Shown here: positions 1 through 64,000 of the stretch, one piece after another
Layout: the number at the start of each line of letters is the position of its first letter
How positions within the stretch are numbered: the stretch's first letter is position 1
Source: Capitulum mitella
Taxonomy: Eukaryota; Arthropoda; Thecostraca; Pollicipedomorpha; Pollicipedidae
DNA: 64,000 nt
Reading direction: 5' to 3'
NCBI GenBank assembly: GCA_030062745.1
Contig: CP099842.1
Location: 10,609,838 to 10,673,837, forward strand
The notes under the pieces: generated by a model
Told to the model about the DNA's origin: nothing
The model's database searches: none
What the model saw: the letters and a program-made list of their open reading frames with translations, nothing else
Program-made: the position numbers and the translations under genes

Positions 1-339
1 CAAGAGGTGTCGGTGGGGTTTTAGCAGGTGACGCAGAAATTCGGCGTGTTAGGAAACGTGTATTGCAGTGAGCCTGCTTAGACACTGCCAGTGGTGGAAC
101 GCCCACCTGTGTTGGTCGGTTGCCTTCGTTTTATGTCAGTGATGACTTTGAGACGTCGGGCGAATATTTGCGCCATCGTTCATCCGCCGGCATACGCGAG
201 CGGGGCGATTTGGCTCAGGCAGCCTGACCGAGCTGCCTGTGTGCCGCGCGACATCGTCCCGGGGGGCCGCCTTGTTAAGGCGCGGACGCCGGTGACGTGG
301 CAGCCTCTGGAGCGGGGCGATGCGTGCCATTGCCGACAG
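1..339 (+). other. brm: 5' window edge, brm intron
   Basis: No exon is recognisable here. The stretch ends in an acceptor (CAG at 337-339) directly before the first recognisable brm exon, so it is read as the 3' part of an intron. The N-terminal exons of brm must lie upstream of the window. Confidence 0.6.
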
Positions 340-3300
340 ATGGCGGGTACAGTGGGCCTGGAGGGCCGCCGCCGCCGCCGGCGGCCGCCGCCGGGCCGCC
401 CGAGTACGGCCTGAACGCCCTGCAGGCGGCCATCACCAGCATGGAGGAGAAGGGTCTGCAGGATGACGCCCGGTACAGCCAGCTGCTGGCCATCCGGGCC
501 AAGCACCAGCACTCGCAGGCGCAGGTGAGCGTCTCCCGGTCGCCGGCGGGGTGGTGGAATCAGCGGAGCGAAATGGCGGGAGAAAGCGTCCCAGTCGTTC
601 ACGCCTGCAGCTCATAATAGAAACGCAGGATACCATGTTGTGCGAATGCAACAATCCGTTTTTTTTTGTTTTTTTTTTCGGGTAGTTTATACGTTTAGAC
701 ATGTGCGAGCTCTGACGTCGGGTGACGGCTAGTTTGCGCAGGGTCTGGGCAGTGTAGTAAGCAGTCGTGAGGTGAGACCGTGAGTTACCCGGGAGGACGC
801 GTGTGCCCCTCAGGCTGGATACCGCCACCCGGGCCAGATGAACGGACCCCGGCCGGGGCCGGGGCCGGTTCCACCTGGCGCCGAGCGCCCTCCCAGCGGC
901 AGCCTGTTCCAGCAGCAGCAGCTGCAGCAGCTCAAGGCCCAGATCATGGCCTACAGACTGCTGGCGCGCAACCAGCCAATACCGCCCAACTACCTGAACC
1001 TGGCCATCGCAGGTGGGAGTTCAGCCTGCCTATACTGGACAACAGTCTGAAATTGGCCATGGCTGTTGGGTTTGCAACTGGCGGGTGGGTGTGCACGACT
1101 AATCGCTTATCTGGCCATAGCAGTTTAAATTTCAGCCAAGTCACACAGCCATATATTTTGACACGTCTGGAGTGTGGTACAGGCTATACAAGATGGCCAA
1201 AAACTGATGATTAATGTTTTAGAGCATATGCAAAATAAACCTTCAATCATGAATGCTGTTAAGCTGAAAGCGGAAATCTGTGCACTGGCACATGCAAAGT
1301 ATATTGTCTTTGTTTAAAGGTATCAGTTTTTCTCTAGACAATATGTTATTACTGTAACTGCCAAAAATGCCCGGAATTGATGGTGTTCGGCTAATATTAA
1401 TTAATCGTTTGTTATTCATTGAAGCTAGAGATCTTCAAGCCCGCTTCATGCCCTAGCATTTCCACAGATGTCGTCCTTTTGTGCAGTTGGCATGGTGTGG
1501 CCTGTTGTGCCTCGTGCGCTCTGCCTCTGATTGTGTAACGCGTCTGCCCGGCAGCAGCCAAACGGCCGGACGCCCCGCCGCCACCGCCGCCGTTCAGCCA
1601 GAGCCAGCCGGTGCCGCCGCCGGCCGCGCCGCAGGTGGCGCCACCGGTGCGGACTCCGCCGCCTGGCCACCCGGCCCCGGCCGGCCCGCCGCCCGGACCG
1701 GGCCTGGTGCGGCCGCCGGTGCCGCCGCCGGCCACCGCGGCCGCGGCCGCCGCCGCGCCGCAGCCGCCGGCCGCCGTGGCGCCGGTGCCGGCGCCCAGTC
1801 CGGCGGTGCCGCCGGCGGCGCCGGCCGCGCCGGCTCCGGTGCAGCCGCCGCCGCCGCAGCAGGGCGCCGCCATGCAGCAGAGCAAGCAGAACAAGGTGAG
1901 CCCGCCCCGGCGCTGTCCTGGCTGGTCACACCTCCGGTCCTTTGGAAAACCCTGAGTCAGGCGAGTTATTGAACAGACGTGATTCTCAGCAGGACCGGGA
2001 GGCTTTTCGTCGGCTTTGGCGGTCCCGGCCGAGACCGAAGCCGGCCTGCCCGGGCTGCAGTCGCTCGACTTGTCACGCCGTCGCTGTCGCTGCAGATCAC
2101 GCCGCTGCAGAAGCCGTCCGGCCTGGACCCGCTGGTGCTGCTGCGTGAGCGCGAGAACCGGCTGGTGGCGCGCATCTCGCACCGGATCGACGAGCTCAGC
2201 GGCCTGCCGGCCACCATGGCCGAGGACGTCCGGCTGCGCTCGCAGATCGAGCTGCGCGCCCTGCGGCTGCTCAACTTCCAGCGCCAGCTGCGCAGAGAGG
2301 TCGGTCACGGGCCGAGCGGGGCCCGCCCGTCCTGAGCTGACCCGGCCAGGTCCGCAGTGGGGAAGGCTCGGCAGCGAGCGCGCGTGTCTCTCCGGTCGGG
2401 TGTTTTGTTTGCTGTTTTGGCTGTTGCACTTTACGAGGCAAAAATGCGAAAAGCAAAAGATGGTGTTGGTTAAAGCATTTACAGAAACTTCGTGGCGCAG
2501 TGCCCTGTATTTGGTAGTTTTCCCACGCACGGCAGCAAAATGGCTGCAGTAGCCGAAGCGCTGTATAAAACGTAGTCGTTATCCACGCATATCACTGTTG
2601 GCTGACATACTGTACTGGTCTGGCGCCAGTTGGGCGTCCTTGTGAATGACCTTGATTTTAGGCACCCAGTTCGATGCGCCGAATGACCTTGAAGTCGATG
2701 CGCCCCTAAGCCCCAATAACCAACTAACCAACTACGGTCACCCAGGTTTCAGTGCCCGGTTGACATCAGGTGCCTCGCCGACAGGTGCTGGAGATGACGC
2801 GGCGAGACACCAGTCTGGAGACGGCCCTGCACGTGAACGCCTACAAGCGGAAGAAGCGCCAGGGCCTGCGGGAGGCGCGCATCACCGAGAAACTGGAGAA
2901 GCAGCAGCGTTACGAGGCCGAGAAGAAGAAGCGGCAGAAGCACATGGTGGGTGTGGTGTGGGCGCGTCCGCGGGCGAACGGCTTCGACCGTCAGGCGCGC
3001 GGCGAAGATAGCTGCCGGCAGCGTCCGGCCCGTATTCGCGGCATGGACTTGAACTTAATCCGTAACTGCAATATGACCCATGCGACCTCCCAAGAGAGTG
3101 GATCAGAGACGACCTTTCGACTGAGATCGTGACGTGGATTCGAAGGATTTTCATCCTGTCGCGGCGTCGAACCATTTTGATAGGGCAAAGGCAGTGTTCG
3201 TCGTTTGCAGAATGCGACGCCGTGGTGTTTTGCTGTGATCTTTTACAAACTGTCGGATTGGAAGTGAAATTGCAGCGATATAGGCGAGTGTATACTGGTC

Positions 3301-6300
3301 CTCGATGGGAACCGTTTTTTAGTCGCTCAGTGGTTTGAGTTTTGTTAGATGTGAGTTGCTGTTCTGTCGCTCGGTCGGCCTAGTATAGTGCGATGAGAGC
3401 TGCTGGTCTGTCGCTCGGTCGGTCGAGTATAGTGCGATGAGAGCTGCTGTTCTGTCGCTCGGTCGGTCAAGTATAGTGCGATGAGAGCTGCTGTTCTGTC
3501 GCTCGGTCGGTCGAGTATAGTGCGATGAGAGCTGCTGTTCTCTCGCTCGGTCGGTTGAGCATGGTGGGTCGCGGCGAGGTCCGTACGTGGCCTGACCGCC
3601 GCCCGGTGTCTCGGCCCGCAGGAGTACCTGGCAGCGGTACTGCAGCACGGAAAGGAGCTCCGCGAGTTCCACCGCAACGGCCAGCTGCGCCTGCAGAAAC
3701 TCAACAGGGCCGTCCAGGTGCACCACGCCAACACGGAGCGCGAGAAGCAGAAGGAGCAGGAGCGCATCGAGAAGGAGCGCATGCGCCGCCTGATGGCCGA
3801 GGACGAGGAGGGCTACCGCAAGCTCATCGACCAGAAGAAAGACAAGCGGCTGGCGTTGCTGCTGCAGCAGACGGACGAGTACATCGCCAACCTCACCGAG
3901 ATGGTCAAACAGCACAAGGTACGGCGGAGGCGAGAACGTTTACCGACGTGTCGCCGGGAGCACCGTAGCAGAAGGGCGCCAGGAAAGCTGTCAGCGCGTC
4001 TCTGGACAGTCGAGCTCGACTGGCTGTACCCATACCGCCGATTGTCAGCACTGGTTGTCCTGCACAGCAGAAGCCAGTGATAGTGCCGTGTGCAGGCATA
4101 TTTTGCGGTTCGCGCGTTGAACATCATGCTCACCCAACGAGTTGACATGTCTGCCGAGTTGATGATGTTGTGAAGTGATTAGGACTTCACTGGTCGCCTC
4201 CTGTCAACGTCCCGCTGACTCCGAGCCACGTGCCCGCGCAGGAGGAGCTGAAGCAGAAGAAGCGCGAGCACGCGCGCAAACACGAGGAGGACCCTTTGAC
4301 ACGACGCGTGATCGTCACCAACACGGAGACAGGCATGACGCTCGCCGGCGAAGACGCACCGCTGGCTGTGGAGCTGCAGGTGAGGACCGACACTTGCTGT
4401 AGAGCTGCAGGTGAGGACCGTTGCTGGCGGTAGAGCTGCAGATTAGGACCGTGGCTAGCTGTAGAGCTGCAGGTGAGGACCGCCGCTGTCTGTGGAACTG
4501 CAGGTGAGGACCGTCGCTCGCTATAGAGCTGCAGGTGAGGACCGTCGCTGGCTGTGGAACTGCAGGTGAGGACCGTCGCTGGCTGTAGAGCTGCAGGTGA
4601 GGACCGTCGCTGGCTGTAGAGCTGCAGGTGAGGACCGACGCTGGCTGTAGACCTGCAGGTGAGGACCAACGCTGGGTGTAGAGCTGCAGGTGAGGACCGG
4701 CGCTGGCTGCGGAACTGCAGGTGAGGACCGACGCTGGCTGTAGAGCTGCAGGCGAGGACCGGCGCTGGCTGTAGAGCTGCAGATGAGGACCGTTACTGGC
4801 TGCGGAACTTTAGGTGAGTCGGTGGTCGCCTGCTTCCGCCGTTGGCTGCGGCGTTGGCAGGCGGAACGTCCCCCTGCGACCTTGCCGGGGGGAAGGGATG
4901 ATGCGCCCGTACATTGGGTGTGGCAGTTGCGGTTGCTGTTGGGAAGGACCCGCGTATTTCGATGTCGCGGTGACAGTGATGACAAAATAGGGGCGGAGCA
5001 CCTTCGTTGTTTGGTGTCGAGAGACGTTAGTAAGCGTTGCGTCATAAAAAGTCATTTAAAACTAATTTGCATTCATCGAAGCGACATGCCAGTTAGGTAC
5101 ACACTAAGTTTCACCGATGTGGTTTGCATCGGTAGATGTGTTTTTGTATGCGAAAACTTTGATGGGTTTATGATGTGGCCGCCGTCCTGTGTCTGTGGAT
5201 GCCGCCGTTCAGACGGCCGCCTGACCCGCAGGCGTGGCTGGAGTCCCACCCCGGCTGGGTGGTGGTGCCGGACGAGGAGGACGGCGAGGCAGAGGAGGAC
5301 GGCGAGGCGGAGGAGGACGGCGAGGAAGACGGGAAACCGACCAACGGCAAGGAGGAAGAAATGACCGAGGAGGAGAAGGCTAAGACAATCATCACCAAGG
5401 CGAGGACGGATGATGACGAGTACAAGAGCAAGGAGATGGGGGAGGCCAACTATTACAGGTGAGAGGCTCGCGACTGGAACTGCTGTTGGTCTTTTTCGCA
5501 GTGCTCGGTGGCGGGTCTAGGTTAACTTCTTTCGTGTTTTTATTTTCTGCTGAATCATTAGCTTCGTGGTGTAGCCAGCTTTATGTGCTCTGCTACGGTT
5601 AACAGATGCAGGCTTGTGTCTTCCATCTGATGCCAATCCGTGCTTGTGTTGCGCCGATTTGATGTTGCCAAATCGGTGATGCTCAGGTCCTGGTAGGATT
5701 GGAAGCAGGACTCTGCGTTCTACTGGCTCTGTTTCCGCTAACGTCTGTGACGTCGCCCTTGTCTCTTGCAGTATCGCTCACGCTATCCACGAGTCGGTTA
5801 CCGAGCAGGCGTCCATCATGGTCAACGGCAAGCTGAAGGAGTACCAGATCAAGGGCCTGGAGTGGCTGGTGTCCCTGTACAATAACAACCTGAACGGTAC
5901 GGAGGGACGTGCGTCGTGCGAACCAGTGATCGCCGCCGCCTGTTTTCACGGCGTGGTGTTGTCTGTTACACCGAGTGTCCTGTAGGAGGTCTCAAGGGTT
6001 GGCAGGCTTGTGCGGACTGTTTTGTAAGTTTTGATGAATGTCTTCAAAGAACTGTCAATGGTTGGTGGGCTGGTGCGGATTATTTTGCATGTTTTGACAT
6101 AGAGGCCCGTGGACGAAATGTGAGCACTAATTACATGCTTTTTGTCGTTGATATGGACACCAAGTCCACTAAATTATTGTCATTATCCACGTGCAGGTGA
6201 TTGTAAAGTCTGTCCATTTTTTTCCGGGGGGGGGGGGATAGAACATTTGTGGCATATGTTATTCCCGACTGCTGCCGTGTGGCGCGCGGTCTTTACGATG

Positions 6301-9300
6301 GTCGACGCAGTGGTTAACTAGATCCATGTTGCAAGACTGTTGTCATACAGTTTGGTACAGACAGTCTAAGGTGACGTAAATGAATAGATGGAATTTGGGC
6401 GCAGTTATTCTGTAAAATCACATTTAATGGTTTGACATATCGGACACGCATAAGTTAGGTATATTGTTCCAGTTGATTGTGGCTTGTACGTTGCATCTGG
6501 AACTGATGAATGTGCTGCACAGGCATTTTGGCTGACGAGATGGGCCTGGGCAAGACGATCCAGACGATCGCGCTCGTCACCTACCTGATGGAGGTGAAGA
6601 AGGTGAATGGGCCGTACCTCATCATCCTGCCGCTCTCCACGCTCTCCAACTGGGTGCTTGAATTCGAGAAGTGGGCGCCGTCCGTGCGCGTGGTGGCCTA
6701 CAAGGGCTCGCCCTCGGCGCGCCGGCACATACAGAACCAGATGCGCGCCGCCAAATTCAACGTGCTGCTCACCACCTACGAGTACATCATCCGCGACAAG
6801 GCGGCCCTGTCTAAGGTAGGTTGTCGGCCGGTGTCACCCGTCGGCAGGCGTTGGCGGGTACTCGGACCTTCAGGTGTTACCCGGTGTCCGACGCTGGGCC
6901 AGCTGGGGCGACGTAGAAAAAAGAAAGGCTTAGACGGTGAATTACGTTGATGTGGTACCCTTGCAGCTGAATGTGCGTTGACATCGTTGAGCCATTCGAT
7001 GTGGCAAGCTTGGCCATCATTTATTACATGGCAGGCACCTTAGTAAGAATGGAAACTTCCGACGTATCCTCAGTTTGCAAAGCCACGTGGATGCATTAGA
7101 ACTCCAAATTACGGCCCAATTTACTATTGAACGACGTGATGCTCTGTGGAATCTCAAGTCGTTAGTTAAGTTCCGTAGACATCAACTTCTTGCTATTGGC
7201 GTCACTTGCACCGGCTTTTAAAAATACTCATATTCTGGCTAAAGTTGATGTGCCACCAGTCAAACTCTGCCTTGTGCTAGAAGGCTGACACACGACTGGC
7301 AGCTCATGTCAGCTGTCCTCGGTAACGCCCCTATTTCATCACGCCAGAACCGCTGGAAGTACATGATCATCGACGAGGGCCACCGGATGAAGAACCACCA
7401 CTGCAAGCTGACCTCGGTGCTGAACACGTTCTACGCGGCGCCACACCGGCTCCTGCTGACCGGCACGCCGCTGCAGAACAAGCTGCCCGAGCTGTGGTCG
7501 CTGCTCAACTTCCTGCTGCCCTCCATCTTCAAGGCGGTCTCCACGTTCGAGCAGTGGTTCAACGCGCCGTTCGCCACCGCCGGGGAGAAGGTGCGGTCGG
7601 AGCGGGCGGTAGGGTCGGCCGGCGAGGTCCGACGGACGTCCCCCGTGGCTCTGTGGGCGGGTCTGGAACGGTTAGCCGGGCGACGGACGACCATACAGGA
7701 CAGGTGTCGTAATGCACTGGTCAGAAGTTTGGGATGGGATGATGGGCTTGTCTTGGATGGGTTCGTGCCGTACGGCTGGCTCGTACCTTTCAGACAAGCG
7801 ACATAACTAGGGTTTGACTGAAGGTGGGCGTTCTGGCATTTGGCGCGCACTCACGTCGAAACGCACACCACCGCGCCCCCGGGCTAAAAGGCTGATGCTG
7901 CTGTAGCTGGCTCCATCGTCATGCCGCTGGGCCGTTCAGTGGCTCGGAGCTTCGTTTGTGAGTCTGACTCCGTTGTCTGTGCTCTCGTGTGACGCCGGTG
8001 TCTGTGCTCTCGTGTGATGCCGGTGTCTGTTCTTTCGTCTGGTTCTGGTGTTCGTTACCCACGTCTTTGGTTTCGCTGTTGCTGGGATTTGTGCTCATAC
8101 CTGACACCATTGTCTGTGCTCTGGCCTGGTGTTGGTGTCCGTATTGTCGTCTGATGCCGTTGTATGCTGTCGCCTGACGCCATTGTCTGTCCTCTCGTCT
8201 GATGGTGGTGTGTGCTGTCGTCTGGTGCTGATGTGTGCTGTCGTTTGATGCCGATGTCCGAGCTGTCGTCTGACGCCGGTGTCTGTGTTCGGCCAGGTGG
8301 AGCTGAACGAGGAGGAGACGATCCTCATCATCCGCCGGCTGCACAAGGTGCTGCGGCCGTTCCTGCTGCGCCGACTGAAAAAAGAGGTCGAGTCCCAGCT
8401 GCCGGACAAGGTGGGTGACTCGCTCGGCCGACGCCGTGCTGGACACTCTGGACGCGTCAGCTGCGGCCCCTGCCGCCGGTCTGCTGCGTTTCTCCGCGCT
8501 CAGGCTCGCTGTGGTGTGTGATTCACTGCTTTTAAAAGGACCGCAGGAAGAAAGTGGTCTCGTGCGATTGTTTGGCGTATAGGTCGTGTACCGCGTGCTC
8601 GCTGAAGTGCATTTTGTGTGACTGCGGCTGAAGGGGCTCTCTGGTGTATTGCACAACCAGTGTCCATTACTTTGTCGCACATGCTCTGTTATTAAAACAA
8701 GCACAAGCGGGCAGATTGCAGTGCTGGAGAAACCGGCTTGTCTCGGTTGGGTCGGCGCCACATTGTCGGCATCGACCTGTTAGACAAGCGACATCAAAGG
8801 CTGTTTCAAATGAGGTGAGCGTCTCTAGGGACGCTCATTGATACTGGAACAGACAGTTTCTGTAGAGCGACCAGGGCGGACGATGCGACGTCGCTCCGTC
8901 TCGTTTCTCCCCATCAACTGCCCGTGCGTATCAATGACGTGCCGCGGTGTGTGCCACCAGGTGGAGTACATCATCAAGTGCGAGATGTCGGCGCTACAGC
9001 GGCTGCTCTACAAACACATGCAGTCCAAGGGCATCATGCTGACGGACGGCAAGGGTAGCGGCGCCGGCCGCGGCGGCTCCAAGGCGCTCATGAACACCAT
9101 CATGCAGCTGCGCAAGCTCTGCAACCACCCGTTCATGTTCCAGCACATCGAGGAGGCGTACTGCGCCCACGTTGGCCTCCAGGGCGGCATGGCGAGCGGG
9201 TCAGTGGGAAGGGTCGGCGAACTGTCGCTGGCGCGACCGCGCGACAGTGTGATTGGTGGTCATCCGAACGAGCGAAACCGTCTATCGCGGGTGAAAGGCG

Positions 9301-12300
9301 CGTTTCGAACTTTTGTGGTTTCCCGTACTGCCATCGCCAAACGGTGTGTGGGGTATTGTGAAGTGCGTGTGTTGATTCAGAACTTCATTTATGAAACAGA
9401 GTCATCCTCCTCGTGTCGTTGGCGGCGTGGGTGGACAGGTACTCCATCATGCACACGTCCTCAGACAGGTTTCCGTTCTCTGTCTTTTTATTTGTTATCT
9501 TCAGGGTGCCATGAAGCAAGTCCTGCGTTGCTCGTTGGTTCACTGATGGGTCTGCTGGCCTCTGTATGCTCCCAGAGGGATTTTTGGTCAGCTGCGGTGT
9601 TTGGGCCGGTTGGTCGAAGGTCTCGCTGCTGTTTGCAGGCCGGATCTGTACCGGGCATCGGGAAAATTTGAGCTACTGGACAGGATTCTACCCAAGCTGA
9701 AACACTGCGGGCACCGGGTCCTGCTCTTCTGCCAAATGACCCAGCTGATGGCCATCATGGAGGATTATCTGAACTACAAAGGATACAAGTGAGTCAGACC
9801 AGCTGGCCGTACAAATCGTTTGGTGTGGGTAAGCAGCTGCCAGTCAAGCTTTGAGATACAGAGAAACTCGATGTCCCATTTTTGTTGCTACACCGAGGTC
9901 TGTGGATCAGATATATGGCTTGTCTTGGATGGGTCGTTTCCTCGTTCTCGGCTCCGACCTTTCAGACAAGCGACATCAACTCAGTTTAACCAGAGGCGTG
10001 CGTCCTGCTTTGGCGCACACCGATGATAAAACACACACCAGCAGTTGCTGCCATTTTCGGCAACTCTTCTGGGGTACGACTATGTTGTTCTTGGAATTTG
10101 ATTTGAATGAGTATGTCGGTAGAACGTAGCCAATTGTCTTCGGCTAGGCGGTTCCAGACTCAGTGGGTGCTGGTGACCGCAGCAGGCTGATGCTGAGTAG
10201 TGGTGAGATGAGGTCCTGACTGCCGATGTCGGCGTGGTTGGATCGTCGATGCGGCACCCTGTCGCCAGACTCAGCGATGAGTAGCACCCTTACCCCGCCA
10301 TCAGGTACCTCCGACTGGACGGCACCACAAAGGCCGAGGACCGTGGCGACCTGCTAAAGATGTTCAACGACCCCAACTCCGAGTACTTCCTCTTCATGCT
10401 GTCCACTCGCGCCGGCGGCCTGGGTCTCAATCTGCAGGTGTGTGAGGACCAGGCAAACCTCGGACGGTATCACTTACCCGGACTTTTCTATTCATCCTGT
10501 CGCTCGAGACTAAGTAGTCTGTTTTGTTATCGATTCTGAAAAGCAGCATATGCCACTGCCTTCTCGTTGTGGGCTACCTGCGTATCTGATGATGCTAGTT
10601 TTGGGTTGCCTCCATTCACTATAATTTTGCGTACCATTAGCCAAATCATTCAATTTTCATTTTCCTAATTTGTTCCATCAAGTTTCTCTTTCTTGCAGCT
10701 TCCATTCATTGTATCATTTTGTCCCTCCTCCTGCTATTTTCTGTTACTCTCCCACTTCAGAATAGTGTACCGTCGAGCACGTTTGCCGACTGAACAGTGT
10801 ACCGTCGAGCACGAGAGCAGCCGCTGGTTCAGGTCCAGCGTGTCGGGCGGTTTAGTCAGGCCGCGGCGCGCTGTGGTGCGCCGGCCGCGGTCCGATCTGT
10901 CCCTAACGCTGCCGCCGGCCGGCCTCCGCCCGCAGACGGCGGACACGGTGGTGATCTTCGACAGCGACTGGAACCCGCACCAGGACCTGCAGGCGCAGGA
11001 CCGCGCCCACCGTATCGGACAGAAGAACGAGGTGCGCGTGCTGCGGCTCATGTCGGTCAACTCTGTCGAGGAGCGCATCCTGGCCGCCGCCAAGTGAGTT
11101 GCCGGCCGCCCGGCCCTCTTGTTGCGCTCGTTGTTCGTTGCGTGCTCGTGCCGGGCTTTGTTCTCCCTGGTAGATCTGTTGGTCCGCCTGCCGGTTTCTG
11201 TCGCACCTGTGACTGACGTACGTTCCGATGATGGGCGGGTGGTTGCCTTTCCGGACCGTTGCCTCTGAGCCTTCGTTCGTAACAGCTGTACCGTGGTCGG
11301 CACTGTGACTGTTTTCACTAGGGCGCGTTTGCGGGAAAATCGTGATATCATTGCTCTTGCTGTGGTGGTGGCGATTGCACTACTTGATGTAATACGGCTG
11401 AATCCCAATAAGGTCTGCTATTTTATTCATATGCAGATCAAAGCCATGTAGTTACCTGTCCTCCAAATGAATTCGTTCCAGACGTTCAACACTAACTTTT
11501 GCTTTGTCCGCCCCAGATATAAGCTGAACATGGACGAGAAGGTGATCCAGGCGGGCAAATTTGACCAGAAGTCGACCGGAACAGAGCGGCGTCAGATGCT
11601 GCAGAGCATTCTGCAGGACGAGGACGTGGACGAGGAGGTGAGAGACGAGATCGGCAGGCCCGCCGGAACAGTCGCTTGGTCCTGACCGGCCCAGACCACC
11701 GGCAGACCACTGCCCAGTCCTGACTGGCCCAGACCACCGGCAGACCACTGCCCGGTCCTGGCCGGCCCAGACCACCGGCAGACCACTGCCCAGTCCTGAC
11801 TGGCCCAGACCACCAGCAGACCACTGCCCATTCCTGACCGGCCCGGACCACTGGCAGACCACTGCCCAGTCCTGACCGGCTCGGACCACCGGCAGACCAC
11901 TGCCCATTCCTGACCGGCCTGGACCACTGGCAGACCACTGCCCAGTCCTGATCGGCCCGGACCACCGGCAGACCATTGCGCAGTCCTGACCGGCCCAGAC
12001 CACCGGCAGGCCGCTGCCCAGTCCTGGCCGGCCCAGACCACCGGTAGACCACTACCTGATCCTGCCCGGCCCAGACCACCGCCAGACCACTACCTGATCC
12101 TCCTGATCCTGCTCGGCCCAGACTACCTGCAGACCACCGCCTGATCCTGCCCTGCCCAAACCACTCACACTGCAGTGATTGTAATATTTCGTTGTGTCGT
12201 GGTAATTCCAAAAATGTCACCAGTAATCATACGTCACTTGACTTGGTGACTTTGTCACAAACTGCAATGTAGCCAAGGAAAGTAAGACGCTGGCTGGTCC

Positions 12301-14857
12301 GTGCTTGATGTGGGCTCTATAGCCACCAGCCTGTATAGTGCATTGGCGTGACATTTGTCTGGTAGATTGCAAGTCTGCACAACGTAACGTGATTTTTGCA
12401 TCTCTTTCCACTAGGAGGAGAACGAAGTGCCGGACGAGGAGACGGTGAACCAGATGATCGCGCGCAGCGAGGAAGAGCTGCAGATCTACCAGCAGCTGGA
12501 CCTGGAGCGGCGGCGCGAGGAGGCGCGACTGGGCGCCGCGCGCCGGCCGCGCCTCATCGAGGAGTCGGAGCTGCCCGACTGGCTGCTGCGCGACGAGGCC
12601 GAGATCGACGAGCTGACGCAGGAGGAGGACGAGAGCAGCCTGTTCGGCCGCGGCAGCCGCGCCAGGAAGGAGGTCGACTACTCGGACAGCCTCAACGACC
12701 GCGACTGGCTCAAGGCCATCGGCGTGAGTGGGGGGGGGGGGGGGGCAGCCGCTGGGAGGCAGGAAGACGTTGAACGGTTGCGGGTAATCATCTGGGGATC
12801 GGTCTCTGTTGTGTGTATGGGAGGGTGGGAAATCAACGTTGGCGGACACTGCATAGATCGTCGGCTGGCTGCCGGATGCCGTGGTGGCCGCTTGAGTGCG
12901 ATCCGTCCGCTCGCAGGCTGTGGACGAGGAGGGTAACGAGATCCTGGAGGACGAGGAGGACGAGTCGGGCGGGAAGAAGCGCGGCCGCCGCGGCGGCTCG
13001 TCCCGCTCGTCGGGCGCCAGCAGGAAAGTGCCGCGCGACGACGACGACGACCGGCCCAAGAAGAAGCGTGGCCGGCCGGGCGGCGCCGGCGGCCCCTCGC
13101 CGCGACTCCGGCAGGCCATGAAGCGCATCGTCCAGATGGTCATCGACTACGTGGACGCGTGAGGAGCGCAGCGGGCCGGGGGGGGGGGGGGCGCAGGGGG
13201 CAGGGCTGGCCGCCTGTGGGACCGCGGGGCACTGACAGGGCCGACAGGGCCGGTGTCATGCGACTCACTGTGACATGTGACGGTGGCCAGTGTGACGGTA
13301 CTGGTGTGATGCCCGACACTCTTCTGGTGTCATTGTGAGACGGGTCACCGATGGCGGGCTGGCGGCAGAGAGCAGCGGTCAAAGAACTGAAACGGTGTCC
13401 ATTGTGCCCACCCAGTGTCATCGGAAAATACCGCTCATTTTGGTGCAGACGTAGCCACGTTCTACGGCATCAATTTCTCGACGGATTCAAGACCGAGCGT
13501 TAGACTGGTGGCCGGTGTCGGCCGCTGATGGTGATCCGTGTTGGGCCGGAGGACGGCCGTTCGGCGTTTGTCTCCCGTCGGAGACCAGAGTCGTACTGAT
13601 CGGCGTCTTCTGTGTCGTTTGATAGGGACGGCCGAGTCCTGAGCGAGCCGTTCATGAAGCTGCCCTCCAGGAAGGACCTGCCGGACTACTACAAGGTCAT
13701 CCGCAAGCCCGTCGACATCAAGAAGGTTCTCACCAGGATTGACGAATGCAAGGTGGGTGCAGTGAAGCGTGTTACTGGAGCTGTGTTTCGTGTGTGGTAC
13801 TAGAACGGCAGTGCAGTTCTGTGGAACTATGCTGCATCCACGTTTTGTCTGGATTCTTTTTCCGTGGTGAATGTAGAAGACTCCACGTGTGTTGGCGTCG
13901 TTGTCCTGACGGCCGGCCGCCCGATGCGCAGTATAGCGACCTGGACGACCTGGAGGCGGACGTGCTGCTGATGTGCAAGAACACGCAGACCTACAACGAG
14001 GAGGCGTCGCTGATCCACGAGGACAGCATCGTGCTGGAGCGCGTGTTCGCGAACGCCCGGGTCAAGGTGGAAGCCGAGCAGGAGACGCAGCAGGAGGCGG
14101 AGAACGGTGAGTCGCCGGCCAGCGTTCTGCCGCCGCTGGCCCTCGGTATATGGGGCTGTCCCGCTGTAGACGGAGGGATCGGATACTCGGAACGTAAGAT
14201 GGTGACTGGATTCTTGGCGTCGGTACATACATTGAACAGAGTTGAGTATCGTTATCGATATCGATATTGGGTTTGGCAGTGAGCGTCTAATCGAAATATC
14301 TGTAGTCGTATTATTGGTATGTTGGTTGGTGGGATACCTGCGTCGATTGAAATTTGGTCAAAAATCCGTTTTTACGGCTTGCCCGATTGGAGCCAAGGAA
14401 AGTGATCCAACGCTCTCGTTTTTAGGCGCCACCCCTGCGGTGGATTGAGCCTCTTGCGAAATGTGCGTTGTCGGACTCGTTTAATCCTGCCTGGGACATT
14501 TTCGTAATGGGTATTCCGAGCTGTAATCATTGCGAACAACAGCAAAGCATACGAAGGCCACGGATACCACCTGCTGTTGAACACGTTCTCGAGAATTCAC
14601 GGCTGAACGTTTGATTGTGGCGCGGTCGCGAAGTGAAATAGTTCACTTTGATCGGAAAACCGAGGGTGCTAGATACGTGGCCGCATTTTCCAGATGACGT
14701 GGAAGACGAAGGGGAAGAGTCCTCGTCGAAGCGCAAGGCTCGCAGCAGTCGGAACGGGAACAAGAAGCGGCGTAAGCTGCGTATCGTCGATGACGACGAC
14801 GATGAAGAGGAAGAAGAGGAAGAGGAGGAAGAAGTGCGACCGGACGAAGAAAATGAG
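340..14857 (+). CDS. brm: Brahma / SMARCA2-4 type SWI/SNF ATPase (5' partial)
   Basis: Catalytic ATPase of BAF/PBAF nucleosome remodelling complexes, nuclear. I read 22 exons: 340-524, 814-1012, 1555-1895, 2096-2299, 2785-2946, 3622-3918, 4242-4379, 5232-5458, 5772-5896, 6523-6815, 7348-7590, 8297-8410, 8961-9199, 9639-9788, 10305-10437, 10936-11093, 11517-11637, 12415-12723, 12917-13158, 13626-13752, 13932-14106, 14694-14857. All have GT-AG borders and matching phases, giving about 1449 aa. Domains in order: QLQ ([15 protein letters not shown], exon 2), a Pro/Ala-rich linker (exon 3), HSA ([11 protein letters not shown], exons 4-6), BRK ([19 protein letters not shown], exons 7-8), SNF2 ATPase with [18 protein letters not shown] and LLTGTPLQN, helicase C lobe with [11 protein letters not shown] and [11 protein letters not shown], SnAC, AT-hook-like KKKRGRPGG, and a bromodomain with [14 protein letters not shown] and the acetyl-lysine Asn in KNTQTYNEE. 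The acidic tail follows. The terminal exon is uncertain: exon 22 either reads through to a TGA at 14894-14896 or splices to 15381, where TGA is the first codon. The third-exon acceptor is 1555 or 1558. Confidence 0.95.
3357..3575. repeat. 44-bp minisatellite, five copies (brm intron)
   Basis: A unit containing TCTGTCGCTCGGTCGG and GTGCGATGAGAGCTGCT recurs with starts at 3361, 3405, 3449, 3493 and 3537, exactly 44 bp apart, with few differences. It lies in the intron before the exon at 3622 and stops about 45 bp before that acceptor, so it does not contain the exon edge. Confidence 0.9.
4368..4820 (+). repeat. 31-bp minisatellite copying the brm exon-7 donor
   Basis: The array begins inside the end of the exon at 4242-4379 (GTGGAGCTGCAG) and repeats this exon end plus the donor GTGAGGACCG every 31 bp. 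The true donor is at 4380. Donor-equivalent positions follow at 4411, 4442, 4473, 4504, 4535, 4566, 4597, 4628, 4659, 4690, 4721, 4752, 4783 and 4814. Twelve of the fifteen keep GT, 4752 is GC, and 4442 and 4783 have lost it. The unit is not a multiple of three, and a TAG at 4431-4433 closes the reading frame. Confidence 0.95.
7746..7799. mobile_element. 54-bp hairpin element, copy 1 (brm intron)
   Basis: The element is bounded by perfect 8-bp inverted repeats GCTTGTCT ... AGACAAGC, exactly 54 bp end to end. Weaker similarity to copy 3 continues to about 7872 (GCGACAT..., then a stretch ending CACACCA). No coding capacity is present. It could be the terminal hairpin of a longer non-autonomous element. 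Confidence 0.6.
7970..8292. repeat. Degenerate ~25-bp minisatellite (brm intron)
   Basis: The phrase TGTCTGTGCTCTCGTGTGA with CGCCGG spacers recurs about every 25 bp at the left and decays into TCGTCTGATGCCG-type units toward the acceptor at 8296. The last unit runs into the polypyrimidine tract of the next exon (8297). Confidence 0.75.
8736..8789. mobile_element. 54-bp hairpin element, copy 2 (brm intron)
   Basis: It has the same GCTTGTCT/AGACAAGC 8-bp inverted ends and the same 54-bp length as the copy at 7746. The interior keeps GGTTGGGTCG and GACCTGTT. It is followed by GACATCAAA, as in the other copies. Confidence 0.6.
9918..9971. mobile_element. 54-bp hairpin element, copy 3 (brm intron)
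   Basis: It has GCTTGTCT/AGACAAGC ends, is 54 bp long, and its interior is closest to copy 1 (TGGATGGGT at the left, ACCTTTC at the right). Downstream similarity to copy 1 extends to about 10045, so the mobile unit may be about 125 bp with the hairpin at its left end. Confidence 0.6.
11680..12170. repeat. 38-bp minisatellite, about 13 copies (brm intron)
   Basis: The unit reads CCTGACCGGCCCAGACCACC plus GGCAGACCACTGCCCAGT and repeats about every 38 bp in the intron after the exon at 11517-11637. The last copies are degenerate. It starts about 40 bp after the donor and does not include the exon edge. Long antisense frames over this stretch are by-products of the repeat. Confidence 0.9.
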
Positions 14858-14972
14858 GTGCGTGTGGGAGGCCGACTTTTTCAAGCCGGGGACTGATCCC
14901 AGTCCTGATGTTAGTGTTTTGCGTGATGTTCGGGATCAATATTTTTTTCTTTTTGTGCTTGTGGCTTGCGGC

Positions 14973-14978
14973 ATTAAA
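14973..14978 (+). terminator. brm: Candidate brm poly(A) signal (ATTAAA)
   Basis: The common variant signal ATTAAA lies 77 nt after the read-through stop TGA (14894-14896) and is followed by a GT-rich stretch. It would serve if exon 22 is terminal. If a further exon at 15381 is used, another signal applies, and I see no clear AATAAA there. Confidence 0.35.
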
Positions 14979-16052
14979 TAGCCTCGTCATTGAAATGCTT
15001 GTGGGGTAGAAGTCAGTGCTGGTACTTGTGAAGTGCGCGTGTGCTTTGGATGCAGCTCTGTTTGGTTTGCGTCCGATACAGCAAGGCCAGGACATGGCGT
15101 TGACCGGAAATACCTGACCGGTGATGAATAATGGCCTTCTGCTCGCAACTTGCCCAGTAATACTACTGCGTTCACCGCCTCCAGTCAGGAGTCATTGCCA
15201 GCTGAGGGAAGCGTTTTTCGACCTCAGTTTAAGTGGCCTTACCGTTGATACCGTTGAAGAACGGGTCTGTTTCGTTTGTTTGCGCCCGGTGGGACCTGGT
15301 GGTTTTCCGCGTGTGAGGCAAGCTGCCATGGGACCTGTCATATCGCAGCCAGTCGACTGACAATTGCTGTTGTTTTCCAGTGACGACGCACGGATCGGAG
15401 GAACCCACCCGCAGACGCCGTTTTCGACGCTTTACTTATTTAAAGCATGGCCGTCTCACTGGTTTCGTACAATAATGGCAGCACGTCGGAAGCTACTCTG
15501 TCGCTCGTGATTCCTCTAAGTATTATGATTTGGCGCGGATGTTCATGAATACTGTAGTTCGGTGCGATGTTGGCTTCCCTGAGGTAATCGTGTTTCCCTT
15601 ATTGTAGGACTATAGACTATTTTTGTTCTTGTAGTCTTCAATCGCATTATCAATACACCTGTAGACCGTACTCGGGGCGTGTGTATTCAGCACTCCCGGA
15701 TGACCACCAGTGTACCGTTCGCGAGACTCGCGAGTTGCCGAGAGTCAGCCCTCGGGCTGTCCCAGTAGGTTAGTTTTCGAACGCCATTCGGACTTCAGTT
15801 ATTGCTTGCGTTGTCGAGAAAAATTCGCAGCCTCTGCCGGAATCACGATGCACGAGTACTGAGCCGTGTACATTGTTTACAGTTTGATAAACACTGCCGT
15901 ACTTACCAGACTTACCTCGGTGCCCGCCGGAGTAAACGCGAGATAACTTGGTGCGCCTATCGAGGTAACTTGGGTGACATCACAGGCTAGTTCATGAACG
16001 CCAAGTGGCAGAAAGTGCCAACCAAGGTAACCTGGCGCGCCTCGTAGGTCAG
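14979..16052. other. Convergent intergenic stretch brm-DOHH
   Basis: No gene is recognisable. A good acceptor at 15380 (GTTTTCCAG) could open a last brm exon whose first codon is TGA. Short similar phrases (AACTTGG with GCGCCT) recur around 15950-16040. Confidence 0.5.
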
Positions 16053-16058
16053 TTTATT
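16053..16058 (-). terminator. DOHH: DOHH poly(A) signal
   Basis: AATAAA on the minus strand lies about 97 nt downstream of the DOHH stop codon (16157-16155), a normal spacing for a cleavage and polyadenylation signal. Confidence 0.6.
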
Positions 16059-16154
16059 AATGGGGCTCAGCTGTCCACACCGCCACCATATTCCATACAT
16101 TACACAGCGTCGGACGTAGAGCGTTGCGTCGGATGAGATGGCGGGGGCTCAGCG

Positions 16155-19100
16155 TTATGCGGCCTTCACCAGGCCGTCCGCGTACTGGAACTCGGCGCTC
16201 TGGCTGTAGTCGCACATGTCGAGCGCCACCTCGACCGACTCGCGGACGGGTCGCGCCGCGTCCGAGCCGTACTGGGCCAGCACGCGCTGACACTCGTCCG
16301 TGCCGATGGAGCCCAGCGCCTCGGCACACTCGTGCCGCACCTGCCCGGGCCGCAGAGACACGTCACGATGACGGAGACCGTTACCGGTGGGAGACGCGTG
16401 ACGAGGGCAAACGCGTCACGAGCGGTGGGGGGGGGGAGCGTTACGGCAGCGGGCGGATATGGGCTATGGATGATGGCCACCCCCTTTGCCACCCTGGAGG
16501 GGAGAGATGCGTTACAAAAGCGAGCATGAGGTGTGCTCTGGGCGCCGGGGCTATGGCGCCAACCATGGAGCGGACACTGCCACCGGGAAACCCGACGGGT
16601 CTCCGGGGCCGTGAGCCGGCCCCGTGGGTAACTGATCGAGCTCAATCGAGCCCAGTGCGATAACCGGGCGCAAAACGACCTCAGTAGTCGGCGCGCCCGA
16701 AAACACCAATAAACAACAAACAATCAGTGCGATGACCACAGTGAATCACCGCCAGCGCGATAGCCTAGACATCCACGGCCAGGGCATGCCCCAACACTCC
16801 TCACAACAGGCACGGGTGTGGGTTCAGCACGGTTCAGCAAATGGGGGGAGGGGACAAACTAACCGCAAGTCTACCGAAAATAGGTACGGCTCTGGGTAAA
16901 ATTCACATTTTTCGGGCGCTGTATGACCAACTACGGTCGAAACCCCGTTTGTTAGATTTGAAAGTTCAAGAAATTGTACAGCAAATGGGAAATACCCATA
17001 TCATACCTTAAAACTAGGGGGACAAATCACCGCTTTTGGAACAATGCGTGGGACATCTACCCCATAGCCCGGCAGAGATTACACTCGCTACAACAGTGGT
17101 GCTAAGGAACCGTTCACTGACCATGTAGCTCTCCTGCTGGTTGCGCAAGCAGTCAGCCAGCTGTGACGTGCAGGCCGGATGCGCCACCTGACCCAGGACG
17201 TATGCGATCTCGTGTCGGAACAGGGCCGAGCCGCAGGTCAGGCCTGCCAGACAGTCAGTCCACGCGTCGACATTGTCCAAATCGGCCGGTCAGTCAAGGC
17301 CAGCGCACATCGGCAAGGTACGAAAGGACCGCGCCGCCCCGGCAACACGCACGTCATACCAGCAGTTGAAAACACACGCCGGACACCGACTGTCTTCGCC
17401 AGTTTCCACAATTAAGCAAGGCGTCCGAATCAAACCACTGTATCCCTGGCCGTCAGCATGCAAACACTAGATGGAAACTTCGACTGCCTTCGGAAGCTCC
17501 TATGGTTACGCGAGGTCTCCTGAAGCAGACTGTTGTATCCCCGGGCCCCAGCATATCACGGTCGTGACCACCGGCATCTCGCTGCCCGCGGGCCAGCCGA
17601 CCCCTGCGCCGCGGCGCGTCTCACCGTCAGCCAGGGCGCGTACGCTGTCGGCGTCGCCGCGGTTCCGCAGCGAGAACATGGCCCGGTACCGCTCGAAGAG
17701 GGACAGCGACTCGTCCAGCAGGGCCTCCCGCAGCTGGGCGCAGCTCAGCGGACTGGGCTCGTTCACCGGCGGCGTCGGGTCCACCGACTTGTACGGGTTT
17801 GTCGTCAGACTCTCCGACTCGCCCTGCGGGCCGCCAACAGACACACCGTGAACCGATTCGGCCGAGACGCAGTTCAGGTCTGTGGTGTCAGCAGCCAGTG
17901 CAGAGGCTCGCGACGCTGCTGATGCACTCATCATTCGGCTGAAAAGACGGGAAGACTGCAGAGGGATGTAGTCTGGTGTAGTCTGATATGTAGTCAAAAC
18001 GGAAACTATGCGACATCCCTCCAACGTACAAAGGAGATCTGCGTTTTGGGAAACGCGGAAGGCACAGCAAATATCATGACGACGTAAAAATTGTGTTAAC
18101 GCAATCTATCATGACGACGTAAAAATTGTGTCAACGCAATCAGCAATTTTTTACGCATGGCACTGTCTACCGGGCCACAGGCGCAGAGCAGAAACGCGAG
18201 GAAAATGCACCGAACCAGAACAGCACCCGAGTACAGAACGTCGGCCAGCGGACCGCGAACGTCACGACCGAGCTGGCGCCGCCTTTCCACCTCCTCCCGC
18301 CCCACGACGGACCTGGTGCCGCCTTTCCACCTCCTCCCACCCCAGGACGGACCTAGCGCCGCCTTTACATCTCCCGCCCCAGGACGGACCTGGCGCCGCC
18401 TTTACACCCCCTCCCGCCCCAGGACGGACCTGGCGCCGCCTTTCCACCTCCTGCCGCCCCACGACGGACCTGGCGCCGCCTTTCCACTTCCTCCCACCCC
18501 AGGACGGACCTGGCGCCGCCTTTACATCTCCTCCCGCCCCAGGACGGATCTGGCGCCGCCTTTACACCTCCTCCCGCCCCAGGACGGACCTGGCGCCGCC
18601 TTTCCACATCTCCCGCCCCAGGACGGACCTGGCGCCGCCTTTCCACCCCCTCCCGCCCCAGGACGGACCTGGCGCCGCCTTTACATCCTCCCGCCCCAGG
18701 ACGGACCTGGCGCGCCTTTCCACCCCCTCCCGCCCCAGGACGGACCTGGCGCCGCTGCAGCCACTCGATCCGACCGACGGCCAGCTGGCAGGTCTCGGCC
18801 ACCTCCTGAGCCGGGTCAGAGCTGAGCCGCCTCAGCACCGGCAGCGCCGCCGGGTCGCCGATGGCGCCCAGCGCCTCACCTGCGGCAGCGGAGCGGGCCG
18901 CGTCAGTCTGCGTCCCACACGGCCGACACCGGCCCCGGACGGACGATAATGGCCACAGAAGGCCGACAATGGACCACAGACGGCCGAAAATGGTCACAGA
19001 CGGCCGACACCGGCCCCGACCAGCCACAGCCGTACAGCCACGGACCGACAGCCCATCTCAGCTACAGAACCACACTGAACAGTTCGCACTGAACGGGGAG

Positions 19101-19617
19101 CGCACAGCGAACAGGACCTAATGGAGAACAATGCTCCACTTATCCAGAGCAGGATCTAATAGAGAGCAATATTCCACTTATCCAGAGCTCTGAGGCGGAT
19201 TCGTGTAGACGGGTGAACGGCCAGTGGCAATGAGGTCGATGTGCCAACTTGAGCTGGCCGGCGGATGTATTCGGCGTACCGTTGCACGAGTTCGCACTCA
19301 CCAGCTTCGTGGCGGACCATCAGATCCTCTTTGGTGTCCTCCAGCACGGCAGTCAGCACGGGCAGCGCCTCTGTGAGCCCCATCTGGCCCAGGCAGTAGG
19401 CCAGCTCGTGTTTGAGCAGGGCCGAGTCGTCCGTGAACGCAGCGCTGATGAGCTCCACCGACTCAGAGCAGGGCAGATTCCTCAGCGTGAACAGTGCCCG
19501 CATCCGCTCCTTCAGCGGCCGCGACACGTCACACAGCACGGCACCGATGGCGCGCAGCTTCTCCCCAGACACCTGCGGCGGCGCCGGAGCCGCCGGCGAC
19601 GACTCCTCAATCTTCAT
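16155..19617 (-). CDS. DOHH: Deoxyhypusine hydroxylase
   Basis: HEAT-like-repeat di-iron monooxygenase that completes hypusine formation on eIF5A (cytosolic). Coding exons, 5' to 3' on the minus strand: 19617-19302, 18879-18746, 17823-17625, 17243-17122, 16340-16155. Phases match throughout and give 318 aa, close to the 302 aa of human DOHH. All four His-Glu metal-binding motifs are present: LLKHELAYCLGQM and MVRHEAGEALGAIGD in the N-terminal half, LFRHEIAYVLGQV and MVRHECAEALGSIG in the C-terminal half. Other family landmarks are EVAETCQLAV and ALLDESLSLFERYRAMFSLRN. The start is the ATG at 19617, nine nt inside an exon whose acceptor is at 19627, so a non-coding 5' exon should lie upstream. 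The donor of exon 2 is embedded in a minisatellite (see 18265-18760). Confidence 0.96.
18073..18142. repeat. 35-bp direct repeat, two copies (DOHH intron)
   Basis: The sequence ATCATGACGACGTAAAAATT plus GTGTTAACGCAATC occurs at 18073 and again at 18108 with one change. A third partial echo (AATTTTTTACGC) follows. Confidence 0.85.
18265..18760 (-). repeat. 38-40-bp minisatellite copying the DOHH exon-2 donor
   Basis: Read on the minus strand, exon 2 ends in CGGCGCCAG with donor GTCCGTCC. This edge recurs about twelve more times downstream in units of 38-40 bp of the form GGCGCCAG/GTCCGTCCTGGGGC. The true last exon base is 18746. The next copies put a donor at about 18706 and 18668. The first step is 39 bp, so using the second donor would keep the frame and add 13 residues. 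The minus-strand frame stays open through much of the array. Confidence 0.9.
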
Positions 19618-19649
19618 TGTCTGGAGCTGAACAAAACAACAGCTGTGTG

Positions 19650-21660
19650 ATGCCACAGAAGATTATTACAGGATTACAACATTACAGTATTTGTAGTTTT
19701 CAAAAAATTTATGTTTCCCAAAAAGCATTCAGTTTTTGTCAATATGCACTCTTCCATGAGCCACTAATGTATTTTGGTTTATGGCTCAGTGTTCTGAATA
19801 GCTATATATATATATCAGCTAAGCCAATGACTACTGCATTAAAACAAAGTTCTAGTGGCAGGCACTGTGCTGTCATAATTGGTCTTAAAAGGAAACAAAA
19901 TATAAACTGCATGACAATATAAATGGGGCACTTAAAAAGTACATGCTAAATCAACAATGGTCAGCAGAACTTCTAGTATGTTCTCATTAGGTACAGGTGC
20001 ATATTTAGGTTTAGTGATGGCAGTGTGCCAACAGAACACATGAAACAAGACCTAAAATTTTAGGTGTCCTAGTAAAGAGTATGTTTTTTCCTGCTGCATT
20101 TACAACTTAGGAATCATCCATCTAATTATGTAATGCTGGGGGAGGGTGGAAAGAGTTTGCTAATAATGACAAGGCATTACAACAGGAGGGTGGGGGTGTG
20201 ACAGAGCATTATGTACAGCTCTGTCAAAAAGGAAAAGAGGCTAACAGCTTAAAATGACTAAAAAGTCACCCCTAGTAATTCCTCATAACCTCAGACTCTG
20301 TTAACCAATGATATCAAACTAAAACAAGTGTCATACCATTCAAAATGCCAGGACAGACAAGCAGAGGGGGTGGTAGTGCTGGCTGGACTTCATACAGTTT
20401 TGGGGGGTGGGGGTTTGGTTGATTATTACAAAACATTACAAAGGAGGGCAGGGGGTTAAAAAATGTGGGACAATTCATGGAAAGCCTTCTAACACAAAGC
20501 TCAGCAGTAATGCAGAATAACCATTCTTGGTTCTGCCAAAGGGTACTGCCAGAGGGTCAAAACTCAAAATGCAAGAAAGAGAGGGGCAAAGGACACCACA
20601 GTCACATCAACATGTGGCAAAATTCATCAGTACTGCAGACAACATGATAGTACTCATTGCACCCCTCACAAAATGCATTTTATGAAGCCCACAAGCAAGT
20701 TCATATCTTTTCACAGACCACTTTTGCTATATGTAAGATCCAAAAGAGCACACAAGCTATCCTATTAAAGAAAGAAATGGTGGCATACCAGTAAGGTTTC
20801 CAAAGGAAATGGACTTATATTTCACTGTAAGCAAACATGACTGGAACTGGCAGCACCATCTTGTTTACACTGCCTTTCCTCCAAGGATGCTCATTTACTG
20901 CATAACATTTGATGATGTCATCAGTCAATGATACTAGAGGCCACAGGCTGATAAAGGGATGCTAATGGGGCATAATCCTTGTGCTGAAGGCACAACCCTG
21001 TGCCGGAAGTACAGTATAGGGCACGGTATAGGGTACTACAGGTCACAGGCCAATACAGGGTCCAACTGGACTTGGCTCTGTCCACCAGAGGTTTGGCTGC
21101 ATGTCTAAATAGGTCAGGTAATGCTAGGTTAAGTTAAGTTAGGCTGGGTTAGATTGGGTTTATTTAGGTTAGGCATCTTGTTAATCTTGTTTATTATCCA
21201 TTAAGTTTGGTTATACTGGTGACATCATAAGGCCCAAAACACCTCAACTTTGGAGACTGCCCTTTATGAATTTTTTACCAGAGAATTGCAGCAGAAATCA
21301 AACAAACAAGAGGCACAGCAATCAACAACAAATTGGACAATAGTACTATTTGGTAATTTTTTCACATTCTTCATCTCAGAATGGTATTATGTATTGCTGA
21401 ATCACAAACATTTGCCTTAAGAACATCTGTTGTATGATTTTCTGTGCCATTTATGCTATTTTTATCACAAAACAAGTGCTTGGTAAAAATGTGGTGCAGA
21501 GCCAGCCCTTCATTACACTGTTTCCTTTAGTACAGGCAAACTACTACCACACCAGTGTTCTTCCCCTCCCAGATCTATATAGATATCTCCATGCTGCCAA
21601 AGCAACTGTTTATGGCAAAGTACCATGTACCTAGCTAAACAAAAATTGAAATGCAGTCTT
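19650..21660. other. CpG-depleted, AT-rich block (probable DOHH intron 1)
   Basis: Across about 2 kb I count only two CpG dinucleotides (near 21003 and 21024), while TpG and CpA are common. The exon on the left and sequence right of about 21780 are rich in CpG. No coding exon, RNA gene or transposon end is recognisable. A short TA run lies near 19804. The block fits the first intron of DOHH, with the transcription start to its right. CpG loss of this kind is the expected trace of germline methylation. Confidence 0.65.
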
Positions 21661-21779
21661 CCTTCTGGTGTAAAGGTCCTCTATAATCCACCGCATGTCT
21701 ATCCAGGAACAAATAAGCAAAAAATGCAAAGAGAGAAGCAGGGGGAATCCCACTCACCACTGACTCAAACCGAAGAAGC

Positions 21780-22260
21780 TCCAAACTGCGTCAAACTACG
21801 CAACTGAACAGACTGTGCCGCTATTCTTGAGCTAGGGTCCAGGAGCTTGAACCAAGCACCACAAGTAAGACGCCGATCACACAAATTTGTACAAGTGATG
21901 CGCGTATGGGGTACGTCTAATTTTGTTCTTGTCGAAATGGGGCGCACAGCCGGTCGGGCTCAAGCGTCCATGGAGGTATGTCTGACGTATCCTAATGTCT
22001 GAGTCAGATCTTAGAAATGTGTTTGTCTCAACTGCGCCAAATAGTACAAGGCAATAGGCAATACAAACGAGACAACTAATTATCTGTATTTAGACGTACG
22101 AATTTCACGATACGAATCCCTAGGATTATCATCAGAAACGTAGCCAGCCAAGAGCCAGAAGGACCACTTAACCCAGGTCAAAAAGTTTCAGAAACTGGCC
22201 ATACTTGTCACAGACATTTTTTTAAGACGAAAGTATTCAAAATTAAAAGTAATGTATTCT
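21780..22260 (-). promoter_or_regulatory. DOHH: Inferred DOHH promoter / 5' exon region
   Basis: CpG frequency returns abruptly to the genomic norm at about 21780, immediately upstream of the CpG-depleted block. In animals with gene-body methylation the promoter is the unmethylated segment before such a block. No TATA box or first exon could be fixed by eye, so the call rests on base composition and on the need for a non-coding 5' exon. Confidence 0.35.
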
Positions 22261-22310
22261 CATGTTTAGAATCTAAGTGTATTTTTTAATGGTGTCAGCC
22301 TCCAAAGGCA

Positions 22311-22495
22311 TAGGAGCACAGGCGCACTAAGGGGGGAGGGGGCAGAGGGCCCGGGTCCCCCTTAGGCCCGTATTATTTGTGCAAACCATTGCACATCGTT
22401 TTCCCGGCAGGCGGTTTTCATATGATTTCAGTTCACACTAAGCTCCGTCCCCTCCCCCCTTAAGACAATCCCGGCTGCGCCCCTGCGTAGGAGCA
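22311..22495. mobile_element. hAT-like MITE, 169 bp with 8-bp target duplication
   Basis: The direct repeat TAGGAGCA flanks the insert at 22311-22318 and 22488-22495. The interior begins CAGGCGCACTAAGGGGGG and ends CCCCCCTTAAG...GCGCCCCTGCG, so the termini are imperfect inverted repeats. An 8-bp duplication with CAGG/CCTG-type ends is characteristic of hAT elements. There is no transposase, so it is a non-autonomous copy. Confidence 0.6.
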
Positions 22496-23224
22496 TCCAG
22501 AAAAAGTGGGGGAGCCAAAGACATTTTCTGCCCGAGGACTTATGCCGAATTCCCTCAAAAGTGGGGGCATGACCCCTACCCCCTGTTTCTCTGCCCATGA
22601 CTGTCCCCATGTTTGGAATGAAATGGTGTGAGTCTTGTAAAATGGTCTAGTTACCTCTTAGGTATTTTTACGTTATCCGTGACCCCTCTCCTTCACGAGG
22701 ATCCTGGCTCAACGATGTTATCATGGCATGAATTTTGCGTTATTCCTGAGTGTTCTGATGGCGTGTTTCTGGCTCTGTGACGAGGAGAGCTTTCAGTCTT
22801 GGGTCCCGATATCACTTCGAATTGTGATTGATTATACCAGTTAACGTGACCTAGGGATCACATACTTTATTAAAGCCTCCCAAAACGACTTCACGTTTTT
22901 CAGTTCAACAAGTTCACAGCTCCGTAGTCCACGGCCCCTGAGGTTCCCACGCAACGTATACTGCGTCGCGGGACCGCGCTTGGAAGGTGGAATGCCGAGA
23001 GGTGCACTTCCAGTGTTACAATGTGGGTTGCAAAGGGTCCACCGCCAGTGTGGAGGAAAGGGCTGCAAGGTGTCCACCTCCGGCGTGACGGGGCACACTG
23101 TCAGGAGGCTCACGCCGGCACCACCGGCGGGTAGAGGAAGGTAGCCCAGGTCAATGACAGCTGCTTCAGGAGTCAGGTCCAACAGGGTTCGGCGTGAGCA
23201 TCAACAGAACCGCATCCGACAGCG
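22496..23224. other. Intergenic DOHH-FGGY, no gene identified
   Basis: The only long frame is a minus-strand one at 22841-23182 (113 aa, containing LLTVCPVTPEVDTLQ and KNVKSFWEALIKYV). I do not recognise it; it could be a repeat-derived fragment. The rest shows nothing coding. Confidence 0.4.
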
Positions 23225-23230
23225 TTTATT
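23225..23230 (-). terminator. Candidate FGGY poly(A) signal
   Basis: AATAAA on the minus strand lies about 340 nt beyond the FGGY stop codon at 23570-23572. Nothing closer matches the canonical hexamer as well. Confidence 0.4.
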
Positions 23231-23297
23231 GCCCAATGCCATGGTCGGAAACAATAGTATCAAAACATTATCCCAGCAAAATGCGGTAAAAAAAGGT

Positions 23298-23362
23298 GCC
23301 GTCGTGCAGCGGATGGTAGACACACTATAAAATGATATCAATAAATTCGATCCTCGGGTGGC
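23298..23362 (+). other. tRNA-like relic
   Basis: A D-arm-like GTGCAGCGGATGGTAGAC is followed at tRNA spacing by a box-B-like ATTCGATCCTC. The ends (GCCGTCG, GGGTGGC) can pair in part. The anticodon arm is not formed, so this is at best a decayed tRNA or the head of a tRNA-derived SINE. Confidence 0.25.
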
Positions 23363-23569
23363 CCAGATGTTTAACAAAAGTTCTCGCAGAATACATTCAA
23401 TGCATCTAGAAATGTCAAGCAGTCTCCCTATGGCATTCTATCTGTCATAACTTTGAGCTATCACATGATAGGCTATATCCACAATATTCGATATAAATGG
23501 TTCTCTAAAAGTCCCAATCTATTTTTTTGCAAACCAGTAGCCCATTTCATCAATGACGTCATGTTCAGC

Positions 23570-26500
23570 TCATGAGCTCTCCATTATCCTTCTGTATGCT
23601 ATCTGGTCTTCGCGCATTCTCTGGAACACCTTGTACTTGCCTTCGTGAAATCTGAAAATATTTCAAGCCATTATGTATGAATATCTGAATCTGTCTGACA
23701 GCCTGACAGCCACACTGAGCCCCAATACTATGCCTCGCAAAAAGACAGGACGTACTGAGAAAACTCAACCCGCCCTTCCATACAGAGACAGGAAAAAGCT
23801 GTGACGCCAGCACGAAAATCATTTGACAAAGACTGGCGCCGTTCGGGTCGAATGACATCCAGACAGCCTCACGTCTCACAGCAAGCACGTCCAACTGCCC
23901 ACCTCAGGTCTCCGAAATACCGTCCAACCGGCTGCCAGACTGCTTGGGGGGACTCAGTTCCCGACAGCGCCAGGTCTGGGAGGGGGGCGGCGCCGGACTG
24001 TCTCACCTGGCGACGCTGGGTCTGGGGGTGATACGCCGGCCAGGGCCGCCCATCTGCGCCCTGACATCCTCCGCCGCCAGGCCGGAGGCCACGGCGCCCA
24101 GCATGGCGGCGCCTAGTAGCACGGCCTCCGGCTGGTCCGGACAGGTCACCGGCACACCTGAGGTCATAGGACCACAGGTCACCGGCACAGCTGAGGTCAC
24201 AGGTCAAGGTCACAAGTCAACGGCACACCTGGGTCACGGGTCATCCGACCATGCTCATGGGCTCTGGCTGGTCCGAACAGGTCAACGGCGCACATGAGGT
24301 CACAGGTCACGGTCACAGGTCATCGCGACCCAGCTCACGGGCGCACCGGGCGTCGTGGCGTGTCTCCCAATGGTCGCGGCGATGTGAGATTAACGGATTT
24401 ACGCAGTCCAATCAACTAATGCCCAGGTCACGATCCAAAGTTCTGAACGCCATCGGGGAAAGACACGAGAACGCAAAACTAGGAATTTCTGCATTGTACA
24501 AAGGAGAGTAGTCCGAGAAAAAGTGGGCTGATGGAGAACATGAGTCAATTCTTTCCACGCGCTGCGGCGATATCATCTCCTCATCGATTTAGCGCCTCCA
24601 GCACCATTCCATCCACCGACCTCCAGTCTCAAGTGCAGCATTAGGTGTGAACCGGTCCACACAGGGAGAGTGAAATGACTCCGTAATAAAACGCAGACAG
24701 TGGCAAAGGACACGGCGGGGCGGACAACGTGAGGACGGCCAGAGACTAACACAGTGTCAGAGTAAGGGGTCACATAGTGTCCGTGGACCCACGCAGTGTC
24801 GGAGGCACAGACCCACGTCGTTTCGGAGCGGGAACCCGCGCGGTGTCGCAAGCACGGCCCACATCATGTCAGAGACGAACACCAGACTGGCGGCCATGGG
24901 CAGGGTCTGACAATAGAGCTGAGGTAAAGGTAGCAAAAGCAGGACAACGCGAAAGATGGTGTTCAGTGACGCCACCATTTGAAAAGCCTAACATGGGTCC
25001 TATGTCCGCCGAATGGAAAATAACGCAAAACGTGATTCATCCTCGACTGTTTGGAGAAGGTCCACGCCTGGAGGGCGGTGGCGGCAGTGCTGAGGCCAGT
25101 GTTCGGCAGGGCTCCGGGGAACACAACGCTGAGAGCAGGAGCCGTCAGGCGGCCGGCGGTCGGCGGTCCGGCCGGCCCCTCCGTACCGAGCACGTCGGCC
25201 AGCGTCTGGACGAACAGCGACGACTTGGTGATGCCGCCGCACGCGTACACCGACGATATCCGGTGCCCGCCAGAGGTGAGCGCCTCCACGATGCTCCGCG
25301 AGCCGTACTGAAAACGGGCGCAGGGCTCAACCGCCGACCAAGACAGACGCGCTCTCAACAGCACGGGCCGTGGGTGGAACTAGACACCATCTTCGGCCAC
25401 TGCAGCCTAAGTCCAAAAGTAAAGCAAATGATAACGCATACAGACGGGTGATTCCACAGAAAACGCAGGACACATTATTACCAACGCGATACAGCCCACC
25501 ATGTTTCTAGGTAAAAACTCGTGTCTGAAAAACGTTCCACATCATTACTTTTTTGAATACCCTGGACGCAAGTAATTACATCCACGGACGCTTCCCTCAT
25601 AGTGCGGCACGGTGGCCAATATCCCGTTCCAGGTCCATACGCACACATATCGCCTGAATGGTGGCCAGGTACTGACGGGCCAGGCTGCGAGGACTGGTGT
25701 CCAGCGTCAGACCGCTGACCTGTGGGTGTCACACAAACGTCACAACGCGGCAGGGACCACACCAGGGTACAACTACCATAACATCAGGACTCACGACACG
25801 ACAGGGATCATAGCATCACGGCAGGGGTAACAACACATTATGGCTCGCCACACAGCAGATATCATCAAATCACAGAAGGCTAACTCTGCACAGGGCACTG
25901 TCCTTCGACAATGCCTTAACGACACCTAGCGTCTACCATGAGCTAATTACATGTCCATAAATGCATTCATACGTTCACCAATACGAGAAACGTAAACCTC
26001 TCAGTGGTGGACGCATGGCAGAGTAACCAGAGAGTACTAACCATTCCACGGAGGCTCGGATCGGCGTACGGCGACCGGTTGCCATGGTGATCAGGATAGA
26101 CGTGCAGGTCGCTTGCCAAGAAGGCCACGTCTTCTATACTGTTTTCTGCGGCCATTTTGACGAGGGATTCCTCAAGCTCGTCTTGAATACAGCTGCAACA
26201 CAGAAGATAACAAGCCGCAGTGAGTCGAATTCGCAGCAATGAGAGGAAAAAAGCAATTCAAGGACTGAAATTAACAGAGGGATGAACACGATCAACATTT
26301 CGTTCATCTTCGCCACCACTCACCAGCCAAGTGCGCACCGAAGAACCTGATGAACAGAGGAAATATGTGACAAAAGTTTTCATGAGATCTGATTCTTTTC
26401 GCATGTAATGCACCTCTTTGTGCGACAGTGCCCGACGCTTGCTAGTCAGTACGAGGAGAAGATCATGTGGCATGTACCTATTGCTACGCACAGCGAACCG

Positions 26501-29500
26501 TCCCGTGTCTCCTAATTGGGACAGTACATCGTTGCGTACCTGGTGATCCGCACACCGCCCGGTGCCTGTTGATCGGCAGCGCATAGTACTACTACATAAT
26601 AGTATCTACTACTGCATACATAGTGCACACTAATCAAGAGTGTATACCTTTCACTGTCCGCTCATCAGTACAGTACAGGCGTGGTGCCTACTGACCAGTA
26701 CATTACACATCTGCTGTCCTGTCTCCGCACCGTACCTGCCGGCCCGGCGGGCGGCCGGGTGGCTCTCCAGCACGAACTCGAGCAGTTTGCCGGAGGCGCT
26801 CTGTCCGCCCTCGCTGAGCCACAGGCCGGCCAGCATGGCGCTCCAGTACGGCCCCCAGACGCCGGCCACCCGGCACGGCTCACGGCTGACCGCCATGAAG
26901 CACGACGAGGTGCCGCAGATGATGCCTGGTCGGCACAGGGCAGCCGTCTCAGACGCCCGCACTGACGTCAGACGCCCGATACCATGCCCGATACCGCCAC
27001 TGTCGATTGACAAACGGTCCGCTCACGAGGCCACGGTCGACCGGCACTCGGCCGACTCACCAGGTCACTGAAGCCCGACTGTCGGCTCACTAGACCGGGC
27101 GTGCTAGCCGCCAACACAATTCATTGTGATCCGTTCATTTACAAGGCTAATCGATGACTAAGAAAGGACATGTGAATACTGAAGCAGAAGATATCGTCTA
27201 CGACCCCGGAACCAGAACGGTTGCTTTTTTTATTTTCGTAAGAGTTACCAGTTACGTTATCTTTTCCCTTTTCCCCAACAAATGCTGATTATCAGTCCTG
27301 CAATGCGTTCCATTCGTTTCTCTCTCACATGAACAGCAGAAGTTAAACAGTCTAAAAAGTTGGCCTGATTCAGGCACATCAGCACGCCCAGCTTCCAGCC
27401 GCACTCACCAAGTCGCTGGCAGGGGTCAGTGACCTGATCGCGGCAGGCCATCAGACCCAGGCCGCCGGCGTGCGCGTCCAGCAGGGCTGCTCCGACCGGG
27501 GTGGTGGGCGGCACACCCAGGCGGGCGGCGGCCTCGGCGCTGACGCCCCGGCCCAGCGGCGAGCCGGGCGGCACCACCTCCGAGCCTGCCGGCCACACAG
27601 CCAGGTCATCGTCCGCCCGTCCGCTCCAGCCTCCCCCGGCCGAACAGCCAGGTCACCGGCCGCCCGTCCCCCAGCCTCCGAATTCTCCGGTCGGCGGCAG
27701 CGCTGTACACAACGCGTTTTCTGGAGAAACTGAATCGCAACGGCTTTTTTAATGTGATCACTTCAACCTTGCACTTTGTAGCGGTTGTGTAAGTACACCA
27801 GCGCAGTTTATGACCTCGAGAAGCAACAGGTCCCCTGGCGGATCCCGGGACCAATCATGACATCCACAGTGTTAACGGTCGGCTCTCTATGTCGTCACCA
27901 CGCAGCGCTCGTCGAACTGACCGATCCGCTTCCAGCCGTCCTCCGCCAGACTACCCAGTCCAATCTGCTCGAAATACGACTTGCTCCAGCCTGCCGAGCT
28001 GGCGTCCGCCTGGTACGTCCACTTACAGACCACAGTGCAGAGGGACCTGTGAGCGCCCGCAGCACGTCACAGCTCACAGACTGGCTGGGCCTTAGTTACT
28101 GTAGCGCCCAACTCTACAGTTCCCGGAAACTGGTAACGTGATGCGGAGATAGGAAAAGGGGAAGAAAACCACAGCTAGTTTAACTTCCCTTCGACTGTAC
28201 CACTAACTGTCTGACTACAGCGTTTAGCTGTGTGATTGCGTACTGCCTGGCGTTTGATGTTATTGATATTATTGCGCATTTCAACCGCAACTCTCTGTTC
28301 CGTGCGATGTACCTAATTCAACTGTGACACGAGATCTGCAATACCTGCTTTTTGCAAATCCGCCCGAACAATACAAAACACAAAAAACACTGATGAGCTC
28401 CAAATGCACCTTTCCTTGTCAGTTACCTGGAAAGTGACCCAGTCGCCTTCCAAGTCAGAAAATCGGAGAGGTCCATGAACATGCCGGCCTTGTCCCAACA
28501 TTCCTCCCGCAGGTGCTTTTTCAGCCACAGAAGCTTGGGCGTCTGCATCTCGGGCGAGATGGTGCCGCCCACACTGTCCAGCACGGCATGACCCAGACCG
28601 TTGATGTATTCTGCCTCCTTGACGGCTCTGTGGTCCATCCACACGATCACGTTCTGGTTGGGCTCGCCTGGACAAACGGAGCTCGGTCAAAACAGTGTCA
28701 CTGAGGGGCAGTTTTGGATATCGGATGGGGGACCGGAAGGCCGTCGAAGACCGGGAGAGATACGCCGGGTACGGTCGGTACACGTGGGAAACGCGGAAAT
28801 CGACAGCATCCGATCACATATCTTGAAATCATCGAGATAACCGAGAAAAATAACTGACTGTTTTGTAGCAATGATGTAATCGAACACGAACACCAATCCT
28901 GGTTGGCCATGGTCAACGAGGCTCTGCTCTGTGATTCGAGCCACCAATAGCTCTAGTGGGATGATTTGGCTTTGCTGCTCCCACTGTCGGTGAATGAATT
29001 CGGCGACAAACCTTGTTCTCCAATCTATCTTACACATGGCAAAACAATTCTGGTCTACACGAGTCCACAATGATAAGTGGTGGGAGTACAAGGGTTAAAA
29101 CCTTACCATTCGGACTGACGGTGAGTGGGTTCAGGGCCGTGTCCAGTACGACCAGTGAGCAAGTGGCGTCAAATCCGATACCGGCTACACTGGATGGATC
29201 AGTGCCACTGCTCGACAGCACATGCTGAAACCACACCCAACATGGCGAGGTGCACAGGATTTGCAGCTCCCCACAGACCAAGTGTGCCCTGTCGAACACC
29301 ACCACCTGACAGTGATTTGTTTCGTCTTATTCTCGGGCAATGTTTCTGGCGGCTGTACTACTGGTATGCAGGGCAGCAGATGGGGAACTGTACACTCATG
29401 TGACTGATGGCCTCTTCACACACACACCTGGACACAGTGACAGCAGCTATCCCAGATGGCCTCTGAGTCCTGCTGGTAGAAGTCTGGCTGAGGATTCCAA

Positions 29501-29604
29501 AGCGTGATTGGCTCGGTGGCAGTCGCCAGCAGCTGGCCATCAGCAGCAAACAATGCTGCACGCACGCTGCCTGTGCCGACGTCCACGCCCACAAACACAC
29601 CCAT
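23570..29604 (-). CDS. FGGY: FGGY carbohydrate kinase domain-containing protein
   Basis: Member of the FGGY sugar-kinase superfamily, orthologous by similarity to vertebrate FGGY (reported to phosphorylate D-ribulose). Coding exons on the minus strand: 29604-29428, 29224-29107, 28667-28427, 28046-27922, 27585-27409, 26925-26736, 26192-26042, 25719-25645, 25307-25187, 24157-24007, 23651-23570. Phases join without a break and give 535 aa (human FGGY about 551). Landmarks: phosphate-binding [69 protein letters not shown] (catalytic Asp), [49 protein letters not shown] and [14 protein letters not shown]. The first coding exon begins at an acceptor (29621), so a non-coding 5' exon lies upstream, probably near 31.1 kb. 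Exon 4 ends at 27922 (GTCAGT donor); this choice gives the best family match across the exon 4-5 junction. Confidence 0.95.
24125..24345 (-). repeat. Minisatellite copying the FGGY exon-10 acceptor edge
   Basis: On the minus strand, exon 10 starts at 24157 after CTCAG with GTGTGCCGGTGACCTGTCC. Upstream in the intron, GACCTCAG followed by GTGTGCCG/CTGTGCCG recurs with edges near 24190, 24227 and 24291. The outermost copy also holds about 20 nt of exon-like sequence (TTCGGACCAGCCAGAGCC). Spacing is uneven (33-64 bp). Confidence 0.8.
27582..27690 (-). repeat. 45-bp repeat starting at the FGGY exon-5 acceptor
   Basis: Plus-strand units starting GAGCCTGCC (27582), CAGCCTCCC (27627) and CAGCCTCC (27672) are 45 bp apart and share ACAGCCAGGTCA and CCGCCCGTCC. 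The first unit begins exactly at the exon-5 boundary (first exon base 27585 on the minus strand), and the AG/GCT of the acceptor is kept in copy 2. Confidence 0.7.
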
Positions 29605-29639
29605 TAGGACAGCAGACCCACCTGCAATGAGAACACAAC

Positions 29640-31030
29640 CAAGCTGCATAATGGGTTTGAAAACAACATGTCCTATGGACAGGAGATATGTTCTCAAGAC
29701 TAAAAAATTGCAGTAGTAAAAATATGCATGAACTGGCAATAGCATGTTTCTGTTTGGAAATGGCAATACTTTCCCTGGGCCAGTCATTCTGGAGATTAAG
29801 TATTTTCAACTGAAGTGCAACATGGGGATGCAGCATGCACAGATGCATCCCCCCCTTTATGGAAAAATATAATTACTCCTATGGCATTCAATGAAAGAAT
29901 GACCTTCAAAATGTGTCTGCATTCCTAGTAATTTGGGCAAAATTCCACAACTAGCCTTTGGAAATGTGCACAAGAAATGGGCCTCATATGAACTTCAGAA
30001 AATCTCTAATCTCTGGTACCTCTATCAATGAGCATGCACCCCTTTTTCATAGAATTTGAAGCTATCCCTCCCAGAGAATTCTAGAGAAGCCTGCATACCC
30101 ATGTCATACAGTGTTGTTACAAAATGTTATAAGCCTTCTTTAGCATCATAGTTCAACCTAACCTGACACCTGTACCTTTTATGTAACTGAAACACTGCTT
30201 GTAAATAACAGAAACTAATGAGACATTGTCTAAACTAAAATTCTGGTTCGCAGACAAGAAATAAAAAAACTCATTCACCTGTGAGGCTTGCTTGGACCAG
30301 AATCTGTGAGGGGTGGGTCCCCCTGACATCTCATAAAACTACTGTCAGACTTTGCCAGTTAAGTTTGGAAACACTTCCTCTGGCCCCATTTTACAGAATG
30401 ACATTTTTGAAACTTTGAAATGTTCTCAGAGGCAGTCAGGAGCTCCAAATTGGGGTCAGTGTTTGCAAAATCTACTCAACTGTAAGCTCATTTTCTAACC
30501 TGGTTGCAGTTCTATGGTGATAAAAAGGCACCTGAGGGGAATTTTCAACACAAATGAATTTAAAGCAAACACTGGGAAAATAAGTAATTAAAAATTGTGA
30601 ATCTACAACTTCTAGAACCTTGGACTTCCAAATTGGTTACAATTCCAGTTTTGATAATGACAGGAGGGATGTTATGAGACATACACCTACACTTTTTCCT
30701 TTATAAGCTCCACCACATAAGCATGTAAACATTTTAGATGTTTCATTTTACTTAGACAGCTGTCCCACAGAACACTCATTTGAGATGTCCCAGAGTCATA
30801 TTTCCTAACTAAAAATAATAATGTATGTACTAGGCATAAGCCTAAGATTTTCTGTGTGAAGTACCATCACCTGATATCATTATGCTTGAAATAAATACTG
30901 TTTTGCCTAGCTTCTAGACTTCTGCAAAATTGATTACACATGCCTTTCCAAAACCCTTCTGGTGGTGCCTTGATAAAGTGGGATGTTTCAAAGGCAATCA
31001 AAATGTGCAAAAATGATGGGCACAAAAGGC
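29640..31030. other. CpG-depleted block upstream of FGGY coding exon 1
   Basis: About 1.4 kb with one or two CpG, ending abruptly near 31030-31080 where CpG becomes normal again. No coding exon or mobile element is recognisable. It is read as the first intron of FGGY. Confidence 0.6.
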
Positions 31031-31039
31031 CATCTAGTT

Positions 31040-31643
31040 TGGCGTCTTATCTCAAACAGCTTAGAGTGAGCCAGTAAAAAACATTGGGGTCGAGGAGACC
31101 AATGGGCTGTCCCCTCCACAGGAATACGGTTCACGTAACTCAGGCAAACTGATAATTAGTCATGCAGAGTCTCTAACAGTATATTTTACCTCGTGTAGGG
31201 AGACAAAATTCAAACCCAGGCTATAAAACACGATTAGCGGGCAGCAGCGTATTTCAACACAATCTTCGCAGGGCCATGGATGTAAACAAATGAGCTTCAG
31301 CTCTGTCAGCCGCTGGGTTGTTTTATTATTCATGTGAAACATCATTTATTTTCCTAAATCCAATGAAATGTGACTTTCACCGCTATTCTCATTTACCTTA
31401 GTTATGACTGGCCAAGATTGGTTATGGCGACTGACAGTGTGCAAAAAGTAAAACAAAACGGAAGTTTGAGCCATATATAGCGCCAATGATTCGAAAACTG
31501 GTGGCTTTTGCCTTCAACGTGCGTTCCGTCTGTATTTGCTTCGAAGCAAGGCCCCATCTTCGAAGGACGGCTTCGGCCGGCTGAGTTACAATTTCATGTG
31601 TAATCTGTAATGCCGACACTGGGACCACAAGCTGTAGACTGAC
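31040..31643. promoter_or_regulatory. Inferred bidirectional promoter FGGY/AGK
   Basis: FGGY (minus) and AGK (plus) are divergent. Between their CpG-depleted 5' regions lies an island of about 0.6-0.8 kb with normal CpG, containing the AGK start at its right end. No TATA box is evident, as is usual for housekeeping promoters. The call rests on gene orientation and CpG pattern. Confidence 0.5.
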
Positions 31644-32550
31644 ATGGAGAGAGTCCGGAAAACTGCTAGAGTTCTCCGGAATAACTGGAAGAAGTCTGTC
31701 TTTGCATCGGTTTGTGTATTCTATGGCACAAAATATGCGAATTCCAAATACGAGTAAGTCTGCTTTTGGTTATTGAAATTATCTCTGGGGTTTCGAGTAT
31801 TAAAGGGGGAACTACCTAGCCATTGCGCTTTATTATAAATAATAGGGTTAAAACCGGTCATATGGACAAAGCCAGAAAGGCTTCCTTGGCTACTGTCTTG
31901 CCAGGGATGCATGGTAATGAACTTGAGGATGAAGACCACATGTATAGCATAAATATTTCATGGTTTTTGCTAAATTACTCAGCATTTTTAGAATGCAGTT
32001 TTGATATCTCTCTGGCAATATTTTTAGGAAAAACTGCCAATTTCCTCTCTTGGCTTAATAGCATGGTCCTCTCTGTACCATTATGTTATGGTAAGAACAC
32101 TCATTGCCTAAATGCTGTTCTTAAAGGTATTAGAAAGCCCAAGTTTTGAGGAATTTAGTGAGGCTTGCAGTCTTGTTGAAAGGCTTGCTGAATTGTACTT
32201 CACCATCTTTTGTAAACATGATTTCTCCACAGTTTGTTTTTATTTATTGCATTGTGGTGTAAGTTGTCCCTGAAGTAAAATACTGCTGAGTTTTTCAGTT
32301 AAGGAGACATATTTTCATTTCCAACCCACCAGTTGGCTTTCCTGTCAAAAGAGAAAGGTCACTGCTCAGGTGATCTCATCCGAATGTATGCTGTGCTCCT
32401 TGATGTCCCAGACCTGCCAGATGTAAATTTATTCTTAATTATTGGGTTTGCTCCTGTCAGTAATTGTTTGAAGTAAACAGGAACCCACACAGCATTGGTA
32501 CTCTCATTTTGCATTGATATGTTATGTGGGTATAAATGTTCATGTACATA

Positions 32551-32599
<49 letters not shown>

Positions 32600-35500
32600 C
32601 ATAATGTGCCAGCTCTTGGCCTTTTCTCCTACTTATTCACATGATAATTTGCAGACCCTCTAACCTTTTCCATTTAAATTGTTGAAACATAGTAAGGGAA
32701 TCCTAAATTACAAACATGAAATTTGAGATAATGTACACTGGCATAAATCATATCCTTTTTGTCCAAAATACATCTGCCCAGTGGTGCAACCGAGGGGGGC
32801 CAAGAGGGCCATGGCCCCTGCCAAAGGCCAAGCAGACATTTCTTGTGGCCAAGTGAGTCCCCAAGGAAATGAAGGTCACGGTTCTTTGAATAGTGTGAGG
32901 TGCCCACAGAGTGCCTTACATTGCCTGAAATAGATGAAGCAAAATAGGAATATTTTAATCATTACAGGAGGCTTGTGAACCTAAAAAAGCATACTTTGAA
33001 TACACAAGAGGGTTTGTGTGCTATGAAGAAAGGCCTCTGGTCTCAATGGACATTTAGGGGCTTCTGCTAGCTTGTAGGGGAGTCTACTGCTTGTCCGGGG
33101 ATGGCCCATCAGCCCTCAAAGGGCTTCTGTCAGCCTCTGGAGGGACCTCCTTTCAGTCTGAGAAGGTCTCTGCATTTGCCTCGAGAGGCCAACAGGGGCG
33201 CTTTGTAGGCAGATAGTGGATCCTCTACAGACAGGCAGTGTCCCCTCTCCCTACAGGCTAGCAGGGGCCCCTAAACGTTCATTCAGGGACCCCCTGCTTG
33301 CCTGTAAAGATGCTCCTGCCACCCTGTAAGGGGCACCTGCCAGGTCGGCAGGAACGTCCTTGCATACAAGCCAACAGTGATGTTAACCGCACGGGATCCC
33401 ACGGATCATGAGGGTCTGGCGCGGATCCGACGGGCAGCGATGGGAACGGTATCCCTCCCCCCTCGATGCTTGAGGAGGGGCCCCCCAGACTCGAAAGGGA
33501 TCCCAAAGGGGCCCATATGAGCTTGACAGGGTCTCTATAAGAACCTGATAGGCTCTTGATGCAGTTGGGGGGGGGGGGGGGGGCTTTCGGGAGGGTTAGA
33601 TCACTTCTGAGACGCATGGAAGGCCCCTGAGACCACAACGGGTCCCCAACACGGTAGAGCGTCCCTGAGACCGCCAGAGGGGTCATAGGGCCCCTGAGAC
33701 GGCCAGGATGAGGACTGAGCCCCTAATGCGGCAAAGGGATCGATGGAATGTCGTCGGGGTCCCAGGTGGGTTTCGCGAGCTTGTGTGAAAAGCTGAACGT
33801 TCCTGATGTAGTCAGAGGGCCTCTTGGAGGGTTAATCAGGTCCGTAGATGGTAAGATGGTCCCTAAGATGGATAGAAGGCCCCTTGAAACTCTGTAAGGG
33901 CCCCTGGGACCGCAGGAGGATCCCCAAGACGCCATAGGGTTCATGAGACTGTTAGAAGTGCTAGAGATGCCCCTGAGACGGCAAGAACTTCAGAGTACGC
34001 CGAGCACGGCACAAGGAAACCCTGGCCTGTCCTGTTGGGCTCCTTGAACGGGGATTCATTGGTGACTTTCTCAACCTCGAGAGGGTCCTGAAGTGGGCTA
34101 CACTGACCTTTTTGAAAACCTGAGGGGTTGTTGATGCAGTCAGGGAAGGTCAAGTGGTTCCTGAGACGTCAAGATGGGCCCCCACATGGCAGATGACCCC
34201 TGAGACCATCAAAAAGGTCGGAGGGCCCCTGCAAAGCAAAGACGATAAGGGCCTTTAAGACGGTATGGGGGCGCTGGACGGCCAGAGGACCCCCGAGTGT
34301 AATAAATGGGCTCCTGGCACGGATGAGGTCTTCCTAAGACTGCCATTGAAACCCTTGAAGCGCCAACAAAGGCCCCCTGTTACGGCGAGGGAGGCCCAAG
34401 GGCTGCCAGATATGCCCCATGTAACAGAGGAATACCCCTGATACAGCCATGGGGACCAACGGAGACGTTCATAGGGCCCATGACACCGCAAAGGGACCCT
34501 GAAATCGCCAAAAGGTCTTTTGTAACTGCTAGAGGGGCCCTGAGACGACAGGAATGTTCCCCAAAGACGATAAGTGGGGAAGCTAGGGCAACAAGGAGGT
34601 CCACTGAACCTGCTAGAGAGGGACCTTTGAGACTGTTATCTAGAAGTCCCTCACAATGGGGGTCTCTGAGACGACCAGAGTGGCCCCTGAAACTACTTAA
34701 ACGTTGAGGCGTCCACACAGCTCCTGAAGCGACCAAAAGACCTACAGGATTACCACAGGCGTCTCAGCCACGGCAGAGAAAGACTTAAAAAGGACCTGTG
34801 TTAGTGGCTGAGGGACTCCGTAAACAGCAAAAATGTGCCAGGGGCGATAGGAGGGAACCCAAGATAACTTAAGCGTCTCTGAAACTGGTACATGGGTCCC
34901 TGGAACTGCAAAAGAAGCGCCTGATACGTCCCGCGGTACACGGGAAACTGTAAAGGGGATCTGGGCCCACTAGAGGATCCTGGCACGGCAGACTGCCCGA
35001 GACTACTAAAAAATCCCGTGTAGCTGCAAGAGGAAACCTAACATAAGCTGGCAAAGAAATCACCAGGAACTACGGAAGGGGGGGGGGGGGGCAGACGGGC
35101 TCCTGGACCAAACACGAGTACATTTGACGGCGTTTCAAACGGAGAAAGGGATGGGCCGTTTAGAATCTCGCGTTTTCTTCGTATATCGGCCGCTTTGTAA
35201 AAGGAACAAAACGCAGTATTTCCTCAAATAAGGTGACGCGCTTGATTTTTTTGGGTTCTTTTACGTGAAAAAGAATGCAAACTTACGTCAGATGTTTTTC
35301 CTGCACCCGCGCGGACCAACGTTTTTTTATACCTGAAGAGCAGAAAAATGGGGGGAGGGCCAGCCAGGAGGGAGTTCCTGAGCTGACGGCGCTGACCATT
35401 CGCCTCCCTCCCCGGCCTTTGCGAAACCGTGGATCTGCCCTGGCGAAGGCCCCCATTGGTTACGAGGGCCCCTTTGATCCGATTTGATTCCGCCAGACGA

Positions 35501-38500
35501 AATCCTGGCTACGCCCCTGTTTCTGCCACAAAAGACATGAATTCTGTAGAACAGTGTTATTACCACCCTGACTTGATTTGAGTAGTTTTTTATGTTGCAG
35601 GAAACTTTGTCCGTGATAGATGGTAATACATAGCAAGGCAAGATGTTTGAAATGTCCAAGTCACCTTCAGTGATGAATCAGAGCAATAGCAGTGCGTCAT
35701 TTTCCGATGATGTGATAATATTTACTGATATGTTATGCCTGTTGCAGAGAGTCTCAATATCTTCGTCGAATCTGTCTGGAAGCAAAGGCGTTTGGTGATG
35801 CACCATTACCGACGACGGCGCGGCCACGTCACGTGACCGTCATCCTGAATCCTACTGCCGGTGACGGGTTAGTGCAGTCGCAAATCACTGTCGGAAATCA
35901 GGGCTCCACAGGCTGTGTTTAATGATTGTTTCTCAGACGCGGTCCACTGACGTGCGCTGACGCGCGTGCGTGTGTTCAGCGATATCGCTCTGACAGTGGC
36001 ATCCGGTGGCTGTTGTCAGGAAGTGCCGCGCGCTGTTTGACAAGTACTGCGGCCCGCTGCTGAACCTGGCCGGCCTGAAAGTGGCCATCATGAAGACGGA
36101 GAAGGAGGGCCAGGCCAAGGACATCATGGAGATCATGGACAACACGGATGCCGTGATCGTGGCCGGAGGAGACGGCACAGTCGCCGAGGTGGGAATCACT
36201 CCGCCTTGGGGACAGGGACGGCACACTCCCTCTGGGAATCATTCCGGCAGAGGGACGGGGCCGTCACAGTCCTTGAGGTGGGAATCGCTCCGGCAGGGGG
36301 ACGGGGCCGTCACAGTCCCTGAGTTGGGAATCACTTTGGCAGGGGGACGGGGACGGCACACTCCCTGAGGGAATCGCTCCGGCAGAGGGACGGGGCCGTC
36401 ACAGTCCCTGAGGTGGGAATCGCTCCGGCAGAGGGATGGGGACGTCACGGCGCCTGGGGTGGGAATCACTCCGGCAGAGGATAACGTCGCGATCCCTGAA
36501 GTGCGAATCATTCCGGTAGGGGGACGGGGACGCCACAGTCCCTGAGGTGGGAATCACTCCGTCAGAGGGATGGGGACGTCACGGCGCCTGGGGTGGGAAT
36601 CACTCCGGCAGAGGATAACGTCGCGATCCCTGAAGTGCGAATCATTCCGGTAGGGGGACGGGGACGCCACAGTCCCTGAGGTGGGAATCACTCCGTCAGA
36701 GGGATGGGGACGTCACGGCCCCTGAGGTGGGAATCACTCCGGCAGAGGTGTGACAGGGACTTCACCGTCCCTGAGATGCAGCGTCGCCACCGGCGCCGGC
36801 ACGGTCATTTAGGGGTGGGACGTACGCTTGCCTGAAGGTCTGTATGAATGGTCCGGTGATGATAGGTTCGATTGCTGTGATATGTGCGTGTCAGGTATGG
36901 TGATCCGTGCGCGATAGATACTGATGAGTCCCGCTGTGGTGTTCGTAAACGCTTTGAGGCCTCCGTGGCAAATGGTGGCAGTCCATCCGTGACAGATGGT
37001 GACGGTCTGTCCGTGGCAGGTGGTGACGAATCCAGCGACGACGGTCTGTCTACAATAGATATCGACCGTCCAGCCTTGGCAGTTTGTATTTGTCCGTTTG
37101 TGACAGATGGTGCTGGTCAAACTGTGGCTGGTGGTGACGAGTCTGATAGTAACGACTCGTTTGTGACCTACGGTGACGGGTCTGACAGTGAACGCCGGTC
37201 TATGACTGGCCTGACAGTGACAGTCCGCCCGCGACAGGTGGTGACTGATCTGATCTTGATGGTTGACAGTAACGGCCCGTCTGTGACAGATGGTGACGGG
37301 TTTGATGCGGCGCGTTGACGGCTCGGAGACGGTACGGTAATGAAGGTTCGTCCGTGACGGATGGTGGCGGTGTGATAGTGTCGGTCCTTCCGTGACGGGC
37401 AGTGACAAATTTGACAGTAATGGTCCGTCTGCGGCAAATGGTGATGGGTTTGATAGTGTCGGCCCGCCCGTGACAGGCAGTGACAGATCTGACGGTGACG
37501 GTCCGTCTGCGGCAGGTGGTGACGGGTCTGATGCGGCGCGCTGACCGTTCGGAGGCGGTCCGCCGACTGCCGCTGGCGCTGATCCCGCTCGGCCGGACCA
37601 ACGGCGCGGCGGCGGCGCTGCTGGCCGGCTCGGAGACGGACCAGGCGCACCGGATCGCCGCCGCCACCATGGCCCTGGTGCGGCAAACGCTGCGCCCGCT
37701 GGACGTCATGGAGGTGCAGGCTCTGGAGGTGGGTGTGGCCGGCCCCAGGAGGAGTGGCCTTTTGGTGCAAGGACACAGTGTTGGCGCTCGACGGAGGTGA
37801 CGGCACGTGCTGCCACCAGGTCTCGGCGTCCTGCAGCCAAACCGGAGTGCCTTGCGGAAAGCGCACCGTTAAAGACACAAGTGCCATGTCTCGTTGATCG
37901 GAGAAATGACGCCGATTAAGGGGCGTTCGACGTGTATTGCAGTTTACCCCACTTGCTGGCCGGCATGAGAAGCTACTACGCCAGATGATGGCACTAGCGC
38001 CACCCAGTAGCCAGCCAGTATCCCGTCAGCGTTTGGCACCGCGCTGGTGTTGGCCGCCGCCGTGACGGTGTACGGCTGTTTCCGGGCCGTTCTGGAACTG
38101 AGCGTGGCTGCTGTTCCTCAGACGGAGGAGGAGGTGCCGGGCCGGCCCGTCTACCTGGTCTCCGAGATCAGCTGGGGAGCCTTCCGGGACGTCCGAGCCA
38201 AGGTGCACAAGTACTGGTACTGGGGCGGCCTCAAGGAGCGCATGGCCTACATCTTCAACGCCTTCAGAGGTGCGCCGGCCGGCAGACGTCGCGCTGAAAA
38301 CAGACCCCCTGGGGCGTTCCTGGCGACGTTCTCCTGATGGCCGTGTTGCTCAGATGTTCGACTGTGTATTGAGCTGCTTTGCGATCAGCTTAGACAGCAT
38401 CCTGCGCCACCGACTTGTTTCGCTGTGCCGGGTAGTTTGTGTCGGCTTGCAGCGCGCTGCGGCCGACCCGGCCCGATCGACTTTGTGCGGGGGACGGGGT

Positions 38501-38605
38501 TTCGGTCGCGTTACACGGCGTCCTGCGACAGGTCTGACGTGGTCCTGCGACGCCGACATGGAGTACACGCCATACTGCGCCGGCTGTAGCCGCTGTCATC
38601 AGCAG

Positions 38606-38640
<35 letters not shown>

Positions 38641-40570
38641 GAAGAACGGGCCGACCCGCTGGTGGGCGCGTCTGCTGCCGCAACCGAGGCCGGCCCGCCC
38701 GCCCGCCGGTAGGTGGCGCGTGAGACGGCCAGGCTGGAACGGGTGGTGGTAGGAGGCCCTCGGGGAGGATGCATTAGAGGCTCAGACACGAAAATCAGTC
38801 TTGCTCCGGCGGCGGTAGGACAGGGCATCACAGGTGTGGTGCTGTTGGTGCTTGACCCGTTATATACTGGGCATAGCCATGGAAGAAAAGGTCAATGGCA
38901 TTCCTCTGCTAATGCCATTGACCACTGAAACTGAAATCCTGGAATTTTTGTGTGCTAGGAAGCGTCAGTCAGCCGCTAATGCGCGAACAACCGGTGCAGT
39001 TCAGATACTGTTTCGATTGTATATACTCGTTTGGAAGGGCTTTTTGCTCGTCACAGCTGTACTGCAGCTACTCGGCACGGGACTGGGTCCCCTGTCAGGC
39101 ATTAGATTGCCTAAACTGGACTCGGTTCTCCTGACCGTGGGGTGGATTCACCTGCCACTGCGCGGACATTCTAAGTAGGCCACAGTGAGACTGTTCGGCC
39201 TCTCGGACAGGGCCCGGTCTCCTGTGAAGCACTGTACGCTGCTCTAATAGCGGTCTGCGATGGATTCTGACGCACGGTACGCTGCGCCTGTGACGGTCTA
39301 GGCTGGACTCTGTCATCGCTGCCCTACAGAGCCTGGAGCCGGACTTTTCCACGGTGGACAATCCGGAGTGCGGCGTGTGGCAGCAGCGGCCGCTGCACTC
39401 GGTGGAGTGGTGCCTGCGTCCCAGCCTGACGCGACCTGACGCGGGGCCCGGCCTCCACCTGCGGATAGGTGGGTCACGGACACTGTCGGACGCGCCGCAG
39501 GGCACCCTCCTGGGCGTAATCGGTGTCGAGCAGCCTGGCTGTTGGCGGCATGCGAGTGGGTTGTGTGAAGTCGTCGTCTGGGCCGTTGGTCGTCTGCCGT
39601 GCGCAGAGCAGCTCAGTTTTCGACCACGTCTCGAGCATTATGTGTGTGGAAAACAGTCGCAGACTTCCATACGTTGCTATATGATCGTTGTGATGGACTG
39701 CATGGACTGCTATAGAAGTCAAGGTTATTTAGATGTTCACATGACTAGAAAGTTTGCGACCTCGTGATGCGCTGATGAATTCGTAAGCGGTCTTTGCTAA
39801 CGAGTACTGGGTTACAGGGCCGGATTCGATGACGTCCGTAGAGTTTATTCAGGAAGGCTGGAGGCGAGCCAGCGGCGTGGTCCCGACCGCCGCCGAGGAG
39901 CTGACAGTGAGCCAGGTCCGGCTGACTCCCGCGCCCGAGGTGAGGAACCCAACCAGGTCACGCTCTAACAGGGCCTGTTGGGGTGACGTCTTCGAACAGG
40001 GTGCGTGGCCTGGAGTGACCTGTCGAAGAACCAGCGACCGTGGGGTGACCTGACACGGGGTGGGCATCGCATGAGGAAGGACCTGACCATGAGTGGCTTG
40101 ATCCAGGGTCAACATCACCCGACGAATGACCTGATCCTGGAGTGACCTGATTCTGGCGCTACCTGGCCTTTTTGTCGTCTGTGGCTATGCCTGCAACCAG
40201 TTTTCGTGTAAATCATAACCTTTCACGGAAAAACAGAACTTTTGATTACTTTTGACGGGACCTAAAACAGAAAAAGATGTTTCCACCGATTGCTGTGTCG
40301 TGGAATGCCGCGGCGATGACATCACGCTGGAGTGCCCTGACCGCGGGATGTCGTGCTGAGGTCGTGGCCCGACCCCGGGCCGTTGACCGTCCGTGCCGCC
40401 GGCAGGTCCGCAGCGCGGCGGCCGCGGCCGACGGTGGGTCGACCGAGAACACGCGCTGGTTCAGTTTCGACAGTGAGGAGTTCGAGGTGCGCCCGATTCT
40501 GGTGCGCCTGCTGCCCGGCGCCGTGCGCGTGTTCGCGGACGGCTGCAGCCGGCCGGCCGTCGCCAGCTAG
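31644..40570 (+). CDS. AGK: Acylglycerol kinase, mitochondrial
   Basis: Mitochondrial lipid kinase making lysophosphatidic and phosphatidic acid; in vertebrates it is also a TIM22 import-complex subunit. Nine exons: 31644-31753, 35748-35867, 36020-36188, 37516-37728, 38122-38269, 38532-38719, 39330-39468, 39818-39939, 40406-40570. They join in phase to 457 aa (human 422). Landmarks: N-terminal LRNNWKKSVFASVCVFYG (basic then hydrophobic, as in AGK membrane anchors), YLRRICLEAKAFGD, VTVILNPTAGDG, the DAGK motif VIVAGGDGTVAE, LALIPLGRTN, GAFRDVRAKVHKYWYWG, YTPYCAGCSRC and the C-terminal FSFDSEEFEVRPILVRLLPG. Exon 6 carries 14 consecutive Gln (38600-38641) just after the CAGCSRC motif. Exon 6 was ended at 38719 rather than an upstream GT because only this keeps phase with exon 7. 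The acceptor of exon 9 follows a possible gap in homology, so one short exon could be missing between 39940 and 40405. Confidence 0.94.
31830..33150. other. CpG-depleted 5' part of AGK intron 1
   Basis: From about 80 bp after the AGK exon-1 donor, CpG nearly vanishes for about 1.3 kb and returns near 33150. No exon is recognisable. Similarity of its right part to CAGTGGTG-type hAT ends (32780) is suggestive only. Confidence 0.55.
32553..32593. repeat. (AT)n microsatellite
   Basis: About 20 uninterrupted AT dinucleotides in AGK intron 1. Confidence 0.95.
33000..35060. repeat. 2-kb degenerate array in AGK intron 1
   Basis: The phrase GGCCCCTGAGACGGC and close variants (CCCTGAGACC, CCCCTGAGACG, GGGTCCC) recur dozens of times at irregular spacing of roughly 25-45 bp over about 2 kb. 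It looks like an old minisatellite that has diverged. Poly-G runs occur inside (33570) and just after it (35078). Confidence 0.7.
36170..36775 (+). repeat. ~45-bp minisatellite copying the AGK exon-3 donor
   Basis: Exon 3 ends GACGGCACAGTCGCCGAG with donor GTGGGAATCACTCC. The array repeats this edge as CACAGTCCCTGAG/GTGGGAATC in units of about 45 bp to 36770, with intact decoy donors near 36278, 36413 and others. A three-unit block of 134 bp starting at 36431 is repeated, apparently exactly, from 36565. Confidence 0.9.
36955..37520 (+). repeat. Degenerate array copying the AGK exon-4 acceptor edge
   Basis: Exon 4 starts at 37516 after CGTCTGCGGCAG with GTGGTGACGGGTCTGATG. Over the preceding 0.5 kb, CGTCTGTGACAG-ATGGTGACGG type units recur. 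The best copy (37277-37338) matches the acceptor plus about 48 nt of exon 4 at roughly 85%. The same intron therefore has an exon-edge array at each end. Confidence 0.85.
38600..38641 (+). repeat. AGK: In-frame (CAG)n encoding Gln14 in AGK exon 6
   Basis: Fourteen glutamine codons, CAG with two CAA, in frame between CAGCSRCH and KNGPTRWW. Human AGK has no such tract at this place. Confidence 0.9.
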
Positions 40571-42215
40571 CGGCCCCTGCCGGACTGAGGCGCCGGTGGG
40601 GGCTGAGGTGCCGGCTGTCTGCAGGTGTGTTGTGGCCGGCACGATGTACGGCGCCTTGTCGTGTATTGTGTCGGTACGTGGTATCGCGCGGTGGCCGCTG
40701 GACTGGGTTATGCGTGTTCGTAGTACCGCACGGTGTCTTGGGAATGGATTACGACGTCCAGATCTGTGTGAAAATGTGTTGGCCCTGTGACCAGTATGAA
40801 TGGAATGACGCTGACCAGATAACATATGCATTTTTAGGTTTTGTAACTACTGCTGGTCAGCGACCTCACTAAATGTGAAATATACGAAATTCCTTGATTA
40901 TTGCTGTCTGTTCTGTATTGTTTAATTTGGAAATATTTCACTGTAGAAACCCTGCCGAATGCGATATATCTATGGTATCTGTTAGCCATTATAGCCGTTA
41001 TCATCACTCCTGTCTGAATGGGATCTTTATGAGGTCCGTGAGCTGTTCTCCACGAACGCAGTCGCGGAGTCGCAGGGATGACTGTGTCTCGTGATCTGGA
41101 TGCTTGAAATGTTCCAACACAGTTCATTGCTTAGTTTATGTTGAATCACGTGACGTTGAAAAGTTAACGTTCGCGGAAAGCAATGATTTTCAACAGTACC
41201 CCAGAAGAGAGGGCTTGCCACCCCTATGCCGATTTAGCTGCTGATCAAGCTAGAGCGATGGGACAAAATGAAGGTGTAGTGCGTTCGTTTCTGATTCGAA
41301 CGATGTCTAGTTTGGCCTCTTAAGGCCACCCGATGACCTCTTAAGTCAAAGGAAACAGTTCCACATCGTATGCTGTTGCAACTGCCATCGTGGTATTTTG
41401 TGCATTACGGCCTGCAACCCATCCTTTCATAACGACCTGGCTTTAAAGCTGATCGGTCTTAGTCATATGGTGTTTGTTTTTCCCTCTAGGTCACCATCAG
41501 GTCAATGGAAGCTCAGATACTGTCGTTGCTTCTATATAACACTGCTGGTGCCAAAAACATGTTTCATTACCACAAACGAGTTTTGGATATTGAGAAGGGC
41601 AGAGTCACCGTTGTCATAGAAATCAGCGACAAAGATTACCCCATAACAGCTTGACAGTCATTTCAAGGTTATGTAAAGTCAGTGACTCAACCTTAGAAGC
41701 GTTACTGGCCTTTCAAAATGCAACGTGTCGAGCGGATGTCCGAATAATTCTGCGTTGAAAACAGACTTCATTCCTCGCACGACTCCCACGGAAAGGTCAA
41801 AGTAAGGGGTGAAGATTTACATTATACGCTTCTACAATCCTATTCATGTCTATCCGTACTGTTATTTTGTCTTTTGACTCTGCAGGTTTTAAAAATCATG
41901 TCCCTAATCTTCAGAACACTATACTGCGCTGCGAAGAAAGATAGTTCTCAGCTCCGCGCGGCGGCTCGGTAATGCACATCCATGCAGTTCCACAAAACTT
42001 CTGTTTCACGGCAGTTTCAGAGTGAAACTGATATATTCAAACGAAACCGTAGGCCTCGGTGCGAACCGATACGACTCCCTGTAGTGCGGATGACTGGTGC
42101 GGTTTACTGGGTTTTCCTCAAGTTCAGAAGCATGATTTGAAACCATGTTTTGTATATTTAGCTTTGCTGGACGCATTTCGCAGGACAAACAGATTTCCCT
42201 TATCCAGTGAAGGAT

Positions 42216-42254
42216 TGTGCACCCTTGGCACTGTTTTGGTGCCTAGGGTGCACA
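42216..42254. repeat. Near-perfect hairpin, 39 nt
   Basis: The arms TGTGCACCC..GGCAC and GTGCC..GGGTGCACA pair with one two-base interruption around a short TGTTTTG loop. It lies in non-coding sequence. Too short for a typical miRNA precursor. Confidence 0.7.
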
Positions 42255-42955
42255 AAGGTGTTGAAACACCCAAGTTTCAGCACCATGCACGCCCACGATG
42301 TTATTTGCCGTCCTTGCTGAACGCTACGAGACCAGTCGTACCAAAAACCACAAAAAGACCAATGCCAATTCCAAGCTCATCTTTACCACTGCGATCACGG
42401 ACGGGACCGACAGCACACTTGAACGTTCATAATCTCGGGATTCGCGTCAGTGGCTATCGCCTTACAGCTGTGTTGACTCGCGTTCAGCCCGGGACAGCGG
42501 CGGTCTGACATATCAGTTCTGCACTGTGAGCTCAGGTGTGACTAACACGCAGCAGCGGATCTCGACTGCGATCACAGGTCATCAGACCAGCCCTCACCTG
42601 TTTAATCCCAGACCAGTGATCTCTGCTAATTGGTTCGGTGTTCATAAACGGTGATTCTGCGTACTCAGCACTGCCCTGCTGCAATAGTGAGGACGTTAAA
42701 GCTCATTCAGGCTCATGCGGCGAGATATGAAAACGCATCAGGGATGTCGACTTCCGCAAATGATTGGGTGGGGGGCGACCCGAGGGTGCGACAACCTTAC
42801 CTCCCCCAACTGTGAGTTTCTCTTTATTTCTCTTTATTTATTCTCTTCCTCTTATCTCTTTATTTATTTTATTATTTAGCCCACTTTATTTTGACCAACG
42901 GAAATTTATAAGTTTTTTGTGACTATTTATCAAATAATTTTTCTTCGATATATTC

Positions 42956-42958
<3 letters not shown>

Positions 42959-42993
<35 letters not shown>
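42959..42993. repeat. (TA)n microsatellite
   Basis: About 17 TA dinucleotides without interruption. Confidence 0.9.
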
Positions 42994-42996
<3 letters not shown>

Positions 42997-44790
42997 TACG
43001 TATATTTAGAAGAAAGACAGGTTTATCGCTTTAGGCTATTCTTTACTTTCTGCCGATCTCTTATCTATTGCGGCCGTTTTATTCGTTATAATTATTCATT
43101 TTCCTTTAAAACCGGCGGAAAATGTGGGCGGAGGGGCAAAACCAACATTGGGTGGACTCAGATCAACATTGGGTTGCCCAGGTCCCTCTCAAAAGAATAC
43201 AAATCGACACCCCTGAAACGCATTTTATTCAGTCAAAATAATTAGTTGGATTTCGTGGTGTTCTTCATCGAAGTATAATTTCAGTACCTCCGTGCATTAT
43301 TAGAACGTAACTAGAACAAGGCCATCCAGCTCTGGTGTACCTGCGCTGCGAAGATATATCCACCTGCGTCTTTGGTGGCACATGAGTCATCCATTACCGA
43401 TTACGCGCGCCAATACTTCACCTTTCAACCGCACCACGACTTTACGACGGCCGATCCATACACCGACTGACGGTCTCAGCTCCCCTGCGGGTATTTTTCC
43501 AGTGGCGCGGCTAAATGAACGATGCCGACGCTGCAGGGCTGGTGCTTATTCCGGTAACGCGCCATCGTGAGGCCACGAGAGCAAAGAGCGACGCGGTGAT
43601 ATTAACCAGACGGCTGTCCTGTGAAATGCTGATACACATACAAACAGGCAGTTACCGCGAGTCCGGGAAAACCCACAGCCGCTGGCAGGGGCGCTATGCT
43701 GCACGCCTGTTCGGATGGGGAACGGGAATAGTTCGTAGAGTATCCGCATGACAGATCACCAGCAAGACGTTAGACGTCACGTGGGGCGCTCAACGAGCGA
43801 GGCCATTGCTGTTTGCATCAGTACCCCTTCATGCATTTCTCAGTACATCAAGGACATTCATTGATCTATTTCAGTACTTTGCGTACGAAAAAATGAAATT
43901 TAAACGTCACGCGCGGCCATGTACTGTTCTTTGTAGTTAACTGTAAACTGCAAAACGGTACTGTTCTTCGCAGTTACTGAGGGACTAAAAACACCCATGA
44001 AAAAAGTCCTAAATCGAAAACATCATTTCCGGAACTGTTACGCAAAAGAAAGAGGTTGTAAGTTTAAGCAATGCAGATACAAACGCGAAAATAAAACAAC
44101 TAAGCCATCCCCTAGTAAATACACCATGATCTGACGCCCAATGTAGTGGCGAAGTCAGCCTCCAGAAGGCGTAAAGGCCGGGCCGGGTCGGCCGCTTTAT
44201 TTGACTTTTCTATTACAGGTAACGGACAATAGCGCAACAATTGAAACAAACCGTCTTACAGCGGAAAATGTCATGAAGTGTTCGGACACTATACTTTTAT
44301 TATTCCATATTAATGAGCTATCTTACACTATATCAGGTTACATTATCGTTACATTGCAACAGAAGTAATCTGATAGCTGAAACGCCCGTGCAGTGGTGCC
44401 ATCTGACGGCAACCGGCCGGTTGTTTTTGGAGGAGGAAGCAAAAAACTGTCGCTACCGCCCCTGTGCATACGTGCATCCAGCAGCTGACGCATCGACCAG
44501 CTTCATGAGCGGACGCCAGCGGAAATGGTTCGACGACCGTCAATTGGTGGCTGCTGCAATCGGCGGTCGGCAGCGCCGGGCTGACGGGCGTCGGCAGAGG
44601 CGGTGACAGCGGGCCGGGGGGCGGCGGCCCATGTACCGGACCGGCACAGCCGAGCCCGGCCGCCAGCCGCCGACACAAGGCCTCAATCTGCTGGGCGCAG
44701 TTCTGCATTTGACACCTTGCACCCGAAGGAGAAATTGTGCTTCGATATGCATTGATCGCCATATGCATTTACCGAGAAACGACTTTGCAG

Positions 44791-44793
<3 letters not shown>

Positions 44794-44837
<44 letters not shown>
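44794..44837. repeat. (TA)n microsatellite bordering an inverted copy
   Basis: About 22 TA dinucleotides. Similarity to the inverted arm at 48.5-48.7 kb begins directly after it. Confidence 0.9.
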
Positions 44838-44840
<3 letters not shown>

Positions 44841-45100
44841 CAACCTCTCTAACGGAAGGGCGCCAGGGAAATGACAATGGTCCGTACGACTTCAGTGGAG
44901 CCAAAGGTACACCAGAGATGTGCAAGTTTTCCCCACCCCCGGCCTACGGCCGAAGTGATGTAACCTTTTTCTGTTCGAAATTCTTGGAGGTTTGGTATTC
45001 GCGATACACCCGTCAATAAATTTTGCGATTTTAAACATATTGCTTAGCTTACAAGCCGACGCATACCTATTTTATTTTGCAACACAAGCCTATTACGTAA
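44838..45100 (+). pseudogene. Truncated copy of an unidentified 3'-terminal exon (left arm)
   Basis: Plus-strand translation contains TEGRQGNDNGPYDFSGAKGT and PEMCK, closely matching the minus-strand frame at 48595-48888. After the coding part both copies share about 150 bp of non-coding sequence including AATAAA (here 45015-45020) and CAAGCCGACGCATACCTATT. The 5' side is cut off by the TA run, so this is a fragment in inverted, tail-to-tail orientation to the other copy. Confidence 0.55.
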
Positions 45101-45357
45101 TAAACCAGCTTATTAACTATTTAATTTTTACACAAATGTTATTTCATGCAATCAGTCATATCATTAGTGCGTATATACTACACATACTTTCACATTTGCA
45201 CGAACTAAATCGGTCACCTCGAACCCGCCAGTAAAGATGTGATATACTGACACATGTCTCATCCTTCCCAGCGCTGAGACCATCGTTTGTCAATGCTCTT
45301 GAGGACCGGAAACCATTGCGAAAAAATATCGGTGCCAGGGGTGTGCTTCCTATCTCG

Positions 45358-45381
45358 TTGTGGGTGCCGCGGCACCCACAA
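45358..45381. repeat. 24-bp perfect palindrome with repeated half-sites
   Basis: TTGTGGGTGCCG is followed directly by its reverse complement, centred on CCGCGG. The half-site CACCCACA recurs at about 45393 and 45413. Confidence 0.85.
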
Positions 45382-45637
45382 ATGGAAATGGACACCCACA
45401 GTACAATCTGGGCACCCACAGCTTAAATAATGCTTAAATATTGAAATATAGTTATATTCTCAGTCCCGTGAATTTTCCCGTTATATTCTCATGACGTGAA
45501 CCTTCTAAAATCAGTTTTGTAAACAATAATCAGAACTCATTTACTCCGCGGTCACTCACCAGTTGCTTTCCCCACCACCCTCCATGTAACATTGTGTCAA
45601 ACTGGATTATCATCGGTTCCTACAGAAAGGTCCTCCA

Positions 45638-46857
45638 TTAACCCTATTCCCGGCAGGGGGCGGGCTGAATTGGCCCTCCCGGGTTTTTTTGCTTGCCAAT
45701 TCCAGGCTTTTTGACGCAGCTTTATGAAAACTGGTCACTTTTTTTAGGTATTATTTCTACGTGCCGTGACAAATGCAAAATTTTATTTTGCTCAGGGGCG
45801 GAGCCAGGCAACGTTTTTGGGAGGCACCTTAGGCCATTTTGGACATGTTTAGGGGAAAAGGAAAATGTCTGCTAAAAAGAGCATTTTTAAGATGGAACTT
45901 AAAACTTTATATGGGCGAATAGCTAAATAGTTACTCAATGTGCAGATATAATTTTTGTTCGTCTGAGGTCACTTTACAAGGTCAGGTCAAGGTCTAAAGT
46001 CAAAAGATTTTTTTTGCGACAGTTTTTGCGCTGTTTTTTTTTCAAATGCCAAACCCGGAATACATATGACGTAAAAAGAAGCCCTCTACTTGTGTATCAA
46101 GTTTCAGGTTGATATCAGGTCGGGTCACGGAGCCATGACCTAAAATGTCAGTGCGCGTACCCTATACCGCAATAGCCATAAAAGGAAATTTTTGGGAACG
46201 AGTGAATTCAAATGACTGAAAACGTTCACAGATAATATTAAATGCACACGAGATCATTCCAGATGACTCCAAGGTCGCTGGAAATCATTTAAGGTCAAAG
46301 GTCACAAGTTGATCTGAAGAACGTGTGACCATGACAGTCCCCCATTTTTCATGTCCCTGGCACCGCCTATGCTAACATTATACAAACCTTGTAATGCGAT
46401 TTGTACTTGTTTAGCATAACATGACTAGCAGAAGCCAAAAAAGTGTTTGTGCCTTTTTTGTTCATTCATTTGTTAAAAAACTAACCCTCCTATTTTTGAG
46501 ACCCTGCGAACGCCCATGAATTTTCCCAAAATTTGAGATGTGTATACCAATGGTAGAAGTCCTATCCATAATCTCTCGATTCACGCCAGTTTCATCGAAA
46601 TCGGTCGATAAACAACGGAGTCATCAGAAGTCCAAAAATATCCCCCATTTTGACATTTTTGCCCCCTGTATCTACACTTTTCAAAATGTCGAAAATTTCT
46701 TTTTATAGAAATGTAGTTCACGTCATGGCCAGTCGATTGCCGTTTGTTGCAATGAAATCGGATGTGTAGTTCTCGAGATCTCAGGGGGGGGGGCGGAATC
46801 CGCCCCCCCCCTGCTGGGAATCGACCATACCGTCTAGCCCTCCGGGAATAGGGTTAA
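45638..46857. mobile_element. piggyBac-type MITE, 1212 bp
   Basis: TTAA at 45638-45641 and 46854-46857 flank an insert whose ends are the perfect 12-bp inverted repeat CCCTATTCCCGG / CCGGGAATAGGG. TTAA duplication and CCC-starting termini are hallmarks of piggyBac transposons. A second inverted motif (CAGGGGGCGG) lies just inside both ends. No transposase frame is present. A CAGGGGCGGAGCCAGG motif at 45794 with a matching inverted CCCTGGCACCGCC near 46360 suggests a hAT-like insert nested inside. Confidence 0.8.
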
Positions 46858-48464
46858 AGGGAGTGTATCTACTCAAATCGTGATTTTTTAACTGCGCACT
46901 TACGAATGAGAACATTTTTATGAATCAAAGCGTAGGTTACCATTCGTTCTTGCCAACTTGTTATCGTTAGCTGATATTTTACTGGGGTAGGTGAGTACGC
47001 TGGGTGCCAGCCCAAGTTTAAGCTATTTACCCCATTTTCTTTTCAACACCTAAATCGCCGATGAATCGGGTTAGCGTATCGCTAACCTCAGCGATGTCAA
47101 AGCTTACAGCAGTTGACGAACACCAAAATTATGAAAGAGGCCATCATGGATTCAGGCAAGTAGCGCTGCTATGCCTCGAATCTCCCTCGCAGATATGCTT
47201 TACGTGAATAGGTCGAAATACGTTTAATGTTGTTCGTCAAAACAATCGTCGCTGCCGTTTCCAACTGCATCTGGTACAGCAAGACTGAGTGCTGGGTAAG
47301 CATCGGGTGCGTCCAAAGTTTATCTTCGTATTTTCCACTCGCCGATTGGCTCCATTCTCTAGTATTTTGTACTGTATTTTGCCTACCGATATCACTGTCT
47401 ATAAATACAATAACTAAAATGCGTGAAATATTGGTCTAAGATGACCAAAAAGCGGCTTTCATTTGCATGATAATCCATAACCAAACTTAAATATTCACCG
47501 GAGTGCCTTTGGGGACAGTGAAAAACCAGATACATTCCTTTAAGGATATCGCCGCCGTAAAGCTATCTATGATTTACGGAAGTCATCCTTCCGTAATTTC
47601 CCTCCCGTAATACCTTTTTAAACTCATCTTTCTGAACTTTAGGCATAAACGCCTGTCTCGACCCCCTCCCCCTCCGATAAGCAATGTCTGGATGTCCCCA
47701 TGTGTTTTGGGCATCCACAGTCATTTTCCGAAAACCACACCCATGATCGGTGCTGGGGTGAATCCAGAAACTGGCGATGTTCATTAGCTTTCTCAGGTCA
47801 AACGATCCATTTGTGCCGTTTTTTTTCTAACAAACGCAGACGTTGTAAACGTCCTCTGAAAACGTCACCGAAGCCTCTTGGCAACCCACGGCTTCTAACT
47901 GAAATGATATGTTTATTTTCGGAGAGAAAGGGACCCTTGCATAGCTGCTATGTTTATCAAGAAATACCGAGAACGCATGAATACTGGCATCTGGCAAAGA
48001 GTTAGCATGCAAACATTTGCAGTGTGACACATCGGCGAAGACCGCTGGCTGAAGCCATATACTCGTACATCATCGATGATCGTAACAGCATTGCTGATTG
48101 TGAGGAAAAATAAGCATATACAGGCAGCCCATTATCCCAGGCGCCTGTTACGTTACAACCATTGCACCATGATAAACTCGAACGTACTGGGACAAAGCGG
48201 GGAAAGAAATGGCCAGTTCAAGAAATGAACGGGCCGAGTAGAAACCGACGGTCACAAAAGCAAGCCCAATTCTTATAATCCTTATCGGATTTTAAATTAT
48301 TGACGCCACTAAGTTGCTGATGTGGCAGCAATATCCAAACTTAAACGTTGCACAAGAGCAACCTCGGATATTGCTTACGACATCAGGAACTTTATGACGT
48401 CAGTTATTTAAAATCCAATAAAGAATATGTAAATTAGGTTTGTTATTGTAACCATCAGTTTTGC

Positions 48465-48894
48465 GTTAAAAATGAAATAGGTATGCGTCGGCTTGCGAGC
48501 TAAGAAATGCGTCTTAAATACCGAAATTTATTGATAGGTATACCGCTAATAGCAACACCTCCAATAATTTCGAGCAGAAAAGGGTTACATTTCTTTAGCC
48601 GACGGCCGGGATGGCGGAAGACTTGCACATCTCTGGTGTACCTTTGGCTCCACTGAAGTCGTACGGACCACTGTCTTGTCCCTGGCGCCCGTCCGTTAGA
48701 GGGGTTGCGTCATACACCAGCTTCAGACCACCATCATTCCACTGACTGGCAGGGTATTTGTCTTGACAGAAGTTAGACCTCCATGGTCCCACTGTCACGT
48801 GTGTCGTCTGGACCAATGGCAGCATGGGTGTAGGCACGTGTCTAAAACTGGTGGGAACTAGAGCTGTTTTGAGGCCATTTCTCCACATGCAACA
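48465..48894 (-). CDS. Unidentified 3'-terminal exon-like ORF with poly(A) signal (right arm)
   Basis: A minus-strand frame from about 48888 to a TAA at 48595 contains VQTTHVTVGPWRSNFCQ, KYPASQWNDGGLKLVYDAT and DSGPYDFSGAKGTPEMCK. AATAAA follows at 48542-48537, 53 nt after the stop. I do not recognise the protein. Conservation of the coding part in the inverted copy at 44.84 kb suggests a real gene fragment rather than chance. No upstream exon could be joined with confidence. Confidence 0.4.
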
Positions 48895-50003
48895 TCTTAG
48901 GGCTCAGGTTGACATTTTCTCGAATCGGTAGTTCCTCCACTCCGCCTGCCCTGCGGGCTGTCACACTCGTCAGAGTCGGACCACCACGGCTCCACGGTCG
49001 GGGGAGTCGCTTGGACGCCACCGCCGACGTCACGGCGGCACCCAAACGTGACTGGGTACGCAGTCCTCCTCTGCGCCCCTCGTTCGCGCCCCTTGACCCC
49101 TCGGACGAGGCGCAGACGCTCGGAGGAGCGTGGCCGACACAGCGGCGCCACCAGAACCGGCGGCCACGGCCTGGCACCGCCGGCGCCGGGGTCGACCGTC
49201 GCCGGCTCCGGCTGGTCGACGGTGCAGCCACGATCACCTGGAACAGAGGAACGGCGCGCCGTACATCGGCAGCAGTGAAGCCGGCTGCCGTCCGCCTCAG
49301 CATCCGGACACAGGGACAGCCCGATCGAATTTCCCCCAAACTTAACGCATTAATTATCGAAGAGGTCAATACTAAGATCAGCAGTTCTTCGCAGGATCTC
49401 GGTCCTGGAGACGGCTGTACAGCTTCGTGATATTAGGCAGCGGTATCGTCCAGTAACGCTCTTTGTTCATTTCATGTTCATTTGGTTCCATTCGGCGTTC
49501 ATTGCCTTGCGACATAAGAAAGTCGCCCAGTGCTTATGCCCGGCTTTGCTGGGTAAATGCCACTGACGACGGGTAATCTCCGCCGGTGGTGAGCGCCGCC
49601 GCCTGCGCGCCCTCCGGTCAGCCCCCGCTGACGGCGCCCCTGCGGCAGTGTATATGTTATCGGCGGCCGGGCGGCCCTGGCGGCGGGGGCTGCCGCCTGC
49701 CGGCCGGCCTGAGACCCTGTGCTGCGCAGCGGCGGCGGAGGCGGCGGCTCGCTCTCGGCCACCGGAGTCCGCCAGCCCGCTCTGTCGACTGCTGTGTCGC
49801 TGCTGTGTCACTGGCGGCCCGCTGTGCCGCCGCTGTGTCACTGCCGGACGCCGGACCGCCGGTGCTGGGGTCGCTGACACGCTCCGCCGGGTCACCAGAG
49901 GAGGTCACCGGCTAGTCGGCGCCGACCAGAGGTCGCAGCCCGTGGGCTGCCGAGCGAGCAGTGTCGCCCGGAGCTCGGGAGCAGAGACGCACCGTCGACC
50001 GCC
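48895..50003 (+). promoter_or_regulatory. GC-rich region upstream of the lipid transfer protein gene
   Basis: Very GC- and CpG-rich sequence with several chance frames on both strands and no recognised domain. A TATA-like GTGTATATG lies at about 49646, roughly 350 bp before the start codon at 50004, so promoter and 5' UTR probably fall here. The exact start site cannot be fixed. Confidence 0.35.
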
Positions 50004-53000
50004 ATGGGTCCGGCCAGCGCCTTGAGCGCACTCACCCTGCTGCTGGCCACCTCACACAGCTGGGCTCAAAGTAAGTCGGCGTCGGGGACCGCCGGGTGAC
50101 GCCGCGCGGCTGGTTATGCTTAGCTCGGTCAAGACAGATCGGCGGGTCCCCCGGATGACGGATGATCTGCGCCGCGTGGGCTGAAAGCGTAACGCTCCAC
50201 GGCAGAAGTATCGCCATCCTGGAGACTGGTCATGTGTATCCGTGCGTGGAATTCTCATAAGATGCATAGGGATGTTTCAGAGGTCCAAAGAATACCGAGG
50301 AAAGCATCGTAACCGTGACTTCCATAGCAGAAAAGGCGCAAGGGGTCCAACCTGTAGCTATACTTAATCCTCTCGTTACGCAGCGACGTTTTGAGCTGGT
50401 CTGGCTATCCAATGCAGAAGTCAAGAGGCCGTTGTCGCGTAGGAGCCAGAGCGTGTCTTACGCAACTGGCGAGGAACAGAGGCGGCGCCACGTATTCGGG
50501 ACAGCAAGGATAAACGAAATTTTCGAGTCCTTTCCCTCCATGCATCGCCATTGGGGATAACGCCAAATTCTCCGTGCTGGGCGGGGAAAAGCAGCCGTCC
50601 CCTTTGCCCCCCCCTGCCCCGCAGCCTCCCCACTGAAAAGGGGACAGCGCCGAGATCTCCTGAGCTGCTGACAAAACTTCCTAACAACGTCACTGGCGTC
50701 GCTGACGCTTCGCTGGCCACATTCATCCTAATGTGCGTCAGTAACGCATTCACTTTCTGAAGGCACAGGATCATACGTGTATCCAGCTTCCTGAAAACAT
50801 AACCTGACACATATGTCCAAGCCGCTCAGTCACCTTACCCCAATTTTTACGCAGAGACTTCGCCCGAAATCCATTCTTTGTCAGCCATAGTTACTAGGCT
50901 GATTTAATCGAAGCCAGGGCTGGAACGACTGCTAGTGGTCCAAGACACGTTTCCATAAACAAACCCATTAAAAACGACGTGGGAGCCAGACTTGTACAGA
51001 AGGTCAAGTCTGGCTTTTTGCTATCTAAATTTTGCTTTCGAGATTACTCCCAGTAACGTGGGAGTAACCTCGTTCCGGACTCACGTCCCAGGAATGTAAA
51101 TGGACGCGCTGTTATGCCTTAAGCTGAATCATAAACGATAGCGAAAAACGAATTAGCTCTTAATCACATCATGCTAATAGGCATTCAGCTGGAAATGTTC
51201 TGCGATCCATTTCTGTTCCGAATGCAATTCCGAGCGCTCGTGCATGCGAAAGTCTTCAGTTTGTCCAGTGAGCATCTTTATGTACGTGATGCCATATCGA
51301 CACCTCTTCTTTTTCTGACACGGTGCTCTTTTCCTGTAATAGCTTTTTCGACATTTGACGAGGCTGCCAGTGCTGCGGAGCGTGGGCAGCGCAGCATGAT
51401 TTTGAGGCCATGGAACCGGCTATCAAGTTTCTATTGAACAATTGCTGCGCAAAACACAGGACGTGCTTCCTCTTCCCGCGGAACCGTCCAAGATCCTCGT
51501 ATTTACTCATTCATACTCATGTACATCTAGACACGACCCTGCAACCGTTTGACGCATGTTCGCAGTAGGCGGCGAGGGAGGTAGCTACGTCTGCATTACT
51601 GGTGTTATTGATTGAAGAGCAATTTTAGGTCCGTTCTTTCCTATAATGTCATGTTAAAGTTTCAATGTTCGAGTTCAGGATTATTGGTGTTGCATGAAAA
51701 ACACCAAAAGTACAGGCGGTTCTACTTCTCGTAGTAGGTGCTCGTCTGTTCCCCATCTGGCACGTACACAGCTCAGGTAACGACATTTTGCTCGGATAAT
51801 TGTTTCATCGGCCCTTCGGAGCTTACCGAATGCTTTCAAAGTTTGCCACAGATTTCCGCCTACAAATCGTGTCGTAAGTGACAAGGTGTTACGGGCGGCA
51901 CGGGCAGTTCGGGTGAAAAGTATCACACTCGGCCGGGCTAGGCGGCTGAAACTCACCGGCCGACCTCTGCCCTCACCTGGCCGCAGCTCGCGGTGCAGGT
52001 GTTGTCACGACATCTGTGGGTTACCGGCTGACCAGACGCCGCACCGTCTCTGCCTGACTCATTTGAGCACCCCGTTAGCCGGTGGTCGGAGTCCGTAGCC
52101 GTGACCGTTATGGCGGTGGGGCTCAGCGTTCACTAGGGGCCGCGCGGGCGGGGACAAGGGACAGTTTAGCCGCCTGTTTGGAGGGTTGAAATACGAGGAT
52201 GTGATAAGGCTATTTTGTCTCGTTAGTCACCGCTAATGACGCAGCAAAGACCTTAACCCGCCCCGGGGCAGCGGTTGACCTTTCCCCCCGAAAGTTTTTC
52301 CAAGTTTGCGAGAGAACAAACGGACGCAGCGCCACGAAATTTAGTGAACCTTTTGCTTGATCATTTTTACATCATTGTGCTAAATTTTTGGTCTCAGATC
52401 AAGTCAGATGTTTGACCTAGGTCAGGTCAAGTAGACTGATGTCCAAAAACGTTTGGCGCCTTATAACTTTTCGGAAAAAATGATATCACAACAAAACGCT
52501 CAGGGAATAGAAGTCTTGATGAACGCAACAAATCTGCTATCTCAGATTCTTTGGAATTTTCCGGATCATTGATCTAAGGTCAGCCCCATTTTCAAGACAT
52601 GTCGTGGATTTTTTCGAAATGTGACGGAATCTTTATGTGAGTTTTGAGTGTGGAGTGATGCAGACATCCTTTTACCGTAAATGGACAAAGTATTAATGAC
52701 TTTCAGCCATTGACCTGAGGTAAGGTCACGAATGACTGTTATGAACCGAAATGCACCGCCGTCAAAATGGGCGAACAAAAAATGGCAGAAATGGCTCGCA
52801 CATCTGCGACTAATACCAATCAGACCAGTTTCGAGCATTACTTGTCACGTATTTTCCAACAATATGGTTATTTTTATCGTGCGGCCAGTCGTTTGTGACT
52901 TGAGGAGGGCGGTCAATCGCCCCCTCGCCCCAGTCAGGCGTGATTGGCGCCGACTGCCAGTCGGGCGCGGGTTAATACGACAAGGAACGTCATACACAGA

Positions 53001-54142
53001 ATTCAAATGACGATTTCTGAAATTCGATAACAATGTCCATAACCAGATGAACCTTGAACATGGCTATCGGGCTGAAGCCAACTCCTTCGAAACGGCTGAT
53101 TTGAGTATCACACGGTTACAATATGTACTCGTAACTACATACTGCTGATCCCGATTTTTTCTTTCAAACGACGTGGGTCCCATTTGTTCTGAGTCCGCTG
53201 TCCTCTTAACCCACTTGTTCCGAGTCTGGTAGTATATCTCACCGCGCGGTGTTCCGGCATATCGTCTGAGATGTTCGGGCTCCGGTCCCAAACATCACTC
53301 AGTTCGGATAAGATTATAAGAAAATTAAGATGATCATGGGTGTGGAATTGGGACAAATTTGGTATGGAAAAATGAATTCGTCGAACCCTAAAATGTGGCA
53401 ATGGCAGTGTATTTACAGTACCTTATTTCATAAAGCAATAAAACATATGAACGAGTCAAGATGCTGGTATGGAATTCCATACCAATGATTTCCTTTCGTA
53501 TGGCTAGCTCAATACCAAAGGTATACAAAGTTACGCCCTTGATGATGATAATAATGGGATGATGTTAGAAGATGATGCGGTGCTGAAAGAGGATGGTACG
53601 GTTAACGTTCATTTAAAAACAATTGGAAATAAAAAACAGCGTTCGTAGTACTCAGGGGATATTGCACATCGGTAATAGATATTTGGTTATGCCGCTTTCC
53701 TGCTGTTCTGCCTGTGCTGTTCTCCTAACGCGATTACATGCATGATAAGAGCATCACAGTTCATCCATGAAGAGTTTAAACTGTTTCAAATGACATCATT
53801 GCGTCTATTTAAATGGTTTATAGGACTCGGTTTTGATTCCCCACCGCCATTGATGGATGCAATGACATTTGTTCCAGTACAAATATTATGTACATGCTGT
53901 AACTTCGCCGTTTTACTTATAACTGTTTCTTTCAGATCCGTTCGTACCAGTGACAAATACGTGCTCGCTTAAGACATGCCAAGGTGAGATAAGGATACGT
54001 CTTGTCGTTCTCATACGTAGAAATTCTCTTGCAGAATACATGAAAAATGTCACGATAAAATGGTGAAACAATAAGTGCTAGGAAATCAGATGTGTTCTAT
54101 GCTTTGTTTTTCATTTTCTCGAGATATCCTGGACAGTAATAC

Positions 54143-54203
<61 letters not shown>

Positions 54204-57200
54204 AATATATATACATGCATCGTTTGCTGAATGAATAAGACTCCATTCATTGCAATTAACGGGATCTTTACAGAGCCTTCAAAGTTTGGCTACATGACGG
54301 GAGAGGCGTACCGGTACCGGTACAAGGCCAACACGGCCAGCACAGTTCTGGGTGTCAGCAGCCGAAGCACGACGCTCACGCTCGAGTGTGACGTCATCCT
54401 GCACGTCATCTCTCCCTGTGAACATGCCATTACGGTGAGAAGGGGAAGTTGAACCCAGATTTTATATTGAGGATTGCTTCCAATGTTCGTGAACACTTTT
54501 GCGTCGGACATATTTAATACCCCAGTTGGAGGATTATGAGGCGAGCGGCAGTCTTCACCCGAGACCGAAACCGGATCAGACGTGGCGGTCGTGTCGCGAA
54601 ATTGCACGGCACGATGCGAATCCTTATCACCTGGTTCAGCGCCTGAGGCAGAACTGCTTCACGTTTGGAGATACTTGGGTAGCGAGAGCAGGGGCACGCA
54701 AAAACTGTGTTGATCCCAGCACCGCCCATTTCAACACACGCGAGCTACGTAAAAAAATGAAAAAGGTAGTGTTTCTCAAACACAACTTTTGTAGCTTCTT
54801 GTGGGTGCCTTCTTCGTGGAATGGACATTATTATATTCATGCATCTGACAAGGAGTTGCATGAATGCAGTGAGAGCCCGCTCACACGTTTTCAGATGGAG
54901 GATGTCCGGCTTCACACGGTGGCCGTCGACGAGGACTCATTAACGGATAAAGACGTTGAGAGCGACAGCTTCACGTCCCCCCTGGAGGGGTTCCAACTCA
55001 GGTGAGCCGGTGCTGCTGGGGGACAGAAACAGGACAGGACAGAACTCCTCTCAGGGAGGAGCTGAGCTCGGCCAGCGTGGCCGCCTCGGGGAACAAGTCC
55101 TTGGAAAGTGATGGCGTCATAGCCGGAGATTTTAGCGCCTGCCGAGGCCCCTCACGTCATTCTCTCATGCACACTGTCTGGAAATAGTAATTAATCGAGA
55201 TGATATTGTCACAGGATTACAACAATTTTGAGGTGTTGGCTGGTTTATAAGACGTCTGCATTTTCATCCTTGTTTGTGAGTCGTATGTAATGCAACTTTC
55301 ATGGCCCCTCTGGACGTTTAAGAGCTATGAACTGTGGGGAAGGACAGACACAAAGGCTTTATGGAAACAGCCTGGCCCAGAGACTTGTTGAATGACTTCT
55401 AAGTCAGTGTAAAATGTCAAAATGTCATCATGAGTTCATGCGGTACAGGTACAGGACAGGTATAGTACAGTATCCGTAGCCGGTATACGGTAAGGTATAT
55501 AGCATATATTGTATGCGGTACAGGTACAGGAATCCGACAGCCTCGAGGATAACCGTTAATGGCTGAGAGCAGAAACCATTCGAATTTTATGGATGGGCAA
55601 GGTGCAACAGCGTACGTAACTGACGCATAAGAGCGTACGGTTTAACAACAAAATCTAAACTCTCATTTTTGGTTTCAAAAGATCGTTTTTGAAACACAGC
55701 GTTCGGCCGGTTTCAGGTTCGGTTTCCAGGATGGCATAGTAGACTCGGTTTGTCCGGAGACTGGAGATCCAACCTGGTCAGTCAACATCAAGAAAGGCAT
55801 CGTTTCCGCCCTTCAAAACTCGATGGACAGGCTGGATGTGGACTACGACGAAGTGGAGGTGCGTCCGTTTTTATTTGTTCTTGACAGATTAGCTGCTGGA
55901 CTCATTCATACCCGGAACTGTGTGCTAGTTTGGAAGCACAGCTTTATGCTGAATGATCTGCCGATTCTTTTTTTCTGATATTGCACTTCACCCCAGCATT
56001 TATTTCACATGATGTATATTTGTTTCGATCACAATAAATCCGCAGTACGCGATTTACATAAAATGATTAACCGGTAGGAGATGGTGACCGGCATTGATTA
56101 AGGTGTGTGCACTACGTCGAAAAATTTGCGTTGAAGGTATACAGAATCCGGGGAGAATGCATTACGTAATTTATGGAAGACGAGTTTGATTCCTCCGCTG
56201 AGGCCATGCAATGTCGCAGCGTGACATCACCGGAGACTGTCCGACCTCCTACACCGTGGAGGGCGTCCAGAGCACCGGCCTTGATCATCAACAAGATCCG
56301 CAATCTCAACGCCTGCGTCGGCCGGTTCGCCCACACCTCGCACATCCAGGGCGTCGGCTACAACATCAAATCGGTGAGAACGCCGTCCTGCGCTGCTGCG
56401 GCCGTGGCCGTACGTGACCTTGACCTTGCCTCTGCGTTGACCGGACCATCACACTGGTCGGAGCTGGTCAGAAGTGACTGTACCGTCGGGGCGGCGATGC
56501 TGGTCGGCCTGTGACTACATCCCTGTTCAGTTTCAGCCGCCGCTGGTCGGCCTCTGACTACATCCCTGTTCAGTTTCAGCCGGCGCTGGCCGGCCCTCTG
56601 ACTGCGTCCCGGGTCTGTTTCAGCCGGTGCAGAACATCCCGCTGGTGTCGAGCTCCAGCGAGTGTCGCCAGACAGTGCAGACTCGCCGGCTGACCAGCGT
56701 GCAGTGCGAGGAGAGCCACCAGCTGAAGCCGTTCTCGCACAACGCCTCGGGCGCCGTCACCGTCACCGCCCAGAACCTGACGCTGATCGACGTCAGTGAC
56801 GCGGCCGCCGCGCAGGGTGGGTCGATCCGCTGCGGCATACCGCAGCAGTCTGCTGACCCTGCAGGATCACGCAGGCTGACTGAGTAGTTGGCCTCGTGTA
56901 GGGTTTGCGTGAAGCGAGTCTGTATTTCATCACGTAGTTTGCAGAACCACTATGGTTAAATTACTCCTAATCGATCCAGCAAGAAATCCAACGTACTGAT
57001 GCATTTTTTGCGACCCTGGGTTGGCCCCTCCCGTCTTCAACAAAAAAGGACGAGAAACTGCAGACTTTCCTACTATCTATTTTCTGTCAAAACGAAAACA
57101 AACTGGTGACTCCACAGAGCAATGTCAGGCACTGATCTTCACGCCAATGCGTTTGCCACAGCGCGTGAGTCTCATACGTCTCTGGAGGTGAGGATAAAGA

Positions 57201-60200
57201 TAATACTTTGCGTCTTCACGCATTACAGTACCGGCACTTCCTTGTTTGCGTGCGGTCGTCAAACGAGTATGTGGTCCCCGTGCTCATCACTGCACATTCC
57301 TTCTCCAACACTGCTGGTTTGATCCGTGCCCCTCCATGTTTCCTCAGACGTAGTGCAGAAGCGGGAGAGCCTGCTGTACAACCACATGCCGGCCAAGTCG
57401 GCCTCCCTCAGCCGGGAACAGTCCCTAGGCGATGCCGAGGCGCTCGTGTTGGACCTCTGCAAGGACGTGAGTACTGGCTGATGCTGGTGTTGGGGGAAGT
57501 GTGGGGGTAGACGTTTGTAGTGCCAGTTTGCTACCCGATTTTACGAACAAACCCGCACGTGGAAAGCAGGAAGCCATCGAACTTTGAGCCGAATCCTGAC
57601 GTCAGGTCGGTGAGCTGGCGGAATGCTTGCGTCTGTAACGTAGCGTCAAACGAAATGACCATCAACGCCAGCCACATCAGCGGGCCCGGGGCGGTTTCGG
57701 CTACCGTCCGGAGGAGGGGCCGGGCACGTGACAGCGACGTTACGCGGCGTGACACCTCTGCCGCAGGACTCGGAGGTGCGGGTCGACTCGACCACGCAGT
57801 TCTCGCAGCTGATCGACGACCTACGCGGCATGAGTCCAACGGAGATCCGCTCCCTGTACCGGCTCAGCCCGAGCATCTGTCGACACGGACGGTCAGTACG
57901 GCCCAGCCCCTCTCCCGCGCCACGAACCGTTACCGGCGCCACGGACCGTCATTGCTGGCACCTCTCTAGAGCCATGGACCGTCAGTACGGCCTCTCTCCA
58001 GAGCCACGGGCCGTAGGTACGGCACCTCTCCAGTGCCACGGGCCGTCAGTAAGGCCCTCTCCAGAGCCGCGGGCCGTCAGCACGGCCCATCTCCAGAGCC
58101 ACGGGCCATCAGTGCGGCCCGTCTCCAGGGCCACGGACCGCCGGAGACGGATCCGTAGGCTCGGCTCCGGCGTGACGCGGCCACTCCCTGCCGACGGGAG
58201 CCGATGAAGTTGCTGAGCTGCGATGAAAGCGAGATTCTCGGTGTCACCGAAGTTTCGCGTTTGAACACTCAGAAGTTTCAGGAGTATGCGGTTAACGTTC
58301 CTTTGTCTTCGGAGCGCCCGATTTTGAGGCGGCGCGTAGACATCATCACACGTCGATAAGCCGCCAGCCAGGCCGTTCACGGCCGGCTGCCACGTTGTTA
58401 CGTTGTCGGATGAGCACACCGTCACCGCACCGTGCCTGATGTCCGCTGACAGCCAGCTGATCGAGGACGCGCTGCCCGTGGTCTCGACGGCCGCCTCGCT
58501 GGAGCTGATGAGGGACCTGATCCTGGACGAGGAGGTGACGCCGGCGGTGGCCAACACGTGGCTCATGGCGCTCAACTTCATACCCAGGTGGGACTGCGGT
58601 CGGTTCGTCGTGCGCTGCCCACGCCAGCCTGCTGGCGCGGCCAGCAAGCAGAGGGGACCGAAGTACAGACTGTTCCGCTGTCCTCGCCTCTCGCAGCCAG
58701 GAACGGGGGAGCCGCGGACACTGTCCGCCTCGGTTTTCAAGGGCAGAACGAGGGACCGGATTTTGAAAGCCCGTTTGATCCTGGTTCTAGTCTTCTGTCA
58801 ATGCCCGCGCGGATCAGGTGTCCTGTTCCTTGTGATCAGTTTAAACCAGGCGATACAGTTAACTGATGTTATGTTCCATATATTGCATTGTCGATCATTG
58901 GTTTTGCTGGTGTTGACAGTTTTTCTGACTTCATGTCCTGTTCTACACATTCCAGTACAGACCAGAGGATACTGCTGGCCTGGTGTCCAGTTCCATATGT
59001 TCCACTGTAGACCAGGGGGTATTGCTGACCCGATGTCCTGTTCCGTCCGCCTCAGTGTCGACCAGGAGATGTTGCGGACGGCAGGGGGCCTGCTGCAGGT
59101 CCGGCAGCAGGAGGTGGTCACGCGCGCCCGACTCGCCGTCGGAGCCGTGCTGAACCAGTACTGCCGCCAGCACGAGCGCTGCGACCGGGACAGCGTGGCG
59201 CTGGAGATCGTCGACGAGATGGCCCGGCCGCTGGGTGGCGGCTGTCGCGCCGAGACGCCCGCCGCAGAGAAGGAGGTCAGTCGGCTGCCGGCCGCCCGCT
59301 GATGGCCAGTGACGCTGCAAGAACGGCGGGCATTGCAGTGTCAGTGTTGAAACGAGTCATCACGTGGCGCAAAGGCACTGCCGAGCTTCGTTTTGGATTG
59401 ATCTGGGATCTCACTGGGGCTTCATTTGACACAATATTTGGGTGGGATGATTTCCCTGCTTACCTTACCTTGATCTGTTACTGAACCGAAATATGTCTGG
59501 GCTGGTGGCCCTGCGGATGTGTTGACACTGTTTCTGCGGCAGCTGCTTTGTTCGAAACCCAGTTATACCGGACCTCGAATTAAATCAGAGCGTAAATAAA
59601 ATCCATAAATGCCTGTCATAAACGCTCACGAGGCCAGCTACGACATTTGACACACTAGACGTATATCAGGAACTTGTTACAGATTCAGTGTGACAGCTTA
59701 ACGGAGTCACAGAGGCGCAAACAGTGACGCAAAAAATCGCATGCATGATTCAAACCATCATGTCATAGTGGCTTGACCTATGATGACTGAGTAATCATCC
59801 CATTGAAATCCAGGAACATCTGTGGTCACAGGCAAAGGCGATGGCATTTTGATGCTGCTGCATTTAATGCTTGGAAGTTTGGACGGAAAATATCGAAGGA
59901 ACAGCACTACCGTGATCCGCATCAAACATAGCTTCAAGTGATACTACGAATCGCAGAGTTCCTGCAACTCTCGGCTAACGTTTTCGCGTGTGTGTTCAGA
60001 TTCTGCTGACGCTGCGAGCGATCGGCAATGCCGGTCTGTCTCCTCCAGGTGTAGTCTACGCCCTCAATGAGTGCTTTATGGACCGAGACAACCCTCCAAG
60101 AATCAAAGTGGCCGCGATTGAGGCCTTCAGGTGAGATATCCATACCGTCTTACAAATATTTTCCTACTTTACTCGTGATCTGATGGTCCGTGATTACTGT

Positions 60201-63200
60201 TTTTGTAATGACATTTTCATGCGTACGACGAAAAGTATTGCACGGTGAAAACTTTTTTGGGAATGGTGCTGGTAAAATTACCCTAGGCCTGTTTTCATTT
60301 GTTAACCTGGTGCAATGAAGACTCTTCCATACCACCGCAAAAAAGGCGGCAGCTACTGTTGTACACTGTCCTTTTATGCAACCGCCATGGTCGTCGCCGC
60401 TTCAGTTAGTTTTCGGTACGGACAGCTGACCGCCTGGAATCCCCAGCCCCAGTCTGTGATCTGTGTCAGACTGTCCAGTGCTCAGCTGCCGTGCGCTGCT
60501 GTCTCAGTAGGATCCCTGTGTTTCAGGTGGCTTACGGCGTGTGGTGCAGTCGGACTCTCGTGTTCCAGGCGGGTCACTTGCCTTTCCTCAGTGGCACGCC
60601 TCTGTTTTAGCCGTTTCACGTGCTGCGTCTCAGGCTGACCTTTGCCTTCCAGGAGGCTCACCTGTTCCGTCTCAGTCGGACTGTCTGTGTTCACCTGCTG
60701 CATTTGAGTTGGACCTCAGCATTTCGGAAGGTTCACCTGCCTTGTCCCCGTATGCAGTCCTGTTTCAACGGTTCATGTGCCGTGCACCAGTCGGCCGTCC
60801 TGTTTCAGGTGGTTCACCTGCCGTACCGCAGTCGGCCGTCCTGTTTGAGATGGCTCACGTACTGCGGCTCAGTCGGCCGTCCTGTTTTAGGCTGTTTACG
60901 TGCCGTCCTGTTTCAGACTGTTCACTTGCCATCCTGTTTCAGACTGTTCACGTGCCATCCTGTTTCAGACGGTTCACCTGTATGCTGCGCCGGGACGAGA
61001 TGCGCGCCGTGTTCCGGGACCTGGCTGAGGACTCGGAGGTCCGCATAGCCGCTTACCTGGCTCTGATGCGCTGTCCGTCGCACGAGGAGATCGGCCTCGT
61101 CAGGACCACGCTGGAACAGGAGCAGGTCAACCAAGGTGACGTCATCGGGACCAGCCGGCACCGCGGTGTAGCTCCGAAAACTGCCGTCAGGCTAGTGGGG
61201 ATGCGGTCTTGACACCGCAGGGCGGAATATAGGCGATAAGCTGGTAGCGGTGAATAAACCACGTCGCCCGAGTGAGCAATAAGCGTTGGAATAGCGCATA
61301 CTCGTCTAACGATCAGAGCCTTTTTTCGAACGAGGTAATCACTCTAAACAATTATCCTGACTGTAGAAATGATACGCCATTTTGATGTTGTCGTTTTTGC
61401 GATGCCTCGTCTCAAAAAGCGCACTGGTTGAAATCAGTCATATCAGTGAAATCAGGCCTTTTTGCTCTGTTCTGCTCATGGTGGCCATACAGGTCTCCTC
61501 ATGTTACGTACGTCACTGAACACTTCCAAACCAGCGTACAGCCAATGCCTCGCTCCGCAAGCATGATAGCTGCTCCCTGCTAGCCTGGCCTGATGGCCAT
61601 AAACATTAAATATAAAGTCTAGGTTAGACACGGTCCTGTCAGAGCCCTCTCATGCAGGCCGGCGAATATTTGAACAGTCCAGTCTCCACATTGCTGCGTC
61701 CATCTACTGCCGCGTATAGGGTGTACGCGACCCGTTACGTCCACTGTTGAAGATAGTTTGGCAACCATGGCCCAGCGGACTTAACCCTGAACCCGCTGAC
61801 CCTCGCAGTGGATCCACTGACCTCTGGCCTGATCCCGCCGGTCCCCACCATTACCTCACCTAGTCTCACCGACCGTCTGCTTGACTCGATTGGCCAGTGA
61901 TATGATAACACCATCACCGGGAGTAGGTAGGTGTGGGTGTAATTCCGCTCATCGTCACCGCGACGATCCCCACTCTGACTCCATCAGCTCTCAAGGACCG
62001 TCAACCGGGAACCCATCGATTCTCGCCGACCGTCACCCTGACTTCACGGACTCTCAACCTACCCACACTGATCCCAGTCCTGACTCTGCCAACTCCCGCT
62101 GTGACGGCGCCAGCCCGCACCCTGACCCCATCGACCTTCACCCGGGTTACATTGACCTTCACCTTGATTTAACCAAACACAACCTTGATACCACATAATG
62201 TTACCACTCATACAAAAAGTACCGATGGAATTCGTATAATTCCTTTGTTACTGGCTCAAAACACACCCGCTGATTTTCTGTGCAGCACCACAGGTTCACC
62301 CAGGTTGCGCCTGCAGTTGTTGCGGTGGAAGGATGAGAAGGGCAGTAGTGGCATCAACACGAACTTATTTATCCCTATTCTTGTCAACTCCTGGAGAGCC
62401 CACCATCCGCAGGTGCCAGCGAAATGCCGACGTCCTATGCGTTCCGGGCGCCATTTTGTTTTGGCCACGGACATATCTACTGAAGTTGCGCTTCAAAAAC
62501 TTCCCGATATTTGGTTAAAAGACCTCTATGACCTTGCTTCGCTTCGTCTAAACGCATGTGACAGATCGATGGCCTTGAAACAGGAAGAGTACGTAGGAAA
62601 CGTCATCATTTTTTACCCACACGATACCATTTCTTTCAAAGTGACGGTGACGGTGAGAACGTCGGCTTTTTGCTGATGCGATTGCTGATGTGACACTTCG
62701 ATTCGGTTGGATAGTGACGTGCGATGATGTTACAGTCGGTTCGTTCATCTGGACGCATCTGAAGAACCTGCAGGAGACGGCATCACCGTACCAGCTGGAA
62801 GTCCAGGGACTGCTCGCCGACCTGCACCTGCAGAAAAAGTTCATCATTGACACCAGAAAGTTTTCTAGAAACTTTGAGATATCGGGCTTCAACTCTGAGT
62901 TCCATGTCGGAGCGTCGCTGGATTCGAACCTGATCTTCAGCTCGCGCAGCTATGTGCCCAGATCTCTCAACTCCAATCTGACACTGCAGCTGTTCGGAGA
63001 GAGTGTCAACTTGGTCGAGGTAAAGCTCTTCTTAGAACTGGTTAGCGCAAACATTCTTACTGCACACTTCGTAGAACAGGACGGAACGCTTGGACTAAAA
63101 GCAGAACTGGCTGGTCTAGCCGTCAGTGTCCGGTGACAACTCAACCGGCTACCGGACATGAATTTCCTAACCAGACCAGAGAAAAGACAGGTGCCAGGAC

Positions 63201-64000
63201 ACCTCCCGCTAACCAGGGCACCCAGCTTTAATTGCTGATTTGTTTGCTTGCCGGTTTTGTTTCTTTATCGTCTGTTTAAACTTATTTGCCGGCCAGAGAA
63301 CAGCCTGACGCCGGACCTGAGTCTGCCAGGATCCCCGCCCGTCAACGCATCGCGCACCTATTCAGATATGTTCGCCAGAGCGGACATTTTGCCTCAGTTC
63401 ATTCATCCGTCTCGGAGTTCATCGTGGCGTCCCTGCAGGGGGATGGCGTGGTTATGACAGTGCGTACTTCGCAGGTCGGAGCACGGGTGGAGGGCCTAGA
63501 GAGACTGATCGAGTCGGTGTTTGCTCCCCGCGACATGCAAGCTGACGGCGACCAACCACCACCGTCCGGCGCACGTGACGCCAAAAAGGAACAGCTGGAA
63601 AAGATCAAGGCCGAGTTTGACGCCGCAGGTCGATTCGGCAATCCGATGGCGTTTTTCCATCTTAAGGTAAGGTACCTTTAGACCGAAACCACAAAGGCCA
63701 CTTGTTCCGCCGCCTTGTTATCGATGCAATGTAGAGTAGTGGCAGATGTTAAACTGTCTCTTAAATGCGGATAGCCTTATCTTGCGAAGCTACTGAGCTT
63801 GACAAATTGTTTTGTCTGCCACAAACGTCATATTCTTATGTAGGCTCACCTTTCGTAAATAAACGAACTATATTTTAAAACCATTTACTTTGGTACACAA
63901 CAGTTTCGACTCGAATTTCCCATGTGAGGCTTTTCAGAGTTATCTATTTGTGAATTTAATTTTCTTCGGTCAAGGTTCAGAGTTTCGGACTCCGAGTGCC
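50004..64000 (+). CDS. Apolipophorin/apolipocrustacein-type large lipid transfer protein (3' partial)
   Basis: Secreted lipoprotein precursor carrying lipids in haemolymph. Exons: 50004-50070, 53936-53983, 54274-54434, 54895-55001, 55717-55858, 56220-56373, 56624-56816, 57348-57466, 57767-57891, 58453-58587, 59056-59275, 60000-60130, 60969-61135, 62736-63019, 63475-63666 and probably 63981 onward. Exon 1 encodes a signal peptide (ALSALTLLLATSHSWA). LPD_N/vitellogenin-N landmarks: KFGYMTGEAYRYRYKA, DPTWSVNIKKGIVSALQ, DITGDCPTSYTVEG, IRNLNACVGRF, SECRQTVQ, the helical-domain phrases VRIAAYLALMRCPS and VGSFIWTHLKNLQETASP, then DTRKFSRNFEISGF and LFGESVNLVE. The pattern fits apolipophorin-like proteins and the related crustacean apolipocrustacein better than insect vitellogenin. 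Exon 6 needs a frame change near 56278; all other junctions keep phase. Intron 1 is 3.9 kb. The beta-sheet and VWD parts lie beyond the window. Confidence 0.92.
52253..52975. mobile_element. Second TTAA-flanked MITE, 715 bp (intron 1)
   Basis: TTAA at 52253 and 52972 flank ends CCCGCCCCGGGGCAG and, inverted, CCCGCGCCCGACTGG. They share CCCGC and a C-rich start but are less perfect than the element at 45.6 kb. The interior has the same flavour (AAGGTCA, GTCAGGTCAAG) and no coding frame. Confidence 0.55.
54142..54215. repeat. (CA)n followed by (TA)n microsatellite
   Basis: About 13 CA units run into imperfect TA repeats in intron 2 of the lipid transfer protein gene. Confidence 0.9.
56515..56640 (+). 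repeat. ~44-bp repeat copying the exon-7 acceptor (lipid transfer protein)
   Basis: TTTCAG/CCGCCGCTGG ends at 56536 and TTTCAG/CCGGCGCTGG at 56579, before the true TTTCAG/CCGGTGCAG at 56623. Each follows CTCTGACTACATCCCTGTTC or a variant. Period 43-44 bp, three copies. Confidence 0.85.
57880..58140 (+). repeat. ~32-bp repeat copying the exon-9 donor (lipid transfer protein)
   Basis: Exon 9 ends CACGGACG with donor GTCAGTACGGCC. The same edge recurs as CATGGACC/GTCAGTACGG (57981), CACGGGCC/GTAGGTACGG (58013), CACGGGCC/GTCAGTAAGG (58045) and CGCGGGCC/GTCAGCACGG (58076), 31-32 bp apart, plus decayed copies on both sides. Confidence 0.85.
58925..59090 (+). repeat. ~50-bp repeat copying the exon-11 acceptor (lipid transfer protein)
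   Basis: ATTCCAG/TACAGACCAGAGGATACTG (58956), TTCCAC/TGTAGACCAGGGGGTATTG (near 59007) and the true CTCAG/TGTCGACCAGGAGATGTTG (59055) are three successive copies including about 30 nt of exon 11. Confidence 0.8.
60510..60990 (+). repeat. Degenerate repeat ending in 26-bp copies of the exon-13 acceptor
   Basis: TTTCAG/ACTGTTCAC occurs at 60916 and 60942, and the true TTTCAG/ACGGTTCAC at 60968, exactly 26 bp apart. Further upstream, GTTTCAGGTGGTTCACCTGC and CAGTCGGCCGTCCTG variants recur at longer spacing back to about 60510. Confidence 0.85.
61760..62180. repeat. Degenerate C-rich tract (lipid transfer protein intron)
   Basis: CCTGACC/CTGACTCC-type phrases recur irregularly between the exons at 61135 and 62736. 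No gene is seen. Overlapping plus-strand frames are low-complexity by-products. Confidence 0.5.

Follow-up and report, generated by a model that had tools for sequence, protein, structure and literature searches.

Gene models and junction arrays in the window

The window, a 64,000-nucleotide stretch of the genome of the barnacle Capitulum mitella, contains five genes for which we built models: brm, AGK and LLTP, a vitellogenin-type large lipid transfer protein, on the plus strand, and DOHH and FGGY on the minus strand (46 introns, 92 junctions). The models were based on codon statistics, human or family homology and GT-AG rules. The exon frames of brm, DOHH, FGGY and AGK match those of their homologues, and LLTP was modelled from Pfam hits in open frames together with codon statistics. 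The first and last brm exons, AGK beyond exon 5 and LLTP outside 56296-61135 were uncertain or excluded, and the 3' end of FGGY intron 2 is wrong in the intron table used.

Arrays were called with TRF at a minimum score of 50 and counted as crossing when they entered the exon by at least 5 bp. A junction echo was defined as an ungapped match of at least 21/30 between the 30 bases across a junction and another position in that intron. A search with one test pattern returned a single match, at locus L001, with no gene model around it.

An initial annotation had named ten splice sites at which an intronic repeat begins at an exon edge and repeats that edge. Nine of them do so, seven clearly and two (LLTP exons 9 and 11) weakly; at the tenth, the acceptor of FGGY exon 5, the exon edge is not repeated (Table 1). 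The two arrays of AGK intron 3, at its donor and its acceptor, are built from different units with no match between them. The brm intron 2 donor, which was not on the annotated list, carries a weak single junction copy. In total the window genes hold 18 intronic TRF arrays, 6 of which count as crossing. The annotation had omitted arrays of these genes that remain within the intron, for example those in brm introns 5, 11 and 17; the first and last of these are counter-examples, lying away from the edge or starting inside the intron.

Table 1. Repeats at exon edges and elsewhere in introns of the window. Echo: best score, followed by the number of positions scoring at least 21/30.
Feature	Position	Strand	Unit and copies	Exon edge	Echo	Basis
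brm intron 2 donor, weak single copy	998..1138	+	copy 96 bp into intron, without GT		22/30
brm intron 5 array	3348..3566	+	44 bp x 5	away from edge		TRF
brm exon 7 donor array	4360..4802	+	31 bp, ~14 copies	exon ends 4379; 20 bp of exon in array	28/30; 13	TRF, copy alignment
brm intron 11 array	7965..8286	+	23-25 bp	near acceptor 8297 without crossing		TRF
brm intron 17 array	11679..12148	+	38 bp x 11	begins 41 bp inside intron		TRF
DOHH exon 2 donor array	18266..18755	-	40 bp, ~12 copies	exon 18746-18879; 10 bp in array; boundary agrees with homologous proteins	25/30; 11	TRF
FGGY exon 10 acceptor duplication	24141..24203	-	33 bp, ~2 copies	exon starts 24157	27/30; 2	TRF, tblastn
FGGY intron 4 repeat (exon 5 acceptor)	27589..27679	-	47-mer, two copies	copies end in intron's last bases	16/30; 0	TRF
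AGK exon 3 donor array	36171..36775	+	46 bp, ~13 copies	exon ends 36188; exon end repeated, including GGDGT motif	27/30; 10	TRF, tblastn
AGK exon 4 acceptor array	36962..37532	+	degenerate, 39/78 bp	exon starts 37516; 17 bp in array	26/30; 6	TRF 36962-37028 and 37361-37532
LLTP exon 7 acceptor array	56499..56627	+	43 bp, 3 copies	exon starts 56624; TRF array only 4 bp into exon	21/30; 1	TRF
LLTP exon 9 donor array, weak	57877..58140	+	32 bp; first copy diverged	exon ends 57891	21/30; 1	TRF from 57938
LLTP exon 11 acceptor, weak	58991..59070	+	degenerate copy 50 bp upstream	exon starts 59056	20/30; 0	28/40 over longer stretch; no TRF call at score 50
LLTP exon 13 acceptor array	60722..60977	+	26/41 bp	exon starts 60969	24/30; 4	TRF

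Junction copies recur in other genes with unrelated units

Genes outside the window were picked without regard to repeats. They came from five blocks with few genes (38 good exons, 25 introns entering the pool), from CCT loci (ten stretches covering 59 of 61 search matches, two matches being left out) and from five adaptin loci chosen for compactness. In an earlier sample 18 of 280 junctions had an echo of at least 21/30, compared with 5 of 10434 trials in a swapped-intron control in which junctions were matched against introns of other loci. When the adaptins were added and two doubtful introns of locus L030 dropped, the count over all sampled genes was 20 of 350, against the same 5 of 10434. 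The junction copies are not due to chance.

These echoes lie in 19 introns, at 11 donors and 9 acceptors; the TRF arrays that cross an edge are divided between 8 donors and 5 acceptors. Edge arrays with several copies that repeat both exon and intron bases include brm 7, DOHH 2, AGK 3 (both ends) and those of loci L023, L024 and L029. Loci with junction arrays were found on eight contigs (window, C4; blocks, C1 and C3; CCT, C2, C5, C7, C13 and C14; adaptins, C4 and C5).

To compare units, 13 junction arrays, one edge-abutting array and two interior arrays were matched against all sampled sequence, with same-locus matches excluded. None of the 13 junction arrays matched another locus, which bears out the annotated view that the units are unrelated. 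A dispersed repeat or a single transposon family is rejected for these 13 arrays, as no related units occur in the sampled sequence. The edge-abutting array of L029 (28 bp) gave two marginal matches of 40-45 bp elsewhere in the sampled sequence, and the interior arrays of L026 and L028 matched each other weakly.

A modest excess at exon edges, partly explained by base composition

The pooled sample comprised 51 TRF arrays in 175 introns. Under a uniform-seed null 4.9 of these arrays would cross an edge, and 13 did (P 5e-4); the corresponding figures were 7 of 33 against 2.8 without the window (P 0.015) and 6 of 18 against 2.1 in the window alone. Weighting the null by GC raised the expectation to 5.9-6.6 for the pooled sample (P 0.003-0.008) and to 3.3-3.9 for the 7 crossing arrays outside the window (P 0.03-0.08). 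Our own detector, applied with the adaptins included, gave 24 of 69 against 9.3 expected at its loosest setting (P 2e-6) and 12 of 55 against 6.0 at its strictest (P 0.011). Outside the window the same settings gave 16 of 49 against 6.1 (P 9e-5) and 6 of 34 against 3.6 (P 0.13). Arrays that do not cross an edge also lie towards edges (38 arrays, KS P 6e-4), including those outside the window in introns shorter than 1 kb (n=20, P 0.001).

The two doubtful L030 introns were excluded from the TRF crossing counts and from the edge-proximity, GC-weighted and own-detector tests; they are included in the 280-junction echo count and in the intron-length, GC-gradient and array-rate-by-GC figures. In an analysis that kept both, the P value for the edge excess was 7.5e-6, and we prefer the weaker figures obtained without them.

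A null based on raw array coverage showed no excess in the window (9 observed, 10.7 expected). We set this null aside because arrays lengthen introns; it still counts against the bias to the splice junction that had been annotated. That bias is upheld as an excess over uniform seeding, part of which is due to GC. Its premise that minisatellites normally arise anywhere overlooks that a unit of ~40 bp in such introns overlaps an edge by chance about one time in ten (4.9 of 51). The edge bias in this barnacle is modest.

Intron edges are rich in GC. In array-free introns GC content was 61.5% in the stretch 10-60 bp from the edge and had dropped to 48.0% by 160-210 bp, and array bases had 57.5% GC compared with 53.7% in the remainder of the same introns (P 0.012). 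Across the five blocks (29 arrays in 200 kb) the rate was 28.4 arrays per 100 kb at 55-65% GC versus 2.2-7.0 at 35-55%, in a relationship that is not monotone, since the bin below 35% is also high (four arrays); intron-only rates are flatter. GC composition accounts for part of the edge excess. An approximately twofold excess is left after GC weighting, so composition is possibly not the whole story.

Introns of the window and CCT genes had a median length of 696 bp with arrays (n=31) and 402.5 bp without (n=84; P 1.7e-5). When the arrays were collapsed, the median of the array introns was 460 bp, and the comparison with array-free introns gave P 0.07. These lengths fit array growth by insertion. 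On a cursory look, introns of at most 250 bp were no different in frequency among those with echoes (2 of 19) and the others (20 of 158).

Splice motifs inside the copies

In nine arrays 76 of 93 intronic copies keep GT or AG, and 50 of the 74 intact decoy copies, from 12 junctions, score at least as high as the authentic site with simple matrices, which speaks for tolerance of decoys. Each of the five donor arrays examined (one marginally), and two of four acceptor arrays, showed lower divergence in the splice motif than elsewhere in the unit. Over the nine arrays, motifs diverged a little less than randomly placed segments of the unit (circular shift, P 0.05), and counting distinct variants gave P 0.11. 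The GT/AG columns were not significantly less diverged in these copies (9.7% versus 13.4%, P 0.18). A lower divergence of the motif would hint at constraint. Use of a decoy would lengthen the exon without a frameshift for 25 of the 74 copies, matching the one-third expected in the absence of selection.

Origin of the exon-edge arrays

We favour, with a probability of about 0.6, the interpretation that these are ordinary minisatellites produced by tandem duplications that span an exon edge, that they are nearly neutral, and that they are common through array abundance, short introns and GC-rich edges. An array would start when a stretch, mostly of 20-80 bp, that happens to include the exon edge is duplicated in tandem, and would grow as further copies are added into the intron. 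Provided that splicing takes place at the exon-proximal copy, the mRNA would stay the same whatever the number of intact copies behind it. Such a duplication should be nearly neutral, since in the outermost copy the exon bases are unaltered and remain next to a functional splice site. Edge arrays would be common here because minisatellites are abundant, introns are short (median ~400 bp without arrays) and edges are GC-rich.

Two of the causes proposed in the annotation fared less well. The depth to which arrays cross into the exon is compatible with a uniform distribution (13 arrays; KS P 0.22, or 0.55 when rescaled, at low power) and shows no tie to AG|GT; microhomology at AGGT is therefore not supported as the main cause. 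Donors and acceptors are affected about alike, and a donor-specific cause such as R-loops is thus not favoured.

It is possible, if doubtful, that exon edges are true hotspots of minisatellite birth, about twofold above what length and GC predict, with an effect at both kinds of splice site that declines into the intron. A boundary mark, such as a nucleosome or exon-chromatin boundary or recombination at exons, would then direct the duplication, and the spliceosome would routinely pick among up to about ten near-identical sites purely by how far each lies from the exon body. The uniform-seed excess both in the window and outside it, its persistence at around twofold after GC weighting, the closeness of non-crossing arrays to edges and the crossing of donors and acceptors alike, as a boundary effect predicts, all speak for such hotspots. 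However, the effect shrinks with GC weighting and with a wider margin, losing significance with our strictest detector setting outside the window, and the coverage null shows none. The sample is also small, most gene models come from codon statistics and family matches, and crossing is slightly easier to detect when selection preserves an exonic copy. We consider it improbable that the duplicated splice sites are kept for a function, be it reinforced exon recognition, delayed splicing or regulated alternative ends. The lower motif divergence in the donor arrays and across the nine arrays would agree with such a role, and human IFI6 is described as using downstream repeat units as splice donors (PMC4526556); the GT/AG columns, the distinct-variant count, the acceptor arrays and the neutral share of in-frame extensions point the other way.

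That the arrays are absent from the genome, or have wrong copy numbers, through misassembly is very unlikely. Long arrays are prone to this error, we analysed a single assembly, and one amphioxus mirage was aberrantly assembled in a draft genome (PMC3087553), but the copies within an array differ and share variants, and similar structures occur at loci on eight contigs. Least credible is that the introns themselves were made by tandem duplication across AGGT, with the arrays as remnants. Such a model has been proposed for amphioxus globins (PMC3087553), and human segmental duplications are reported to include novel introns where variable tandem repeats sit at exon-intron boundaries (PMC2812944). 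Against it, the AGK intron has one unit at its donor end and another at its acceptor end, the arrays of brm and DOHH stop short of the acceptor, and array introns, once collapsed, do not differ significantly in length from array-free introns. Judging from AGK, brm, DOHH and the collapsed lengths, no intron was found to be flanked on both sides by one exonic segment in duplicate. The introns look older than the arrays.

Comparison with known exon-edge repeats

Exon-edge arrays are of a kind already described, the mirages of amphioxus. In two reports, mirages are minisatellite-like tandem duplications across exon/intron boundaries of Adh3, the globins BflGb6 and BflGb9, PGBD5 and troponin C, with units of 10-72 bp (Adh3) or 150-160 bp (globins); many copies keep AG/GT, and regular splicing is reportedly undisturbed (PMC3087553, PMC3902484). 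The barnacle arrays share with them the spanning of the boundary, the involvement of donors and acceptors and the many copies with AG/GT. They differ in coming from an arthropod, in being sampled from many unrelated genes and in having been set against a chance model. In contrast to the barnacle arrays, known from the sequence of one assembly, RT-PCR and somatic-instability data exist for the mirages, among whose features length polymorphism is also counted. A literature search of partial coverage found no arthropod case of edge-crossing arrays; the word 'splice' does not occur in a Daphnia tandem-repeat survey (PMC3152781). If the arrays prove to be genome-wide, mirages would be a general outcome in animal genomes rich in minisatellites and with short introns, beyond lancelets.

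Such arrays would also be natural experiments on splice-site choice and exon definition. Where identical or better-scoring sites follow one another, the choice among them cannot be put down to sequence strength; intron length has been proposed to decide between exon and intron definition (PMC9225289). The composition result is a caution that repeat enrichment at exon edges needs testing against GC gradients.

The minisatellite of human IFI6 (6-16) was reportedly first described by Turri in 1995. As in the barnacle, exon-adjoining repeat units there supply several donor sites, whereas IFI6 is a single human locus at which inner copies are used (PMC4526556). The tandem repeats of human segmental duplications are minisatellites that average 30 bp x 4, reach exon-intron boundaries and can change the structure of genes; they were found through recent paralogues with changed exons or introns, while the coding edge in the barnacle appears unchanged (PMC2812944). 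With the Rogers model of intron gain by AGGT tandem duplication, the barnacle arrays have in common a duplication across a splice-like junction. Unlike in that model, the duplication does not seem to have created an intron, and the arrays look to have been added to existing introns.

Copies of exon edges within introns

In the window, the 30 bases spanning each of the 92 splice junctions (46 introns) were compared without gaps with the junction's own intron. A copy matching at least 21 of the 30 bases, termed a junction echo, was found at nine junctions, and the arrays were also detected by TRF. The initial annotation had described intronic tandem repeats that start on and repeat the exon edge at ten splice sites in five genes. 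Nine of these sites stand, two of them weakly, but at FGGY exon 5 the best copy in its own intron matched only 16/30 bases and the repeat stops inside the intron. Donor 2 of brm is an additional weak case beyond the ten. The spliced DOHH model shares 73–74% identity with its best named match, Amphibalanus amphitrite, and two other sequences reach 76% each; on this basis the host is treated as a barnacle.

Genes, junction copies and other repeats. Echo values are matches per 30 junction bases; L024 and L029 are CCT loci elsewhere in the genome.
Gene or locus	Strand	Position	Feature
brm/SMARCA	plus		donors 2 and 7, echo at least 21/30
brm exon 8	plus	5274-5329	in-frame coding array, 18-bp unit x ~3, repeated acidic residues (EEDGEA type)
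DOHH	minus		donor 2, echo at least 21/30
DOHH intron 2	minus	18072-18141	near-perfect 35-bp tandem duplication (97%), apart from the donor array and not near an edge
FGGY kinase	minus		exon 10 acceptor, echo at least 21/30
AGK	plus		donor 3 and exon 4 acceptor, echo at least 21/30
AGK, near mid-gene	plus	38600-38641	(CAG)14 tract, possibly coding
LLTP (vitellogenin-type large lipid transfer protein)	plus		exon 9 donor, acceptors of exons 7 and 13, echo at least 21/30
LLTP	plus		exon 11 acceptor, echo 20/30; 28/40 across a longer stretch
L024		1985-3112	acceptor array, 55-bp unit, 34 bp of exon inside; upstream copy identical at 30/30 junction bases
L029			35-bp unit x ~15, running from donor
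L029		5344-6446	28-bp unit x ~42 from fifth base past donor; echo 19/30, not scored as crossing

Further genes of the assembly (477 Mb in 16 contigs; C1, 45.5 Mb) were selected blind to repeats. Echoes were present at 7/138 junctions in ten CCT/Hsp60-exon stretches, 2/63 in five pre-fixed 40-kb blocks and 2/74 in five compact adaptin loci. Including the window, 20 of 350 junctions qualified, with two introns on doubtful exons of locus L030 excluded and only the 25 block introns with two good exons retained. When junctions were instead compared with introns of other loci, 5/10434 comparisons qualified (sample before the adaptins). Junction arrays are a real and recurrent feature; the loci sampled lie on eight contigs, and presence throughout the genome is extrapolated from these. 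The 28-bp array of L029 is perhaps also edge-seeded.

Bias towards exon edges

In the window and CCT stretches, introns with arrays had a median length of 696 bp versus 402.5 bp for array-free introns, falling to 460 bp once arrays were collapsed to one unit. These lengths are consistent with array growth by insertion, and a fair null therefore places the seed unit rather than the grown array. Using TRF (score 50, periods 15–120; 175 introns), 13/51 arrays crossed at least 5 bp into the exon versus 4.8–4.9 expected (P = 4 × 10−4 to 5 × 10−4), and 7/33 versus 2.7–2.8 without the window (P = 0.013–0.015). Our own lag-based detector, applied with varied settings and the adaptins included, gave pooled values from 24/69 versus 9.3 expected (P = 2 × 10−6) down to 12/55 versus 6.0 (P = 0.011). 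With the window left out, values ran from 16/49 versus 6.1 (P = 9 × 10−5) down to 6/34 versus 3.6 (P = 0.13). In contrast, when raw array coverage served as the expectation, the excess was absent from the window (9 observed, 10.7 expected). Across these tests the proposed bias to the splice junction is thus modest and varies with detector settings and the null chosen.

The initial annotation had suggested microhomology at AGGT-like junctions as one possible source of this bias. Arrays occur at donors and acceptors alike. The depth of exon entry relative to unit length was compatible with a uniform distribution (13 arrays), which gives no link between the AG|GT motif and the points where duplications end. 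Base composition accounts for part of the excess. Array-free introns display a strong edge-to-centre GC gradient, which merits its own study, from 61.5% at 10–60 bp through 54.2% and 50.1% to 48.0% at 160–210 bp. In the blocks, array seeding per 100 kb was 28.4 at 55–65% GC, 23.5 above 65% and 2.2–7.0 at 35–55%; the lowest GC bin also has a high rate, from four arrays. Weighting seeds with three versions of these rates raised the pooled expectation to 5.9–6.6 crossing arrays (P = 0.003–0.008), and to 3.3–3.9 without the window (P = 0.03–0.08). Non-crossing arrays likewise lie near edges (38 arrays, KS P = 6 × 10−4), as predicted by the gradient and not by a splice-signal effect, and some of them may be crossing arrays with a diverged first copy. 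Minisatellite abundance, the shortness of introns and the high GC content at intron edges account for most of the feature, and a two-fold edge excess possibly remains beyond these causes.

Decoy splice sites

GT or AG was retained in 76/93 inner copies (nine arrays), and 50 of 74 intact inner copies scored at least as high as the authentic site (12 junctions) under simple matrices that are not barnacle-trained. Within copies, divergence was slightly lower in the splice motifs than elsewhere in the unit (P = 0.05, or 0.11 when distinct variants are counted), a difference that we do not press. On a neutral view, after a duplication across the edge the outer copy would still yield the same mRNA. 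Exon definition in longer introns, as described in the available text of PMC9225289, predicts use of the exon-proximal copy, and the spliceosome may pick that copy here.

Relation to known systems

Our literature search returned nothing combining barnacle, minisatellite and intron, and no arthropod case at exon boundaries among the matches listed, with partial literature coverage. The feature is unmentioned in the available portions of the Pollicipes genome paper and of a Daphnia tandem-repeat survey (PMC3152781). In humans, according to excerpts of the respective papers, a minisatellite provides donor sites in IFI6 (PMC4526556) and minisatellites lie at exon-intron boundaries of paralogues (PMC2812944). 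In amphioxus, exon/intron boundaries are tandemly duplicated at either end as 'mirages', reportedly with splicing undisturbed (available text of PMC3087553 and PMC3902484). The barnacle arrays are of the same kind as these mirages: a known type of feature in a new lineage.
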